64,000 nucleotides of DNA. Origin: Thermoleptolyngbya sichuanensis A183. GTDB lineage: Bacteria; Cyanobacteriota; Cyanobacteriia; Elainellales; Elainellaceae. The position numbers were made by a program, and so were the translations under genes. Below are positions 1-64,000 of this stretch, one piece after another; within the stretch, counting starts at the first letter, position 1, and each line of letters begins with the position of its first letter. Below the pieces are notes generated by a model. That model saw only the letters and a list, made by a program, of their open reading frames with translations, had not been told where the DNA came from and searched no databases. The stretch covers positions 1,674,001-1,738,000 of the forward strand of contig NZ_CP053661.1 of NCBI RefSeq assembly GCF_013177315.1, read 5' to 3'.

Positions 1-92
1 TTAAACTGCCGGGCTCCCAGTTGACCCTTACGCAACAAATTCTTTAGGTAATCGCGGTCGGTTGGACGCAGTTCGACTTGGCACTTTTTCAT
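1..92 (-). pseudogene. IS630-family transposase, N-terminal fragment cut by window edge
   Basis: Reading leftwards from an ATG at 92, thirty codons remain open to the window edge. The product begins MKKCQVELRPTDRDYLKNLL, which resembles the N-terminal helix-turn-helix start of cyanobacterial IS630-type transposases. The rest of the gene lies outside the window, so whether it is intact cannot be judged. It is not the same subtype as the IS630 remnant at 7770, whose N-terminus is different. Confidence 0.6.
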
Positions 93-181
93 CTCTACTC
101 AACTAACAATAGGACTGTGAACAGTCTACTACTCACTCGCTTGAGTCCAAAAAACTTAATTTACAGAGTAGTAAGTCCTAA

Positions 182-319
182 GAGCTAATTTATGAAGCAA
201 ATCTTAAGAAGCCTGAAACTCTTGGCATGTGTGGCTTTGAGGTCATGTTTGCCCAGGAAAAGCGGTTTCTCGGAAATCCTTGATTAACAAGGCTTTCAGG
301 CTCCTTTACAAATTAGCTC
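182..319. mobile_element. MITE-A copy 1 (138 bp)
   Basis: A 138-bp noncoding element begins GAGCTAATTTATGAAG and ends with the imperfect inverted repeat CTTTACAAATTAGCTC. It is flanked by the 3-bp direct repeat TAA (179-181 and 320-322). Sequence-identical copies lie at 7376 and 11014. It has no coding capacity. Its ends resemble those of the IS5-family element starting at 864 (GAGCTGATTTATAAAG), which is the likely source of transposase. Its last base together with the target repeat forms the stop codon of the neighbouring JAMM gene. Confidence 0.85.
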
Positions 320-807
320 TAAGATGATTCAGAATAGATGAGGGGTTCTGCCTGAAAGGCATGGTCTTGATCCAAATTCCAGGATAGTAAATCCTGGGCG
401 CTTCTTTGGGAAACAGACACGATGATATAGGAATAGTGTGGCCAGGCGATCGCCCGGTCGCATTCTGAGGGCACAGCGGGATGGTCGGGATGGGAGTGAT
501 ACACGCCGATAATGTCGAGCTGGCGATCGCGCCCATATTTCATCGCAGCCAGCATTTCTTGGGGATCAATCCAGTAGCGATCGCGCTTGCTGTTTGCGAG
601 TTGAGGCTGGCTCAGCAGGTCTGAAATCAGCGCAGCGGCTTCTGGGTTCCAGGCATTTTCAGCCGTCCACAGTTCTACCACCGTCCGAATCGTTTCGTCG
701 CCTGTCGATGCTGTCTGTCCTAGCAGCAGCCCACAGCATTCTTGCGGGTAGGTTTGTTCGGCATGGGCGCGGATCGCCTGCCAGTGGGCTTTGGCTAAAT
801 GCAGCAT
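319..807 (-). CDS. JAMM/MPN-family metallopeptidase
   Basis: A 162-residue single-domain protein of the JAB1/MPN/Mov34 zinc peptidase family. The complete JAMM signature is visible: Glu23 in PQECCG, then HSHPDHPAVPSECD giving His104, His106, Ser114 and Asp117. Bacterial members remove C-terminal residues from ubiquitin-like sulfur carriers or cut amide bonds in sulfur and cysteine metabolism. No partner gene is adjacent, so the substrate is unknown. I chose the ATG at 807; a TTG three codons upstream (816) is possible. The stop codon TAG overlaps the last base of MITE-A and its target repeat, so the original C-terminus may have been altered by that insertion. Confidence 0.85.
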   Translation of the reverse strand: MLHLAKAHWQAIRAHAEQTYPQECCGLLLGQTASTGDETIRTVVELWTAENAWNPEAAALISDLLSQPQLANSKRDRYWIDPQEMLAAMKYGRDRQLDIIGVYHSHPDHPAVPSECDRAIAWPHYSYIIVSVSQRSAQDLLSWNLDQDHAFQAEPLIYSESS

Positions 808-863
808 CGGTTGCAATGGGTTTAGGGATTGCTCAAACCAGCGTGTGAATACTTGCTTGTTTA

Positions 864-1762
864 GAGCTGATTTATAAAGTAGCTAAGCTGCCAAGCGCTT
901 GAGCATCAATTGAATCATGGCACCGTAGATCATGGCTTCACTCATTTCGCAATACAATTCGTAGTCTTTGCTCAAGCGTCGATAGCGATTCAACCAGCCA
1001 AAAGTTCGCTCCACAATCCAGCGCTTAGGCAGAATTTCAAACGACTTGGAGGTTCGTTTGATGACTTCTACGCGGACAGGTTCCCCACAGACCTGTTGGA
1101 CTGCATGGGCAAACTTCTTGCTGCTATACCCCTGGTCTACCCACACCACCTCAAGCCGGGAGAGTTTATCGCTGGCTTCATCGAGCGTGACCACGGCTCC
1201 AAGCCGTTCTGAGGCATTCGCTTCGGTGACTAATACCCCAATTAAAAGCCCTTGGGAGTCTACAACGAGGTGGCGCTTACGCCCCTTAACCTTTTTGCCA
1301 CCGTCGAAACCGTAGATGCCCCCCTTTTTTCGGTGGTCTTGACCGATTGGGAATCAGCAATTGCCACACTGGAGTCTATGGTTCTGCCCATTTTCTGCCG
1401 CAGGTCTGCTCGGCGTTGGTCGTGCATCTGCTGCCAAATCCCCTTGCGATGCCATTTGCAAAAGTAGAAGTACACCGTTGTATACGGGGGAAGGTCATGC
1501 GGTAGCATTTCCCACTGGCATCCAGTACGCTGCACGTAGAAGATTGCGTTGAGGATTTCTCGAAAGTCCACTTCACGGGGACGACCAAAGCCTTTACCGG
1601 CAGGTATCAGCGGTTGCAAAACGCTCCATTCTGCATCTCTCATATCACTGGGATAGGCTTTGCGCTTGGGATTGGCGATTTCCGGTAGGCGACTCATAGG
1701 CGGGCTTCAGAAGCATCTCTTTCAGACTAAAGTTCACCCTCAGGTTCGCCTGCCTCTATTTA
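864..1762 (-). mobile_element. IS5-family element, interrupted at its 5' side
   Basis: The terminal repeat GAGCTGATTTATAAAG starts at 864 after a TTA. The element carries an IS5-type transposase in two frames. Its other end is missing here because the 1,517-bp IS begins at 1763. The missing terminus is found at 36324-36351 (GAGCTAATTTATAAAG...), next to copy 3 of that IS. Joining the two pieces through the shared 6-mer TAAATA rebuilds a complete element of about 0.93 kb. Confidence 0.8.
883..1697 (-). CDS. IS5-family transposase in two frames (probable -1 frameshift)
   Basis: The N-terminal part (1697 down to 1260, starting MSRLPEIANPKRKAYPSDMR) contains the first catalytic Asp in IADSQSVKT. 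The C-terminal part lies in the -1 frame. It resumes at GGKKVKGRKRHL, carries Asp in WVDQGYSSKKF and Glu in VERTFGWLNRYRRL, and ends at 883. The switch falls at an A6G6 tract on the coding strand (1319-1330). Two-frame transposases of this kind are known in the IS427/IS1031 groups of IS5. It could be programmed slippage or an inactivating indel. The protein is otherwise complete. Confidence 0.75.
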
Positions 1763-3279
1763 CTTTAGTTTGGACTAACTGGCATCACAATAATGCTCAA
1801 CAGGATGCCATAAAGAATCTGCTCAACCGTTCATAACAGTTGAACTTAAGGAATTGGATACAATCCTGCTCGCAGTTAAGCTGCTGTTGCAACCGGACTG
1901 TTCAGGGATTGTTCGGATGTCTTGCGTTTCGAGGCTCGTTTTTTGACCATCGGATAGCAGGGACGAGGAGTTGGCTTGTGCCCCTTGCCTCGTCCTGGCG
2001 ATTTACCACGAGGTTTAGGCGCAGGAGCAGGGGTGCCAATCGCTGCCAAAATGCCTGCAAACGCTTGTGCGACCCGACCCGGAGTCAACGTTTCTTGCGG
2101 TGCCTGCCAGGGCAAGGGGTGGTCAGTACAGTCCTTTCGCGCTAACCACAACTGCCAACTGAGCAACGGCATCAGGCTGCTCCACTGTTCGGTTGCCGAT
2201 ACAGAACTGAACTGGGGATGTGTCCAATATAGCCTCTGCTTGGCAAAGCGATACCAGTGTTCAATGGCAAAGCGACGGAGGTAGTGCAACCACAGGGTTT
2301 CTAACGGAGGCATCTGCTCACCCAGCCAAACTAACCACAAAGGAGCCAAGCGTCGCGTGCTGCTCTGTGTCTCCAGCACCTCCACGCGCAACACTTCCAT
2401 TGCCCGTTTGGGGGATTTGCGGAAATGGTATGCACTCCAACGACTGACCCGCACTCGTCCCCAGTTGGGATCATCGACTTCAACGGTTTCGACCGGGACA
2501 CTCCAAGTGTCAGGGTCATTGAGTTTCATCTTATGTCCATGCTTGGCAGGTGCGCCTCGCCCTCGATACGCTGGGGGCGCGCCATAGACACATCGATTGG
2601 ATGTAACCCGCAGCAGCAAGTCTGCCTCAATCCCTGCCGTTTGGTTGACAAAACTGGCATTGCCGTACCCTCGGTCGTAGATCGCCAACGGACGCACCGC
2701 TAACTGCCGAGTCACTTGTTTGAGTTGGAATGCCGCTTTACTGGCGGGTGTTTCAAAGCTGGTGATGCGCTCATGCCGCAATGGTAATGCCCAACTGCCC
2801 CTGTCTTCAGCAATCCAGGCTAAGGTACTGTAGTTTTGTCCGGCTATCGGGGCATGTCCTGTTCTGCCTGATAAGGTGCGGTCTTTCAAACGCCTGGCAG
2901 CAGGACGGTTCCACCGACTCGCATCACCTGCCAACAACGGTTGCTGCTGAGTCGGTATCTGCTGCACCAACAGCTTCAGCACCTTTGATCGGGGTAGGCG
3001 GCTATCGCGCAACGCTTCATAGGTGCTCGACCACTGGCGACGAAAGACAGGACTCTGCGATAGCCTCACAAACGACACGATGCACGCACTCACTAACACG
3101 GCATCCATCAGATCAAACAGGGCATCTCTGGCGTTTCCCAAGCTGGCATACAACGTTTGGCGAAATTGCTGAAGTTCGTTGAAAATCATGGGGTCAATGT
3201 TGGTTGTACTTCATTGACCTTACGGCAGTCGGTGCTTCTCATTGACTGCCTTCCTCTTCACCATTAGTCCAAACTAAAG
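1763..3279 (-). mobile_element. 1,517-bp insertion sequence, copy 1
   Basis: Bounded by the inverted repeat CTTTAGTTTGGACTAA. It carries one transposase gene and is identical in the parts I compared to copy 3 (36352-37868). Copy 2 (8651-10167) differs at one synonymous site. The 6-bp flanks of this copy do not match each other (TATTTA at left, AGCGCG at right on the plus strand). Their reverse complements, TAAATA and CGCGCT, are exactly the flanks of copy 3. Confidence 0.93.
1876..3189 (-). CDS. DDE transposase of the 1,517-bp IS (copy 1)
   Basis: A 437-residue DDE transposase. Likely catalytic residues are Asp89 (LAGDASRW), Asp172 (AIYDRGYG) and Glu310 (FAIEHWYRFAKQRLYW). The C-terminal 55 residues are very basic and proline-rich (PAPKPRGKSPGRGKGHK), probably for DNA binding. 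I cannot assign the IS family with confidence; the spacing suggests the IS4/IS701 superfamily, but 6-bp target repeats are not typical of either. Three intact copies in 38 kb indicate a recently active element. Confidence 0.9.
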   Translation of the reverse strand: MIFNELQQFRQTLYASLGNARDALFDLMDAVLVSACIVSFVRLSQSPVFRRQWSSTYEALRDSRLPRSKVLKLLVQQIPTQQQPLLAGDASRWNRPAARRLKDRTLSGRTGHAPIAGQNYSTLAWIAEDRGSWALPLRHERITSFETPASKAAFQLKQVTRQLAVRPLAIYDRGYGNASFVNQTAGIEADLLLRVTSNRCVYGAPPAYRGRGAPAKHGHKMKLNDPDTWSVPVETVEVDDPNWGRVRVSRWSAYHFRKSPKRAMEVLRVEVLETQSSTRRLAPLWLVWLGEQMPPLETLWLHYLRRFAIEHWYRFAKQRLYWTHPQFSSVSATEQWSSLMPLLSWQLWLARKDCTDHPLPWQAPQETLTPGRVAQAFAGILAAIGTPAPAPKPRGKSPGRGKGHKPTPRPCYPMVKKRASKRKTSEQSLNSPVATAA

Positions 3280-3335
3280 AGCGCGAGAAATCGTCCAAAA
3301 TTCAGAAAACCCATCGCAAGTGCGTAGATCCTGGC
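3280..3335. repeat. Left half of a palindromic repeat, cut by the 1,517-bp IS
   Basis: CGCGAGAAATCGTCC followed by spacer and TGCGTAGATCCT matches, in reverse, the left half of the complete palindromic repeat at 5431-5520. The break is exactly at the IS end. The missing right half lies at 37869-37911 beside IS copy 3. Confidence 0.8.
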
Positions 3336-3495
3336 CCAATGACCTGTAAAAGACTTGAGGGAACCCACAAGCCTCCTCAAGTCTTGTGGCATTTATGGGT
3401 CTTCGATACATCTTCAATACTGGGTCATACAGGGTCAGGTGACCCGCTCTTGGCAATCCAAAATCGCCAATCCAAAATCCAAAACCAAATTGCCG

Positions 3496-4068
3496 CTACG
3501 CAATCAGGGCTTCTAGAAGGCTCGTGCCGACGTAGATATAAAAGCCAACAAGCACGGCCGCAGCAGGAACCAGCGCCAGGAAAAAGTGGAAGTAGTCGAT
3601 CTTGGTGAGGCCAATGGCGTAGCTCACGACATCCTGACCCAGCAGCATAATCAGTGCCATATAAAGGACGCTGTGATGCCCCTTTAGGCGAGCCACAAAC
3701 GCATCCAGTTCCTCAATCTCATCTTTGCCCACCAGTCGCACTGCAACCCGGCGACCGTAGCGACGGGAAATCCAATAATTTATGCTGCACCCGATCAGCG
3801 ACGCGATGAAGCTCAGCACAAAGGCAGTTTCTTTGCCAAACAGCGCCCCACCCGCAATAAAGATGGAACTGCCGCTAAGCGGGGCAGCAATCAAGCTCGC
3901 CGCACAGACAACCGTGAACAGGAGTGGGGCCCAAGGGCCGGCGCGTTCAACCCAGAGGTGGGCATTCTCTAGCCCGATGAGCTTGAAGGCAAACGCCATG
4001 ACGGCATAGGCGATCGCCAGCGAAAGCAGAGCCACCAGCAGCTTTTTCAGCCTGGGCGAAAGTTTCAT
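3496..4068 (-). CDS. TVP38/TMEM64 (VTT-domain) membrane protein
   Basis: A 190-residue multi-pass membrane protein of the TVP38/TMEM64/DedA-like superfamily. An N-terminal transmembrane segment (about residues 9-30) is followed by the conserved VTT core with the glycine-rich stretch AGGALFGKETAF and the region YWISRRYGRR. The C-terminal hydrophobic helix ends in YVGTSLLEALIA. VTT proteins are linked to phospholipid scrambling and membrane homeostasis; no specific substrate is established for cyanobacterial members. It is transcribed from the minus strand as a single gene, next to but not overlapping the EamA permease upstream. Confidence 0.85.
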   Translation of the reverse strand: MKLSPRLKKLLVALLSLAIAYAVMAFAFKLIGLENAHLWVERAGPWAPLLFTVVCAASLIAAPLSGSSIFIAGGALFGKETAFVLSFIASLIGCSINYWISRRYGRRVAVRLVGKDEIEELDAFVARLKGHHSVLYMALIMLLGQDVVSYAIGLTKIDYFHFFLALVPAAAVLVGFYIYVGTSLLEALIA

Positions 4069-4186
4069 GGATCGAACGGCTCCAGAGGCTTAGCATCTTG
4101 AACCTCTTCACCGTACTTAACAATTCCCGCCAGCGTCAACAGGCTTGAAGGAGAACCAGCACAGCAATAGCGCTGAGACCGCCCCA

Positions 4187-5275
4187 CTAATCCCTAGCTC
4201 CTTCCAGGCGCGATCGCCGATGCGCTGCAATTTTTTCATTCACCGCTTCGATTTCGGCTTCAATCTCGGCCTCCAGTTCCGCCGCCAGCGAGGTCGCAGC
4301 CTTTTCCACTGCCGCAGGCTGAAACTTCGCTGCCAGCACCTCACGCTGGTTGATCAGGTAAATACTCACCAGCGTCAGCCCTACCCCGACCCACTGTACC
4401 GGATTCAGCACTTCAGACAGGAACAGGTTGCCAAATAGCAGCGCAAAAACAGGCGTGAGGAACGTCAGGGAACTGAGGCTAGTCAGGTTGCCGCTGGCTG
4501 CGAAATAGAAGAACAGTCCATAGGCGATCGCACTGCCAAAAATCGTGGAATAGCTCATCGCCATCCAGTCTGTCCAGCCAAGCTGCTGCCACTGATTCGT
4601 TTCCCCCAGCGCCGACAGCACAAACAGCGGAATGCCACCCAGCACCATATGCCAGCCCGTCGCCGCCACCGGGTCGGCATGGCGCGACACATAGCCCATC
4701 ATCACCGTGCCTACCGCCATCGACAGCGCCGCCATCAGCATCAGCCATTGCCCGTTTTGAAACAGGTCGTGCAGCAGGCTTGCGCCCAGAGCTGGGGAAA
4801 AACTGCCGTGCAGCGCCGCCTGGATTACGCCCTCTGGCAACCCTAGCAGGCTAATCCCCACCACGCCAAACAGCAGCCCCAGCCAGCCAAAGCCCCCCAC
4901 TCGCTCGCCAAAAAGGAACCGCGCCATCAGCGCCACCGCCAAGGGCTGCGAGTCGATCATCACCGACCCCAGACCCGCGCCCGTCCGCACCAGTCCCTCA
5001 GCCAAAAAACCCTGAAACAGCGCCGCATCCACCAGACCAAACAGCGCAATCCAGCCCCAGGCCTTCCACCCCTTCGGCTGCGATCGCCCCATTACTGCCG
5101 CCGCCAGCAAAATCAGCAGCCCCGCCGGTAGCACCCGAACCCCCGCCATGAATAGCGGCGTGGTTTGCGGAATCACGCCCTTCATCGCCACCATCGCCGT
5201 TCCCCACAGGAAAAACGGCGCAATCAGCAGCAGCGGCGACACAGACGCTCTCGACGGAGTAGAAGCTTGAGTCAT
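4187..5275 (-). CDS. EamA-family (DMT) permease
   Basis: A 362-residue inner-membrane transporter with about ten predicted transmembrane helices in two EamA repeats (PFFLWGTAMVAMKGV near the N-terminus; YSTIFGSAIAYGLFF in the second). Members export or import small metabolites; the substrate cannot be inferred here. The start is the ATG at 5275 (MTQASTPSRASV). A 45-codon upstream extension is open but polar and unlike the family. The C-terminal tail after the last helix is a charged, alanine/glutamate-rich coiled coil (AAELEAEIEAEIEAVNEKIA), an unusual cytoplasmic extension. Confidence 0.88.
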   Translation of the reverse strand: MTQASTPSRASVSPLLLIAPFFLWGTAMVAMKGVIPQTTPLFMAGVRVLPAGLLILLAAAVMGRSQPKGWKAWGWIALFGLVDAALFQGFLAEGLVRTGAGLGSVMIDSQPLAVALMARFLFGERVGGFGWLGLLFGVVGISLLGLPEGVIQAALHGSFSPALGASLLHDLFQNGQWLMLMAALSMAVGTVMMGYVSRHADPVAATGWHMVLGGIPLFVLSALGETNQWQQLGWTDWMAMSYSTIFGSAIAYGLFFYFAASGNLTSLSSLTFLTPVFALLFGNLFLSEVLNPVQWVGVGLTLVSIYLINQREVLAAKFQPAAVEKAATSLAAELEAEIEAEIEAVNEKIAAHRRSRLEGARD

Positions 5276-5430
5276 GGGGGGCGATTTGCAGGGAGTGCGT
5301 TCAGTGGTTACATCAATTGAACCAATTGTAACTATTATGTACTTCTGTAACAAAACTGAACTGTATCGCGAGAGGCGGTTTTCAGGGGAACATTTCCTCA
5401 CGCCATCCACCTCTTCACTCTCTTATTCTC

Positions 5431-5520
5431 AAGACTTACGCACTTGCGATAAGCTCTTTGGGTTTTGGACAATTTCTCGCGGGCTGTGCCCGCGAGAAAT
5501 TGTCCAACTGCATAAGTCCT
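5431..5520. repeat. Palindromic repeat with a 17-bp perfect stem
   Basis: GGACAATTTCTCGCGGG (5467-5483) and its exact complement (5489-5505) enclose the loop CTGTG. The whole is framed by AAGACTTACGCA and TGCATAAGTCCT. Half copies occur at 3280-3335 and 37869-37911, and the outer GGACTTACGCA motif recurs near 22910 and 56461. It encodes no protein. It behaves like a dispersed, REP/MITE-like family of this genome. The rest of the 480-bp gap (5276-5757) shows no gene. Confidence 0.75.
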
Positions 5521-5757
5521 AATTCCTTCAGCCCTTTAACCTGCCTTCTCCCTACCGGACTAGAGCGCTGGGCAGATCCCTACGCCTCAAGACTCCCGCC
5601 CTGTGAGGGATGGAAGCTTTGGGAGAAGCGCCTATTGTGAAAGTGTTCGATTGATTCATGCACTGATTCGCCCGATGAATTGCCTGCTAAGCAGCACCGT
5701 GATTCGCGGTCAGATGCAGAGTCAAGACGTTAAACCGCACAACGAGGTACGAAAACT

Positions 5758-5940
5758 ATGAGTATCGAAGATCGCGTGAAGGCAACTGCGAAAAACATCG
5801 AGGGTAAAGTGCAAGAAGCCGTCGGTGAAGTGACGGGCGATCCCAAGGACAAGGTGGAAGGTCACGCCAAGCAGGCCGAAGCCAAGGCTCGCCACACCAC
5901 CGAAGACATCAAGGACGAAGTGAAGAAGGCGATTGACTAG
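5758..5940 (+). CDS. CsbD-family stress protein
   Basis: A 60-residue hydrophilic protein of the CsbD family. It starts MSIEDRVKATAKNIEGKVQE and continues with the family pattern AVGEVTGDPKDKVEG, then a lysine/glutamate-rich amphipathic helix. CsbD proteins are abundant, mostly disordered general-stress proteins; their molecular role is not defined. GAGG precedes the ATG by about ten bases. It is monocistronic. Its 3' hairpin (5978-6004) looks like a terminator that an IS4 element has separated from its T-run. Confidence 0.9.
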   Translation: MSIEDRVKATAKNIEGKVQEAVGEVTGDPKDKVEGHAKQAEAKARHTTEDIKDEVKKAID

Positions 5941-5977
5941 TAGCGTCCTGCTCAGTGCCCTCTGAAAATACCCGGAT

Positions 5978-6004
5978 GCCCAGTCCTTTTAGTGAGGGCT
6001 GGGC
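5978..6004 (+). terminator. csbD intrinsic terminator split by IS4-A
   Basis: GCCCAGTCC and GGGCTGGGC form a hairpin with loop TTTTAGTGA. The T-run expected after it is found beyond the IS4 element at 7328-7332 (TTTTT then AAC). Removing the element restores hairpin plus T5, so the insertion separated the stem from its U-tract. Confidence 0.6.
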
Positions 6005-7327
6005 CTGGTTGACTGACAAAAGTTACCTGAAATCTGCTGAACAGCTTGTGGTGCGGTAGTTTCAGGGATTGGAGGAAGAAGTGGGGAGCCAGCGTTCTAA
6101 GCTTAGATACTACTCAAAAGCGTAGATGCTGTGAAAAAAACTCCCCCCTCTACAATGCCTTGAACGCTTGGCTGGGTCAATCGGTGCCCTGGGCTCATCG
6201 TAGCCATCTGACGACCTGCCTGTGGATGGTGGTGGCTTTGCTCCAGCGCGGAGAAATCAACCTGACTCGCTGGCTGCCCTATGTGCCGTGTCGAGGGGTG
6301 CAGGCACAAAGCAAACAACGACGGCTAAGCCGCTGGCTGCACAACAGTCGCCTGAACGTCCATCGCCTGTACAAGCCCCTGATTCAAGCGGCATTAGCCC
6401 ATTGGGATGAGGATTGTTTGTACCTGAGCTTGGACACCTCGCTGTTTTGGGATGAGTATTGCTTGATTCGCCTAGCGGTGGTGCATCGAGGCCGGGCGTT
6501 GCCTGTGGTCTGGCGGGTGCTCCAGCACCGCAGTGCGTCCGTCGCCTTCAGTGACTACCGGGAGATGCTCCACCAAGCCGCCCATCGCTTGCCGGCGGGG
6601 GTAAAAGTGGTCGTCTTAGCCGACCGGGGCTTCATTCACACCGAGGCCATGAGCCGCCATAACCGCTGAACTCGGGTGGCACTACCGCATCCGCATCAAG
6701 CGGAATACTTGGATTTGGCGGGCGGGCCATGGATGGTGTCAATTGAAGGACATTCACCTTCAGCGCGGGGAGGCTCTCTGTTGGCACACCGTGAAGCTCC
6801 ACAAAGGCGAGTGGTACGGGCCGGTGCATATCGCCTTTGGTCATAACAGCCTCAACGGCGAGTTTTGGACCATCGTCAGCGATGAACCCACCCACCTGCG
6901 CACCTTCGAGGAATACGGCTTGCGCTTCGACATTGAGGAGGCGTTTCTCGATGACCAATCCAACGGCTGGAATCTCCAGAAATCTGAAATTCGCTCCCTC
7001 TGCGCCCTATCCCGGCTTTGGTTCCTTTTGGCCGTCGCGACGCTCTACGTCACCGCTCAAGGTCTCGAGGTCGTCGCAACAGGCAAACGGCGATGGGTTG
7101 ACCCCCATTGGTTTCGTGGCAATAGCTACTTCCGCATTAGATGGGATTGGCTGAAAGCCGCCCTAGAGAACGGGTGGCCACTCATCCGTCATGTCTGTTT
7201 CACTCATAACCGCGATCCTGAACCCGCGATGGCATCTCGCAAACAGCATGAGCAACGCACCTATCGAATCGAATTCAAAGTACACACGTACTGCTGTGTC
7301 GCCGATTAGTTTTGTCAGTCAACCAGG
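6004..7327 (+). mobile_element. IS4-family element A (about 1.32 kb)
   Basis: Terminal inverted repeats CCTGGTTGACTGACAAAA (start 6004) and its complement (end 7327) bound a transposase gene broken by one frameshift. No target duplication is evident. It is related to, but diverged from, IS4 element B at 53341-56461, whose ends read CCTGACTGCCTGACACA. Confidence 0.8.
6046..7309 (+). pseudogene. IS4-family transposase, frameshifted
   Basis: The first part ends in VVVLADRGFIHTEAMSRHNR (stop at 6669). The protein resumes in another frame at ELGWHYRIRIKRN. Deleting one C from AGCCGCC near 6653 restores a continuous reading (EAMSAITAELGWHY), so this is a single-base frameshift. Catalytic Asp residues are in LSLDTSLFW and LADRG. 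The IS4 Y-R-E block is YGLRFDIEEAFLDDQS, with Gln where Lys is usual. The start codon is unclear; a TTG at 6046 opens the frame. Probably non-functional. Confidence 0.8.
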
Positions 7328-7375
7328 TTTTTAACTTCTTTGCTCTGAAATAAGTAAGTAGATAGACCACATTTA

Positions 7376-7513
7376 GAGCTAATTTATGAAGCAAATCTTA
7401 AGAAGCCTGAAACTCTTGGCATGTGTGGCTTTGAGGTCATGTTTGCCCAGGAAAAGCGGTTTCTCGGAAATCCTTGATTAACAAGGCTTTCAGGCTCCTT
7501 TACAAATTAGCTC
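7376..7513. mobile_element. MITE-A copy 2 (138 bp)
   Basis: Identical in sequence to the copies at 182 and 11014, with the target repeat TTA on both sides (7373-7375, 7514-7516). It lies 48 bp downstream of IS4 element A. Confidence 0.88.
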
Positions 7514-7550
7514 TTACAGGATTAACGATTGAATTCTGCCAAGCTGCTAA

Positions 7551-7713
7551 GAGGGTGTTTGAAAAGGTATCGCCTGTAATGTTAAGCACTCAGAGATCCC
7601 CCCTAGCCCCCCTTAACAAGGGGGGAAACCGCCTTAAAGTCCCCCTTTTTAAGGGGGATTTAGGGGGATCTTGCACGCTTTGCTACAAATAGTAGGACTT
7701 TTCAAACATCCTC
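7551..7713. mobile_element. MITE-B (163 bp)
   Basis: Ends GAGGGTGTTTGAAAAG and CTTTTCAAACATCCTC are near-perfect inverted repeats, flanked by TAA on both sides (7548-7550, 7714-7716). The centre is a series of palindromes built from CCCCCTAAATCCCCC-type tracts. A truncated reverse-oriented copy is at 36245-36323. The 3-bp target repeat and GAG terminus suggest mobilisation by an IS5-type transposase. Confidence 0.8.
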
Positions 7714-7769
7714 TAATATCAAATCTCCAAAGATCTGCTACATGTAAGAAGACGTTAGAGCGAGCCGCC

Positions 7770-8650
7770 ATGAGTGGAGTCCTCAAAATCGATATCGCTG
7801 AAACAGCAGAAGAACTAAAAGCCGTCTTGGAACAACAGCAACGGTCATCACAGCGCCGTAAAGTACAGGTGTTGTGGTGGTTAAAAACCGGACAAGCGAA
7901 GAGCGTTGAGCAGTTAGCCCAACTGAGCGGTTGCCATCGCACGACCGTGTCTCGTTGGCTGAGCCAGTATCGACAGAGTGGACTCGAAGCGTTGGTGAAG
8001 GTGGCATCTCGCAGTGGACGACCGCGAGCGATTAGCGGTGAAGTCCTGGCATCTTTGGAGCGGGAACTGCAAGATCCAGAAGGCTTTAGCAGTTATGGAG
8101 CAGTGCAGCAGTGGCTCGCAGCGGTGCATGGTCAACCCGTCCCCTACAAGACGGTGCATAAGACGGTGCGCTATCGGCTCAAAGCGAAGCTCAAAGTGCC
8201 CCGTCCGGTGTCAAAGAAGCAGACTCCTGGGGCGTGCGAGTCCGTTCAGCAAACCTTGCAGCCCAGATAAGCCAGTCGATTCCGCCAGCCTTGAGACAAC
8301 GCTACGGGGGGCGAATCCGCTATTGGTGCAGCGATGAGAGCCGCGTCGGACTGCTGACGGTTCAACATCGCAAGTTGACGGGCTTTGGGGTGCAGCCGAT
8401 TGGTTCAGTTCAATGGGACTTTGTGTATCGGTGGCTGTACGGTCTAGTGGAACCGCTGAGCGGTGCATCGTGGATAGTCGAGTTTTCTCATCTCGACAGT
8501 TCCTGTTTTGAGGCGTTTTTGCACAGCTTTGCGGCTCAGTTCCCCGATGATTTACATCTGATTCAGGTGGATAATGCCGCAGCCCATACGGCTCAGACCC
8601 TGACGATACCGGACAATGTCATCTTGGTGTTTCAGCCGCCTTATTGCCCT
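7770..8650 (+). pseudogene. IS630-family transposase, frameshifted and truncated
   Basis: Starts MSGVLKIDIAETAEELKAVL with a helix-turn-helix (SVEQLAQLSGCHRTTVSRWL). The reading frame stops at 8270. The DDE domain continues in the -1 frame (RYGGRIRYWCSDESRVGL; LIQVDNAAAHTAQTL) from about 8234. The usual PPYSPELNPIE ending is cut after PPYCP, where the 1,517-bp IS copy 2 begins at 8651. The gene therefore lacks its last catalytic Glu. No slippery run is obvious at the frame change, so decay is more likely than programmed shifting. Confidence 0.8.
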
Positions 8651-10167
8651 CTTTAGTTTGGACTAATGGTGAAGAGGAAGGCAGTCAATGAGAAGCACCG
8701 ACTGCCGTAAGGTCAATGAAGTACAACCAACATTGACCCCATGATTTTCAACGAACTTCAGCAATTTCGCCAAACGTTGTATGCCAGCTTGGGAAACGCC
8801 AGAGATGCCCTGTTTGATCTGATGGATGCCGTGTTAGTGAGTGCGTGCATCGTGTCGTTTGTGAGGCTATCGCAGAGTCCTGTCTTTCGTCGCCAGTGGT
8901 CGAGCACCTATGAAGCGTTGCGCGATAGCCGCCTACCCCGATCAAAGGTGCTGAAGCTGTTGGTGCAGCAGATACCGACTCAGCAGCAACCGTTGTTGGC
9001 AGGTGATGCGAGTCGGTGGAACCGTCCTGCTGCCAGGCGTTTGAAAGACCGCACCTTATCGGGCAGAACAGGACATGCCCCGATAGCCGGACAAAACTAC
9101 AGTACCTTAGCCTGGATTGCTGAAGACAGGGGCAGTTGGGCATTACCATTGCGGCATGAGCGCATCACCAGCTTTGAAACACCCGCCAGTAAAGCGGCAT
9201 TCCAACTCAAACAAGTGACTCGGCAGTTAGCGGTGCGTCCGTTGGCGATCTACGACCGAGGGTACGGCAATGCCAGTTTTGTCAACCAAACGGCAGGGAT
9301 TGAGGCAGACTTGCTGCTGCGGGTTACATCCAATCGATGTGTCTATGGCGCGCCCCCAGCGTATCGAGGGCGAGGCGCACCTGCCAAGCATGGACATAAG
9401 ATGAAACTCAATGACCCTGACACTTGGAGTGTCCCGGTCGAAACCGTTGAAGTCGATGATCCCAACTGGGGACGAGTGCGGGTCAGTCGTTGGAGTGCAT
9501 ACCATTTCCGCAAATCCCCCAAACGGGCAATGGAAGTGTTGCGCGTGGAGGTGCTGGAGACACAGAGCAGCACGCGACGCTTGGCTCCTTTGTGGTTAGT
9601 TTGGCTGGGTGAGCAGATGCCTCCGTTAGAAACCCTGTGGTTGCACTACCTCCGTCGCTTTGCCATTGAACACTGGTATCGCTTTGCCAAGCAGAGGCTA
9701 TATTGGACACATCCCCAGTTCAGTTCTGTATCGGCAACCGAACAGTGGAGCAGCCTGATGCCGTTGCTCAGTTGGCAGTTGTGGTTAGCGCGAAAGGACT
9801 GTACTGACCACCCCTTGCCCTGGCAGGCACCGCAAGAAACGTTGACTCCGGGTCGGGTCGCACAAGCGTTTGCAGGCATTTTGGCAGCGATTGGCACCCC
9901 TGCTCCTGCGCCTAAACCTCGTGGTAAATCGCCAGGACGAGGCAAGGGGCACAAGCCAACTCCTCGTCCCTGCTATCCGATGGTCAAAAAACGAGCCTCG
10001 AAACGCAAGACATCCGAACAATCCCTGAACAGTCCGGTTGCAACAGCAGCTTAACTGCGAGCAGGATTGTATCCAATTCCTTAAGTTCAACTGTTATGAA
10101 CGGTTGAGCAGATTCTTTATGGCATCCTGTTGAGCATTATTGTGATGCCAGTTAGTCCAAACTAAAG
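8651..10167 (+). mobile_element. 1,517-bp insertion sequence, copy 2
   Basis: Same ends and length as copies 1 and 3. The codon for serine after LKDRTL reads TCG here instead of TCA. The flanking hexamers TGCCCT (left, in IS630) and TTAAGT (right, in ISKra4) do not match. The two neighbours are also different truncated elements. This copy is therefore a recombination or deletion product, not a simple insertion. Confidence 0.93.
8741..10054 (+). CDS. DDE transposase of the 1,517-bp IS (copy 2)
   Basis: Protein identical to those of copies 1 and 3 (437 residues; Asp89, Asp172 and Glu310 as the probable catalytic triad). One synonymous difference separates its gene from the other two. The ATG lies 90 bp inside the left end of the element. 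Confidence 0.9.
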   Translation: MIFNELQQFRQTLYASLGNARDALFDLMDAVLVSACIVSFVRLSQSPVFRRQWSSTYEALRDSRLPRSKVLKLLVQQIPTQQQPLLAGDASRWNRPAARRLKDRTLSGRTGHAPIAGQNYSTLAWIAEDRGSWALPLRHERITSFETPASKAAFQLKQVTRQLAVRPLAIYDRGYGNASFVNQTAGIEADLLLRVTSNRCVYGAPPAYRGRGAPAKHGHKMKLNDPDTWSVPVETVEVDDPNWGRVRVSRWSAYHFRKSPKRAMEVLRVEVLETQSSTRRLAPLWLVWLGEQMPPLETLWLHYLRRFAIEHWYRFAKQRLYWTHPQFSSVSATEQWSSLMPLLSWQLWLARKDCTDHPLPWQAPQETLTPGRVAQAFAGILAAIGTPAPAPKPRGKSPGRGKGHKPTPRPCYPMVKKRASKRKTSEQSLNSPVATAA

Positions 10168-10944
10168 TTAAGTGCCAACGAATCGTTTCAAGATGCAGAG
10201 GATGACATCGTAGCCCTGACCGGGATGCGGGTCGGGCACTCGACCCAACAACGTCTGGTGGGGCGTCAGTCGTTCGAGTCTGCCGAGGCTAAACAAGGCG
10301 TCAGTGAGGTCAGCATTGATGGCGGCAAAGTCCGTCTGCGTGACCTGCTAGAGTCCGATAGCCCGTGGCGAGACTACAAAGCGGTGCGGGTGGAGGGGAT
10401 TGATTACAACGCCTTCTTCCAAGACAATGACAGCTTGATTGATTATCTCAGCGCTCAACGCTTGCTCTCCCCACTGGTCTGTCTGGGCGATGGTCACGCT
10501 GGGGTGTGGAATCTGTTTGCTCAACTCACCACCGTTGAGACCCGTTGGGAAATCCTCGATTGGTACCATCTCAAAGAAAACCTCTACAAAGTCGGTGGGT
10601 CGCTCAAGCGCTTAGCAGCGGCGGAAATGCTGTTATGGCAAGGTCAAGTGGAAGCCGCCAGGGCCCTCTTTGCCGACTGTCGGCGCAAGCAAGCCCGCAA
10701 TTTTGAAGCCTATCTGAGCACCCATCGCTCTCGCATCGTGAATTATGGGTTCTACCAGGCTGAGCAACTCTGTTCTATTGGATCAGGAGCCGTAGAATCG
10801 GCTGTCAAACAGATTGGGCGACGCCTCCAAATTTCGGGTGCTCGCTGGAATACGGCCTCCGTTAATGCCATGTTGAGTCTGCGCTGTGCCTACCTCAATG
10901 GACAGCTCGCCAGTTGACTGTTTCATCGAAAGTGGGATGCTCCT
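10168..10944 (+). pseudogene. ISKra4-family element, 3' fragment
   Basis: From LSANESFQDAEDDIVALTGM onwards the protein matches residue for residue the C-terminal part of the ISKra4 transposase at 51672-52711. It includes SIDGGKVRLR, CLGDGHAGVWN and ILDWYHLKENL and stops at 10917. The right terminal repeat (complement of AGGAGCATCCCACTTTCG) ends at 10944. The 5' third was lost at the junction with IS copy 2. Confidence 0.88.
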
Positions 10945-11013
10945 GCCGAGAGCTTCGGTTGATTGATTAACCAGTACAACAGCTCACTCAATCTGTCAAT
11001 CTGTAGCACTTTA

Positions 11014-11151
11014 GAGCTAATTTATGAAGCAAATCTTAAGAAGCCTGAAACTCTTGGCATGTGTGGCTTTGAGGTCATGTTTGCCCAGGAAAAGCGGTTT
11101 CTCGGAAATCCTTGATTAACAAGGCTTTCAGGCTCCTTTACAAATTAGCTC
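11014..11151. mobile_element. MITE-A copy 3 (138 bp)
   Basis: Identical to the copies at 182 and 7376, with TTA target repeats at 11011-11013 and 11152-11154. Confidence 0.88.
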
Positions 11152-11166
11152 TTAGAGCCAGTCCTA

Positions 11167-11315
11167 GGCAGTGTCTTAAAACTTTCTAGGTCGTTGATTG
11201 CCTTGAGTCGATCCCCCTAAATCCCCCTTATTAAGGGGGACCTCCGGAGTGGTTCGGCTCAGTTCCCCCCTTTTTAAGGGGGGCTAGGGGGGATCGAAGG
11301 GTTTTAAAACATGCC
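11167..11315. mobile_element. MITE-C (149 bp)
   Basis: Ends GGCAGTGTCTTAAAA and TTTTAAAACATGCC are imperfect inverted repeats with CTA on both sides (11164-11166, 11316-11318). The centre has the same CCCCCTAAATCCCCC palindromes as MITE-B, but the terminal sequences differ. The right-hand CTA is the stop codon (TAG on the minus strand) of the get3d gene. Confidence 0.7.
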
Positions 11316-12413
11316 CTAGAACGAAATAATCAAAAAGCTGTCCTGAAACTTAGCGCCCGTCACCTGGCGGCCGCTGAGTTCGGGCGGCAGAGCGATATTG
11401 CGGCGCTGGTCGCCTGCTTCGACGGTGACTTCGGGGCCAGACTGAATGAGCTTCACCTGAGTTTTGTCGAAACCGGGAAGGAAAAGAGCCACCTTGCGCT
11501 CGGCAATATTGACGGCGATCGCCCTGGGAGCCTGACTTGCTTGGGTAAAGTCGGGCAGGGCCTCGATCAAAGGCTGCCAGTCTTGCCCTGGATAGTTTGG
11601 CAACGCAGTCACCGGGAGCGGCGCAAACTCTGGGGCGATCGCACTCCCGTCAGACGACTGATTGAGAATCACGCCGCCCACAGTCAACCCCACCTGCTGG
11701 GCGCTGCCCCAGAGATACTTGGCAGTGGCGATCGCCGCCGCATCCTGCGTCGTCACCAAATAGGCAGCAACACGGCTGGGATCATTGACCGCCGCTTTGC
11801 CCCGCTCCATGAGATTATTGCTCTGCTGCATCGCGGGCTGGTCAAACAAATCGCCCGACCAGTTCACATTTAGCACCGCAGCGGCGACGGGCTGCACAAA
11901 GGGCGACACAGCTTTCCACAGGTCAGAATCCGCCACCACCTTGCGGAAACGGCGAAAATACCAGGTGGCGATTTCCGGCATCCCCAGCATTCGCAGCGTA
12001 GACAAATCCCCCGCACCGTCGTACACGATAACCTCATACTTGCCACTGCCGTCAAATTCCCGCAGGGCATTCAGCGCCAGCGCTCCGTCCATTCCCGGCA
12101 GGATGCCCAACTCCTGACCGTAGACCGCTTTGAGAATCGGCGTGCGGAGGTACTGCGCTTCCTGACGCTTGAGTTCCTCCCAACTGGACTCCATCAGCGC
12201 GGTAGATTGCAGGTGGACGGCGCTCAGATTTGCGCCAATCTCCTGGGGCGTTGCGCCGACGGATGCACCCAGCAGCAGACCAAAGGCGGGGCCGGGGTCT
12301 TGTCCCACCAGCAGCGTCCGCTGACCCTGCAACGCGAATTGCTTTGCAGCGGCGATCGCCACAGTCGTCCGTCCGGTTCCGCCTTTGCCCAAAAACGTCA
12401 GGATGAAACTCAT
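11316..12413 (-). CDS. Get3d-type ArsA/Get3 ATPase
   Basis: A 365-residue P-loop ATPase of the ArsA/Get3 family. The deviant Walker A loop is GKGGTGRTT (residues 9-17); QDPGPAFGLLLG and VIVYDGAGDLSTLRML follow as switch-like segments. The C-terminal 70 residues (RAIAVNIAERKVALFLPGF onward) form a beta-rich domain like the alpha-crystallin domain of the cyanobacterial/plant Get3d clade. Get3 proteins bind hydrophobic clients such as tail-anchored proteins; the client of Get3d is not settled. It is followed after 8 bp on the same strand's upstream side by the DUF2862 gene, so the two may be co-transcribed (DUF2862 first). The stop codon coincides with the MITE-C target repeat. Confidence 0.85.
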   Translation of the reverse strand: MSFILTFLGKGGTGRTTVAIAAAKQFALQGQRTLLVGQDPGPAFGLLLGASVGATPQEIGANLSAVHLQSTALMESSWEELKRQEAQYLRTPILKAVYGQELGILPGMDGALALNALREFDGSGKYEVIVYDGAGDLSTLRMLGMPEIATWYFRRFRKVVADSDLWKAVSPFVQPVAAAVLNVNWSGDLFDQPAMQQSNNLMERGKAAVNDPSRVAAYLVTTQDAAAIATAKYLWGSAQQVGLTVGGVILNQSSDGSAIAPEFAPLPVTALPNYPGQDWQPLIEALPDFTQASQAPRAIAVNIAERKVALFLPGFDKTQVKLIQSGPEVTVEAGDQRRNIALPPELSGRQVTGAKFQDSFLIISF

Positions 12414-12421
12414 GCGTCTCC

Positions 12422-12616
12422 CTAAGAAACGACCTCTAGCTCGTCTTCAAAAAACCAGGTGGAAAACTTGTCATCAAACTGCACAACGACCCCCACGCCG
12501 CTGCCATCCGTCATTTTGAAATCTTGAACCTCGCCCACTTGCCCCAGGTGCTTCACGACGGCTTGACCCGTGCGATCGCGCAACCGACGAACCCGAACCT
12601 TTTGACCAATTTGCAT
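12422..12616 (-). CDS. DUF2862 protein
   Basis: A 64-residue protein conserved in cyanobacteria. It starts MQIGQKVRVRRLRDRTGQ and ends STWFFEDELEVVS; the motif MTDGSGVGVVVQF is typical of DUF2862. The predicted fold is a small SH3-like beta barrel; the function is unknown. I prefer the ATG at 12616 to one four codons upstream because family members start MxIGQKVRV. It lies directly upstream of get3d on the same strand with a very short gap, suggesting one transcript. Confidence 0.85.
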   Translation of the reverse strand: MQIGQKVRVRRLRDRTGQAVVKHLGQVGEVQDFKMTDGSGVGVVVQFDDKFSTWFFEDELEVVS

Positions 12617-12815
12617 CTCGACACTCAACGATCGGCAAACAATTAGCCAGTGTATCAGTCTATTGCGCTGTATTGCGCCCCATTTAAGCGATATTGTGGT
12701 GACTTGGTGGCGCTTTTTCTCAGACCAGCGCAGGGCTGAAGTTTGGGCAGAGAAATTTCGTCGAATGTTTGCTGAATTTTTGTGGACTCTTCAATATCTT
12801 CAATAGGCGATCGCA

Positions 12816-13583
12816 ATGCTGGCAAAACGAATCTTGCCTTGCCTGGATGTGAAGGCGGGGCGCGTGGTGAAAGGCGTGAACTTTGTCAACCTGCGGGATG
12901 CGGGCGACCCCGTGGAACTGGCGCAAGTCTACAACGATGCCGGAGCAGATGAGCTAGTGTTTCTAGACATCACCGCCACCCACGAAGACCGCAACATCAT
13001 CTATGACGTGGTGTATCGCACGGCGGAGCAGGTGTTTATTCCGCTGACGGTGGGCGGCGGCATTAGCTCCCTAGACACGATCAAGCAACTGCTGCGGGCA
13101 GGGGCCGATAAGGTGAGCATCAATTCCTCAGCTGTGCGCGACCCAGATTTTATCAACCGGGCGAGCGATCGCTTTGGCAATCAGTGCATCGTCGTCGCCA
13201 TCGATGCGCGACGGCGAACCGATCCCAACAATCCCGGCTGGGATGTCTATGTGCGCGGCGGGAGAGAGAATACGGGGCTGGATGCGCTCACCTGGGCCAA
13301 GGACGTGGAACAGCGCGGCGCGGGGGAACTGCTGGTGACCAGTATGGATGCAGACGGCACGCAGGCGGGCTATGACCTGGAACTGACGCGGGCGATCGCC
13401 GAACAGGTGCAGATTCCAGTCATTGCCTCCGGCGGGGCAGGCACCTGCGCCCACATCCATGAAGCGCTGACCGAGGGCAAGGCAGAGGCGGCGCTGCTGG
13501 CTTCCCTGCTACACTACGGCCAGCTTACGGTTGCCGAGATTAAGGAGTATTTGAAGGGACAGCAGGTGACGGTTAGGGGGTGA
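12816..13583 (+). CDS. hisF: Imidazole glycerol phosphate synthase, cyclase subunit
   Basis: A 255-residue (beta/alpha)8 barrel that, with HisH, converts PRFAR and ammonia into imidazole glycerol phosphate and AICAR in histidine synthesis. Catalytic Asp11 ([13 protein letters not shown]) and Asp130 (VAIDARR) are present, as are the phosphate-binding loops TVGGGI and IASGGAG. Length and ends agree with the family. It is transcribed alone. A short-repeat array of GAAAAAC/CTTCGTT units follows the stop codon immediately. Confidence 0.97.
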
Positions 13584-13584
13584 T

Positions 13585-13688
13585 GGGAAGAACGAAAAAC
13601 GAAAAACGAAAAACGAACCTCTTCCCTCTTCGTTCTTCCCTCTTCGTTCTTCCCTCTTCCCTCTTCCCTCTTCGTTCTTCCCTCTTCC
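13585..13688. repeat. Short tandem repeat array (GAAAAAC / TTCGTTC type)
   Basis: Starting two bases after the hisF stop, GAAGAACGAAAAACGAAAAAC is followed by an oppositely oriented run of CTCTTCGTTCTTCC units. The same heptamer family recurs at 24019 (inside menE), 33581 (inside the CHAT gene) and 45613-45785 (after era). Confidence 0.85.
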
Positions 13689-13773
13689 CAAAATCTCTAG
13701 GTTACCTTAAGAGACACTTTTCTGAGGAACTGTTACAATGTGAAATATTACAAAACGTTACATTCCTATAAGA

Positions 13774-14109
13774 ATGATTTTTATCCTGTTCATCGTCGTA
13801 GCGCTGGTGGCATGGGCACTGCACCTCATGCAGGAGGCGCTTGACCGTAAAGAGTTTTCGCTGATGCTGGCGGGCTTTTTGGTTTCGATGGCGGCAGCGG
13901 CGCTGGTCGCGGTGTATTTCCTGGTGGGTCATTTCGTCGGCTACATGGATCAGATGTCCCAACGAGCCGAGTGGACAGAACAGTATTACGAAACCGCCGA
14001 GTTTGTGTTTCCCAGCGAACTGATTGTGGAAGAACCAATTGTGAACTATGCAGGAATGACCGACGCAGCCCGACGCTTCCAGGGCGCGATTTCTGCGGTT
14101 CACCCCTGA
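13774..14109 (+). CDS. Small membrane protein, unknown function
   Basis: A 111-residue protein with two hydrophobic helices (residues 2-20, FILFIVVALVAWALHLM; and 29-53, LMLAGFLVSMAAAALVAVYFLV). A hydrophilic, tyrosine- and glutamate-containing tail of about 50 residues follows. I do not recognise a family. The frame is long, has codon use like its neighbours and starts with ATG after a short AT-rich leader. No conserved operon partner is visible. Confidence 0.6.
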   Translation: MIFILFIVVALVAWALHLMQEALDRKEFSLMLAGFLVSMAAAALVAVYFLVGHFVGYMDQMSQRAEWTEQYYETAEFVFPSELIVEEPIVNYAGMTDAARRFQGAISAVHP

Positions 14110-14136
14110 GCTTGTCTGAGCTTTGCAGCGCAGGTT

Positions 14137-14529
14137 TTACTTTAAGCTAAGGGCGGCGATCGCCAAGCAGCCCCAGCCCACCATCAGCGCAGTGCCCCCA
14201 ATTGGCGCAACGGCTCCCAGCACTTTCACACCGCTAAGGCTGAGGGCGTAGAGGCTGCCAGAAAAGATCAGCGTCCCTGCAACAAATGCCCATCCCGCCG
14301 CGTTCAGCCAGCCTAGCCCCGCCTCAGCCCGCAGCAGCAATAGCCCCACCAGGAGCAGCGCTAGCGCGTGATACATCTGATAGCGCGTGCCCGTTTCAAA
14401 AATTTCCAACATACGATCGCTCAGTTTGGGCCGCAGCGCGTGGGACCCGAAGGCTCCAGCAGCCACAGACAGCCCGCCGAGAATAGAGGCGATCGCCAGA
14501 AAGATTTGGCTCATAGACATCTGGTTCAT
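14137..14529 (-). CDS. DUF423 (YwdK-type) membrane protein
   Basis: A 130-residue protein with four predicted transmembrane helices. The family hallmarks are present: GAFGSHALRPKLSDRML, the segment FETGTRYQMYHALALL, then GTLIFSGSLYALSLSG and VAPIGGTALMVGW. The biochemical role of DUF423 proteins is unknown. The start was set at the ATG at 14529; further in-frame ATGs at 14520 and 14514 are possible. The upstream 20-codon extension looks unlike the family. Confidence 0.85.
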   Translation of the reverse strand: MNQMSMSQIFLAIASILGGLSVAAGAFGSHALRPKLSDRMLEIFETGTRYQMYHALALLLVGLLLLRAEAGLGWLNAAGWAFVAGTLIFSGSLYALSLSGVKVLGAVAPIGGTALMVGWGCLAIAALSLK

Positions 14530-14772
14530 AAGTTCTAGCTGAAAACTCAATACAATTCCTCGATACACGCCTCGGATCGATTCTTCCAAGCGACGCTATC
14601 TAAATGGCACTAAGAACGAACTGCTAAAAGCCCCGCACCAACTAGCAATCCAAAATCCACACCAATTGAATCCACACCAATTGCACCGTAGCAGGTTCTC
14701 AGCGTTTGGCTCAAGCGCGGCTCTATCTGCAATACAATTTGATGGTTTATATGTCCTGCGATAAAGCCTTCC

Positions 14773-16245
14773 ATGTCTCTCCGTTTGTATAACACCCTGA
14801 CGCGACGAGTCGAGCCGTTTGAGCCGCTGGAACCCGGCGTGGTCAGGATGTATGCCTGCGGCGTGACGGTATACGACTATTCGCATGTGGGCCATGCGCG
14901 GAACTATATCGCCTGGGACACGCTGCGGCGCTATCTGCTGTGGCGCGGCTACGCGGTGAAATACGTGCAAAATTTCACCGATATTGACGACAAAATCATT
15001 CGGCGATCGCACCAGGAAAACGTGCCCTGGAACGTCATCACCGAAACCTATATCCAAGCATACCTGGACGACATGGATCGGCTGAACATCCGCCGCGCCG
15101 ACGTATATCCCAAGGCCACCGAAGTTGTGCCGCAGATCGTCGAGTTCATCCAGTCGCTAATCGATCGCGGCTATGCCTACGAATCCGGCGGCGACGTATA
15201 CTACGCTGTCGAAAAATTTCCCAGCTACGGCAAACTGTCGGGGCGCAGGCTCGACCAGATGGAAGCCGGGGCCAGCGGCCGCGTCGATGAGGAAGCGGCG
15301 AAAAAGCACCATCCTCTAGATTTTGCCCTGTGGAAGGCGGCAAAGCCCGGTGAGCCGGAGTGGGATTCGCCCTGGGGCAAGGGACGACCCGGCTGGCATA
15401 TCGAATGCTCGGTGATGGTGCGCGAGGAACTGGGCGACAGCATCGACATCCACACGGGCGGGCAAGACCTAATCTTTCCGCACCATGAAAACGAGATCGC
15501 CCAGTCGGAGGCGGCGCTGGCCAAGCCCCTGTCGCGCTTCTGGCTGCACAACGGCTTTGTGAATATCAGTGGCGAAAAAATGTCCAAATCGCTGGGCAAC
15601 TTCACCACGATTCGCCAGATGCTAGAGAGCGGCTTTGACCCGATGGTGCTGCGGCTGTTTGTGCTGCAAGCGCAGTATCGCAAGCCGATTGACTTTACCG
15701 AAGAGGCGATCGCCTCTGCCCAAAACGCCTGGGACACGCTGACGGAGGGTCTGCGGTTTGGCTATCGACACGGCGCAGCGCTGGGCTTTGCGGCTGAGAT
15801 TGGGGCGGACTCTGGCGACCCAGCAACGATGAAAATTTCTGCTGAAAGTGAGGCAGTGCAACGGTTTCAGGCGGCGATGGACGACGACCTGAATACGCCC
15901 GTGGCGCTGGCGGTGCTGTTTGAACTGGCCAAAGAGTTGCAAAAAGAGGGCAACCGCCTCACCCACGACGGCAAAACCCTGGCAGAACCCGCCGCACTGA
16001 AAGCCCAGTGGCAAACGCTGGTGGCGCTGGCAGAGGTGCTGGGGCTGACCGTTTCGCCAGACGCAGCACCGGAACCCGATGGACTCAGCGATGCAGAAAT
16101 CGAAGCGCGGGTGCAGCAGCGGGCGGCGGCAAAACAGGCGAAAAACTGGGCTGAGGGCGATCGCATTCGAGACGAGCTAAAAGCCCAGGGCATCACGCTC
16201 ATCGACAAACCCGGCGGCGTAACAGAGTGGATTCGGGGAAGCTGA
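14773..16245 (+). CDS. cysS: Cysteinyl-tRNA synthetase
   Basis: A 490-residue class I aminoacyl-tRNA synthetase that charges tRNA-Cys. The zinc ligand Cys29 (MYACGVTVYDYSHVGH), the HIGH-type motif HVGH (38-41) and KMSKS (269-273) are all visible, as are the other zinc-site segments GWHIECSVM and FPHHENE. The C-terminal DALR-type helical and anticodon-binding parts are complete. It is monocistronic. The ATG at 14773 agrees with the family N-terminus (MSLRLYNTLTRRVEPFEP). Confidence 0.97.
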   Translation: MSLRLYNTLTRRVEPFEPLEPGVVRMYACGVTVYDYSHVGHARNYIAWDTLRRYLLWRGYAVKYVQNFTDIDDKIIRRSHQENVPWNVITETYIQAYLDDMDRLNIRRADVYPKATEVVPQIVEFIQSLIDRGYAYESGGDVYYAVEKFPSYGKLSGRRLDQMEAGASGRVDEEAAKKHHPLDFALWKAAKPGEPEWDSPWGKGRPGWHIECSVMVREELGDSIDIHTGGQDLIFPHHENEIAQSEAALAKPLSRFWLHNGFVNISGEKMSKSLGNFTTIRQMLESGFDPMVLRLFVLQAQYRKPIDFTEEAIASAQNAWDTLTEGLRFGYRHGAALGFAAEIGADSGDPATMKISAESEAVQRFQAAMDDDLNTPVALAVLFELAKELQKEGNRLTHDGKTLAEPAALKAQWQTLVALAEVLGLTVSPDAAPEPDGLSDAEIEARVQQRAAAKQAKNWAEGDRIRDELKAQGITLIDKPGGVTEWIRGS

Positions 16246-16418
16246 AGTGTTTCGAGGCGGGTACTTTATCTGTGTCCTGAACTCCGCGATACAGATAAAA
16301 GCAGATGAATGCGGTACGAGTACGATAGGAGAGACGCTGAATGCCTAGCTCGATCGCTCGACCGGCCGCTTCAGCCCAGTCTCCAAATTTCCCCCTTCTC
16401 ACCCCTGACCCTTCACCA

Positions 16419-16706
16419 ATGCCAGAGCTTCGTTTTCAGATTGAGTGGCCAGACGGCTCCCAGGAGCTTTGCTATTCGCCGTCCCTGGTCATTAAGGACT
16501 ACTTTACCCCAGATCAGGTTTATCCTTTGGCAGACTTTTTGGAGCGATCGCGCACCGCGCTGCACATTGCCAGCGATCGCGTCCAGGCCAAATATGGAAT
16601 GCCCTGTAGCCTCGCCCTGGGGCAGCTTTCCAAACTTGAGCAAAAGGCGACGCAGTATGCCGAACTTCCAGAACCGCAGGTCAAGGTGCTGAAATTCGTA
16701 GAGTAA
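16419..16706 (+). CDS. MSMEG_0570-type nitrogen starvation response protein
   Basis: A 95-residue protein matching the family described as nitrogen-starvation response proteins of the MSMEG_0570 type: MPELRFQIEWPDGSQELCYSP, SLVIKDYFTP and a central ADFLERSRTALHIASDRVQA. The molecular function is unknown. I chose the ATG at 16419, because family members start directly with MPEhRF; a 26-codon upstream extension is low-complexity. The stop codon lies inside a tandem repeat of about 16 bp (16700-16745). Confidence 0.8.
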   Translation: MPELRFQIEWPDGSQELCYSPSLVIKDYFTPDQVYPLADFLERSRTALHIASDRVQAKYGMPCSLALGQLSKLEQKATQYAELPEPQVKVLKFVE

Positions 16707-16745
16707 CAGAGCCGCAGAGTAACAGAACCGTGGAGTAACAGAACT
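16700..16745. repeat. Tandem duplication including a stop codon
   Basis: GAGTAACAGAGCCGCA, GAGTAACAGAACCGTG and GAGTAACAGAAC follow one another. The first copy contains the last codon and stop (GAG TAA) of the preceding gene. Confidence 0.8.
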
Positions 16746-16768
16746 AACCTTGTACCCGCGATTTTGCA

Positions 16769-17002
16769 TTAGACCAGGTGTTGTTGAATCGCGGCTAATA
16801 CGGCTTGAGTGCGATCGCGCACTTCTAGCTTTTGCAAGATCGAGTGAACATGGACGCGCACGGTTCCTGGTGTGATGTAAAGCGTACCCGCAATTTCCTG
16901 ATTATTCTTTCCCTTAGACATTAGCGAGAGAATCTCCAGTTCGCGCTGAGTCAACCCAGCCGTCGAGGGCAGAGGCGGGGCAGAGGCGGGACTCGATTGC
17001 AC
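16769..17002 (-). CDS. LuxR-type helix-turn-helix protein, probably truncated
   Basis: A 77-residue protein consisting of a GerE/LuxR DNA-binding domain: LTQRELEILSLMSKGKNNQE, then ITPGTVRVHVHSILQKLEV and the dimerising helix DRTQAVLAAIQQHLV. NarL-type regulators normally have a 120-residue receiver domain in front; none is encoded upstream. The GTG at 17002 is the likely start, although the frame stays open further upstream without homology. It abuts, head to head, a gene fragment that has also lost its 5' part, suggesting a deletion. It could still bind DNA as a stand-alone domain. Confidence 0.7.
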   Translation of the reverse strand: MQSSPASAPPLPSTAGLTQRELEILSLMSKGKNNQEIAGTLYITPGTVRVHVHSILQKLEVRDRTQAVLAAIQQHLV

Positions 17003-17034
17003 AGCAGCAGAAGGCGCAGCGCGAAGATCGAGGG

Positions 17035-17289
17035 CAGTGCGAATTTCTGATCGAAACCTGCGAGAACCTGTGTCGCGAGTTTGACGGAACGTTTTTGCGA
17101 ATCGATAAACAAAACGTTCCGCAGGCGATCGCCCAGATTGCCGCCGAATACCACATCACCCAAATCGTCATCGGCGAAAGCCAGCAGCCCACCTGGAAAC
17201 GCCTGCTCAAAGGCTCCTTTACCCAAAAGCTGATGAAGCACATCCATCATCAGCACATTGATCTGCATATTATTGCAACCGAAAAGTAA
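17035..17289 (+). pseudogene. KdpD-like/universal-stress fragment (C-terminal part)
   Basis: From QCEFLIETCENLCREFDG through FLRIDKQNVPQAIAQIAAEY to RLLKGSFTQKLMKHIHHQHI and HIIATEK, the protein matches the end of the Usp-like domain found in cyanobacterial KdpD-N proteins. The preceding sensor (P-loop) domain is absent; the sequence upstream is the oppositely oriented luxR fragment. A start such as the one at 17095 gives only 64 residues. The stop codon is repeated four times in a 15-bp tandem array after the gene. Confidence 0.6.
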
Positions 17290-17345
17290 GCAACCGAAAA
17301 GTAAGCAATCTAAAAAGTAAGCAATCTGAAAAGTAAGCAACCAGG
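17275..17345. repeat. Tandem duplication of a gene's last codons and stop
   Basis: Units of GCAACCGAAAAGTAA / GCAATCTGAAAAGTAA repeat about four times. The first unit encodes Ala-Thr-Glu-Lys-stop of the KdpD-like fragment. Confidence 0.8.
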
Positions 17346-17373
17346 CAATCACACCAGATTCTCGCCGGAGCGC

Positions 17374-20496
<3,123 letters not shown>

Positions 20497-20840
20497 AGGG
20501 GCTGGGGCTGGCAGGCGAAACCACAGGCGAAACCATTCTTAATATTCTACCGCTCCTGGACGGGCGCACGGCTGATTCACCGGAGCGATTCAGAGAATCT
20601 GCTGAGAACGATTTGCAACGCTTGTCCATCCTAGCGCGATCGCCCGTATTAGTACATAAGCTCGCCAACGCAACCATCCCCAAGGCATCCGCTGGATTAA
20701 GGGCCACCGTAAGATTGAACAGGTAGGGAGCAAATAGCGCGATACAAAACGGTTTGCCCCCATTCCAAGCGCTTCTTGGTTGGCAATAAGTTTGCAGAAA
20801 CCCTAGAATTGCGGATGTAAAACATCATGAAGCGCAGACT
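20497..20840. other. Intergenic region between divergent uvrA and PHP gene
   Basis: No gene is visible. It holds an 11-bp direct duplication (AGGCGAAACCA) just upstream of uvrA and presumably both promoters. No operator could be defined by eye. Confidence 0.5.
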
Positions 20841-21569
20841 ATGGCGGTTAGTCTCACCCAAGGGGTGAATGCTCAGTCCTCAGGGGCACAGGATGCTGCA
20901 TCGCTGCGGCAGGTGTTTCAAACGATTACAGCCGAAAGCTGTCCCCGGTTTTACAACTTTCATATGCACACGGTTTGCTCGGATGGCAAACTCCAGCCGG
21001 AGCAGCTCATGGAGCAGGCGATCGCCATTGGACTCTCCGGCCTAGCGATTACGGATCACCATTCCACGGGCGGCTATGTTCGAGCGCAGCGGTGGCTGAG
21101 CAGTCTCCAGTCAGCGTGGGTAGACGAGGCGGAGAATCCTGCGTCTAGGCCTCTGCCCCGGTTGTGGGCGGGCATGGAGGTTACGGCGGAACTGCTGGCG
21201 GACGAGGTGCATATCCTCTGCTATGCCTTTGACCCGGCGCATCCAAACTTGCACGTCTATCAGCAGGGGCAGTCGGTAGACGGCGACGCTCGACAGGCCG
21301 GGCGGGTCATTGCTGCGGTTCACCGGGCAGGCGGGCTGGCGGTGCTGGCCCACCCGGCACGATATAAGCGATCGCCCCACGAGTTGATCCCCGCTGCCGC
21401 CGACCTGGGGATTGACGGCATCGAAACCTACTATGCCTACAACAACCCCTCGCCGTGGCAGCCCAGCCCCCGCCAGACCGAAGAAGTGAGGCAACTGGGC
21501 GATCGCCTGGGTCTGCTGCATACCTGCGGCACCGACACCCACGGGCTAGACCTGTTGCAGCGGCTGTAG
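20841..21569 (+). CDS. PHP-domain metal-dependent phosphoesterase
   Basis: A 242-residue PHP domain protein. Metal-binding motifs are visible: FHMHTVCSDGKLQPEQL (first His-x-His and Asp), ITDHHSTGG, GMEVTAE, VLAHPARY and the last CGTDTHGLD. Related enzymes hydrolyse nucleoside 3',5'-bisphosphates or oligoribonucleotides; the exact substrate here is not known. The first 35 residues precede the catalytic core and look flexible. It stands alone, followed by a tandem repeat region. Confidence 0.88.
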   Translation: MAVSLTQGVNAQSSGAQDAASLRQVFQTITAESCPRFYNFHMHTVCSDGKLQPEQLMEQAIAIGLSGLAITDHHSTGGYVRAQRWLSSLQSAWVDEAENPASRPLPRLWAGMEVTAELLADEVHILCYAFDPAHPNLHVYQQGQSVDGDARQAGRVIAAVHRAGGLAVLAHPARYKRSPHELIPAAADLGIDGIETYYAYNNPSPWQPSPRQTEEVRQLGDRLGLLHTCGTDTHGLDLLQRL

Positions 21570-21670
21570 GGCGGGTTGGGCCGATTCTGTTCGAGCGGTT
21601 CGAGAAAATGGCAAAAAAAGACCTCTGGGCGGGGCGATCGCCATGCTTGGGAATGCATTCTCGTTTTGCT

Positions 21671-21763
21671 CAGTACATTGCGAGTACGCACATTGCTGGT
21701 ACGTAAATTGCAAGTACATTGCAAGTACATTGCAAGTGCATTGCGAGTGCATTGCAGGTGCAT
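21671..21763. repeat. 11-bp tandem repeat (GTACATTGCAA type)
   Basis: About eight degenerate, back-to-back units such as GTACATTGCAA and GTGCATTGCGA. There are no unique spacers, so this is not a CRISPR array. Apart from it and the small gene at 21891, no gene is seen between 21570 and 22138. Confidence 0.8.
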
Positions 21764-21890
21764 GGCCGACTACGCCAACCCGCCAGAGATCCGTGAGCCT
21801 ACTGCCATCCAGGAATAAATCCGGAACTAGCGTCACGCGCACTAGGTTACAAATAGAAACACTCCTTCTCAGGAAACACGGGCATCCACG

Positions 21891-22001
21891 CTAGGGCATA
21901 GCGCCGACCTGGGATGTCATCAGTCCTACCATGCCTGCACAGGCGATTGCCAAAAGCAACATAAATCCAAGGGATTGGCCCAGGTGCTTAGAAGTCTGCA
22001 T
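21891..22001 (-). CDS. Small single-helix membrane peptide
   Basis: A 36-residue frame, MQTSKHLGQSLGFMLLLAIA and then CAGMVGLMTSQVGAMP. One transmembrane segment covers nearly the whole C-terminal half. GGAG lies nine bases before the ATG at 22001. A start at 22016 would add five residues. I do not recognise it. Small hydrophobic proteins of this kind occur in photosynthetic and respiratory complexes, but nothing here ties it to one. Confidence 0.4.
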   Translation of the reverse strand: MQTSKHLGQSLGFMLLLAIACAGMVGLMTSQVGAMP

Positions 22002-22138
22002 GGGTGTTTTCTCCATTACATCATTAGAGAATGAAGATAACAGTCTCTTGAGGAGTGAAACGAAAGATGTCGCTAAATTAAAGAAAAGCAACATTTCGCA
22101 ATCTTTAACTCAGTAAATTCCTCCAAGCTCCCCATCTC

Positions 22139-22831
22139 TCATTTCGTCAAGCCATGCTCCAGGGCATAGCGCACCAGTTCCGTGCGGCTATTGGTGCCCG
22201 TTTTGCTAAACAATCGGCTGACGTATTTCTCCACATTGCGGACGCTGGTATCGAGGCGACGAGCAATTTCTTTGTTCATCAGCCCTTCGGCAACCAGTTC
22301 CAGGACGCTCTGCTCGCGGGGCGTAAAGTCGAGGTGAATCGGGGCGGGAGTTTGGGCGATGGTTCCTTTTTGCGACAGCATGGCCCGCAGTTGGGCGATT
22401 TGCTCTTTGATGTCGGCCAGGTCGGTCTTTTCGTCGTCGCCACCCGCACGGGCGATCGCCGATCGACGCTCCAGCAGGCTGGATACGATGGCCACCAGTT
22501 CTTCTGGGTCAAACGGCTTGGGCAAATAGGCATCGCAGCCCGCGTTGTAGCCCTGAATTCGGTCGGAGGTCATGCCCCGTGCTGTCAAAAACACCACGGG
22601 CAGCGTCTCGAAGCGGGGATCTTCCCGCAGTTGCTTGAGAAACTGATAGCCATCGACCTGGGGCATCATGATGTCGGAAATGACCAGATCGGGTAACAGC
22701 TGCTGAACCTTTTCCCAGCCTTCGCGGGCGTTGCTGGCGACTTCTACAACAAAGCCGCTGTCTTCCAGATACGCCTGCACAGCCTGGCGCAATCCAGGTT
22801 CATCATCGACCAGCAGCAGCCGTCCGCTCAT
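22139..22831 (-). CDS. Response regulator with LuxR output domain (Rre1/Ycf29-like)
   Basis: A 230-residue two-domain regulator. The receiver domain has the acidic pair in LLVDDEPGLRQAV, phosphoacceptor Asp in LVISDIMMPQVDGYQF, Thr in FLTARGM and Lys in YLPKPFDPEELVAI. A linker of about 45 residues leads to the HTH LTPREQ-like segment FTPREQSVLELVAEGLMNKE and VRNVEKYVSRLFSKTGTNSR. The sequence most resembles the cyanobacterial Rre1/Ycf29 group, which responds to stress; this assignment is from memory. No kinase gene is adjacent. A small hairpin (TGCCTC/GAGGCA, 22859-22878) lies upstream. Confidence 0.8.
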   Translation of the reverse strand: MSGRLLLVDDEPGLRQAVQAYLEDSGFVVEVASNAREGWEKVQQLLPDLVISDIMMPQVDGYQFLKQLREDPRFETLPVVFLTARGMTSDRIQGYNAGCDAYLPKPFDPEELVAIVSSLLERRSAIARAGGDDEKTDLADIKEQIAQLRAMLSQKGTIAQTPAPIHLDFTPREQSVLELVAEGLMNKEIARRLDTSVRNVEKYVSRLFSKTGTNSRTELVRYALEHGLTK

Positions 22832-22910
22832 GGACGTTCCTCCCCTGTCTCAAGGTATATGCCTCGGTGGACTGAGGCACGATTGTCGTCATCCAAAACT
22901 TTAACAGGAC

Positions 22911-24488
22911 TTACGCATTTCGCGCAGTTTCAGGAAATGGCAGGTCTTTTTGGCAGCCCCCATCGCCAACTGGCGGCTGGGCGGTTTGCACCCATTCCGC
23001 AAGCTGGCGACGGTTCAGCTTGCCCTGGGCGCTGCGGGGAATCCCGTCAGCGGCAATCCAGCGCTTGGGCTGTTTGAAGCGGCTGAGCTTGTCTTGCAGC
23101 GCAGCTTCCAGCCGTGTTGGAGAAACCTGGGAATTGGCGGGAACGTAGAGCGCCGTCACCACTTCCCCCCAGTGGCGATCGCCCACCCCCACCACCGCCA
23201 CATCCTGCACCAGCCCCGTCGCCCGAATCGCCGCCTCTACCTCGGCGGGAAACACGTTTTCGCCGCCCGTGATAATCTTGTCGCTGCTGCGGCCAGCAAT
23301 GTGCAGCCGTCCTGCCCCATCCAGCCAGCCCAGATCATCGGTCGCAAACTGGCCGCCAAAATCTGGCGCTCCCCAATAGCCCCGCGCCAGCGAAGCCGCC
23401 CGAATTTGAATTCGCCCCACTTCTCCCGCAGGCAGCGGCGTTCCGGCTGCGTCCACAATGTCCACCAGCGCATGGGGCAGCACCCGCCCGCAGCCCGGTT
23501 CCCCCGCTAGAAATTCCGCTGGCCGCTGGGTGGCAATTTGCGAGGCAGTTTCGGTCATGCCGTAGGTGGGGGCGAGGCGGAGGCCCTGCTGTCGTGCCTG
23601 GATGAGCAGGTCGTCCCAGGCCGGCGCACCGCCCAGCAGGATCGTGTGAACCCGTCGCAGCCAGTCTACGCCCGCTGGCGAGTCGAGCAGCCGCTGGAGC
23701 TGGGTGGGGACGAGGGAGAGGAAAAAACGGTCGGGGGCGATCGCCGGAAAGTCTCCCGCTTCCAGCGCCTTGAAGGAATGCAGCGCCAGTTGCCCACCCG
23801 ACACCGCGCTCCGCAACGCCTGCATCAGCCCGCTGACGTGATACAGCGGTAGCACACAGCAGCAGTTCACCGGCCCGCTGGCGAGTTCTGGCTGAAAAAA
23901 CTGGCGAAAGCCCCGGACAGCGGCAAGAAGCGTGTCTCCCGTATGGTGAGTAAAGCGAAGCTGTCCAGAGGAGCCGCCTGTAGGAATGAGGAGATCCGGA
24001 GGCTCTGCCGCCCTCCCTTTTTGTTCTTCGTTCTTCGTTCTTCCCTCACCCGCAGAAGTAGGGAGAGCCGGAGCCTGTACCGGATCAAGAAGGAGCACGG
24101 GATAGGGAGCGGTGGGGGTGAGAATGACCAAAGGGGACAGGTGGTGGTGGAGTTGATACCATTCCTGCACGCCCCAGGCGGGATTGCCGAGGGCGATCGC
24201 CCATCCCTCTAGGCACTCCGACAAAATTGCCGCACAAAGGCTGGCCAGAAAGTTCAGCGGGTCGGGTTCGGCAATCAGCAGCGTCGCCGGGGGGCGCGTT
24301 TCCCAGGGAGCTAGGGGGTGGGCGATGTGGCTCCGCAGCGCTGGGATGATTCCCATAGAGATCGCTTCGCGAATCGCCGTCTGGCGGGTCTGAACCTGCT
24401 GGGCAAAGGCGGCAGGATCGATGCCAACCAGCCAGGGTCGATGCAGGCAGGCGGCTAGGCAATTGCGGAGGCAGTCAGAGTTTGCCAT
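22911..24488 (-). CDS. menE: o-Succinylbenzoate-CoA ligase
   Basis: A 525-residue ANL-superfamily ligase activating o-succinylbenzoate in phylloquinone/menaquinone synthesis. The AMP-binding loop is IPTGGSSGQLRFT; the core motifs APTYGMTETAS and the segment DDLGWLDGAGRLHIAGRSSDKIITGGENVFP follow; the final catalytic Lys region is PRSAQGKLNR. Its start overlaps the end of menC by 34 bp, so the two are translationally coupled. Residues 147-158 (GEGRTKNEEQKG) are encoded by the short tandem repeat that elsewhere is intergenic, giving an in-frame, charged insertion just before the P-loop. Confidence 0.88.
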   Translation of the reverse strand: MANSDCLRNCLAACLHRPWLVGIDPAAFAQQVQTRQTAIREAISMGIIPALRSHIAHPLAPWETRPPATLLIAEPDPLNFLASLCAAILSECLEGWAIALGNPAWGVQEWYQLHHHLSPLVILTPTAPYPVLLLDPVQAPALPTSAGEGRTKNEEQKGRAAEPPDLLIPTGGSSGQLRFTHHTGDTLLAAVRGFRQFFQPELASGPVNCCCVLPLYHVSGLMQALRSAVSGGQLALHSFKALEAGDFPAIAPDRFFLSLVPTQLQRLLDSPAGVDWLRRVHTILLGGAPAWDDLLIQARQQGLRLAPTYGMTETASQIATQRPAEFLAGEPGCGRVLPHALVDIVDAAGTPLPAGEVGRIQIRAASLARGYWGAPDFGGQFATDDLGWLDGAGRLHIAGRSSDKIITGGENVFPAEVEAAIRATGLVQDVAVVGVGDRHWGEVVTALYVPANSQVSPTRLEAALQDKLSRFKQPKRWIAADGIPRSAQGKLNRRQLAEWVQTAQPPVGDGGCQKDLPFPETARNA

Positions 24489-25459
24489 AGGGCGGCGGCG
24501 GAATCTTGCTCAAACGCAGGGTCGCAAAACCAGTGGGCCACGCCATACCCCAGAGCGCGATCGGGTCGGTTCCCCGAATTCTCTGGTTGCACCAGATGCG
24601 CCTGGATGTAGCGGCGGGCCACGGCAGTTTCCAGCGCAGACGACCAGACGATATCGACTGGGTGCTGCTGGCAAAAGGCGCGAAGCTGGCTGGGAAACCC
24701 GGCGATCGCTGCTTTAATCACCACCACCCCGCGCCAGCCCCGCTGCCAGCAGGTGCGGAGCTGGGCCAGCGTGGCAACAGACTCATCCAGCGCCAGGGAC
24801 GTGGGAAAGCGCTCGGCCAGCTTCAGCATCGCGTCAAACTGGGACGGTGCGAGGGGCTGCTCCAAAAATTCTACCTGGGGATGGACCGCGCATTGTTCCA
24901 ACCAGCGGCAGGCCGTGTCCCAATCCAGCCCGCCGTTGGCATCCAGCCGCAGCCTTGCCCTGGGCGGAAGCTGCCCGACCAGTTCGGCAAATGCGGCCTG
25001 TTCGGCTGCCAACTCGCCCACACCGATTTTCTGCTTGAAGGTGCGGTGTCCCCGATCCCAAAGCGGCTTCCAGGCAGAAATTGCCCCCTCCCCCGCAGGC
25101 AGCAGGGCGCTGAGGTGGGGCGGCTCCCAGTCGGGCAGGTCAGACTTTCTGGGGTCATGCTGCATCAGCGAGTCCCAGGCAGATTCCAGCCCAAACTGGC
25201 CCGCTGGCAGCGTGGGGGCGATCGCCCGGATATCCGCCAGATCCAGGAATTCGGGAAGCGACTGGCAGAGGGCGATCGCCGCCTCCAGCGTTTCGCTGCC
25301 AAACCAGGGCAGGGGCGCAATCTCGCCGTACCCCGTCCGCCCCGCTGCGTCCGTCAGCTTCACCAAAATTCCCCGCCGCTCGCTCCAGACTCCGTGGGCA
25401 GTCATGAGCGGTCGTCGAAATGCCCGTCGATACTCCCGAAATTCTGCCCGCACGCCCAT
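24455..25459 (-). CDS. menC: o-Succinylbenzoate synthase
   Basis: A 334-residue enolase-superfamily enzyme that dehydrates SHCHC to o-succinylbenzoate. The barrel motifs are visible: FKQKIGVG (catalytic Lys), RLRLDANGGLD (metal Asp), VEFLEQPL (metal Glu), ALDESV (metal Asp) and GVVVIKAAI (second Lys). The length is typical. First gene of a menC-menE operon on the minus strand. Confidence 0.93.
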   Translation of the reverse strand: MGVRAEFREYRRAFRRPLMTAHGVWSERRGILVKLTDAAGRTGYGEIAPLPWFGSETLEAAIALCQSLPEFLDLADIRAIAPTLPAGQFGLESAWDSLMQHDPRKSDLPDWEPPHLSALLPAGEGAISAWKPLWDRGHRTFKQKIGVGELAAEQAAFAELVGQLPPRARLRLDANGGLDWDTACRWLEQCAVHPQVEFLEQPLAPSQFDAMLKLAERFPTSLALDESVATLAQLRTCWQRGWRGVVVIKAAIAGFPSQLRAFCQQHPVDIVWSSALETAVARRYIQAHLVQPENSGNRPDRALGYGVAHWFCDPAFEQDSAAALWQTLTASAIA

Positions 25460-25592
25460 GATTGCACCCCGCCCGATCGTCCTGAGATATCGCCCTAGAG
25501 ATATAGAAATTGTGAAGCGGCGGACGGCAAATTAAGGCAAATAAAAAGTTTTTGATTCGGTATAGAACGAGTGAACTATGATGTTAGCATCT

Positions 25593-25606
25593 AGTATAAA
25601 TAAACT
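25593..25606. promoter_or_regulatory. Possible LexA operator upstream of lexA
   Basis: AGTATAAATAAACT matches 11 of 14 positions of the cyanobacterial LexA box AGTACWNWTGTACT, including both AGT/ACT arms. It sits 10 bp before the lexA ATG, where autoregulation would be expected. The spacing fits, but the sequence is AT-rich and could match by chance. Confidence 0.4.
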
Positions 25607-25615
25607 ATTGCAGCC

Positions 25616-26497
25616 ATGCCTACGGCCAAGCCACCCACCGCCAAACGGTCTACAGTCAGGCAATCCACCCGCCAGTCTATCCCCAAGCCGCTGACCGTCA
25701 AGCAGCAGCGATGCCTGGATTGGGTGACGGGATTCATCCAGCAGCAGGGCATTTCGCCAACCTATGAGGAAATTCGGGTCGGGCTGAGCTATCGCTCTAA
25801 AGACCCCGTGCGATCGCTCCTCAATGCTCTGTGCCACAAAGGCTACATTACCCGCAAGCCCCACAAAGCCCGCGCCATTCAGGTGGTTCAGTCGAGCCAG
25901 GTGAACGGGGCAAAAACCGGGCGACATCGCTCCGCACAGCCAGCGCCAACGCTCCAGCTTGTTCCCGCCGAGGCAATGGGCACGGGTTCGACCGTCGAGG
26001 CTGTGCCAGAGACATCCGCCACTTCTCCCTGGGCAGCGCTAGAGCAGGCTTCGCCCAAATCCAGGAGTCGGCGCAAGCTACCCCAGGGCATTCCCCTCCT
26101 AGGCGGCATCGCAGCCCACAGCCCCAAGACCACCTTTGTAGACGAGCCAGAAATTTATCTGCCGCTGGAACTGTTTCCTAACCTGGCGCGGCGATCGCCC
26201 TACGACTTGTCCCAGTTGTTTGCCCTGCGCGTTCAGGGCGACAGCATGATCGAATCCCACATTTTGGACGGCGACGTAATCTTGCTGCGGCGCAACCCAG
26301 ACCCGGCTTCGCTGAAAAATGGGGCGATCGTTGCGGCCCGCGTAGGCGATGCAGCGACGCTGAAACACTACCTCCGATCGGAAACAACGGTAACACTCCA
26401 GCCCGCCAACGCCGCCTACCAGCCAACCGTGTTTGACGTGGAAGAAGTGGACGTACAGGGCGTGTATACCGGAATTTTGGTGCGCGGCGTGGTTTGA
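25616..26497 (+). CDS. lexA: LexA-family repressor with non-canonical cleavage site
   Basis: A 293-residue protein: winged-helix domain (about 27-90; LTVKQQRCLDWVTGFIQQQG), a long Ala/Ser/Pro-rich linker (95-152) and an S24 peptidase fold. The serine nucleophile (Ser210, QGDSMIES) and lysine base (Lys250, ATLKHYLR) are both present. The bond normally cut, Ala-Gly in VAAGEP, reads IAAHSP (165-170), so Gly is replaced by His. Cyanobacterial LexA proteins often control carbon or redox genes instead of a classic SOS response, which fits. It is longer than typical LexA (about 200) because of an N-terminal tail and the linker. Confidence 0.88.
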   Translation: MPTAKPPTAKRSTVRQSTRQSIPKPLTVKQQRCLDWVTGFIQQQGISPTYEEIRVGLSYRSKDPVRSLLNALCHKGYITRKPHKARAIQVVQSSQVNGAKTGRHRSAQPAPTLQLVPAEAMGTGSTVEAVPETSATSPWAALEQASPKSRSRRKLPQGIPLLGGIAAHSPKTTFVDEPEIYLPLELFPNLARRSPYDLSQLFALRVQGDSMIESHILDGDVILLRRNPDPASLKNGAIVAARVGDAATLKHYLRSETTVTLQPANAAYQPTVFDVEEVDVQGVYTGILVRGVV

Positions 26498-26763
26498 GGT
26501 CGGTTGATTTTGGATTTGCGGTTTTGGATAGCTCATCCAGCATTCATCGGGCTTTCAGCCATTTCATTCGCAGCGTTACTTCGGAGAGATATAGGGCTGG
26601 TAGCGCTGGAGTGCGGTTCAAGTTGGCAAGCTTGAAGCATGGAATAGCTGAGGTATGGCTGAGGTGTAGCTAAAAATCGCTGCGATGCGGCTCGAAACCC
26701 GTCCTAGAATCAGGATGATGTAATTGCGCGATTCCTGTAGGGATCGCCTCGCGAATTGCCCCT

Positions 26764-27123
26764 ATGCTGACTCGATTCTTGCACGCGGCGCTGTTGGTGT
26801 CGGATTTGGACAAAGCAGAACAGTTCTATGGCACCGTGCTGGGATTGACCAAAATCGATCGACCCTTGAAATATCCCGGAGCCTGGTATCAGCTAGGCGA
26901 GGTGCAGATTCACCTGATGGCCGATCCGCGCACTCAGGTCTCGCTGACGGAGGCGGAAAAGTGGGGCTGGAATCCCCATTTGGCGATCGCCACTCCTGAC
27001 CTGGATGCCATGAAAACGCGGCTGGTTGAACATGGCTATCCCGTGCAGATGAGCGCATCGGGTCGTCCCGCCCTGTTTACCCGCGACCCGGACGGCAACG
27101 TGCTGGAGATTGGGCAGGTCTAG
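26764..27123 (+). CDS. VOC-family (glyoxalase/dioxygenase fold) protein
   Basis: A 119-residue single-domain vicinal-oxygen-chelate protein with two beta-alpha-beta-beta-beta modules. Potential metal ligands are His8 (RFLHAALLVSD), His50 (VQIHLMADP), His72 (WNPHLAIATPDLD) and Glu115 (DPDGNVLEIGQV). The substrate cannot be told; the family includes glyoxalases, dioxygenases and resistance proteins. It precedes ureD by 28 bp on the same strand. A 9-10-bp duplication (CTAGGAG) covers its stop codon. Confidence 0.85.
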   Translation: MLTRFLHAALLVSDLDKAEQFYGTVLGLTKIDRPLKYPGAWYQLGEVQIHLMADPRTQVSLTEAEKWGWNPHLAIATPDLDAMKTRLVEHGYPVQMSASGRPALFTRDPDGNVLEIGQV

Positions 27124-27151
27124 GAGAGGCTAGGAGCGGAGTGACGGCGTA

Positions 27152-28009
27152 ATGGGAGCGGACGGGGCGGGCTGGCAGGGGCGCTTGGAACTGGATTTTG
27201 TGGCGCGGGCGGGCGGAACGCAGCTTGGCCGCAGCTTTGTGCAGGCTCCGATGAAGGTGCAGCGGCCGTTCTTCCCAGAGGGCGATCGCGTCTGTCATGT
27301 GGTCACGCTGCACACGGCGGGTGGTGTGGTGGGGGGCGATCGCCTATCCGCGAAAATTCACCTGGCCCCCAAAGCCCATGCCCTTTGCACCACGGCCACC
27401 GCAGGCAAGATTTACCGCAGCAACGGCCAGGTCGCCGAGCAAGCAACCCACATCCACATTGCAGCAGGCGGCTATTTAGAATGGCTGCCCCAGGAAACCA
27501 TCGTGTTCGACGGGGCTGACTATCGGCAGCGGCTGCGGGTAGATCTAGACGAAGACGCACTGTGGCTAGGCTGGGAGATGACTCGGCTGGGACGCACGGC
27601 GCGGGGCGAAGGGTTTGCTAGCGGCCAATGGCGATCGCACACCGAAGTCTGGAAAGACGGCAGACTGCTCTGGGTCGATCCGCAGCAGATCCTCGGCGGA
27701 GCTGCCCCGCTGAGCAGTCCCCACGGACTGAACCATTGCCCCGTCGTCGCCAGTTTCGCCATCCTCGGCCAGCCCGTTGCTCAACTTTCTGCCGATCTGC
27801 TCCCCCAAACCCGCCAATTCATCCCTACCGCAGCTTCCTCTAGCCCCCTCCCATTCCTCCAATACGCCGCTACCCGCCTCCAATCCGGCCTCCTCTACCG
27901 CTATCGCGGCCACTCCACCCTAGAGGCCCGCCGCTGGTTTATTCAGATCTGGCATCTGCTGCGGCCGGCGCTGGTCGATCGGCCCGGATATCTTCCCCGC
28001 GTCTGGTAA
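27152..28009 (+). CDS. ureD: Urease accessory protein UreD
   Basis: A 285-residue UreD, the scaffold that with UreF and UreG loads nickel into urease. Typical features are KVQRPFFPEG, LHTAGGVVGGDRL, TATAGKIYRSNG and LPQETIVFDGA. No other urease gene is in the window, so ureD is either separated from ureABC/EFG or a leftover. Its stop codon lies in a 15-16-bp tandem repeat (TCTGGATAATCGGGC units, 28004-28047). Confidence 0.92.
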   Translation: MGADGAGWQGRLELDFVARAGGTQLGRSFVQAPMKVQRPFFPEGDRVCHVVTLHTAGGVVGGDRLSAKIHLAPKAHALCTTATAGKIYRSNGQVAEQATHIHIAAGGYLEWLPQETIVFDGADYRQRLRVDLDEDALWLGWEMTRLGRTARGEGFASGQWRSHTEVWKDGRLLWVDPQQILGGAAPLSSPHGLNHCPVVASFAILGQPVAQLSADLLPQTRQFIPTAASSSPLPFLQYAATRLQSGLLYRYRGHSTLEARRWFIQIWHLLRPALVDRPGYLPRVW

Positions 28010-28100
28010 TCGGGCATCTGGATAATCGAGCATCTGGATAATCGGGCAAACCAGGTGGGAATACTGCTGTTCATGAGGGTGTATCAAACAGCGAAAATTT

Positions 28101-30494
28101 ATGAATGCAGCGGGCGGCGCAATGCTGTGCCTGGCCTACGGGCTGGGCCTGCTTTTGACCGGGGTTTCGGTGCAGGTATGGGGCATCTCAGCGGGGGCGA
28201 TCGCCCTCCCTGGGTTGGGATTGCTGGCAGGGGCGATCGCGCCTCGCCTCTGGCGGACGGGGCCTTCCGCCACGGTCTGGATAATAGCAGGATGGGTCGG
28301 ACTGTTGGCAGCGCTTTACTTTCAGGTGCGCCTGCCCAGACCTGCGGAAACTGACATTAGCGCTCTGCTGAGCAACCCCGACGCAGCAGCCGAGCAGACT
28401 AACTTAGCCGTAACGGTGCATGGCTTCATCGACACGCCGCCAAAGCAAACCCGCAGCGGCAAGCTCCAGCTAGAGCTAGTGCCGTTTCAGGTGCAGCAGA
28501 TGGACGAGGCCAACCAACCCATTCGCGCTGCGGCGGTGTCTGGGCGGCTGTATGTAACGCTGCCGCTGAAGCTGAAGACCGGCCTGCATCCGGGGCAAAT
28601 GCTCACGGTGTCGGGGTCGCTGTATCGCCCCAAGCCCGCCAGCAACCCCGGCGGCTTCGATTTCCGGCAATACTTGGCACAGCGCGGTATGTTTGCAGGA
28701 CTGGCGGGTAAAACCGTTGATTTTCCGGCAACAGAGGGGCGGTTTCGGGAACAGTGGATGTGGAGGCGATCGCTCTCTTCCCGGCTTCAGCAAGCGCTGT
28801 GGCAGGTGCGGCAGCGCATCGTGCGATCGCAGGCAGCGGGTCTAACCGTGAAAGCTGCCCCCAAAAAACCTAAAGAACCTAAAGAACCTGACGAGCGACC
28901 GGCGGCCCTGGTCAGCGCTATGCTGTTGGGCAAGGGGGCCGTAGACGTACCCTTTGACCTGCGCGACAGCTTTGCCAATGCGGGATTGGCCCACGCGCTG
29001 GCGGCATCGGGCTTTCAGGTATCGCTGCTGATCGGTATTTTGCTCAGCCTGACGCGATCGCTCCCGTCCCAGATCAGCTTTGCGCTCTCGGCGGCGGCGC
29101 TGCTGGGCTATATCGGCCTAACGGGGCTGGAGCCGTCGGTGGCGCGGGCGGGCGTGATGGGTCTGGCGGTGCTGGTGGCGATCACGCTGGGGCGCAAGGT
29201 CAACCCGCTCCACTCGCTGCTGCTGGCGGCGACGCTGCTGCTGCTGGTGAATCCGATCTGGATTTGGGATTTGGGCTTTCAGCTCAGCGTGCTGGCGACG
29301 CTGGGGCTGCTGGTGACGGCTCCCGTGCTGACGAAATGGCTGGACTGGCTGCCCAGCGCGATCGCCCCGCTGGTGGCCGTGCCTCTCGCCGCCTTCGTGT
29401 GGACGCTTCCGCTGCAACTGCACGTCTTCGGCGTGGTGTCGCCCTACAGCCTGCCGCTCAATATCCTGACTGCGCCGGTGATTACGGGCATCAGCCTGGG
29501 CAGCGGCCTCAGTGCGCTGGCGGCGCTGGTTGTGCCTGCGGTGGGCAGCGCGATCGCCCAGTTGCTCCTGTGGCCAACCCAGTTGTTGATCGCGCTGGTG
29601 GAATTTGCCAACCAGCTTCCGGGCAATGCCTATGCAGCGGGGGCGATCGCGCCCAGTCAGGTGGTCGCGCTGTATGCCATCTACCTGCTGGTGTGGGGCG
29701 TGGCGGCGCTACATCGGCGCTGGTGGGTGGCGGCGATCGTGTGTCTTGGGCTGGTGGCCATTCCGACGGGGACGGCGGTGATGTCGCGGCTGGCGGTGAC
29801 CGTGCTAGACACGGCCGACGAGCCGATGCTGATCGTGCAGCACCGCAGCCGCGTGGGGCTAATCGGCAGCTTCAGCCCCCAGGACGTGCAGTTCACCGTG
29901 CTGCCCTTTTTGCGACAGCAGGGGGTGAACCGGGTGACCTGGGCGATCGCCCCCGACCTCACCGAATGCCACACAGAAGGCTGGATGCAGCTTGCACAAC
30001 ATCTACCGATTCAGTCTTTCTATTTTTCTTCTGGAGCATGTGAACCCTCTGAAACCCCAAAGCCCCCCGACAAACAGCAACTCATTCAGCAACTCCAGGC
30101 GGGGGGCGGCCGGATTTACACATTGCCGCTGGATCAGGCGGTGCAGCTTGGCGATGTGGCGGTGCGGCAGGTGAATCAAGACCCCTTAGCGCTGCGATTT
30201 CAGATTGGTGACCAAATCTGGCTGCTGCTGCGCGAGTCGAAAACCGTGCCTTTGGAACTTGTGCTGCCACGACTGGCGACCCTGACCAGCGTGCTGTGGT
30301 GGGACGGAATAAAGCTGGATGCCCAAGCGCTCAGCACGATTCGCCCCCAGCAGGCGATCGCCACTCGCCCGCCCAGCGAAGCCGCAGAAGCCTGGTTCCG
30401 CAGCCAAACCGTTCCCCTGCATGTGGTCGCTCAGCAGGGCGCAATTCAGTGGACTCCAAAAACAGGGTTTCGGGCGATCGCCCCCGTCGATTAG
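28101..30494 (+). CDS. comEC: ComEC/Rec2-family DNA-uptake channel
   Basis: A 797-residue polytopic membrane protein. The N-terminal soluble DUF4131-like beta domain (about 75-215) contains GQMLTVSGSLYRPKPASNPG. The competence core follows with LVSAMLLGKGAVDVPFDLRD, GLAHALAASGFQVSLLIGIL and many helices. The C-terminal region has the position of the metallo-beta-lactamase domain but lacks the HxHxDH zinc motif, as is common in cyanobacterial ComEC. It forms the inner-membrane channel for transforming DNA. It is followed by tRNA-Ser. Confidence 0.9.
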   Translation: MNAAGGAMLCLAYGLGLLLTGVSVQVWGISAGAIALPGLGLLAGAIAPRLWRTGPSATVWIIAGWVGLLAALYFQVRLPRPAETDISALLSNPDAAAEQTNLAVTVHGFIDTPPKQTRSGKLQLELVPFQVQQMDEANQPIRAAAVSGRLYVTLPLKLKTGLHPGQMLTVSGSLYRPKPASNPGGFDFRQYLAQRGMFAGLAGKTVDFPATEGRFREQWMWRRSLSSRLQQALWQVRQRIVRSQAAGLTVKAAPKKPKEPKEPDERPAALVSAMLLGKGAVDVPFDLRDSFANAGLAHALAASGFQVSLLIGILLSLTRSLPSQISFALSAAALLGYIGLTGLEPSVARAGVMGLAVLVAITLGRKVNPLHSLLLAATLLLLVNPIWIWDLGFQLSVLATLGLLVTAPVLTKWLDWLPSAIAPLVAVPLAAFVWTLPLQLHVFGVVSPYSLPLNILTAPVITGISLGSGLSALAALVVPAVGSAIAQLLLWPTQLLIALVEFANQLPGNAYAAGAIAPSQVVALYAIYLLVWGVAALHRRWWVAAIVCLGLVAIPTGTAVMSRLAVTVLDTADEPMLIVQHRSRVGLIGSFSPQDVQFTVLPFLRQQGVNRVTWAIAPDLTECHTEGWMQLAQHLPIQSFYFSSGACEPSETPKPPDKQQLIQQLQAGGGRIYTLPLDQAVQLGDVAVRQVNQDPLALRFQIGDQIWLLLRESKTVPLELVLPRLATLTSVLWWDGIKLDAQALSTIRPQQAIATRPPSEAAEAWFRSQTVPLHVVAQQGAIQWTPKTGFRAIAPVD

Positions 30495-30530
30495 CGCCGT
30501 TCGTCCTGTAAAATACGATAATGCCCCTTT

Positions 30531-30617
30531 GGAGAGGTGGCAGAGTGGTTGAATGCGCTTGACTCGAAATCAAGTTTGGGGTCACACCCAACGGGGGTTC
30601 GAATCCCCCCCTCTCCG
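30531..30617 (+). tRNA. tRNA-Ser(CGA)
   Basis: Acceptor stem GGAGAGG/CCTCTCC with discriminator G at 30617. The anticodon stem CTTGA/TCAAG encloses the loop CTCGAAA, giving anticodon CGA. A long variable arm (TTTGGGGTCACACCCAACG) and T-loop GGTTCGAATCC are present. The 87-nt length is typical of class II tRNA-Ser. No CCA is encoded. Confidence 0.95.
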
Positions 30618-30753
30618 TATTGCTTTAGGTTGCCCGGTCGATTCAGATTGTCAGGTCAAGATGTAGCGCTGGCTACACAATGTCGCTTTTGCGTCAGAAC
30701 TGGGGATAATTGGGAAAGTTCTCGTCTCCATCCCAGAACCCAATCCCAGACCT

Positions 30754-31869
30754 ATGACTCAGCCCAATCGGCCAATCGCTCCGTTTAGCCGCAAAACCCG
30801 TCGGCAGTTTCTTCAGGGGGCAGGCGCGGCCCTGTCAGCCGTGGCGCTGGCGAGCTGTCGGGGCGGCTATAGCAACGTGCAGGGCGGCGCGGGCGGCAGT
30901 GATACGCTGCGGATTTATACCTGGTCAAACTATATTGACGACGAGCTACTGAGCCAGTTTCAGGAGCAGACAGGCGTGCGGGCGATCGCCGATGTGTTCG
31001 ACTCCAACGAAACCATGCTGGCGAAGGTGCAGGCCGGCGGCGGCAACGAGTACAGCATCATCTACCCCTCCGACTATATGGTGGAGCAGATGAGGGAACT
31101 GAACCTGCTGGCAGAACTGGACAAAAGCAAAATCACCGGAGCCGAAAACCTGCTGCCCCAGTTCCAAGACCCGCCCTACGACCCCGGCAATCAGTTCAGC
31201 ATTCCCGCCGTGTGGGGTACGACCGGCCTAGTTTACAACCGCACCCAGCTAAACCCCTCGCCGCAGGACTGGGACTATCTCTGGGATAATCAGAGCAAGC
31301 TAGCGCGACGGGTGACGCTGTTTAACGACGTGCGCGAGGTGATGGGCGCAACGCTGAAGTCGCTGGGCTATTCCTATAACTCCACCAACCCAAAGGAACT
31401 GGAGGCGGCGTTCCGGCAGTTGCAAAAGCTCAAGCCTGCGATCGCCAACTTTACCACCGACGGCTGGCGCGATCAGATGTTGACGGGCGACTTGGCGATC
31501 GCCATGGCCTATTCCTCCGACGCGCTCCAGGTGTCCGAAGAAAATCCCGACATCCAATACCTGATTCCTGCCAGCGGCTCGTCCCTGTGGACCGATACGA
31601 TGGTAATTCCGGCGGCTGCCCCCAACCCCGATGCGGCCTATGCCTGGATTAACTTCTTGCTGGAGCCAGATGTGCTGGCACAGGCATCGGAGCGGCTGAG
31701 GTTCGCCACGGCAAACCAGGCGGCGATCGACCTCCTGCCCAACGCCCTCAAGTCCAATCCCAACCTCTATCCCAACCAGGCAGCGCTGCAAAAATGTGAG
31801 CGCATTTCCCCGATCGGCGACGCGACGGAACTCTACGACCAGTATTGGACGCAGCTCACCAGCCTATAG
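30754..31869 (+). CDS. potD: Spermidine/putrescine-type ABC transporter substrate-binding protein
   Basis: A 371-residue periplasmic binding protein of the PotD/PotF class. The N-terminus combines a twin-arginine motif (RKTRRQFLQGAGAAL) with a lipobox-like ALASC (31-35), so it is probably a Tat-exported lipoprotein. The body starts TLRIYTWSNYIDDELLSQFQ and has the family segments YSIIYPSDYMVEQM, VWGTTGLVYN and WTDTMVIPAAA. ATPase and permease genes are not adjacent. Polyamine specificity is inferred from the family only. Confidence 0.85.
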   Translation: MTQPNRPIAPFSRKTRRQFLQGAGAALSAVALASCRGGYSNVQGGAGGSDTLRIYTWSNYIDDELLSQFQEQTGVRAIADVFDSNETMLAKVQAGGGNEYSIIYPSDYMVEQMRELNLLAELDKSKITGAENLLPQFQDPPYDPGNQFSIPAVWGTTGLVYNRTQLNPSPQDWDYLWDNQSKLARRVTLFNDVREVMGATLKSLGYSYNSTNPKELEAAFRQLQKLKPAIANFTTDGWRDQMLTGDLAIAMAYSSDALQVSEENPDIQYLIPASGSSLWTDTMVIPAAAPNPDAAYAWINFLLEPDVLAQASERLRFATANQAAIDLLPNALKSNPNLYPNQAALQKCERISPIGDATELYDQYWTQLTSL

Positions 31870-31966
31870 CCGCCAGAAATCCGTTACCGGGTGGGCGATC
31901 GCGCATTACACTGGACTAGACCTTTTTGCCCCCCGGCATCGACCTCCAGCGGGCGACCCGTCAACC

Positions 31967-32998
31967 ATGTTTGAACTGCTCACCCGAATTCTGCTCTGGC
32001 TGCTAATTGGCACGATCCTCTGGTACGTGTTCAGCAAGTTTATTCCCAGGGTCTATCTGACGTGGCTAGGCGGCATTATCCTGTTTGCCTTCGTCATTCT
32101 GGCGTTCATTGACCCTACCAATCGCACCGTGGGCACGGTCTGGAGCGTGCTGTCGCTGCCGCTAAAACCGCTGGGTCTGGTGTTCTTCCTGCTGCTAAGT
32201 TCGCTGAAAAAAGGGGCCAAAAGCGTGGATGGCAATTTGGTGCTGGCGGCGGTGCTGGTGCTGCTGCTGACGAGTACGCCGATTGTGGCCTACTGGCTGA
32301 CCTCGCAGGCGGCCCGCACGCTGGCCTATAGCCCAGCGGTGCAGCGGCCGGTGGACTTTAACCCGGCATCCGTCAAGGCAATCGTGGTGCTAGGCGACAG
32401 CAATGACCCGGCCGACCCGGCCTACCGCAGCCGCACCCAGGTCAGCAGCGATCGCGACGGGTTTACCAACGTGCTGGCCTCGCGGCTCTTCTTTGCGGCT
32501 CGCGTCTATCGGGGTGAGTTGGAACAGGGCCGAAACCCGCTGGTCATCGTCAGCCTGGGGTCGCAACTGGGGCTGAATGCGTCGCAAGAGGCGCGGGCGA
32601 TCGCCATTCAGACGGTGCAGGGAATTTTGACCAGCGCGGGCGTGCAGGGCGATCGCATCGTAATCGACACCGAAGGCACGGATCTCTACAGCAACGCGGT
32701 GGCTATCGAGCGCATCCTGACCCCCCTGGGCTACCAAAAAGAAACCGACAGCCTGCTGCTGGTGGTGCCCTTGCTCAACGTCAGCCGCGCCCGCGCCACC
32801 TTTGCCAGTCGCGGTCTGCGAACCCTGGGACTGCCCACCGACCAATTCCTGTTTCAACTGGACGATCGCCGTCTGATTGCCAGCGTCGCCGACCTGGTGC
32901 CCAATGTAGACGCGCTGGCGCTAACGACCCGCGTGGTAGACGAATATTTGTCTTCGGTTTACTACTTTATGCGCGGCTGGCTGGTCAGCCCTATTTAG
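31967..32998 (+). CDS. YdcF/ElyC-type (DUF218) membrane protein
   Basis: A 343-residue protein with several N-terminal transmembrane helices (residues about 3-22, 28-46 and 88-108) and a C-terminal DUF218 domain beginning KAIVVLGDSNDPADPAYRS. E. coli relatives (ElyC, SanA, YdcF) act in envelope biogenesis; the reaction is not known. I set the start at the ATG at 31967 (MFELLTRILLWLL); the longer frame upstream overlaps potD and lacks family similarity. Confidence 0.75.
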   Translation: MFELLTRILLWLLIGTILWYVFSKFIPRVYLTWLGGIILFAFVILAFIDPTNRTVGTVWSVLSLPLKPLGLVFFLLLSSLKKGAKSVDGNLVLAAVLVLLLTSTPIVAYWLTSQAARTLAYSPAVQRPVDFNPASVKAIVVLGDSNDPADPAYRSRTQVSSDRDGFTNVLASRLFFAARVYRGELEQGRNPLVIVSLGSQLGLNASQEARAIAIQTVQGILTSAGVQGDRIVIDTEGTDLYSNAVAIERILTPLGYQKETDSLLLVVPLLNVSRARATFASRGLRTLGLPTDQFLFQLDDRRLIASVADLVPNVDALALTTRVVDEYLSSVYYFMRGWLVSPI

Positions 32999-33098
32999 CA
33001 ACGCTTCACGAATCTTCTCCTAGCGGGGACTGCGACCCGGCAAGAATCTGGCGAAAATCTAGAGTACACTCAGTCCATCTTGCAGGGGCGATCGGACG

Positions 33099-36000
33099 AT
33101 GAGCCAGGGCCACCACCGGAGACCAGCGTGTTTCACTGCCAAACCAGGGCAGCGGTTTGCGGCAGAAAGACGAGGTTTCTCCGCCACGCTTGCACGAGGT
33201 TTCTCCGCCACGCTTGCGCGATATTGCTCCAGAACACTTGGACGATATTGCTCCAGAACACTTGGACGATATTGCTCCAGAACACTTGGACGATATTACT
33301 CCGTAACGCCTAGGCGATGTTGCTCCGCAACGCTTGCGCGAACGCCCCACTCCAGTTCCCACCGCGTCTCCCACAGTCGCAAAACCAGGCAGTGGATCAC
33401 AACGCTGCTTCTGGGGCTAGTGCTGGCACTAGGCCTAGCGCATTCCGCAACAGCCACGCTTCCCGCCGCATCCTCCCCGTCGCCAGAAATCCACGCTGCT
33501 CCCGCCACCTCCCCACCAGAGACCTTACGCACCCAGCGCTGGTCTGAATTTCCCGCACAGCCCCCCTCCACATTCCCCCTCCGTTCTTCGTTCTTCGCTC
33601 TTCCTTCTTCGTTCTTCGCTCTTCGTTCTTCCCCCGACCCCCCACACTCCGCCCGGTCGCTCTACGACGCGGGTCGCTATCGAGAGGCGATCGCCCAATT
33701 GGAAGCCCTCCTCGATCAACTGCGGCAACCGGGCGCAGACCCCAGCCTTGGGGAGCAAACTCGTCTCCAAATTGGGCTAACGCTGGCAAACCTGTCGCTG
33801 GCGCATCAGCAGCTTGGAGAATGGGCCACGGCAGAGCGGCACATTGCCGAAGCGGTGCAACTGCTGAATTCCCTCGCGGTGCGTACTGTGACAGTGCAGC
33901 AGGCACAGGCGCAGGCATTGACCATTTTGGGGCGGCTCCAATTTGCGCGGGGACAGGCAGATGCAGCGCTAGAGTCCTGGGAGCGAGCAACGGCGCTGTT
34001 TCAGCAGGTGGGCGACCTAGCCGCCATCGACACGCAGATGAACCAGGCGCAGGCGCTGCAATCCCTAGGGCTATATCGGCGGGCGATCGCCCAACTCGCC
34101 GCTATCAACCAGCAGCTTGCTGCCACACCCGACTCGCTGACCAAGGCGCAGGTGTTGCGGACGCTTGGGGATGCTCAGCGCGTGGCGGGCGATCTGGACG
34201 CGGCCCGTCAAGCCCTAGAGCAAAGCCGCCGGATTGCCGCCGCGCTGCACACCCAGTCGCCCACGCCCGCCACCCAGGAGGCGATCGCCGCCGTCACCCT
34301 TAGCCTGGCAAATCTGGGCCGGGCCAGGGCGATCGCCACGCTGGGCCAGGCAGGCATGACCCCCACCGAAGCAGTTCAGCGACTGAAGACCCCCCTATCC
34401 GACAATCGCGCTCGGCGGGCCTACGAACAGCGCCAGCAACGCATCGCCACCACCTTTTTGCAGCAGACGGAAATCGTGCTGAAGCTGTATGACGAGGCTG
34501 CCCAGGTGTCCCCCTCGGCAGAGTTGCGGCTTCAGGCGGCGCTAAATCATCTCAGCCTGCTGGTGGAAACGGCCCAGTGGGAGCAGGCGCGATCGCGCTA
34601 TCCAGCCCTTCAGCAGCAGCTCGACCTACTGCCCCCCAGCCGTCCGACGCTGTTTAACCAGATCGAACTGGCGCAGGGGTTGACCGCGATTTCCCAGGCC
34701 AGTGGCGGCGATCCTGGGCTAGAGGCGATCGCCCGTCGGCTGTCCAAAACAGTGCAGCAGGCGAGGGAACTGGACGACCTGCGGGCAGAGTCCTTGGCTC
34801 TGGGCAGCTTGGGGCATCTGTACGAACAAACGGGACAGTGGCGCGAAGCCCAAACCCTGACTCAGCAGGCGCTCAACCTGGCCCAGCAAATCGCCGCCGC
34901 CGACATCGCCTATCGATGGCAGTGGCAACTGGGGCGACTGCTGCTGGTGCAGGGCGACAAAACGGGGGCGATCGCCGCCTACAGCCAGTCCGTGCAAAGC
35001 CTGCAAGCCATTCGGGGCGATCTGGTGGCCATTAACCGAGACGTGCAGTTCTCCTTCCGCGAGAGCGTGGAGCCAGTCTATCGCCAGTTGGTCGATTTGC
35101 TGCTCGATCCGCAAAACCCAACCCCCGACCTGGAGCGGCTGGTGCAGGCGCGGGACGTGATCGAGGGGCTGCAAGTGGCAGAACTGGACAACTTCTTTCG
35201 GGAAGCCTGCCTGGATACGCAGTTTCAGCTAGACCGGGTAGTGGATTTGTCTACGCTGCCCGCCGCCGTGCTGTATACCATTGTCCTGCCCGACCGGATT
35301 GAAGTCATCCTGAAGCAGCCCCAGCAGCCCCTCCGCCGTTACACCACGCCCGTCGCCCAGGAAACCGTGGAGCGGGTGTCCGAAGACCTGCTGCGAGAAT
35401 TGCGCGATCGCGCTTACCCCTCCCCAGAAGGACTGGCGCTGTCTCAGCAGGTCTACGACTGGCTGATTCGCCCCATTGCAGACCAGTTGACCGAAAACCA
35501 GACGCTTGTTTTCGTGCTAGACGGGGCGCTCCGCAACGTGCCAATGGCAGCCCTGCACGACGGTCGCCAGTATTTGATCGAACACTACAGCGTGGCGCTG
35601 GCTCCTGGTCTGCAACTGCCCGACCCGCGCCCGCTCCAGCAGCGTCAGTTTCGCGCCCTGATAGCCGGGCTGACGGAAGCACGAGACAATTTTCCTGCCC
35701 TGCCCAACGTGGAAAAGGAGCTAGAGGAAATCCAAAAAACCCTGCCCAGCCGCGTGCTAATCAACACAAGCTTTACCCAGCAAAATTTCCAGAATTCTCT
35801 AAGCGCCGCACCCGCCTCAATTGTCCACGTTGCAACCCACGGCGAGTTTAGCTCCAATGCTGCCGACACCTTCATCCTGGCGTGGGATAGCCGGGTCAAT
35901 GTGAAAGACCTCAGCAGCCTGCTGCAAGTCCAAGAGCTAGACAGCCCGGAACCGATTGAACTGCTGGTGTTGAGCGCCTGCCGCACCGCCGAGGGCGATC

Positions 36001-36245
36001 GCCGCGCCACGCTGGGTCTCGCAGGCGTGGCAGTCCGCGCCGGGGCCCGCAGCACCATCGCCTCGCTCTGGAGCGTAGACGACGAAGCCGGAGCCGACCT
36101 GATGATCGAGTTCTATCACCAACTGACGCGCAGCCCCATCTCCAAAGCCGAAGCTCTGCGCCAGGCCCAGCTGAGCCTACTGCGGGCAAACTACGACGCG
36201 CCCCGCTTCTGGGCATCCTACGTGCTGCTGGGCAACTGGCTTTAG
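33099..36245 (+). CDS. TPR-CHAT protein with signal/anchor and repeat-rich N-terminus
   Basis: A 1,048-residue protein. Residues 26-81 are an eight-residue repeat (RYCSRTLG and variants) encoded by a 24-bp tandem array. A hydrophobic signal or anchor (99-119, WITTLLLGLVLALGLAHSATA), a short-repeat-derived stretch (162-177), then a long region of TPR helices (about 185-690) follow. The C-terminal CHAT caspase-like protease has His914 (VHVATHGEFS) and Cys961 (LLVLSACRTAEGD). CHAT-TPR proteins are common in cyanobacteria; some act in defence or programmed death, but no gasdermin or STAND partner is next door. No in-frame start exists between the repeats and the anchor, so they appear to be translated. 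The stop codon overlaps MITE-B. Confidence 0.85.
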   Translation: MSQGHHRRPACFTAKPGQRFAAERRGFSATLARGFSATLARYCSRTLGRYCSRTLGRYCSRTLGRYYSVTPRRCCSATLARTPHSSSHRVSHSRKTRQWITTLLLGLVLALGLAHSATATLPAASSPSPEIHAAPATSPPETLRTQRWSEFPAQPPSTFPLRSSFFALPSSFFALRSSPDPPHSARSLYDAGRYREAIAQLEALLDQLRQPGADPSLGEQTRLQIGLTLANLSLAHQQLGEWATAERHIAEAVQLLNSLAVRTVTVQQAQAQALTILGRLQFARGQADAALESWERATALFQQVGDLAAIDTQMNQAQALQSLGLYRRAIAQLAAINQQLAATPDSLTKAQVLRTLGDAQRVAGDLDAARQALEQSRRIAAALHTQSPTPATQEAIAAVTLSLANLGRARAIATLGQAGMTPTEAVQRLKTPLSDNRARRAYEQRQQRIATTFLQQTEIVLKLYDEAAQVSPSAELRLQAALNHLSLLVETAQWEQARSRYPALQQQLDLLPPSRPTLFNQIELAQGLTAISQASGGDPGLEAIARRLSKTVQQARELDDLRAESLALGSLGHLYEQTGQWREAQTLTQQALNLAQQIAAADIAYRWQWQLGRLLLVQGDKTGAIAAYSQSVQSLQAIRGDLVAINRDVQFSFRESVEPVYRQLVDLLLDPQNPTPDLERLVQARDVIEGLQVAELDNFFREACLDTQFQLDRVVDLSTLPAAVLYTIVLPDRIEVILKQPQQPLRRYTTPVAQETVERVSEDLLRELRDRAYPSPEGLALSQQVYDWLIRPIADQLTENQTLVFVLDGALRNVPMAALHDGRQYLIEHYSVALAPGLQLPDPRPLQQRQFRALIAGLTEARDNFPALPNVEKELEEIQKTLPSRVLINTSFTQQNFQNSLSAAPASIVHVATHGEFSSNAADTFILAWDSRVNVKDLSSLLQVQELDSPEPIELLVLSACRTAEGDRRATLGLAGVAVRAGARSTIASLWSVDDEAGADLMIEFYHQLTRSPISKAEALRQAQLSLLRANYDAPRFWASYVLLGNWL
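33172..33339. repeat. Seven 24-bp tandem repeats within the CHAT gene
   Basis: Units begin at 33172, 33196, 33220, 33244, 33268, 33292 and 33316. Two have the form GAGGTTTCTCCGCCACGCTT..., three are GATATTGCTCCAGAACACTT... and the last two are intermediate. As 24 is a multiple of three the frame is kept (eight residues per unit). There are no spacers. Confidence 0.9.
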
Positions 36246-36323
36246 AGGATGTTTGAAAAGTCCTACTCTTTGTAGCAAAGCGTGCAAGATCCCCCTAAAT
36301 CCCCCTTAAAAAGGGGGACTTTA
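36245..36323. mobile_element. MITE-B remnant, interrupted by an IS5 terminus
   Basis: GAGGATGTTTGAAAAG through AAAAAGGGGGACTTTA matches the reverse complement of MITE-B (7551-7713) for 79 bp. It then stops where an IS5-type end (GAGCTAATTT) begins after TTA. The other half is not in the window. Confidence 0.8.
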
Positions 36324-36351
36324 GAGCTAATTTATAAAGAAAATCTAAATA
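36324..36351. mobile_element. Displaced terminus of the IS5-family element
   Basis: GAGCTAATTTATAAAGAAAA followed by TCTAAATA up to the start of IS copy 3. Joined through TAAATA to the sequence upstream of the IS5 transposase (complement of 1757-1762 and below), it provides the missing inverted repeat. It differs by one base from the end at 864. Confidence 0.75.
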
Positions 36352-37868
36352 CTTTAGTTTGGACTAATGGTGAAGAGGAAGGCAGTCAATGAGAAGCACC
36401 GACTGCCGTAAGGTCAATGAAGTACAACCAACATTGACCCCATGATTTTCAACGAACTTCAGCAATTTCGCCAAACGTTGTATGCCAGCTTGGGAAACGC
36501 CAGAGATGCCCTGTTTGATCTGATGGATGCCGTGTTAGTGAGTGCGTGCATCGTGTCGTTTGTGAGGCTATCGCAGAGTCCTGTCTTTCGTCGCCAGTGG
36601 TCGAGCACCTATGAAGCGTTGCGCGATAGCCGCCTACCCCGATCAAAGGTGCTGAAGCTGTTGGTGCAGCAGATACCGACTCAGCAGCAACCGTTGTTGG
36701 CAGGTGATGCGAGTCGGTGGAACCGTCCTGCTGCCAGGCGTTTGAAAGACCGCACCTTATCAGGCAGAACAGGACATGCCCCGATAGCCGGACAAAACTA
36801 CAGTACCTTAGCCTGGATTGCTGAAGACAGGGGCAGTTGGGCATTACCATTGCGGCATGAGCGCATCACCAGCTTTGAAACACCCGCCAGTAAAGCGGCA
36901 TTCCAACTCAAACAAGTGACTCGGCAGTTAGCGGTGCGTCCGTTGGCGATCTACGACCGAGGGTACGGCAATGCCAGTTTTGTCAACCAAACGGCAGGGA
37001 TTGAGGCAGACTTGCTGCTGCGGGTTACATCCAATCGATGTGTCTATGGCGCGCCCCCAGCGTATCGAGGGCGAGGCGCACCTGCCAAGCATGGACATAA
37101 GATGAAACTCAATGACCCTGACACTTGGAGTGTCCCGGTCGAAACCGTTGAAGTCGATGATCCCAACTGGGGACGAGTGCGGGTCAGTCGTTGGAGTGCA
37201 TACCATTTCCGCAAATCCCCCAAACGGGCAATGGAAGTGTTGCGCGTGGAGGTGCTGGAGACACAGAGCAGCACGCGACGCTTGGCTCCTTTGTGGTTAG
37301 TTTGGCTGGGTGAGCAGATGCCTCCGTTAGAAACCCTGTGGTTGCACTACCTCCGTCGCTTTGCCATTGAACACTGGTATCGCTTTGCCAAGCAGAGGCT
37401 ATATTGGACACATCCCCAGTTCAGTTCTGTATCGGCAACCGAACAGTGGAGCAGCCTGATGCCGTTGCTCAGTTGGCAGTTGTGGTTAGCGCGAAAGGAC
37501 TGTACTGACCACCCCTTGCCCTGGCAGGCACCGCAAGAAACGTTGACTCCGGGTCGGGTCGCACAAGCGTTTGCAGGCATTTTGGCAGCGATTGGCACCC
37601 CTGCTCCTGCGCCTAAACCTCGTGGTAAATCGCCAGGACGAGGCAAGGGGCACAAGCCAACTCCTCGTCCCTGCTATCCGATGGTCAAAAAACGAGCCTC
37701 GAAACGCAAGACATCCGAACAATCCCTGAACAGTCCGGTTGCAACAGCAGCTTAACTGCGAGCAGGATTGTATCCAATTCCTTAAGTTCAACTGTTATGA
37801 ACGGTTGAGCAGATTCTTTATGGCATCCTGTTGAGCATTATTGTGATGCCAGTTAGTCCAAACTAAAG
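36352..37868 (+). mobile_element. 1,517-bp insertion sequence, copy 3
   Basis: Ends CTTTAGTTTGGACTAA in inverted orientation to copy 1 at 1763. Flanking hexamers are TAAATA (left) and CGCGCT (right). They do not match each other but match the far flanks of copy 1. Confidence 0.93.
36442..37755 (+). CDS. DDE transposase of the 1,517-bp IS (copy 3)
   Basis: 437 residues, protein identical to copies 1 and 2. At the single variable site (serine codon after LKDRTL) it shares TCA with copy 1 and differs from copy 2. Confidence 0.9.
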   Translation: MIFNELQQFRQTLYASLGNARDALFDLMDAVLVSACIVSFVRLSQSPVFRRQWSSTYEALRDSRLPRSKVLKLLVQQIPTQQQPLLAGDASRWNRPAARRLKDRTLSGRTGHAPIAGQNYSTLAWIAEDRGSWALPLRHERITSFETPASKAAFQLKQVTRQLAVRPLAIYDRGYGNASFVNQTAGIEADLLLRVTSNRCVYGAPPAYRGRGAPAKHGHKMKLNDPDTWSVPVETVEVDDPNWGRVRVSRWSAYHFRKSPKRAMEVLRVEVLETQSSTRRLAPLWLVWLGEQMPPLETLWLHYLRRFAIEHWYRFAKQRLYWTHPQFSSVSATEQWSSLMPLLSWQLWLARKDCTDHPLPWQAPQETLTPGRVAQAFAGILAAIGTPAPAPKPRGKSPGRGKGHKPTPRPCYPMVKKRASKRKTSEQSLNSPVATAA

Positions 37869-37911
37869 CGCGCTGGCAGCCCGCGAGAAATCGTCCTACT
37901 GTGTAAGTTCT
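37869..37911. repeat. Right half of a palindromic repeat, cut by the 1,517-bp IS
   Basis: CGCGCTGGCAGCCCGCGAG then AAATCGTCC and the outer TGTGTAAGTTCT. Together with 3280-3335, and counting CGCGCT once, it rebuilds a repeat with the 15-bp stem GGACGATTTCTCGCG/CGCGAGAAATCGTCC. Confidence 0.8.
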
Positions 37912-37976
37912 ATCGAGCGTTGGGTTAAGCCAGATCTGTGGCTACGGCAGCACTTTTTCTCGGAATCCGACAGACG

Positions 37977-38366
37977 CTAAGGAGATTGCGGGATTTCTTG
38001 CAGCAGGCTGTTGACCAGTTCCCGTCCGTTGGGGTGAAATACCTGAAGCCGGATAAAGCCGGGATCGCTGGGTCGCCAACTCACCTGATAGCGATAGTCC
38101 CCATTGCGCCAGGTGTAAACCCGACGGCTGCTATCTCCAGACACCGCAGCGCCCGCCAGTCTTAGCGTTGCCTGGTTGCTGCGATCGATTCCCTGGTATT
38201 GCAGGCTGCCGCCCTCAAACCAAATGCTGATAAACCATCGGTCGCTGGCATAGTCTCCAGTGGGGAATGTTTGGGCGATCGCTGCTTGGGGAGTCAACAA
38301 GTCTGCTGCCAGCAGTGGCGTAGATAGCCCCAGCACAAGGCTGAGCGCAATAGATTTAAGGTTCAT
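37977..38366 (-). CDS. Secreted protein of unknown function
   Basis: A 129-residue protein with a classical signal peptide (MNLKSIALSLVLGLSTPLLA, cleavage probably after the later AAIAQ at about 32). The mature part of roughly 95 residues is rich in aromatic residues and beta-strand-like (WFISIWFEGGSLQYQGIDRS; YTWRNGDYRYQVSW). I recognise no domain. It is monocistronic and located at an inferred inversion boundary. Confidence 0.65.
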   Translation of the reverse strand: MNLKSIALSLVLGLSTPLLAADLLTPQAAIAQTFPTGDYASDRWFISIWFEGGSLQYQGIDRSNQATLRLAGAAVSGDSSRRVYTWRNGDYRYQVSWRPSDPGFIRLQVFHPNGRELVNSLLQEIPQSP

Positions 38367-38476
38367 AGGTTCTTTTTTCAGCCCGTTCGAGCGTGATTGG
38401 GTGGACTTTAAAGAGCGTTCCCCAATCGGACTAAGCCTGAACCTGTAATAGTCGGGTACTCGACCCAGCAGAACCT

Positions 38477-39400
38477 CTAATTTCGGTGGTTATTACTGTA
38501 GCGGACGAGTGTTCCGGCCCACTGTAACTTTTCACGCAGGGTTTGGTAATAGGAATAATTTTCTTGCAGGATAATGAACTGGGCAGGGCGTTCTGCCATG
38601 CGAATATCGACGCGCTGACCCGGCCAGATGGAAGTGGCCAGCACGCCGTCCATCCAGAGTTTGGTTGTCATGTCAGGGTCAGATAGGGGCCAGATGCTGA
38701 CGACTGACCCAGCGGGCAGCACAATGGAGCGACTGGAGAGGCTAAGGGGGCAGATGGGCGTGACGGCGATCGCCTCCATGCCAGGGTGAATAATTGGCCC
38801 GTTCGCCGCTAGGGTGTAGCAGGTGGAACCCGTCGGTGTAGCCACAATCAGCCCGTCACCCTGGTACTGATCCACCACCTCGCCGTCGATCTCCATTTCC
38901 AGGATTGAGGTCACCATGCGGTCGGCTGAGGCAGGCTTGACGCACATTTCATTGAGCGCAAAGAAGCAATCGCTCATTGGCTCCAGGTTGGTGCGGTTGC
39001 CTTCGTAGGTCGTCGCTTGCAGCATCATCCGCCGCTGCACCGCAAAGCGATCGCTCGTCAGCCGCTCCCACACCTGCTGCGAATCTTCACTCAAAAAATC
39101 CAGCGGCTCGGTCAAAAAGCCCAGGTGCCCCCCCACGTTCACCGCCAGGATAGGAATGCCTTCGTCTGCTAGATGCCGTGCTGCACCCAGAGCCGTGCCG
39201 TCGCCTCCCAGCACCAGCGCCAGATCAATCGGCTGGGAAACAGAAGCCAAAAATACTGGATATGGATTGTCCCTTGGGCCGCTCGGCCCCATCAACACGC
39301 GACAGCCCCGTGCCTCCAGTTCCTTTGCACAGCGCTCGGCCCACTTTTGGCTAAGGGCATTTCCCGACTTGTGAATGATGATGACTTGCTTTAGCTCCAC
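38477..39400 (-). CDS. nadK: NAD kinase
   Basis: A 307-residue ATP-NAD kinase making NADP. The hallmark GGDG motif is in LALVLGGDGTALGAARH; NVGGHLGFL, the conserved GDGLIVATPTGSTCYTLAANG and the C-terminal SSRSIVLPAGSVV are present. A GTG start at 39400 gives the family start MELKQVIIIH. It lies 20 bp after ndhE on the same strand and is probably in the ndh transcript; the product NADP(H) is a sensible companion to NDH-1 and photosynthetic electron transport. Confidence 0.95.
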   Translation of the reverse strand: MELKQVIIIHKSGNALSQKWAERCAKELEARGCRVLMGPSGPRDNPYPVFLASVSQPIDLALVLGGDGTALGAARHLADEGIPILAVNVGGHLGFLTEPLDFLSEDSQQVWERLTSDRFAVQRRMMLQATTYEGNRTNLEPMSDCFFALNEMCVKPASADRMVTSILEMEIDGEVVDQYQGDGLIVATPTGSTCYTLAANGPIIHPGMEAIAVTPICPLSLSSRSIVLPAGSVVSIWPLSDPDMTTKLWMDGVLATSIWPGQRVDIRMAERPAQFIILQENYSYYQTLREKLQWAGTLVRYSNNHRN

Positions 39401-39420
39401 CCGCTCGCCGTCTCAATCTG

Positions 39421-39726
39421 CTACCACTTCAGCAGATTAAATTGCTCCATATCCACCGTATCGCGATTTCGGTAAATGGACAGCACGATGGCAAGACCCA
39501 CAGCCGCCTCCGCAGCGGCGATCGCAATCACAAATACTGTAAACACTTGCCCCTTGACCGCGCTGGGATCAAGAGAGTTGGAAAACGCCATCAGGTTGAG
39601 GTTGACGGAGTTGAGCAGCAGTTCAATCGACATCAGCACACGGATGGCGTTGCGGCTAGTGACCAGGCCATAGATGCCAATGCAAAACAGAGCGGCGGCG
39701 AGTAGGAGGAAATACTGAAGCTGCAT
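39421..39726 (-). CDS. ndhE: NDH-1 subunit 4L
   Basis: A 101-residue NuoK/NdhE with three transmembrane helices; the conserved Glu residues of the proton path are in [11 protein letters not shown] and [12 protein letters not shown]. Part of the membrane arm of the thylakoid NDH-1 complex in respiration and cyclic electron flow. Fourth gene of ndhA-ndhI-ndhG-ndhE. Confidence 0.96.
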
Positions 39727-39786
39727 AGGTCGGAGATCAGGGGTCAGAGGTCAAGAGTCGGGATGTCCAGTGGAAACGGGGTGAAC

Positions 39787-40392
39787 CTAATCTCTAGAAC
39801 TGGTTCCAGTGAGTTCACGGGGGCGTTCGGGGAGGGTCAGCGAGGTTCGGGGGCCGTCTTCGGTTGTCGCCTCTTCGGGCAGGAACTCGCGACGGGCAAT
39901 CACGATCGCCCCGATCAGCGCCATCAGCAGTAGCACCGATGCTAGCTCAAACGGCAGCAGGAAATCGCTGAAGAAATGCAGCCCGATGGTCACCAACGCC
40001 TCATCTCCAGCAATCGGCGCGTCCGAAAGCCCCCAGGGAGTTGCCACAATCATCGTTGCCAGCAGCCCAAATAGTCCGGCGCACACTGAACCCGTCGCCG
40101 CTTTCCCCAGCCACGCCTTCTGCACGGGGGCAAAATCCTGGCGCTTGTTCACGAGCATGATGCCAAACAGGATCAGCACGTTCACCGCACCGACGTAAAT
40201 CAAGATTTGTGCCGCCGCCACGAACCCGGCATTCAGCAGAATGTATAGCCCGGAAATGCTGATAAACACCAGACCCAGCAAAAAGGCTGAGTACACAATG
40301 TTGTCCAGCAGCACCACACCCAGCGCCGCCGCCAGCATCATTGCCGCCAGCACAATCAAAGAAACCAGTTGAACGCCATCTGCCAGATTCAC
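39787..40392 (-). CDS. ndhG: NDH-1 subunit 6
   Basis: A 201-residue NuoJ/NdhG with five helices (NLADGVQLVSLIVLAAMMLA; GLVFISISGLYILLNAGFV; IYVGAVNVLILFGIMLVN). I chose the GTG at 40392, which gives the usual N-terminus; an ATG 31 codons upstream is open but unlike the family. A charged C-terminal tail (ATTEDGPRTSLTLPERP) faces the cytoplasm. Confidence 0.93.
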   Translation of the reverse strand: MNLADGVQLVSLIVLAAMMLAAALGVVLLDNIVYSAFLLGLVFISISGLYILLNAGFVAAAQILIYVGAVNVLILFGIMLVNKRQDFAPVQKAWLGKAATGSVCAGLFGLLATMIVATPWGLSDAPIAGDEALVTIGLHFFSDFLLPFELASVLLLMALIGAIVIARREFLPEEATTEDGPRTSLTLPERPRELTGTSSRD

Positions 40393-40496
40393 AGTCGGTC
40401 TCCTGAACGAGAAGAGGAAAGGTCGAGAGTACGGATCGAGCGAGTTGCCTGTGGGTTGCCCGGAAGCGCTAATGAAAGCGCCCATAAACCTGTCCG

Positions 40497-41102
40497 TTAG
40501 GCTTCGGGTGCAGCTTCCGCAGGCTGGGCCTCGTCGAGAATTTCTTCGGGCAGCTTGCCAGCACGGCGCGACCCGGCAGGCAGGTCGTGTGGTTCCATCA
40601 CGCCCTTGGGCAGGTAGCCCAACTCCCGCAGCGGGGTCACCATTGGGTCTTGCGTCACCTTGTAGGGCAGGCGACCCAGGGCTACGTTGTCGTAGTTCAA
40701 CTCGTGGCGATCATAGGTCGCAAGCTCGTATTCTTCGGTCATCGACAGGCAGTTGGTGGGGCAATATTCCACGCAGTTGCCGCAGAAGATGCACACGCCG
40801 AAGTCGATGCTATAGTGATTCAGCTTCTTCTTCTTGGTTTCCTTGTTAAATTCCCAGTCCACCACGGGCAGGTTGATGGGGCACACCCGAACGCAGACTT
40901 CGCAGGCGATGCACTTGTCAAACTCGAAGTGGATGCGACCGCGGAAGCGCTCCGAAGGAATCAGTTTCTCGTAGGGATACTGCACCGTAATCGGGCGACG
41001 GTGCATGTGGTCAAAGGTGACCGACAAGCCCTGACCGATGTATTTGGCTGCTTGAACTGCTTCCTTGGTATAGTCAGAGACTTGCTTGAGAAATTTCAGC
41101 AT
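40497..41102 (-). CDS. ndhI: NDH-1 subunit I, 2x[4Fe-4S]
   Basis: A 201-residue ferredoxin-like subunit. It carries two cysteine motifs for tetranuclear clusters, [12 protein letters not shown] and [12 protein letters not shown]. It links the soluble arm to the membrane arm of NDH-1. The C-terminus after [13 protein letters not shown] is a variable, Ala/Glu-rich tail. Second gene of the ndh operon. Confidence 0.97.
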
Positions 41103-41153
41103 AGGAAGGAGGGGGAGGGAGGTTGAAGAACGAATGGTCTTTGGAGTTGAACC

Positions 41154-42272
41154 TTAGCCACCGAAGGCCACTGGAAACACCAGCTTTAGCCCGGCCGTTA
41201 GCAGCAGGTTAACCAGGGACACGGGCAGCAGAAACTTCCAGCCCAGGTCAAGCAGTTGGTCGATGCGGACGCGGGGCACCGTCCAGCGCAAAAGGATTGC
41301 CAGGAAGATAAACAGGTAGGCCTTGAACAGCGTCATGACGATGCCGAGACTGGCGGTGATGACTTGGAGCCAGGGCGTAGACTCGCTAACCCCGATCAGA
41401 CTGGCCAACCAACTCACCGATACAGGAGACTCCCAGCCGCCTAGATACAGCACCGAAGCCAGCAGCGCCGACAGCACCAGGTTGGCGTAGGATCCCGCGT
41501 AGAACAGCATGAACTTTACGGCGCTGTATTCAGTCTGATAGCCTGCGACGATTTCTTCTTCGGCCTCTGGCAGGTCGAAGGGCATCCGTTCGCACTCGGC
41601 CAGCGCCGCGATCCAGAAGATGACGAAGCCCACGGGCTGCCGCCACAGGTTCCAACCGAGAATGCCGTAATCGGACTGTCCCTGCACGATATCTACCGTG
41701 CTAAGGGAGTTGGACATCATGGCGATCGCCAACACGGACAGCGCCAGAGGTAGCTCATAGCTGATTGACTGCGCCGCAGCCCGCAGCCCGCCGATCAGCG
41801 AATACTTGTTGTTGGACGCATAGCCTGCCATCAGCAGCCCGATAGGGGCAATGCTCGACAGCGCAATCCACAGAAAAATACCAATGCCCAAGTCACTGAT
41901 CAGCAGGTTTTGACCGAAGGGCACGATCAGATAGGACAGGAACACCGGGATAAAGACCAACAGAGGGGCGATCGCAAAAAGCCAGGGGTCAGTTTTGGCG
42001 GGCAGAATGTCTTCTTTGAACAGCAGCTTTACCACGTCTGCCGCTGGAATCAGCATCCCCAACGGGCCGGCGTATTCCGGGCCAATCCGCTGCTGGGCCG
42101 CCGCCGACACCTTCCGCTCTAGCCAAGTAGCCACGAGCGCCAGCACCGTCACTGCGCCGACAATCAGCACCATTGGCAAGGGAATCCAGATGGTCTTGGC
42201 GACACCGGGCGACAAGCCCAAATCCATCAACGCTTGAATAAAGCTGCCTTGCAGGTCAATTCCCGAACTCAT
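41154..42272 (-). CDS. ndhA: NDH-1 subunit 1
   Basis: A 372-residue NuoH/NdhA with about eight to nine helices. Conserved elements are [20 protein letters not shown], the loop [16 protein letters not shown] and [20 protein letters not shown]. It forms the quinone chamber at the junction of the two arms. First gene of the operon; the 301-bp region upstream separates it from a divergent sigma-like gene. Confidence 0.97.
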
Positions 42273-42573
42273 ACATCCTGCGACTCAACTAAAGGGCGAT
42301 TGGTCATTAAATCGGCGGCGCTCAGGTAATGATCCTTAACACCTGCGTTTAGTATACGGTACAGGTTCATGCCAAAGTCCCCTGTAGCCCATGACAAGCT
42401 ATGACAAATTTCTGGTGTGGTGATAGGGAAGCCAAATTACTGCGCCAGATTTTTGAAGTTTTTTCTTAGATTTTTGTTGTCAGGGGCTTCCATCCTGGGG
42501 TGCAGTGGTTATGATTGGGAGCTACTAAATAAGCCCTGAAAGACAACCTCCAGAAAGCCGAAAAGAAACGCCT
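42273..42573. other. Divergent promoter region, ndhA / sigma-like gene
   Basis: No gene is seen. It is more AT-rich than the flanking genes and must contain the ndh operon promoter. I could not recognise a defined operator. Confidence 0.5.
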
Positions 42574-43230
42574 ATGCAAACGCCTTCTCTGCCGGAATCC
42601 AATCATCCTTTAATTAAGTCTCTGTCGCACTACAGCGATCAGGAGTTGCTGACGCTGCTCCAGCGGCATCCCGATGCTGGGCAATACTTTACTGCGCTTT
42701 ACTGTCGCTATAGCCCGCTGGTGTATACGCTGATTCGCCACTCCGCGCGATCGCCCATGCAGGCCGACTATCTCTTCTCCATCACCTGGCGGCACCTGTT
42801 CCACGAACTGCTGGGGCTGGATCTCAGCACCCCCGGTATCACACTGCAATCCTGGATTATCAACGTCACAGCTCTATGCATTAATCAGGCAGAACTGCCC
42901 CCTGCCGAAGACATTCACTATTCTCTAGAGGCATCGCCGCCGCCGCTGCAATGCTATGTCGAGCGATCGCTCGATCAGGTTTCCCCGTCACAACGGCTGA
43001 TGATCGTGATGGCGCAGACCTTTCGCTGGAGCGAACCGCGCATCGCCGCCTACCTCCAGGCAGAAGGCGAACACATCACTGCTGCGGGCGTAAAGGCGCA
43101 ACTGCAAGCCGGGTATGAACGCCTGGAAACTGCGCTACCAGAAGACATCCGCGCCATCTATCTGGCAGGCGGCAACCTGGAAGCTCATCTGCACGGGCAA
43201 CAGCGGGCGCAGACCACCACGGAGGCTTAA
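42574..43230 (+). CDS. Sigma-70-like (ECF-type) protein
   Basis: A 218-residue protein. The N-terminal half resembles sigma region 2 (GQYFTALYCRYSPLVYTLIR; ADYLFSITWRHLFHELL). The C-terminal half resembles a region 4 helix-turn-helix (RLMIVMAQTFRWSEPRIAAY), but both are divergent. It may be an alternative sigma factor or a non-canonical relative; no anti-sigma gene is adjacent. The end of the gene is duplicated (ACCACGGAGGCTT twice, the first copy spanning the stop). Confidence 0.6.
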   Translation: MQTPSLPESNHPLIKSLSHYSDQELLTLLQRHPDAGQYFTALYCRYSPLVYTLIRHSARSPMQADYLFSITWRHLFHELLGLDLSTPGITLQSWIINVTALCINQAELPPAEDIHYSLEASPPPLQCYVERSLDQVSPSQRLMIVMAQTFRWSEPRIAAYLQAEGEHITAAGVKAQLQAGYERLETALPEDIRAIYLAGGNLEAHLHGQQRAQTTTEA

Positions 43231-43465
43231 TTTCACCACGGAGGCTTGGTTTTTAGCAAGGCGCTGAGGGCCATACTGAGGGTAATCCTGAGGGCAATGC
43301 AAGACGGCTCCACTCTGTTTCATCCCGATTGAAAGTTTCATCCCGATTGAAAAAGGAAAAATTAGGACAAAACAAACACGAATCCTCCGAGAATTTACGG
43401 TTTCCTAACACATTTGCCCAAACTTGGTTGATAGATTTGGGAAGATTGCTATTGGAACCCCGTAA

Positions 43466-44650
43466 ATGATCATCCCTATCCTTGGCACTGATGATGATGA
43501 CCTGCTCATCGGAACACCTGGAAACGACTTGATAGACGGGGGCGCGGGCTTTGACACCCTCGTTGGAGGATTGGGGAACGACACCTACATCATCCGCGAT
43601 GGTGACATTATTTTTGAACTGCCAAACGAAGGCACAGATATTGTTTTTGCATATGTGGATTACCGCCTGACGGATTACGTTGAGAACCTGCAACTGATTG
43701 CGGGCCGACGCGGTGAGGGCAACAGCGAGAACAATCTAATCCAGGGAAATGCAGAAGATAATGAACTCTTTGGATACGAAGGAAATGACGTTTTAGAAGG
43801 GTTTGGAGGCGACGATAAGCTGTATGGTGGCAGCGGCAACGACCGCCTCTTTGGGGGTGATGGCAATGACCTGCTGGTGGCCGGGCCAGGCTTTGACCAG
43901 CTTTATGGCGGGCGGGGCAATGATACTTACCTCGTTACCAGCTACCGTTTCAAAATTATCGAGCCGCCCAGAGGCGGTGGCATCGACACCATCATTATTC
44001 CGCTCGATTACGAGCTAAAGTCGCTGCTGTTTGAAAACCTGACGCTGTACGGCAGCGCCCAGTTTGGCACGGGCAATCGGCTGAATAACCGGATCGAGGG
44101 CAACGGGCGCGGCAACGTGCTGTCGGGGCTGGCGGGCAATGATACGCTGCTGGGCAGAGGCGGCAACGATCGCCTGTTTGGAGCCACGGGCAACGACCAA
44201 CTATCGGGCGGCGACGGCGACGACGAGCTATACGGGCAGCAGGGCAACGATCGGCTGTGGGGCGATCGCGGCAATGACTTGCTCTCTGGCGAAGACGGCA
44301 ACGACGTGCTGATCGGCTATGGCGGCGTGAGTACCGAGCGCGATCGCCTGTTTGGCGGGGCAGGAGCCGATACCTTCGTGCTGGGTACGCGCCGAGACGG
44401 GGTGTTTTACCTGGGTTCTGGTTACGCGATTATTGGCGATTTTTCGCAGGCGCAGGGCGACAAAATCCAGGTGCGGGGCAACCCCGCCAGCTACCGTTTG
44501 GACAATAGCCGCAACCTGATCGGCGGCTCCGGTCGAGATACGGCAATCTTCCTGGGCAGTGATTTGATCGCCATCGTGCAAGATAATGCAGGGGTGACCA
44601 CGAGCAACCTGTTTACTGCACCCAGAGAGAGAAATGTCCGACCGGTCTGA
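43466..44650 (+). CDS. RTX/hemolysin-type calcium-binding protein
   Basis: A 394-residue acidic protein built of nonapeptide RTX repeats (GGxGxDxLx), for example GYEGNDVLEGFGGDDKLYGG and AGNDTLLGRGGNDRLFG. They are arranged in three blocks with intervening beta segments (residues about 1-30, 85-150 and 205-290). The C-terminal region has the serralysin-like FGGAGADTFVLG and IGDFSQAQGDKIQ. Such proteins are usually exported by type I secretion through a C-terminal signal and fold on calcium; no enzymatic domain or exporter is visible. Its last 17 bp overlap era. Confidence 0.85.
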   Translation: MIIPILGTDDDDLLIGTPGNDLIDGGAGFDTLVGGLGNDTYIIRDGDIIFELPNEGTDIVFAYVDYRLTDYVENLQLIAGRRGEGNSENNLIQGNAEDNELFGYEGNDVLEGFGGDDKLYGGSGNDRLFGGDGNDLLVAGPGFDQLYGGRGNDTYLVTSYRFKIIEPPRGGGIDTIIIPLDYELKSLLFENLTLYGSAQFGTGNRLNNRIEGNGRGNVLSGLAGNDTLLGRGGNDRLFGATGNDQLSGGDGDDELYGQQGNDRLWGDRGNDLLSGEDGNDVLIGYGGVSTERDRLFGGAGADTFVLGTRRDGVFYLGSGYAIIGDFSQAQGDKIQVRGNPASYRLDNSRNLIGGSGRDTAIFLGSDLIAIVQDNAGVTTSNLFTAPRERNVRPV

Positions 44651-45608
44651 CGACTCCTCATCCGACGATTTCTTACCCGATAGTCGCATCGAGTCCCTGA
44701 TTCCGGCTGCGCCCGACGGCTTCCGGTCCGGTTTTGTGGGCATTGTGGGCCGCCCCAACGTGGGCAAATCGACCCTAATGAATCAGTTGGTGGGACAGAA
44801 AATCGCCATTACTTCGCCTGTCGCCCAGACCACGCGCAATCGGCTGCGGGGTATCCTCACCACGCCCGACGCGCAAATCATTTTTGTAGACACGCCCGGC
44901 ATCCACAAGCCGCATCATGAGCTAGGGCGTGTACTGGTGCAGAATGCGCGGATGGCCATTAGCTCGGTCGATCTGGTGCTGTTTGTGGTGGATGCCTCGG
45001 CGGAACTGGGCGGGGGCGATCGCTTTATTGCTGAGCTGCTGGAACGCGCCGAAACGCCCGTGCTGCTGGGCATCAACAAGGCAGACCGACAGCCGAGCGA
45101 TCGCCCCGACATTGACGACAGCTATCGCGCCCTCGCCGAATCTCAGAACTGGGAACTGGCCAAGTTTTCCGCCCTGACAGGCGAGGGATTGGAGGCGCTA
45201 CAAGCCCAGCTAATCCAGCGGCTCGACCCCGGCCCCTACTACTATCCGCCGGATTTAGTGACCGATCAGCCCGAACGCTTCATCATGGGTGAGCTAATTC
45301 GTGAGCAGGTTCTGGCGCTGACCCGCGATGAAGTGCCCCATTCGGTGGCAATCGCCATTGACCGCGTAGACGAAGACCCCGACATCACCCGCATTCTTGC
45401 CACGATTCACGTCGAGCGCAACTCGCAAAAAGGCATTCTGATTGGCAAGGACGGCAGCATGATTCGGGCGATCGGCACTGCGGCCCGCGAACAAATCCAA
45501 AAGCTGATCCTGGGCAAGGTGTATCTGGAGCTTTTTGTGAAAGTGCAGCCCAAGTGGCGACAGTCACGCAGTCGGTTGTCGGAGTTGGGGTATCGGGTGG
45601 AGGAGTGA
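44634..45608 (+). CDS. era: GTPase Era
   Basis: A 324-residue Era, a GTPase for 16S rRNA maturation and 30S assembly. G1 GRPNVGKSTLMN, G3 DTPGIHKPHHE and G4 NKAD are present. The C-terminal KH domain is ERNSQKGILIGKDGSMIRAI. An N-terminal tail of about 30 residues is extra. It starts inside the end of the RTX gene. The last 27 codons, stop and following repeat are duplicated downstream as a 119-bp unit. Confidence 0.96.
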   Translation: MSDRSDDSSSDDFLPDSRIESLIPAAPDGFRSGFVGIVGRPNVGKSTLMNQLVGQKIAITSPVAQTTRNRLRGILTTPDAQIIFVDTPGIHKPHHELGRVLVQNARMAISSVDLVLFVVDASAELGGGDRFIAELLERAETPVLLGINKADRQPSDRPDIDDSYRALAESQNWELAKFSALTGEGLEALQAQLIQRLDPGPYYYPPDLVTDQPERFIMGELIREQVLALTRDEVPHSVAIAIDRVDEDPDITRILATIHVERNSQKGILIGKDGSMIRAIGTAAREQIQKLILGKVYLELFVKVQPKWRQSRSRLSELGYRVEE

Positions 45609-45764
45609 GGGGGGAAGAACGAAGAACGAAAAACGAAAAACGAAGGAGCTTTTTGTGAAAGTGCAGCCCAAGTGGCGACAGTCACGCAGTCGGTTGTCGG
45701 AGTTGGGGTATCGGGTGGAGGAGTGAGGGGGGAAGAACGAAGAACGAAGAACGAAGAACGAAAA
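45527..45764. repeat. 119-bp direct duplication of the era 3' end
   Basis: Copy one (45527-45645) holds the end of era plus GAAGAAC/GAAAAAC repeats. Copy two (45646-45764) repeats it almost exactly, with more heptamer units after it (to about 45785). The second copy has no start and is an orphan gene tail. Confidence 0.9.
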
Positions 45765-45819
45765 ACGAAAAACGAAAAACGAAAAGGAAGAGGGAAGGGG
45801 GAAGGGGGAAGGGGGCTTT

Positions 45820-46341
45820 TTATTCTGTTGGGTTTGTGCGCCAGGTATGGAGTAGGGCTTTGTGGGCGATCGCGTAGATGCCGGGGGATTCGCTTTCTCT
45901 AGGGCCGGCGATGTTTAGGATGGCGTTTTGGGGCAGGGTTTGCAGCCATGCGCGGAGTGCGGCGAGGGCGATCGCTTCGTTTAACTGGATGATTTGCAGG
46001 GGCTTTTTCAGGTGGGTGGCGATCGCCTGCGTTAGTTGGGTTCCGGCGGAGTGCTGCCAGTCTTCGCTGCGTACCAAAATCAGCGTTGCTGTGCTGTCTC
46101 GCACGTTCCATTCGGTGCGCTGGGCGGGGTCTGGGCTGGGGGTTTCTTGCAGGTGGGGGTAGTGGGCCCGCAGTCCCGGTGGTGTGGGAAAATCTTCTGC
46201 CCAGCCGCCCTGGGGACACCAGCCGCCGTAGGCTAGCCCGTGGGCGATCGCCCCATCCAAGGCCGCCCGATCGACCCCTGTCTGCCCGCCGGAGATAATC
46301 TTGAGGGTTTGCAAAATTTGCACGACTCGCGCAAGGTTCAA
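45820..46341 (-). CDS. YpsA/SLOG-fold putative molybdenum-carrier-like protein
   Basis: A 173-residue protein of the circularly permuted YpsA-like SLOG group, sometimes labelled putative molybdenum carrier. The nucleotide-binding start is KIISGGQTGVDRAALDGAIA; GWCPQGGWAEDF, RDSTATLILV and the C-terminal LNIAGPRESESPGIY follow. SLOG domains bind nucleotide-derived ligands; the physiological role is unknown. The start is TTG at 46341 or possibly GTG at 46323. It is convergent with era. Confidence 0.8.
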   Translation of the reverse strand: MNLARVVQILQTLKIISGGQTGVDRAALDGAIAHGLAYGGWCPQGGWAEDFPTPPGLRAHYPHLQETPSPDPAQRTEWNVRDSTATLILVRSEDWQHSAGTQLTQAIATHLKKPLQIIQLNEAIALAALRAWLQTLPQNAILNIAGPRESESPGIYAIAHKALLHTWRTNPTE

Positions 46342-46449
46342 CTAAAGTTTAACCATAGTACAGAAGCATCTAGTACATAGGTATCTAGTGCAGAAGCATC
46401 GGATCAAACGATTGTAGCCGCTGTAAACAGGTTAGGAGCAGGTTGGGCA

Positions 46450-47595
46450 ATGGCGATTATTTCCTCAAAACAGCCCCCTCTGGAGCCTGAGGATTCTGAA
46501 TCGGGTCGGGATGGGCTGCCTTTGGTAGGGCGATCGCCTAAATCACCTGCTGCGGACGAAAAGCTGCTCACGCCCGATCGCCAGCCAGAAGACACAGGCA
46601 AGCCGGAGGAGCGGATTCGCCCCCAGCGACTGGCAGAATACATTGGGCAAAAGGATCTGAAAGAGGTGCTGGCGATCGCCATCCAGGCCGCCAAGGCGCG
46701 AAACGAGTCGCTGGATCACCTGCTGCTCTACGGGCCGCCGGGGCTGGGCAAAACCACGATGTCGCTGATTTTGGCGGCAGAAATGGGCGTAGACTGCAAA
46801 ATTACCACTGCTCCCGCGCTAGAGCGGCCGCGAGACATCGTGGGGCTATTGGTCAATCTGAAGCCGGGGGACATTCTGTTTATCGACGAAATTCACCGCC
46901 TGCCCCGCGTCACCGAAGAAATCCTCTATCCGGCGATGGAAGATGCCCGGATCGACATCACCATCGGCAAGGGACAGAGCGCCCGCACCCGCAGCCTGCC
47001 GTTGCAAAAATTTACGCTGGTCGGCGCGACGACGCGAGTGGGGGCGCTGACCTCACCGCTGCGCGATCGCTTTGGGCTGGTGCAACGGCTGCGATTTTAC
47101 GAAGTAGATGAGCTTCAGCAAATCGTTCTGCGGGCAGCGGAGATTCTCAACACGCCGATTACGCCCGATGGCGCAGCGGAGATTGCTCGGCGATCGCGCG
47201 GCACGCCCCGCATTGCCAATCGCCTGCTGCGTCGGGTGCGCGATTATGTCGAGGTGAAGGCCAGGGGCGCGGACGTGAATGGGGCGATCGCCGCCGAAGC
47301 GCTGGAACTCTTCAACGTAGACCCCTGCGGACTGGACTGGACCGATCGCCGGATGCTGACGGTGATCATCGAAAACTATGGCGGCGGCCCCGTCGGACTC
47401 GAAACGCTGGCCGCTGCCACAGGCGAAGATGCCCAGACGATCGAAGAAGTTTACGAACCCTACCTGATGCAGATCGGCTACCTCAACCGCACCCCCCGCG
47501 GCCGCGTCGCTACTCCCGCTGCCTGGCGACACCTGGGCTACACGCCGCCCGACAACCAGCTTTCGCTCTTACAAAGCCCGCCATCGCTTCTCTAG
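46450..47595 (+). CDS. ruvB: Holliday junction helicase RuvB
   Basis: A 381-residue AAA+ motor for branch migration. Walker [10 protein letters not shown], Walker [11 protein letters not shown], sensor 1 GATTRVGAL, arginine-finger region [19 protein letters not shown] and the C-terminal winged helix [17 protein letters not shown] are all intact. About 45 residues of polar sequence precede the conserved core ([11 protein letters not shown]). Confidence 0.97.
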
Positions 47596-47615
47596 CAGCG
47601 CTTTTTCACAGGCTG

Positions 47616-47795
47616 CTAAAGCAAGAAAGCGCGAGACAAGCTTTTGCTCAGGTAAGTCAGTTTCTCTGGGGTCCATGCATCGCTGTGGCGATTCAGGGTG
47701 GCGGAGTCCAGACCCGGCCCAAAGGCATGGCCAAGGTCTTGACTCAACTGCAAAAACCGCTGGGTTGTCCAAGACGAGCCGTTTAGCTTTCTCAT
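47616..47795 (-). CDS. 59-residue conserved-looking small protein
   Basis: A 59-residue frame starting MRKLNGSSWTTQRFLQLSQD and ending YLSKSLSRAFLL. A perfect AGGAGG lies nine bases before the ATG at 47795, the best ribosome-binding site in the region. The composition is that of a soluble helical protein; I do not recognise a family. It lies convergent to ruvB, 20 bp from its stop. Confidence 0.6.
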   Translation of the reverse strand: MRKLNGSSWTTQRFLQLSQDLGHAFGPGLDSATLNRHSDAWTPEKLTYLSKSLSRAFLL

Positions 47796-48004
47796 CGCCT
47801 CAGTCCTCCTGAGTGATTCACTCGATTCACTGGTCTATAGATCCAGTGTAATGAATGGTATTGAGAGATACAAAAAAGGAGGCTCATCTCAACCATGAGT
47901 AGATTGAATGTAAACAGCGGCTTCTGAAAACTGAAATGCGGCTAAATGTTTTAGTGTGCCCCCAAAACTGGTAAATTACCGGAGTATCGGCAAGCGGAAT
48001 TTGA

Positions 48005-49159
<1,155 letters not shown>

Positions 49160-49295
49160 GTTTCCGGATCAGGAGTCAGGAGTCAGGAGTCAGATCCTCA
49201 GTAAACCCAGTAAATCCTAGTTTCTGGCTTCTGAACCCTCTCCAAGTCAGCACTTTTTATTGCTCTCTACATCCCCCTTCCTAATCCCCTTTCCT

Positions 49296-50426
49296 ATGCG
49301 TATTGCCCTCTTTACCGAAACGTTTTTGCCCAAAGTCGATGGCATTGTGACGCGCCTAAGCCACACAGTGGACCATCTCCAGCGGATGGGCGATCAGGTG
49401 CTGGTGTTTTCGCCGGAGGGCGGGCTGAGGGAGTATAAGGGGGCGCGGATCAACGGGATTCCGGGGTTTCCGCTGCCGCTGTATCCGGAGCTAAAGCTGG
49501 CGCTGCCTCGCCCGTCGATTCGGCGGGAACTGGAGCTATTCAAGCCGGATCTGATCCATATTGTGAATCCGGCGGTGCTGGGCGTGGGCGGGCTGTATTA
49601 TGCCAAGTCGCTGGGGATTCCGCTGGTGGCTTCCTATCATACGCACCTGCCAAAGTATCTGGAGCATTATGGGCTGGGGATGCTGGAGGGGGTGCTGTGG
49701 GAAATCCTGAAGCTGATGCACAATCAGGCGGTGATTAACCTGGTGACTTCGACGGCAATGCAGGAGGCGCTGGAGAGCCACGGCGTGGAGCGGGTTCATG
49801 TCTGGCAGAAGGGCGTGGATGTGGAGCTATTTGACCCGTCGCTGGCCAGTGCAGACATGCGATCGCACTTGACTCAGGGACATCCCGACGCGCCGCTGCT
49901 GCTCTACGTGGGTCGCCTCTCGGCAGAGAAGGAAATTGATCGCATTAAGCCTGTGCTGGAGGCGATTCCCAATGCGCGGCTGGCGCTGGTGGGCGACGGG
50001 CCCTATCGCGCCGATCTGGAGAAAATCTTTGAAGGCACGCCGACGTTTTTTGCGGGCTACATGACGGGCAAGACCTTGGGATCGGCGTTTGCTTCGGCGG
50101 ATGCGTTTATTTTCCCGTCGCGGACGGAGACGCTGGGGTTGGTGCTGCTGGAGGCGATGGCGGCGGGCTGCCCGGTGATTGCGGCGAATGCGGGCGGCAT
50201 TCCCGACATTGTGACCGATGGCGTGAATGGCTACCTGTTTGATCCGGCGGATGACCGGGGGGCGATCGCCGCCACGCAGCGCCTCTTGAGCAACGCCGCC
50301 GAGCGGGATCAGCTTCGTCAAAACGCCCGCCAGGAGGCCGAGCGCTGGGGCTGGGCCGCAGCAACGCGACAGTTGCAGGGTTTCTATCAAACGATTTTGT
50401 CGCAGTCTATGCTGACGGCTGCGTGA
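49296..50426 (+). CDS. sqdX: SQDG synthase (sulfoquinovosyltransferase)
   Basis: A 376-residue GT4 glycosyltransferase that moves sulfoquinovose to diacylglycerol. Visible motifs are the start MRIALFTETFLPKVDG, VASYHTHLPKYLEHY, the donor-binding LLYVGRLSAEKEID and the E-x7-E segment FPSRTETLGLVLLEAMAAGC. The start is the ATG at 49296, after a 12-codon open extension. A heptamer repeat (AGGAGTC three times, near 49175) lies between sqdB and sqdX. Confidence 0.93.
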   Translation: MRIALFTETFLPKVDGIVTRLSHTVDHLQRMGDQVLVFSPEGGLREYKGARINGIPGFPLPLYPELKLALPRPSIRRELELFKPDLIHIVNPAVLGVGGLYYAKSLGIPLVASYHTHLPKYLEHYGLGMLEGVLWEILKLMHNQAVINLVTSTAMQEALESHGVERVHVWQKGVDVELFDPSLASADMRSHLTQGHPDAPLLLYVGRLSAEKEIDRIKPVLEAIPNARLALVGDGPYRADLEKIFEGTPTFFAGYMTGKTLGSAFASADAFIFPSRTETLGLVLLEAMAAGCPVIAANAGGIPDIVTDGVNGYLFDPADDRGAIAATQRLLSNAAERDQLRQNARQEAERWGWAAATRQLQGFYQTILSQSMLTAA

Positions 50427-51644
50427 TGGTCTGGCAAGGGGGAAACTCGTGCGCTCCTGAGTTGCGACGGTGGTACCTGAGTGTGCGGGGTGGGGTGCGC
50501 TGCCCCGAAGCGACCAGGGTTTCTTGACTAACCGCATCGCTCACGCGCTTCAAAAACGCTGTACCCTGGGGAATAATCCTTCGAGCCGTCTGAGAGACTC
50601 TATTGCGATCGCCCCCTGTGTTTTGCGCCGTGCCCTGGCTATCTGCCCCACTTTTTGCCCAAGCGCCTGCGCTATCCGTCCCCAGCCTTACGCCAGTCCT
50701 GCCACCGTTTGTGCCGCCCACGCCCGAACAGGCGATCGCCTTCCTGGGTACGCTGGCCCTGCTGGCGGGCTTGGCTGCGGCTTTTTACGGGCTGTTGTTT
50801 GTCGTGCTGCGGTCGGTTTTTCGCCGCCTCGACTTTGAACTGGGCATTGCCATTCTCAACCTGGCACGAATTCCGGCCCTAGTCATTCTAATTTTTGGGA
50901 GTCTGCGGCTGGCGCTGAATTTTTTGGCACCCAGCACGGCGCTGCTGTGGCTGGGGAGATTCTGCGCGGCCCTGCTGGTCGCCGCCTTCACCTTTTTGGT
51001 GGGGCAGTTGTTCACTCAGGCAGCAGTCTACTACCTGAAAGGCTTTGCCGAAAAAACCGAAGCCGCCTGGGATGATGTCCTCATTCCAATTTTAGAAACC
51101 ATCATTCCGCCCTTAATTTATGTGTTTGGGGCGTTCTTTTTCCTGCAAAGTTTGGGAATTGATTTAACGGGGCTTTGGGTTGCCTTTGGCGGTATTACAT
51201 TTGTCCTGGGCTTTGCGCTCAAAGACATTTTGGCAAACTTTTTTAGCGGACTGGTGCTGCTCATCGATACGCCGTTTCAGTTTGGCGACATGGTGCGCTT
51301 GCCGGATGGTCCCACGGCTGTGATCAAGAAAGTAGGGCTGCGCGTGACGCATCTCTATGTGATTGATAATTACTGCGAAGTGTATATTCCTAATGCTGAG
51401 CTAGAAAAGCGAGATATTGTTAACTTGAGCCGCCCCACGCCGCACTATGCCTACTCGCTGAACGTGTCTGTGCGGGTCGATGCTGACCCCGTAGCGACAA
51501 CCAACATTCTGTCGGAAATTGTGAATGGGCATCCCGATATTCTAGGAGATTTAGATGAGAAACTGCGGTGTCTGGACTCCTTTTTGGGGCTGAAGCAGGC
51601 GGAAAATGGCGAGATTTCTAAGGTAGAGGCAGGTCGGCTGCGTC

Positions 51645-52806
51645 AGGAGCATCCCACTTTCGATGAAACAGTCAACTGGCGAGCTGTCCATTGAGGTAGG
51701 CACAGCGCAGACTCAACATGGCATTAACGGAGGCCGTATTCCAGCGAGCACCCGAAATTTGGAGGCGTCGCCCAATCTGTTTGACAGCCGATTCTACGGC
51801 TCCTGATCCAATAGAACAGAGTTGCTCAGCCTGGTAGAACCCATAATTCACGATGCGAGAGCGATGGGTGCTCAGATAGGCTTCAAAATTGCGGGCTTGC
51901 TTGCGCCGACAGTCGGCAAAGAGGGCCCTGGCGGCTTCCACTTGACCTTGCCATAACAGCATTTCCGCCGCTGCTAAGCGCTTGAGCGACCCACCGACTT
52001 TGTAGAGGTTTTCTTTGAGATGGTACCAATCGAGGATTTCCCAACGGGTCTCAACGGTGGTGAGTTGAGCAAACAGATTCCACACCCCAGCGTGACCATC
52101 GCCCAGACAGACCAGTGGGGAGAGCAAGCGTTGAGCGCTGAGATAATCAATCAAGCTGTCATTGTCTTGGAAGAAGGCGTTGTAATCAATCCCCTCCACC
52201 CGCACCGCTTTGTAGTCTCGCCACGGGCTATCGGACTCTAGCAGGTCACGCAGACGGACTTTGCCGCCATCAATGCTGACCTCACTGACGCCTTGTTTAG
52301 CCTCGGCAGACTCGAACGACTGACGCCCCACCAGACGTTGTTGGGTCGAGTGCCCGACCCGCATCCCGGTCAGGGCTACGATGTCATCCTCTGCATCTTG
52401 AAACGATTCGTTGGCACTTAAGCGTAGGTTGGCTTTCTCTAGGCCACCACTGAGACGGCTGTAAGCCTTTACGCTTAACCGTTCTGCCTGACTTTGACGA
52501 ATCTCAAGGACCCCTACCAAACTCTTCAATCGGCGAACCCGGCCTCGGGCGGGGTAGGCTTTCTGGTTGACAAAAAAAGGGCAACTCGAGGGCTCACCTC
52601 CTCTAGCATTTGCCGTCGTACAGTCTGCTCGATGCCTTCTAGACTATCGAGCCCCTCTCGGTTGCTATTGCGATACAAAATCTCGGCGATCTCTGCTGTA
52701 CAAGCTTCCAATCGCTTTTGGTCTTCAGGTGTCCTGGTGAGTCATCCCTGGGGCTACCCTCCCATTCTCACCCTTCGCACTGTTTTCGCGAAAGTGGGAT
52801 GCTCCC
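51645..52806 (-). mobile_element. ISKra4-family element with 8-bp target repeat
   Basis: 1,162 bp, ends AGGAGCATCCCACTTTCG and GGGAGCATCCCACTTTCG (inverted). GCTGCGTC is duplicated at 51637-51644 and 52807-52814. The 3' part is duplicated at 10168-10944. Confidence 0.92.
51672..52711 (-). CDS. ISKra4-family transposase (two frames, T7 slip site)
   Basis: The N-terminal frame (52711 downwards) reads LEACTAEIAEILYRNSNREG to RVALF. The rest is in the -1 frame: FVNQKAYPARGRVRRLKSL and on to the end at 51672. The change falls at seven consecutive T on the coding strand (52578-52572), a plausible -1 slip site. Core motifs are SIDGGKVRLRDLLE, LGDGHAGVWN, DWYHLKENLYKVGG and IGSGAVESAVKQIGRR. Whether the shift is programmed or decay is open. 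Confidence 0.8.
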
Positions 52807-52962
52807 GCTGCGTCTTCTGGTCTATAAGACGCTGAATGATCAGCTTCAGCTTGTGGAATCGAAGCTAGAAGCGCTGATTGCCAATATCCGACTCTTAGAA
52901 AAAGGTGGACTCCGGAAAGACGAGTTGAGAAATTTGGCAGGCGATTTTCAGGCGATTTTCAG

Positions 52963-53235
52963 ATGATTTTAAGCCTGTTTGGGCTGCGGCTGGTGGGCGA
53001 TCGCCCTGAGAGAAATCGTCCTGAGAAAAAAGGGCGATCGCACCTCCAGGAAGAACCCGAAACGCTGCTTGCAAATACCACGATTGGACTGATTCGAGCG
53101 CTGTATCAAGCGTGGCTAAAAGACCCCGATCTTACACCGGAGGGTGAACAACTCTTGCCGCAAGAATGGGAGCAAAAAATCGAAGTTCTGAAGCTGAAAC
53201 TGGGTCGATTGCATCAAAAGCTCATGTCTTCTGGT
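52963..53235 (+). pseudogene. Hypothetical gene, 3' end lost at mobile-element sequence
   Basis: The ATG overlaps the stop of the channel gene (ATGA), suggesting translational coupling in the ancestral operon. About 90 native-looking residues follow: MILSLFGLRLVGDRPERNRP, then ANTTIGLIRALYQAWLKDPD and WEQKIEVLKLKLGRLHQKL, a helical protein with a coiled-coil end. At 53236 an IS4-type terminal repeat begins and the frame runs into it. I do not recognise the family; it may be a subunit or a regulator of the channel. Confidence 0.5.
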
Positions 53236-53955
53236 CCTGACTGCCTGACACATCTCTGGAAACCCCTGATTTCTCGTAGGGGACGCTGGCCCAAAAGCTC
53301 CTCTGACCAAGCCCTCCGGCTCCAACTCAGGAGCTATGGACCTGACTGCCTGACACAAGTGGTTGAAAGAGTTGAGACCTCGTCAACAGAGGGAAAAGGT
53401 GAGCTGACATGAGACGCTGAAATTTGCGTCATCTCAGGGTCTGTATCATGCCAGCCACCACCTGCCTCTATGATCAAGTGCTGTCGTTATTGCGTCAATC
53501 CAGTAATGCCCGCGACCTGCGCCACCTCAAAGCGCTGGCGTGGATGGTGACGGCCCTGGTGTGCAGCGGTCGGTTGAGCCTGCCGCAGTGGGAAGCCTAT
53601 GTGCCCAGTCGGGCCCGTCAGGCGCAAAGCACCGAACGCCGGTGGCAGCGCTTCCTAGGCAATCGCCGGGTGCGGGTCAAAAGTCTGTACGTGCCGCTGG
53701 TGCTAGCCGCCATCCATCGCTGGCAAGGTCGGCGGCTTTACCTGGCGCTCGATACGACGGTGTTGTGGAATCGCTACTGCAGGATTCACCTGACGGTTAC
53801 CTGTTGCGGACGAGCGGTGCCGCTGCTGTGGCGGGTTTTGGAGCATCCCAGTGCCACCGTCAGCACGAAGCGATACCTCCCCATGCTGCGGTTAGCCCAT
53901 CGGCTGTTGCAGTCGTACCCCGATGTGATGGTTATGGGGAGACAGAACCGCAACA

Positions 53956-54139
53956 GAGAGGAGACGACCATGCATTGAGCGACAGTCAGATGTCTACTAA
54001 CATATCGCTTCGCTCCTCTCATACAGCTCACTAAGAGCCAGAGAAATGGTAATAGGAAAAGGAACTGGGCTAGGGATTGAGGACGACCATCCAACGTCAG
54101 ACATCTCGATGTCTACTAACATATTGCATCGCCTCAACC
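53956..54139 (+). ncRNA. Candidate IS110 bridge RNA with two guide loops
   Basis: Two similar stem-loops lie in tandem in the noncoding leader. Unit 1 (53956-54020) has stem GAGAGGAG-a-CGA / TCG-CTCCTCTC. Unit 2 (54074-54139) has GAGG-a-CGA / TCG-CCTC plus a bulged extension. Both loops begin CCAT, contain an inner hairpin (AGACAT/ATGTCT in unit 2) and end GTCTACTAACATAT. CTAACATA (53997-54004 and 54116-54123) is the exact complement of TATGTTAG at the insertion site. Known bridge RNAs have a target-binding and a donor-binding loop. I found no clear match of either loop to the element's own ends. Confidence 0.6.
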
Positions 54140-54254
54140 TTGACCAGCTTCCTTCAACGAATTCTCAGGGAGTGGTGACAGACACCTTCCATAATCTCTT
54201 CGCTCAGAAGCAGGCAGCCCAGTTCCAGACAACAAACTATCCCCAACTTAGCTG

Positions 54255-55580
54255 ATGGAAAGAACCTTTGTCGCCTACATCGGCATTGACTGGTCAGATC
54301 GCAAACACGACATCTGTCTGTACGACCCCGAGAGCGCACAGCGAGAATACAGCGTGATTGGCGCTCAACCGCAAGAGATTGCCAACTGGGTTGCGACCTT
54401 GCAACAGCGATACGGCAACAGCCCAATTGCCATCTGCCTGGAGCAAAAGCGAGGACCCCTGATTTACGCGCTGTGCCAGTACGACAACCTAGTGCTGTTT
54501 CCCATCAATCCGCGCACGGTTTCTAACTATCGACGAGCCTTTCAGCCCTCACGAGCAAAATCAGACCCCGTAGATGCCCAGATTTTGATTGAGCTGCTGC
54601 TCAAGCACCCAGACAAGATCCCCCCGTGGCAAGCCGCATCTTGTGAACTGCGAGCGTTGCGGCAGTGGAGTGAATCCCGCCGCATGCTGGTGGGAGAGAA
54701 GGTACGACTGACCAATCGCATCACCGCTGCTTTGAAGAACTTTTATCCTCAAGTGCTGGAGTGGTTTGAGGATAAAGATACTCAAGTGTTTTGTGACTTT
54801 ATCACTCAATACCCTGACCTCCACTCTGCCCAAGCGGTTTCGGCTGAGGAATTGACTCTGTTCTTCCAGTCTCATCGAGTCATCCGCCGGAGCGCCATTG
54901 AGCGGCGCATTCACCAAATCCAAACCGCTGGCATCCCCCTGACAGAAGACCCAGGGATGGTTGAACCGATGCAATGGCTGGTGCAAACGCTGGTGATTCA
55001 GCTCAAGGCGCTGTTGCATCGACTCGATGAGTTAAATCAAACGATTGAGCAATTGTTTCAGTCTTTGCCAGATGCGGCGTTTTTCGATGCTTTACCCGGA
55101 GCAGGACCCCATCTTGCGCCCCGGCTACTGATTGCGTTTGGCGATGACCGCAGTCGCTTCGGCAGCGCCCAGGCGTTTATGAGCTATATCGGCATTGCAC
55201 CCGTCAAAGAGGAGAGTGGCAAGAAACGTTGGACGCATTGGCGCTGGAGTTGTCCAAAGTTCTTGCGGCAGTCCTTTGTAGAGTGGGCTGACCAGTCGCG
55301 GCGGCACTCATCGTGGGCCAATGCGTTCTATCAGCAGCAGCGGCGATCCGGCAAAAGTCATCCCAAAGCGATTCGCGCTCTGGCGTATAAGTGGGGACGG
55401 ATTCTCTGGCGCTGCTGGCAAGACCGAGTGCCCTATGACGAAGACCGCTATCTGGCGGCGCTCCAGCGGAAGAAGTCGCCGCTAGCGGCGATGCTAGTTC
55501 AAAGCGCTGCTGAAGTGACGACGAGTGCAGGAGGTGAGTGCAGTAATTCTAGGGTTCAAGTTACGCTAAAAGACACATGA
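54255..55580 (+). CDS. IS110-family DEDD transposase/recombinase
   Basis: A 441-residue IS110 recombinase. The N-terminal RuvC-like DEDD tetrad is Asp12 (YIGIDWSDRKHD), Glu63 (ICLEQKRG), Asp104 and Asp107 (AKSDPVDAQIL). A coiled-coil region follows. The C-terminal Tnp domain has ALPGAGPHLAPRLL, FMSYIGIAPVKEESGKK and WSCPKFLRQSF. It is longer than typical IS110 enzymes (about 330-400). RNA-guided target choice is established for IS621 of this family; here it is inferred. Confidence 0.9.
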   Translation: MERTFVAYIGIDWSDRKHDICLYDPESAQREYSVIGAQPQEIANWVATLQQRYGNSPIAICLEQKRGPLIYALCQYDNLVLFPINPRTVSNYRRAFQPSRAKSDPVDAQILIELLLKHPDKIPPWQAASCELRALRQWSESRRMLVGEKVRLTNRITAALKNFYPQVLEWFEDKDTQVFCDFITQYPDLHSAQAVSAEELTLFFQSHRVIRRSAIERRIHQIQTAGIPLTEDPGMVEPMQWLVQTLVIQLKALLHRLDELNQTIEQLFQSLPDAAFFDALPGAGPHLAPRLLIAFGDDRSRFGSAQAFMSYIGIAPVKEESGKKRWTHWRWSCPKFLRQSFVEWADQSRRHSSWANAFYQQQRRSGKSHPKAIRALAYKWGRILWRCWQDRVPYDEDRYLAALQRKKSPLAAMLVQSAAEVTTSAGGECSNSRVQVTLKDT

Positions 55581-56590
55581 CAGTTCAACAAATGGAACGT
55601 ATTTAGGAATGAAACATTTAATGCAATGTAGCCAACCTCGGGCTGGCTTATGGTTTGCTGCGTTTAGAGTCTGTGCATCAATTTACTCAGTACCTTTTCA
55701 CGGTTGACTGTTGACTCCGTCTCCCTCAGGGCCTATGTTAGCCGACCGCGGGTTTGCTAACCATGACCTGCTGGAGTGGCTAAGCCAAAGTCGCTGGCAC
55801 TATTGTTTACGCTTGCCCAGTGACGTAGTGGTGCAGGGTCCGCGCCGTCATCCTGTTAAGGTAGGCTATCTGTGGCCTCCCAAAGGTGAAGCTCGACTCT
55901 ATGAAGGGGTGGGAATCTGGAGCGAGGGGCGCTGGCGCTGCAATTTGGTGCTGGCTCATGTCAAAGGCGTCGAGGAACCCTGGGCGGTCATCACTGATGA
56001 GTCTCCCTCCCTCAATACCCTGTGGCAATATGCTCTCCGCTTTCGAGTCGAGGAGCTTTTCCTCGATTCTAAATCTGGTGTCTTTGAGTTAGAAGCTTCC
56101 GGCATCCGCTCCGCTCCGGCTCTCGAACGCCTCTATCTGGTCGCGGCGATCGCTATCCTTGATGGCACGACCCAGGGCATGGCGGTGCAACTCGATGGGC
56201 TACGCTGCCAGGTTGACCCGCACTGGAGGCGAGGGATTAGCTATCTCAACATAGGTTTGCGCTGGCTCAAGGGTGCCGTCAATAAAGGGCGAACACTGCT
56301 TCAGCTGATTGCCCTATTTACCGTTGACCCTGAACCCTGTTTTGCCTCTAAAAAAGCTGAAGCCCACTATTATGACCGCATTTGGTTTTCTAGAATTCAA
56401 TCCTTGTGCTGCCAGCCGACACCCGGGCAGTCCGCATAAAAAGATGTGTCAGGCAGTCAGGTGCGTAAGTCCTAAGATCAATCTCTGATACTTTTTAGAT
56501 CTCGATATGTATAGAAAAATATATTGGACGAGAGTATTTGACTTGTCTATTGTGTAATCAGGGAGAACATTAACCACAGAAAACACAGCC

Positions 56591-57994
56591 ATGAGCCGAG
56601 GAACGTTATTCGACAAAGTTTGGGACTTGCATACGGTGGGGACGCTGCCCTCAGGACAGACGCAGCTCTTTATCGGGCTGCATCTGATCCACGAAGTGAC
56701 TAGCCCGCAAGCGTTTGCCATGCTGCGAGAGCGGGGGCTAAAGGTGCTGTTTCCTGAGCGCACAGTGGCGACGGTGGATCACATCGTGCCGACAGAAAAC
56801 CAGACGCGTCCTTTTGTCGATCCCCTGGCAGAAGAAATGATGCTGGAGCTAGAGCGCAACGCCAAAGACAACGGCATCCGCTTCTACAACATCGGCTCTG
56901 GCGGCCAGGGCATTGTGCATGTGATTGCGCCGGAGCAGGGCCTGACCCAGCCGGGGATGACGATCGCCTGTGGAGACAGCCACACCTCGACGCATGGCGC
57001 GTTTGGGGCGATCGCCTTTGGCATTGGCACGAGCCAAGTTCGCGACGTGCTGGCCTCGCAAACCCTGGCGCTGGCAAAGCTAAAAGTCCGCAAAGTCGAG
57101 GTGAACGGCACGCTAAAACCAGGGGTCTATGCGAAAGATGTGATTCTGCACATTATTTGCAAGCTGGGTGTGAAGGGTGGCGTGGGCTATGCCTACGAGT
57201 TTGCAGGCACCACCTTCGAGCAGATGAGCATGGAAGAGCGCATGACCGTCTGCAATATGTCCATCGAGGGCGGCGCGCGCTGCGGCTATGTGAACCCCGA
57301 CGCAACGACGTTTGAGTATCTAAAGGGGCGCGACTTTTCGCCCAAAGGCGACGAGTGGGAGAAGGCCGTGGCCTGGTGGACGAGCCTCCGCAGCGATGCC
57401 GATGCAGAATACGACGATGTGGTGGTGTTCGATGCGGCAGAGATTGAGCCGACGATTACCTGGGGCATCACGCCGGGTCAGGGCATTGGCGTGAGTGAGG
57501 TCGTGCCCACGGCTGATTCGCTGCCGGAAGAAGACCGGGCGATCGCCCAGGAAGCCTACACCTACATGGATCTGGCTCCTGGCACACCGATTGCGGGCAC
57601 TAAGGTAGACGTGTGTTTCATCGGCAGTTGCACCAACGGCCGCATCAGCGACCTGCGGGAAGCGGCGAAAGTCGCCAAGGGTCGCCATGTAGCGGAGGGC
57701 ATCAAAGCCTTTGTGGTGCCCGGTTCCGAACGGGTGAAACAAGAAGCTGAAGCCGAAGGGCTGGACAAAATCTTTGAAGCGGCGGGCTTTGAATGGCGCA
57801 ATGCGGGCTGCTCGATGTGCCTGGCCATGAACCCCGACAAGCTAGTAGGCCGGCAAATCAGCGCTTCCTCCTCGAACCGTAACTTCAAGGGTCGGCAGGG
57901 ATCTTCCTCTGGACGGACGCTGCTGATGAGTCCGGCGATGGTGGCGGCGGCGGCGGTGACGGGTCACGTAACAGACGTTCGCACGCTCTTGTAG
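56591..57994 (+). CDS. leuC: 3-Isopropylmalate dehydratase large subunit
   Basis: A 467-residue aconitase-family enzyme of leucine synthesis, isomerising 2- to 3-isopropylmalate with LeuD. The start [46 protein letters not shown] and the iron-sulfur ligands in [13 protein letters not shown] and [10 protein letters not shown] are visible. Only 24 bp separate it from a toxin-antitoxin pair. Its stop codon sits in a duplicated TGTAGGAGTCTGA. Confidence 0.97.
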
Positions 57995-58018
57995 GAGTCT
58001 GAACTGTAGGAGTCTGAG

Positions 58019-58210
58019 ATGACCAATCGCGAAAAGCTGGTGCAAGAGGTCGAGACGCTGCCTGACTCAATGGTGGAAACGGTGCTTGAGTTCGTGCGAT
58101 CGCTCAAGCAAAACGAACTACCGGAAGGGGTCAATCCCAAAGTTTGGGAAGCCTATCTCGCGTCCAAGCGAGAGCGGGAGGAGGTTTATCGCCGCCTTGC
58201 AAACTCCTGA
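58019..58210 (+). CDS. Antitoxin-like small protein
   Basis: A 63-residue acidic/basic helical protein, MTNREKLVQEVETLPDSMVE and then VLEFVRSLKQNELPEG. This resembles DUF2281/AbrB-associated antitoxin N-termini that precede Doc or PIN toxins in cyanobacteria. The last 14 bp overlap the toxin gene. It probably neutralises the adjacent Fic/Doc toxin; this is inferred from the gene pair. Confidence 0.65.
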   Translation: MTNREKLVQEVETLPDSMVETVLEFVRSLKQNELPEGVNPKVWEAYLASKREREEVYRRLANS

Positions 58211-58586
58211 ATTTCTCTCAATTGCCGACGTGCTGGTCATTCATGCTGACCAGATCGATAGCTTTGGTGGCAGCCCTGGCGTGCGCGATCAGGGATTGCT
58301 GGAATCGGCTCTGGCACAGCCCCAGGCGACCTTCGGCGGCGAGTTTTTGCACGCCACGATCGCCCAACAAGCCGCTGCCTACCTGTATCATCTGGCAATG
58401 AATCACCCGTTCATCGACGGCAACAAGCGCACTGCCTTCGCGGCGATGGATGCGTTTTTGCGGCTGAATGGAGTTCTGCTTGGCTTCACCGACGATGAGG
58501 CGTACCACCTCGTGATTCGCGTGGCGCAAGGAGCGCTGAATAAAGACGAGTTAGCAGATATGCTGCAAGCAGCCCTACAGGAGTAA
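58197..58586 (+). CDS. doc: Death-on-curing (Doc)-family toxin
   Basis: A 129-residue Fic/Doc-fold protein. The active-site motif HPFIDGNKRTAFAA matches Doc consensus HxFx(D/N)(A/G)NKR, so kinase-type (EF-Tu phosphorylating) chemistry is expected. The start LSIADVLVIHADQI is typical. I place initiation at the TTG at 58197, 12 bases after GGAGGAGG and inside the antitoxin end; no in-frame ATG exists near. The upstream frame from 58086 is antitoxin sequence in another frame. Confidence 0.8.
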   Translation: MQTPEFLSIADVLVIHADQIDSFGGSPGVRDQGLLESALAQPQATFGGEFLHATIAQQAAAYLYHLAMNHPFIDGNKRTAFAAMDAFLRLNGVLLGFTDDEAYHLVIRVAQGALNKDELADMLQAALQE

Positions 58587-58591
58587 CAAAC

Positions 58592-59413
58592 GTGCCAAAG
58601 ACGGTGTTGATCACGGGTGCCTCGACGGGCATCGGCTACGCAACGGCGAAGTTGTTTCAGCGGCAGGGCTGGAATGTGGCGGCTACAATGCGATCGCCCG
58701 CTGGCTCTGACCTGGCGGCGCTGGATCGCGTGATTTGTCCGCCGCTGGATGTGACGAGTCAGGCATCGATTGCGGGGGCGATCGCCACCACGCTGTCCCA
58801 CTTTGGGCAGATCGACGTGCTGGTGAACAACGCAGGCTACGGGCTAATTGGCCCCTTTGAAGCCTGCACCCCAGAGCAAATCCAGCAACAGTTCGCGGTG
58901 AATGTGTTTGGGCTAATGGACATGACTCGCGCCGTGCTGCCACATTTTCGGGAGCGGCGATCCGGTGTAATTGTCAACGTCGCCTCGATTGCAGGGCAAA
59001 TGGCGCTGCCCATCTACAGCCTCTATCACGCCAGCAAGTGGGCGGTGGAAGGGTTTTCGGATTCGCTGCGCTATGAGCTAGAGCCGTTCAATATCCGGGT
59101 CAAAATCATCGAGCCGGGGCCAATCAAGACGGACTTTTTCTCGCGATCGCTCGTTGTGGCAAAGCAGGAAGGGCTAACGGCTTACGATCCCTTCGTCGCC
59201 AGCGTCCTGCCCCAGCTCGAAAACGTGGGCGATACGGCCTCTCCGCCCGAAGTCACCGCCCAGGTGATTTACACCGCCGCCACCGATGGCAGTTCTCGCC
59301 TGCGCTACCCGGCGGGGGGCAATGCGTCCTTCCTGCTAACGCTGCGAAAGCTGCTTCCCGATGGGCTGTTCACTTGGTTTATCAAAGCCGGCATGATCAA
59401 GGAGGTGAAGTAG
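58592..59413 (+). CDS. Short-chain dehydrogenase/reductase
   Basis: A 273-residue classical SDR. TGASTGIGYATAKLF binds the cofactor, VLVNNAGYG is the NNAG motif, the catalytic Ser is in NVASIAGQMA and Tyr/Lys in YSLYHASKWAVEG. The start is GTG at 58592, six bp after the toxin stop. Substrate unknown. It is likely co-transcribed with the module before it. Confidence 0.9.
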   Translation: MPKTVLITGASTGIGYATAKLFQRQGWNVAATMRSPAGSDLAALDRVICPPLDVTSQASIAGAIATTLSHFGQIDVLVNNAGYGLIGPFEACTPEQIQQQFAVNVFGLMDMTRAVLPHFRERRSGVIVNVASIAGQMALPIYSLYHASKWAVEGFSDSLRYELEPFNIRVKIIEPGPIKTDFFSRSLVVAKQEGLTAYDPFVASVLPQLENVGDTASPPEVTAQVIYTAATDGSSRLRYPAGGNASFLLTLRKLLPDGLFTWFIKAGMIKEVK

Positions 59414-59423
59414 GGATTGGGCG

Positions 59424-60215
59424 TTAGGGGTGGGGTGGGTTGAGGCGCGATCGCAGTCTGGCTAGTTCTGCCTCGGCTGCATCGGCCCGCTGTTTTTCTG
59501 CCTCAGCTCGCTGTTTTTCTGCCTCAGCCCGTTGAGCTTCTTGCTCTGCCCGCTGGCGTTCTAGCTCGGCTTTCTCAAAGCTCCACAGCAACAGATTGCC
59601 GTCCGAATCCCACCAGCGCAGCCAGTGGATCGTAGAACCCAGCCGGGGGACATACCAAACGCCCAAAAACAGTGATAGCTCAGGAATCCAGAAGCGCCCC
59701 TCGGCACTTGGCTCCTGAAGTTGGTATGCTCCGTCTCTGAGTTGCCGTACCTCTAGCATTTGGCTATAGGGATCAAACGTAGCGTAGGTGGGAACCTGGA
59801 GGATTTGCTCATAGAAGAACAGTTTGCCGTAGGGAAATGTGGGGCGAATGGAATACTCGCCCAGTTCCTCATCCGACAAAAACTCCATCACGATCGCCAC
59901 CGGATCGCCCTGGAGGATGGGAGTATAGCTGCGGCGCACGCCTTCACCCGTCCAGGGCAACACACGGGGCACGTATAGCCAGTCGGGAGCTTTCACCACG
60001 ACCTTTTGGTTCACAGTCGCCACTAGCCCAAAGTTCGAGGCAATCAGCATTTCCGGCTGAATCAGTCCCGCCTCGCCCAGAGCATCGGTGAGGGCAGCGG
60101 CCAGCAGCGGTTGTTGAATATTTTCCACAGGATCATCGGGCAGGCGATAGTCATCGGGGAGCGCTTCCCAGGTGACCTTGAGCGATTGGGTCGGGCGCGG
60201 CGCATTCAGAACCAT
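59424..60215 (-). CDS. Uma2-family (DUF820) nuclease-fold protein with coiled-coil tail
   Basis: A 263-residue Uma2 protein with a PD-(D/E)XK-like core. The conserved acidic lysine region is VVVKAPDWLYVPRVLP with VAIVMEFLSDEELGEYS. The C-terminal 50 residues are a repeat of AEKQRAE/AEQEAQR heptads forming a coiled coil. Uma2 genes are multicopy in cyanobacteria; their biological role is unknown. It is oriented against its neighbours and lies between leuC and leuD. Confidence 0.85.
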   Translation of the reverse strand: MVLNAPRPTQSLKVTWEALPDDYRLPDDPVENIQQPLLAAALTDALGEAGLIQPEMLIASNFGLVATVNQKVVVKAPDWLYVPRVLPWTGEGVRRSYTPILQGDPVAIVMEFLSDEELGEYSIRPTFPYGKLFFYEQILQVPTYATFDPYSQMLEVRQLRDGAYQLQEPSAEGRFWIPELSLFLGVWYVPRLGSTIHWLRWWDSDGNLLLWSFEKAELERQRAEQEAQRAEAEKQRAEAEKQRADAAEAELARLRSRLNPPHP

Positions 60216-60349
60216 GAGCCTTCGCGGGCTAAACTCGCGGGTGAAAGGGGCAATTTATCGAGACATTCAATTTATCGAGACATTCATTAGACATCCATCA
60301 TAGGCGAGTCGGTTTTTGAGTTTTGTTGTTTTTAGTTGAGGTGAACACC

Positions 60350-60946
60350 ATGAGTCAAGTTCAAGCAGTTTCGGGTCGCGGCATTCCTCTGGTCGGCGAC
60401 GACATCGACACCGATCGCATCATTCCAGCGCGGTTTCTCAAGTGCGTTACGTTCGACGGGCTGGGGGCCCATGCCTTCGAGGATGATCGCGCTCAGTTGC
60501 AGGGACAGCATCCGTTTGACCAGCCACAATATCAGGGCGCAGAGGTGCTGGTGGTGAATCGCAACTTTGGCTGCGGCTCTTCGAGAGAACACGCACCCCA
60601 GGCGATCGCCAAGTGGGGCATCAAGGCGCTGGTGGGCGAGAGCTTTGCGGAAATCTTTTTTGGCAACTGCGTAGCAATGGGGATTCCCTGCGTCACGGCG
60701 ACTGGCGACGACGTGAAGGCGCTGCAAGGGGCGATCGCCGCCCATCCCCAGGCGACCGTGACGGTCAACCTGGACAGCATGACTGCGACCTGCGGCGACG
60801 TATCAATTCCGGTGCAGATGGGTGAGGGGCCGCGTCAGATGTTTCTCTCTGGCAGTTGGGACGCAACGGGACAACTGGTGGCACAGACAGAGCAGATTAA
60901 AGCCACAGCAGCAAAGCTGCCCTACGTCGCTTGGAGCCATGCCTGA
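60350..60946 (+). CDS. leuD: 3-Isopropylmalate dehydratase small subunit
   Basis: A 198-residue swivel-domain subunit partnering Leu[36 protein letters not shown] and [14 protein letters not shown] are hallmarks. The start is the ATG at 60350 (MSQVQAVSG) after GAGGTG; a 9-codon upstream extension is possible. It is separated from leuC by 2.36 kb of accessory genes. Confidence 0.95.
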
Positions 60947-61079
60947 AGTCCTTGCTAGGTCAGGGGTGCAGAATTCTGAAGCATGATCAGCAAAAAAATT
61001 TCCGAATTTTGCAAAACCCTCCGGATACTCCCCCCCAGCCTAAGAACAATGGAGTGGTAGATGCACCCTGATTCAACAT

Positions 61080-61121
61080 TCCCCCAGGCTCACGCGATTG
61101 AGTTTTGGGGGATTTCTTTTT
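61080..61121 (+). terminator. Possible intrinsic terminator downstream of leuD
   Basis: TCCCCCA and TGGGGGA form a 7-bp stem with a 19-nt loop, followed by TTTCTTTTT. It lies 134 bp after the leuD stop. Confidence 0.4.
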
Positions 61122-61474
61122 GGAGGGGACTGACTGCTGATCGACTGCTGAAGGAACTAGCATCACGTTAGGACTGACGCGCTGGCGAAGAATGCCTGCA
61201 TTCCAGAAACCTTGTTGAGGCGCAACTCGCGAGAACCCACCCATTACGTGAGTCCTGAGAGTCAAAAAACTGGACAACTTTTGCAAAGCAAGCGAGAACT
61301 CTGCTTAAGTTTCGTGCCGTTCAAACGATTTTCAGCCCAAATCATTCCTGACCCAAACGGCGCTCCAACTAGCAGCAGAAGTTGCGTCACCTAGCCTGAA
61401 TACATCGCCTCAATACAACAGACGCACGACAAATCCCAGTCTCTGCCCCCTGTGCCAAAGCTATGGGTCAAGAG
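61122..61474. other. Intergenic region without recognisable gene
   Basis: No frame with convincing protein character. GAGCTATGGGTCA-type sequence is duplicated (61461-61486) just downstream of the small gene that follows on the minus strand. Confidence 0.4.
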
Positions 61475-61654
61475 CTATGGGTCAGATGAAGAATCTGCAA
61501 TGTTGCGAATATCTTGTAGCAACAGGTCGAGGTGAGACTCGGCAGGAAGCTCATCTGTGGGTGGATTCGGCTGCTTTTTCGGTTTTGCAGGCGTTTCTTC
61601 GGGCTGTGCTGCCTGAACAATCTCCTGAACCAGTAAATCCAAGTAGGAGTCCAT
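61475..61654 (-). CDS. 59-residue protein with a repeated LDLL motif
   Basis: A 59-residue frame from ATG at 61654. The start MDSYLDLLVQEIVQAAQPEE and the end SHLDLLLQDIRNIADSSSDP each carry S-Y/H-LDLL-V/L-Q-E/D-I. A Pro/Lys-rich linker (TPAKPKKQPNPPTDELP) joins them. Two short amphipathic helices tied by a flexible linker suggest an adaptor or regulator peptide; function unknown. The ribosome-binding site is weak (GAGAG), so support comes from the internal repeat and composition. Confidence 0.5.
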   Translation of the reverse strand: MDSYLDLLVQEIVQAAQPEETPAKPKKQPNPPTDELPAESHLDLLLQDIRNIADSSSDP

Positions 61655-61835
61655 GAGCGTTCTCTCTTATCTATATGTCAGCGTACCCTTGTCCACAGAA
61701 TCTGACCTCCTTATTTTGACTGAACCTGATCGGGTGAATTTATGCACTGGTTAGCAATCTTGAACCGCATGAATTTGCTCTGGAGACTGATAAACCAGCA
61801 GTGTCGATAGTCAGTATCAAGTCAATCTCAAAAGT

Positions 61836-62681
61836 TTAAGACTGGGAGGGGGCTGATTGATGTCGCCGATAGAGCAAAATGCTGGCGATAATCAAAGCAA
61901 CGGCACTCAGCAAATGTACCGTGTTGAAGGGTGTGCCTGGAAAGAACCATGAGTCGGTTCGCAAGAACTCGATGAAAAAGCGCCCTAATGGATACCAAAT
62001 GAGATAGATCAACAGCAAATCGCCTGGACGAAGCTGGCGTGCAAACCGACGGGAAATCCATAGCAACAGGACAAAGCCGGCCAGGTTCCACAGCGACTCG
62101 TAGAGAAAGAGTGGGTGAAATCGTGTGCTTTCAGGATACAGGATTATATTGTCATACGGGGGGATGCGGCGGTTTTTCGCGGGATCGGTGCTGTAGTCAA
62201 TAGCGAGGCCCCACGGCAGATTGGTGGGCGGCCCGTATAGCTCCTGGTTAATGAAATTGCCCCAGCGACCGATCGCCTGGGCCAGTGGCAACCCCAGCGC
62301 GATCGCATCTAGGAAAACCAGTGTAGGAAGTTTGCGGACGCGGGTATAGAGCCAGAGGGCGATCGCCCCAAAGATAAACCCGCCAAAAATATGGATGCCG
62401 CCTTCCCATACGCGAAAGATGGAAAGCGGGTCTGAAAGGTAGTCTCCTAGTCGATCGCGCGGCGACTGGATAAAGACGTAGTAGAGCCTCGCCCCCAGAA
62501 ACCCTGGCACCAGCACCCAAATCAGCATGTCCCAGAAGTCGTCAGAGGAACGCCCCCGCCGCTCTATTTCGCGACTGGCGACGGTTGCCCCCACAATCAC
62601 AGCGATCGCCATCAGTAGCCCATACCAGCGCAGCGCAAACGGGCCAAATTCAAAAATAACGGGGTCAACAGGGGGATGCAT
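61836..62681 (-). CDS. lgt: Prolipoprotein diacylglyceryl transferase
   Basis: A 281-residue membrane enzyme adding diacylglycerol to lipoprotein cysteines. The signature region AIALGLPLAQAIGRWGNFINQELYG (read in parts: ALGLPLAQAIGRWGNF, INQELYG) is intact, as are FALRWYGLLMA and FLRTDSWFFPGTPFNTVHLL. I start at the ATG at 62681 (MHPPVDPVIFEFG). Tandem repeats lie upstream. Confidence 0.95.
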   Translation of the reverse strand: MHPPVDPVIFEFGPFALRWYGLLMAIAVIVGATVASREIERRGRSSDDFWDMLIWVLVPGFLGARLYYVFIQSPRDRLGDYLSDPLSIFRVWEGGIHIFGGFIFGAIALWLYTRVRKLPTLVFLDAIALGLPLAQAIGRWGNFINQELYGPPTNLPWGLAIDYSTDPAKNRRIPPYDNIILYPESTRFHPLFLYESLWNLAGFVLLLWISRRFARQLRPGDLLLIYLIWYPLGRFFIEFLRTDSWFFPGTPFNTVHLLSAVALIIASILLYRRHQSAPSQS

Positions 62682-62720
62682 AACCAAAACGTCTATTGCG
62701 CTCGCTTTATCAGGTGTTCG

Positions 62721-62894
62721 CTGGATCTGTATTTACTGGATCTGTATTTACTGGATCTGTATTTACTGGATTTACTGGATCTGCGTTCACTGGATCTGTG
62801 TTCACTGGATTTTGATTTCGCTCGGTCAGGGCAGCGCGAAATCAGCCTCAACTTTTAGGTGGCAGGTTTTTAGGTGGCAGGTTTTTAGGTGGCA
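62721..62894. repeat. Two tandem-repeat blocks upstream of lgt
   Basis: Block one (62721-62814): 15-bp units CTGGATCTGTATTTA and variants, six to seven copies. Block two (62852-62894): about three copies of TTTTTAGGTGGCAGG. No protein gene is seen between 62682 and 63140. Confidence 0.85.
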
Positions 62895-63140
62895 CCGGAC
62901 ATTTTGCTTGCCCTGCACTCTGCCCTTTGCAACTTGGCTCACTCGCTCTTCACTATATCAAGCCCCCAGGACGGTTGGGTGTGGGGAATGTGCTGCGATC
63001 GCAGGCGCAAGAGCCCTAGGTTGTCCCCATAGCAAAAGCCGTTTGTACAGAAGCGGACATAAAGCAATGGGCACAGACGGGACAAATAAGCCTTTCCCAA
63101 CTGCACCCTGTTCAGCCTGATCTAGCCCAATTCACCTGGC

Positions 63141-63893
63141 CTATCCGCGCTCCACCGGACGAACCCCCGCCAACTGCTCTGGGATACCTAAAATTGGGCA
63201 GTGTGTGTTGGCTCTGAGCTTGTTGACCAGTGGATGAGCTTTGGTGCTACAGCCCAGCACCATCAGGCCCGCGCCCACTTCTTGGGCAACTTGATGGAGT
63301 TCGGCATCCGTTGCGCCAAACCGGAGGTGTGCTTCCAGAGAGCCGCGCCACTCTTCGGCCAGACAGCGAGCCTGCCAGAGGATACAGTCCGCCTGTTCCA
63401 GCAGATTTTGCGCTGGTGGTTCGGCAGGGTTGATGTAGCAATCGGTCAAGCAAGCTGGGTTGGCGTGGTAGTGGATATGCGTACTGAGCGGGACGAACGA
63501 TTCTGCCGGAGTCAGTCGAGGCAAGGTCAGGGTGTTGCCCACGCGCTCGGTCTGTCGTTCTAGCGTTGCTGTTTGGCGCGATCGCGCTCTTTGCGATTTC
63601 TGAGAAGGTTGGGGCGATTGCCCATTAAGCAGCCGATCGACCACGTACACCACATGCACCATGACCTGCTTCTGCGTTGCCAACCGGGTTTGGTGAGCAA
63701 TCCACAGCGTTAAATCCAGTGCCACCTGGCTATTGGGCGATCCGTTGTAGCCAATGACCAGATTCACCGTCTCATCTGACTGGGTTTCTGCGGTATCCAG
63801 CGTCGTCTTGCCAGATGCCAGCAGCATTTGCTCCACCAACTCAGGCTGCCCCAGGGCATTTTGCAGACGCATCAGCATCGACTTAATCTTCAC
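63141..63893 (-). CDS. Universal stress protein (UspA-like)
   Basis: A 250-residue Usp-fold protein. The N-terminal nucleotide-binding strand is VNLVIGYNGSPNSQVALDLT. A polar insertion (about 95-135, QPSQKSQRARSRQTATLERQ) interrupts the domain; the end has GLMVLGCSTKAHPLVNKL and THCPILGIP. The G-2x-G-9x-G ATP motif is only partly kept. I chose GTG at 63893, preceded by GAGGTG; in-frame ATGs lie further in. Expected role is stress tolerance; no partner is adjacent. Confidence 0.75.
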   Translation of the reverse strand: MKIKSMLMRLQNALGQPELVEQMLLASGKTTLDTAETQSDETVNLVIGYNGSPNSQVALDLTLWIAHQTRLATQKQVMVHVVYVVDRLLNGQSPQPSQKSQRARSRQTATLERQTERVGNTLTLPRLTPAESFVPLSTHIHYHANPACLTDCYINPAEPPAQNLLEQADCILWQARCLAEEWRGSLEAHLRFGATDAELHQVAQEVGAGLMVLGCSTKAHPLVNKLRANTHCPILGIPEQLAGVRPVERG

Positions 63894-64000
63894 AATACTC
63901 ACCTCGTCAGAAAACAATAGACCGACAGAACTTCAAAACAAAGCTAAAAAAGCCAAACCCGCTAAAACTGGGAACGCGGCAGAGATCGAGCAACTCAATT

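What the first reader, a model, noticed from the sequence alone, without database searches (positions are those of the whole stretch)
1763..37868. Swapped target repeats show a 33-kb inversion between two IS copies
Copies 1 and 3 of the 1,517-bp IS are inverted relative to each other. Read in transposase orientation, copy 1 is flanked by CGCGCT and TAAATA, and copy 3 by TAAATA and CGCGCT. Neither copy has matching flanks, but the pair matches crosswise. Re-joining through CGCGCT rebuilds a palindromic repeat with a perfect 15-bp stem (3280 side plus 37869 side). Re-joining through TAAATA gives the IS5-family element back its missing terminus (36324 side plus 1762 side). This is what homologous recombination between inverted copies leaves behind, so 3280-36351, with uvrA, cysS, menCE, lexA, comEC and the CHAT gene, is flipped relative to the ancestral order. 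It also gives this IS a 6-bp target duplication.
Basis: seen in the sequence. Interest (0 to 1): 0.82.

Follow-up and report, generated by a model that had tools for sequence, protein, structure and literature searches.

The report
33-kb inversion between two IS copies

Summary
Copies 1 (1763-3279, -) and 3 (36352-37868, +) of a 1,517-bp IS are identical, inverted and carry crosswise target repeats (CGCGCT, TAAATA). (1) Across CGCGCT the flanks rebuild a 39-nt palindrome of a family with 27 intact members; across TAAATA they rebuild a 921-bp IS5-type element identical over its full length to another copy. (2) Genome-wide, 53 of 80 full copies have a direct target repeat (6 bp in 35, 7 bp in 16), so the swap is a real signature. 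(3) In the one congener available, the NAD-kinase and VTT genes, now 34 kb apart, are convergent neighbours (64 bp between alignments), as predicted. It is one case among many: 27 of 80 copies lack matching repeats, and a second reciprocal pair is borne out by the congener at one junction, not at the other. Caveats: the CHAT-side junction is not seen in the congener; recombination cannot be told from replicative intramolecular transposition because both copies are identical; no reads were available to exclude misassembly. Exchanged target duplications at TE-made inversions are well known: a new member of a known kind.

The parts
1763..3279 (-). IS copy 1 (1,517 bp, 437-aa transposase 1876-3189, NF041680 family); the flipped segment begins at 3280
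36352..37868 (+). IS copy 3, identical to copy 1 and inverted; right boundary of the flipped segment
3280..36351 (.). 33,072-bp flipped segment with uvrA, cysS, menC, menE-like, lexA, ComEC-domain, potD-like and CHAT genes
   Evidence: older adjacency in G001
1757..1762 (-). TAAATA, 3' flank of copy 1
3280..3285 (-). CGCGCT, 5' flank of copy 1
36346..36351 (+). TAAATA, 5' flank of copy 3
37869..37874 (+). CGCGCT, 3' flank of copy 3
3280..3296 (-). left half of the 39-nt palindrome (17 nt, to the end of CGCGCT)
   Evidence: family of 27 intact copies
37869..37896 (+). right half of the 39-nt palindrome (28 nt including the repeated CGCGCT)
864..1762 (-). main part of the split IS5-type element (ORF 1260-1697, part of an IS5 family transposase)
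36324..36351 (+). missing 28-nt end of an IS5-type element, including one TAAATA
3496..4068 (-). VTT-domain gene, inside the segment; next to NAD kinase in the congener
38477..39400 (-). NAD(+) kinase gene, outside the segment; next to the VTT gene in the congener
33099..36245 (+). TPR-CHAT gene, last gene of the segment at the copy 3 side
319..816 (-). JAB-domain gene left of copy 1; next to the gene at -2213 to -1041 here and in five of six relatives' JAB regions read
8651..10167 (+). IS copy 2, one base different, no matching target repeat; lies inside the segment and is not part of this swap

Best explanation
Two copies of one recently amplified 1,517-bp IS had inserted in opposite orientation, one into a 39-nt palindromic repeat between the VTT and NAD-kinase genes (6-bp repeat CGCGCT), the other into an IS5-type element beside the CHAT gene (6-bp repeat TAAATA). 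A single crossover between the two identical copies flipped the 33,072 bp between them, so each copy now has one repeat of each pair and each disrupted element is split across both breakpoints. Shown: the identical inverted copies, the crosswise repeats, the exact rebuilding of both targets, the 6-7 bp repeats at other copies, and the VTT/NAD-kinase adjacency in a congener. Inferred: that the congener's order at this join is the older one, that the exchange was homologous recombination rather than transposase action, and that the assembly is right at this place.
For: Crosswise repeats and identical copies. Target repeat length independently set by 53 of 80 copies. The rebuilt palindrome has the exact length of 27 intact ones, and both halves share the CT of CGCGCT, which none of the 27 intact places shows at that position in either direction (54 of 54 rows read otherwise, nearly all GG). 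Only these two of 80 copies have a palindrome half within 40 nt, so the palindrome is not a hot spot. Rebuilt IS5-type element identical over its full length to L093. G001: 9501-10755 of L132 matches window 39729-38472 and 10820-11456 matches window 3497-4142, the predicted convergent order. A second reciprocal pair found by the same rule, 1832508/4210148, is borne out on one side: G001 contig C249 joins pieces of genome 1824134-1832250 to pieces of 4211822-4215361 with 121 bp between.
Against: The CHAT/JAB adjacency was not found: G001 gave no JAB match, its CHAT gene is followed by menC, and none of six JAB regions and three further CHAT regions of other relatives shows the pair. VTT beside NAD kinase rests on one genome; the other 19 NAD-kinase regions gave no VTT match, one of them (L134) ending 463 bp past the gene. 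The rebuilt IS5-type element has unequal 3-bp flanks (TTA left, TAA right), while 9 of 9 distinct related MITEs and 2 of 3 other distinct full IS5-type copies have equal ones, so that site was probably rearranged before. The second join of pair 1832508/4210148 was not borne out: past the right flank of 1832508, G001 contig C383 next matches genome 2496187-2497317. G001 is not colinear at a control copy with an intact repeat either. Both copies are identical, so no chimera can show the crossover.
Confidence: 0.78

Rival explanations
1. Replicative intramolecular transposition of a single resident copy into the second site (the trans route known for IS6-type elements) made the inversion and the second copy in one step.
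For: By my own derivation it leaves the same crosswise repeats; the IS6 review states that intramolecular replicative transposition gives deletion or inversion (passages). Nothing in the window excludes it.
Against: 53 of 80 copies are simple insertions with a direct repeat. The nearest families by profile (NF041680; IS701 and IS4 hits far below cut-off) are not ones I know to be replicative (recalled). The second reciprocal pair is in direct orientation, which one inversion of either kind cannot give.
Confidence: 0.12
2. Assembly error: the true chromosome is unflipped and the assembler took the wrong exit from two identical 1.5-kb repeats.
For: A misjoin through identical repeats gives exactly swapped repeats, also in direct orientation as in pair 1832508/4210148. 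The published assembly is a MaSuRCA hybrid corrected with short reads (passages of PMC8461337).
Against: PacBio reads averaged about 9 kb at 94-fold coverage, about six times the IS length. Pure misjoining should let every flank find its partner, but only 11 of 27 left flanks of copies without a repeat have a partner of 6 bp or more among the right flanks of such copies and of unpaired ends (one right end, 4578441, was not in that pool). Copies without a repeat differ from the window copy more often than copies with one (11 of 27 against 7 of 53, Fisher p = 0.0096), which fits ageing better than misassembly.
Confidence: 0.09
3. Coincidence: two unrelated insertions whose repeats were lost and whose flanks happen to match crosswise.
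For: One-way 6-mer matches do occur by chance (4 of 2756 control pairs); at least one of two competing TATTCC matches to 4580942 must be chance.
Against: Reciprocal match expected 0.001, both targets rebuilt exactly, and the congener shows the predicted neighbours at one side.
Confidence: 0.01

Closest known systems
TE-mediated inversion with exchanged target site duplications, e.g. Drosophila inversion 2z3 between Galileo copies (PMC2775673, abstract and passages)
   Same: Two inverted copies at the breakpoints, exchanged repeats, single copies of the target in the non-inverted state
   Different: Bacterial IS; the copies are identical, so the chimeric-copy proof used there is not available here
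IS-mediated rearrangements in IS-rich bacteria such as Shigella and in cyanobacteria (search listings only; inversions between IS copies recalled)
   Same: Many near-identical IS copies acting as portable homology
   Different: Here single swaps can be read from 6-7 bp repeats and split multi-copy elements and partly checked in a congener
NF041680 family putative transposase (NCBIfam)
   Same: The copy 1 transposase scores 507 bits against a cut-off of 440
   Different: The model's line gives no target length; repeats of 6-7 bp were measured here
IS701 family
   Same: Weak profile similarity (45 bits, cut-off 170); 1,517 bp lies in the 1400-1550 range given for IS701 (PMC2266710, passages)
   Different: IS701 is reported to make 4-bp repeats; this IS makes 6-7 bp

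Membership tests
Inversion by recombination between inverted IS copies | Two homologous copies in opposite orientation at the breakpoints | tested here: met
   1517 nt, 100% complementary
Inversion by recombination between inverted IS copies | Exchanged target duplications | tested here: met
Inversion by recombination between inverted IS copies | Uninverted order in a relative, first breakpoint (VTT beside NAD kinase) | tested here: met
   one congener; the other 19 NAD-kinase regions gave no VTT match (one cut 463 bp past the gene) and no CHAT match either
Inversion by recombination between inverted IS copies | Uninverted order in a relative, second breakpoint (CHAT beside JAB) | tested here: inconclusive
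   no JAB match in G001 (85% complete), CHAT next to menC there
Inversion by recombination between inverted IS copies | Chimeric copies showing the crossover | not testable with these tools
   both copies identical
NF041680 transposase family | Score above the curated cut-off over nearly the full model | tested here: met
   507.4 bits, cut-off 440, model 1-438 of 439
IS701 family | 4-bp target duplication | tested here: not met
   6 bp in 35, 7 bp in 16 of 53; 4 bp for IS701 from PMC2266710
IS701 family | Curated IS701 profile score | tested here: not met
   45.3 and 30.3 bits against cut-offs 170 and 150

The most novel reading that the evidence does not exclude
This IS is actively scrambling the chromosome, with several arrangements coexisting in the culture. 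The direct-orientation reciprocal pair 1832508/4210148 (one join seen in the congener) would then record either chained overlapping inversions or a passing split of the chromosome into circles of about 2.4 and 3.1 Mb that rejoined at the IS.
Probability: 0.12. Interest if true: 0.6.

Novelty: new member of a known kind. Interest (0 to 1): 0.34.

Why it matters
The window pair shows that swapped target repeats, read from raw sequence alone, predicted a gene adjacency that a congener has. With 80 full copies of one nearly identical IS, the same rule could recover part of the recent rearrangement history of a chromosome from one genome, and it warns that gene order in this strain is a snapshot.

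Tried and rejected
Considered that copy 2 (8651-10167) takes part in the swap because the repeat finder extended the copy 1/copy 2 match to 8630-10171; its flanks (downstream of an IS630-like ORF, and an ISKra4-like fragment; both below their cut-offs) do not match crosswise with copy 1 or 3, and it differs by one base. Rejected.

Considered an IS hot spot in the palindrome as an explanation for both halves; only the two window copies of 80 have a palindrome half within 40 nt. Rejected.

Tried to test a third possible event (2320371/2274332, one-way match TTTTTA) in the congener: the stretch around that IS has no counterpart in G001. Inconclusive. The far join of pair 1832508/4210148 was not borne out: G001 contig C383 matches the right flank of 1832508 up to 5917, and the next match along it (9341-10456) is to genome 2496187-2497317, not to the left flank of 4210148 (compared only with the own stretches fetched).

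Controls that did not come out clean: at 4797956, a copy with an intact 7-bp repeat, G001 has the two flanks on different contigs (C560 and C73), and C560 runs on for 3.9 kb without a match to the fetched own stretches; at 4787150, the other intact copy in the same query, the nearest matches are about 1.1 kb to the left and 2.1 kb to the right on unrelated contigs, so it says nothing. Non-colinearity in G001 by itself therefore means little; only the specific predicted joins count.

The shuffling null was uninformative (its partner set held no 6-bp match at all); I use the control-pair counts and the base-frequency estimate of that call. GC skew does not mark the flip: -0.046 and -0.013 inside, +0.029 to the right, -0.004 to the left. 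A first script had the orientation of minus-strand loci wrong; one search replaces it. Absence of the IS from G001 is not firm: no match, but only 6 of 18 first-look candidates were scored. In one search only 40 of 103 candidates were scored, which is why end patterns were used (88 left and 86 right ends; one search worked with 88 left and 85 right). The count of 80 full copies takes left and right ends 1,512-1,546 bp apart, so longer, nested or end-mutated copies are left out as unpaired ends (8 left, 5 right).
Full report
Where it is. The window is bases 1,674,001-1,738,000 of a single-contig genome of 5,525,100 bp. That size equals the published chromosome of Thermoleptolyngbya sichuanensis PKUAC-SCTA183, CP053661, a hot-spring cyanobacterium (PMC8461337, passages only). 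The identification rests on the equal size and on cyanobacterial relatives, not on a named record.

The observation. Copies at 1763-3279 (-) and 36352-37868 (+) are 1,517 bp, 100% complementary and 33,072 bp apart. Their ends are CTTTAGTTTGGACTAA and its complement. In transposase orientation the flanks are CGCGCT/TAAATA at copy 1 and TAAATA/CGCGCT at copy 3.

Is the swap a signature? Copies in the own genome were located by exact end patterns: 88 left ends and 86 right ends. Stretches holding the 88 left ends were fetched (and the window). Of 80 full copies, 53 have a direct repeat: 35 with 6 bp, 16 with 7, one with 5, one with 8; 27 have none. Lengths 6 and 7 are thus both normal for this IS. 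Among ordered pairs of the 27 repeat-less copies, 8 of 702 match at 6 bp and 2 of 702 at 7 bp. Control pairs between copies with intact repeats match at 4 of 2756 and 0 of 2756; mixed pairs at 0 and 1 of 1431 (6 bp) and 1 and 0 of 1431 (7 bp). Some of the one-way matches must be chance: 3135711 and 3181105 both match 4580942. Reciprocal matches expected from the base frequencies of the 6-bp repeats are 0.001; two are seen, the window pair and 1832508/4210148.

The rebuilt targets. With one CGCGCT the outer flanks of the two copies give a 39-nt sequence with a perfect 15-bp stem. Twenty-seven intact places with the same arms exist elsewhere, all 39 nt long, 19 of 27 with centre GGCGCAGCC or its complement. 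The window's centre is CTGGCAGCC: its CT is not found at that position in any of the 27, read in either direction, and it is present in both copies of the 6-bp repeat, which ties the two halves to one site. With one TAAATA the inner flank 36324-36351 and the outer flank from 1762 downwards give a 921-bp IS5-type element identical to that in L093 over its full length (upstream sequences).

The relatives. Among 60 relatives listed there is one congener, G001 (630 contigs, 85% complete). Its NAD-kinase contig, 19,428 bp, has the length and the VTT match of RFIF01000562.1, MAG Cyanobacteria bacterium J069. On that contig, matches to window 49159-38472 run in order up to the end of NAD kinase; after 64 bp follows window 3497-4142, the VTT gene, in convergent orientation. 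This is the adjacency that flipping 3280-36351 back would give. The other 19 NAD-kinase regions read gave no VTT match within the stretch fetched, one of them (L134) ending 463 bp past the gene. The support at this breakpoint is therefore from one genome.

The other breakpoint is less clean. G001 gave no JAB match. Its CHAT gene lies next to DUF218 as in the window, but on the far side menC (window 25459) follows after 18 bp, so another rearrangement separates the two strains there. The rebuilt IS5-type element has TTA on its left and TAA on its right, while the 138-bp MITEs with the same ends have equal triplets in 9 of 9 distinct cases, and full IS5-type copies outside the window in 2 of 3 distinct cases. 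I infer that the CHAT end had been joined to this place by an older exchange, before the IS landed in the IS5-type element and before the 33-kb flip.

The second pair. Copies at 1832508 (-) and 4210148 (-) have GTCTAGT/AACCTA and AACCTA/GTCTAGT. Their orientation is direct. The rule predicts that the left side of the first once met the right side of the second, and that the right side of the first met the left side of the second. G001 contig C249 shows the first join: matches to 1824134-1832250, then, 121 bp on, matches to 4211822-4215361. The second join was not borne out: contig C383 matches the right side of the first copy and then 2496187-2497317. A direct pair cannot come from one inversion; it needs chained inversions, or splitting and rejoining of the circle, or an assembly error.

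Controls. A copy with an intact repeat (4797956) is not colinear in G001 either, and a second one (4787150) could not be judged. G001 is a scrambled and fragmented comparator, so I count only joins that were predicted beforehand: one of one testable for the window pair, one of two for the second pair.

Scale. Sixty-two of 80 copies are identical to copy 1; 17 differ by 1-5 bases and one by length. Copies without a repeat are more often changed (11 of 27 against 7 of 53; Fisher p = 0.0096). In a search of 60 genomes, own included, with mostly 6 candidates scored in each, the IS was found at 86-87% identity in G048, G008 and G041 and at lower identity or in pieces in others; 16 of 60 had some match, and G001 had none. 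The burst is therefore likely recent in this lineage. The strain paper reports 186 ISs with ISKra4, IS630 and IS4 as the most frequent, and speaks of 'inconsistent genome structures' against strain O-77; the words IS701, synteny and collinear do not occur in its main text. Three papers of the library hold the accession; I saw passages of one and only the listing of the other two, so I claim only that this inversion is not described in the passages I saw.

Mechanism. Exchanged repeats at a TE-made inversion are the expected mark of recombination between inverted copies; the Galileo paper states this, says that exchange alone does not rule out another route, and uses chimeric copies as further proof (PMC2775673, abstract and passages). 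Replicative intramolecular transposition also gives inversions (PMC7986276, passages). The copies here are identical, so the sequence cannot choose. I favour homologous recombination because most copies are simple insertions with direct repeats (53 of 80) and because 80 nearly identical copies of 1.5 kb are ample substrate.

What the IS is. The 437-aa transposase meets the NF041680 model (507 bits, cut-off 440) and matches Pfam DDE_5; IS701 and IS4 models score far below their cut-offs. IS701 makes 4-bp repeats (PMC2266710, passages), so I do not file it there.

Verdict. Real and correctly read; supported at one breakpoint by a congener and at both by rebuilt elements; mechanistically ordinary.

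Noticed in passing
own genome 1634801-1638718 and 2156108-2160027 (L047, L049): Two pairs of head-to-head IS copies each enclose 886 bp between their left ends (1636316-1637201 and 2157625-2158510); their IS copies differ from the window copy (2, 3 and 5 differences, one 1515 bp long), suggesting an older composite unit present twice.
   Followed up: no
own genome 208514-210030, 759823-761339 and right end 1454215: Three IS right ends are followed by a second 16-bp copy of the terminal repeat (TTAGTCCAAACTAAAG); at 208514 the 6-bp target repeat TGATAA lies outside the doubled end, so the doubled form may transpose.
   Followed up: partly
own genome 2166139-2169180, 3808153-3811193, 1560756-1562844: IS copies inserted in other copies of the same IS; two (1561328 and 3808725) lie at the same internal site near base 945.
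   Followed up: no
27 places in own genome, e.g. 403816-403854: A 39-nt near-perfect palindrome family, mostly GGACGATTTCTCGCGGGC-GCA-GCCCGCGAGAAATCGTCC; function unknown.
   Followed up: partly
about 182-319, 7376-7513 and 11014-11151 in the window, and six further distinct copies in fetched loci: 138-bp MITE with the ends of the IS5-type element; 9 of 9 distinct copies have equal 3-bp flanks. Flanks of IS copies 759823, 1642468 and 5398622 resemble its inside (by eye).
   Followed up: partly
window 24102-36251 against G001 contig C303 (L172): CHAT is followed directly by menC in the congener, while in the window menC faces lexA and CHAT faces the IS: a further rearrangement of about 11 kb between the strains.
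   Followed up: partly
genome-wide, 80 full IS copies: The strain paper's IS census (186 ISs; the most frequent family, ISKra4, 30.11%, about 56) seems hard to fit with 80 full copies of this one IS; it may have been under-counted or split among families.
   Followed up: no
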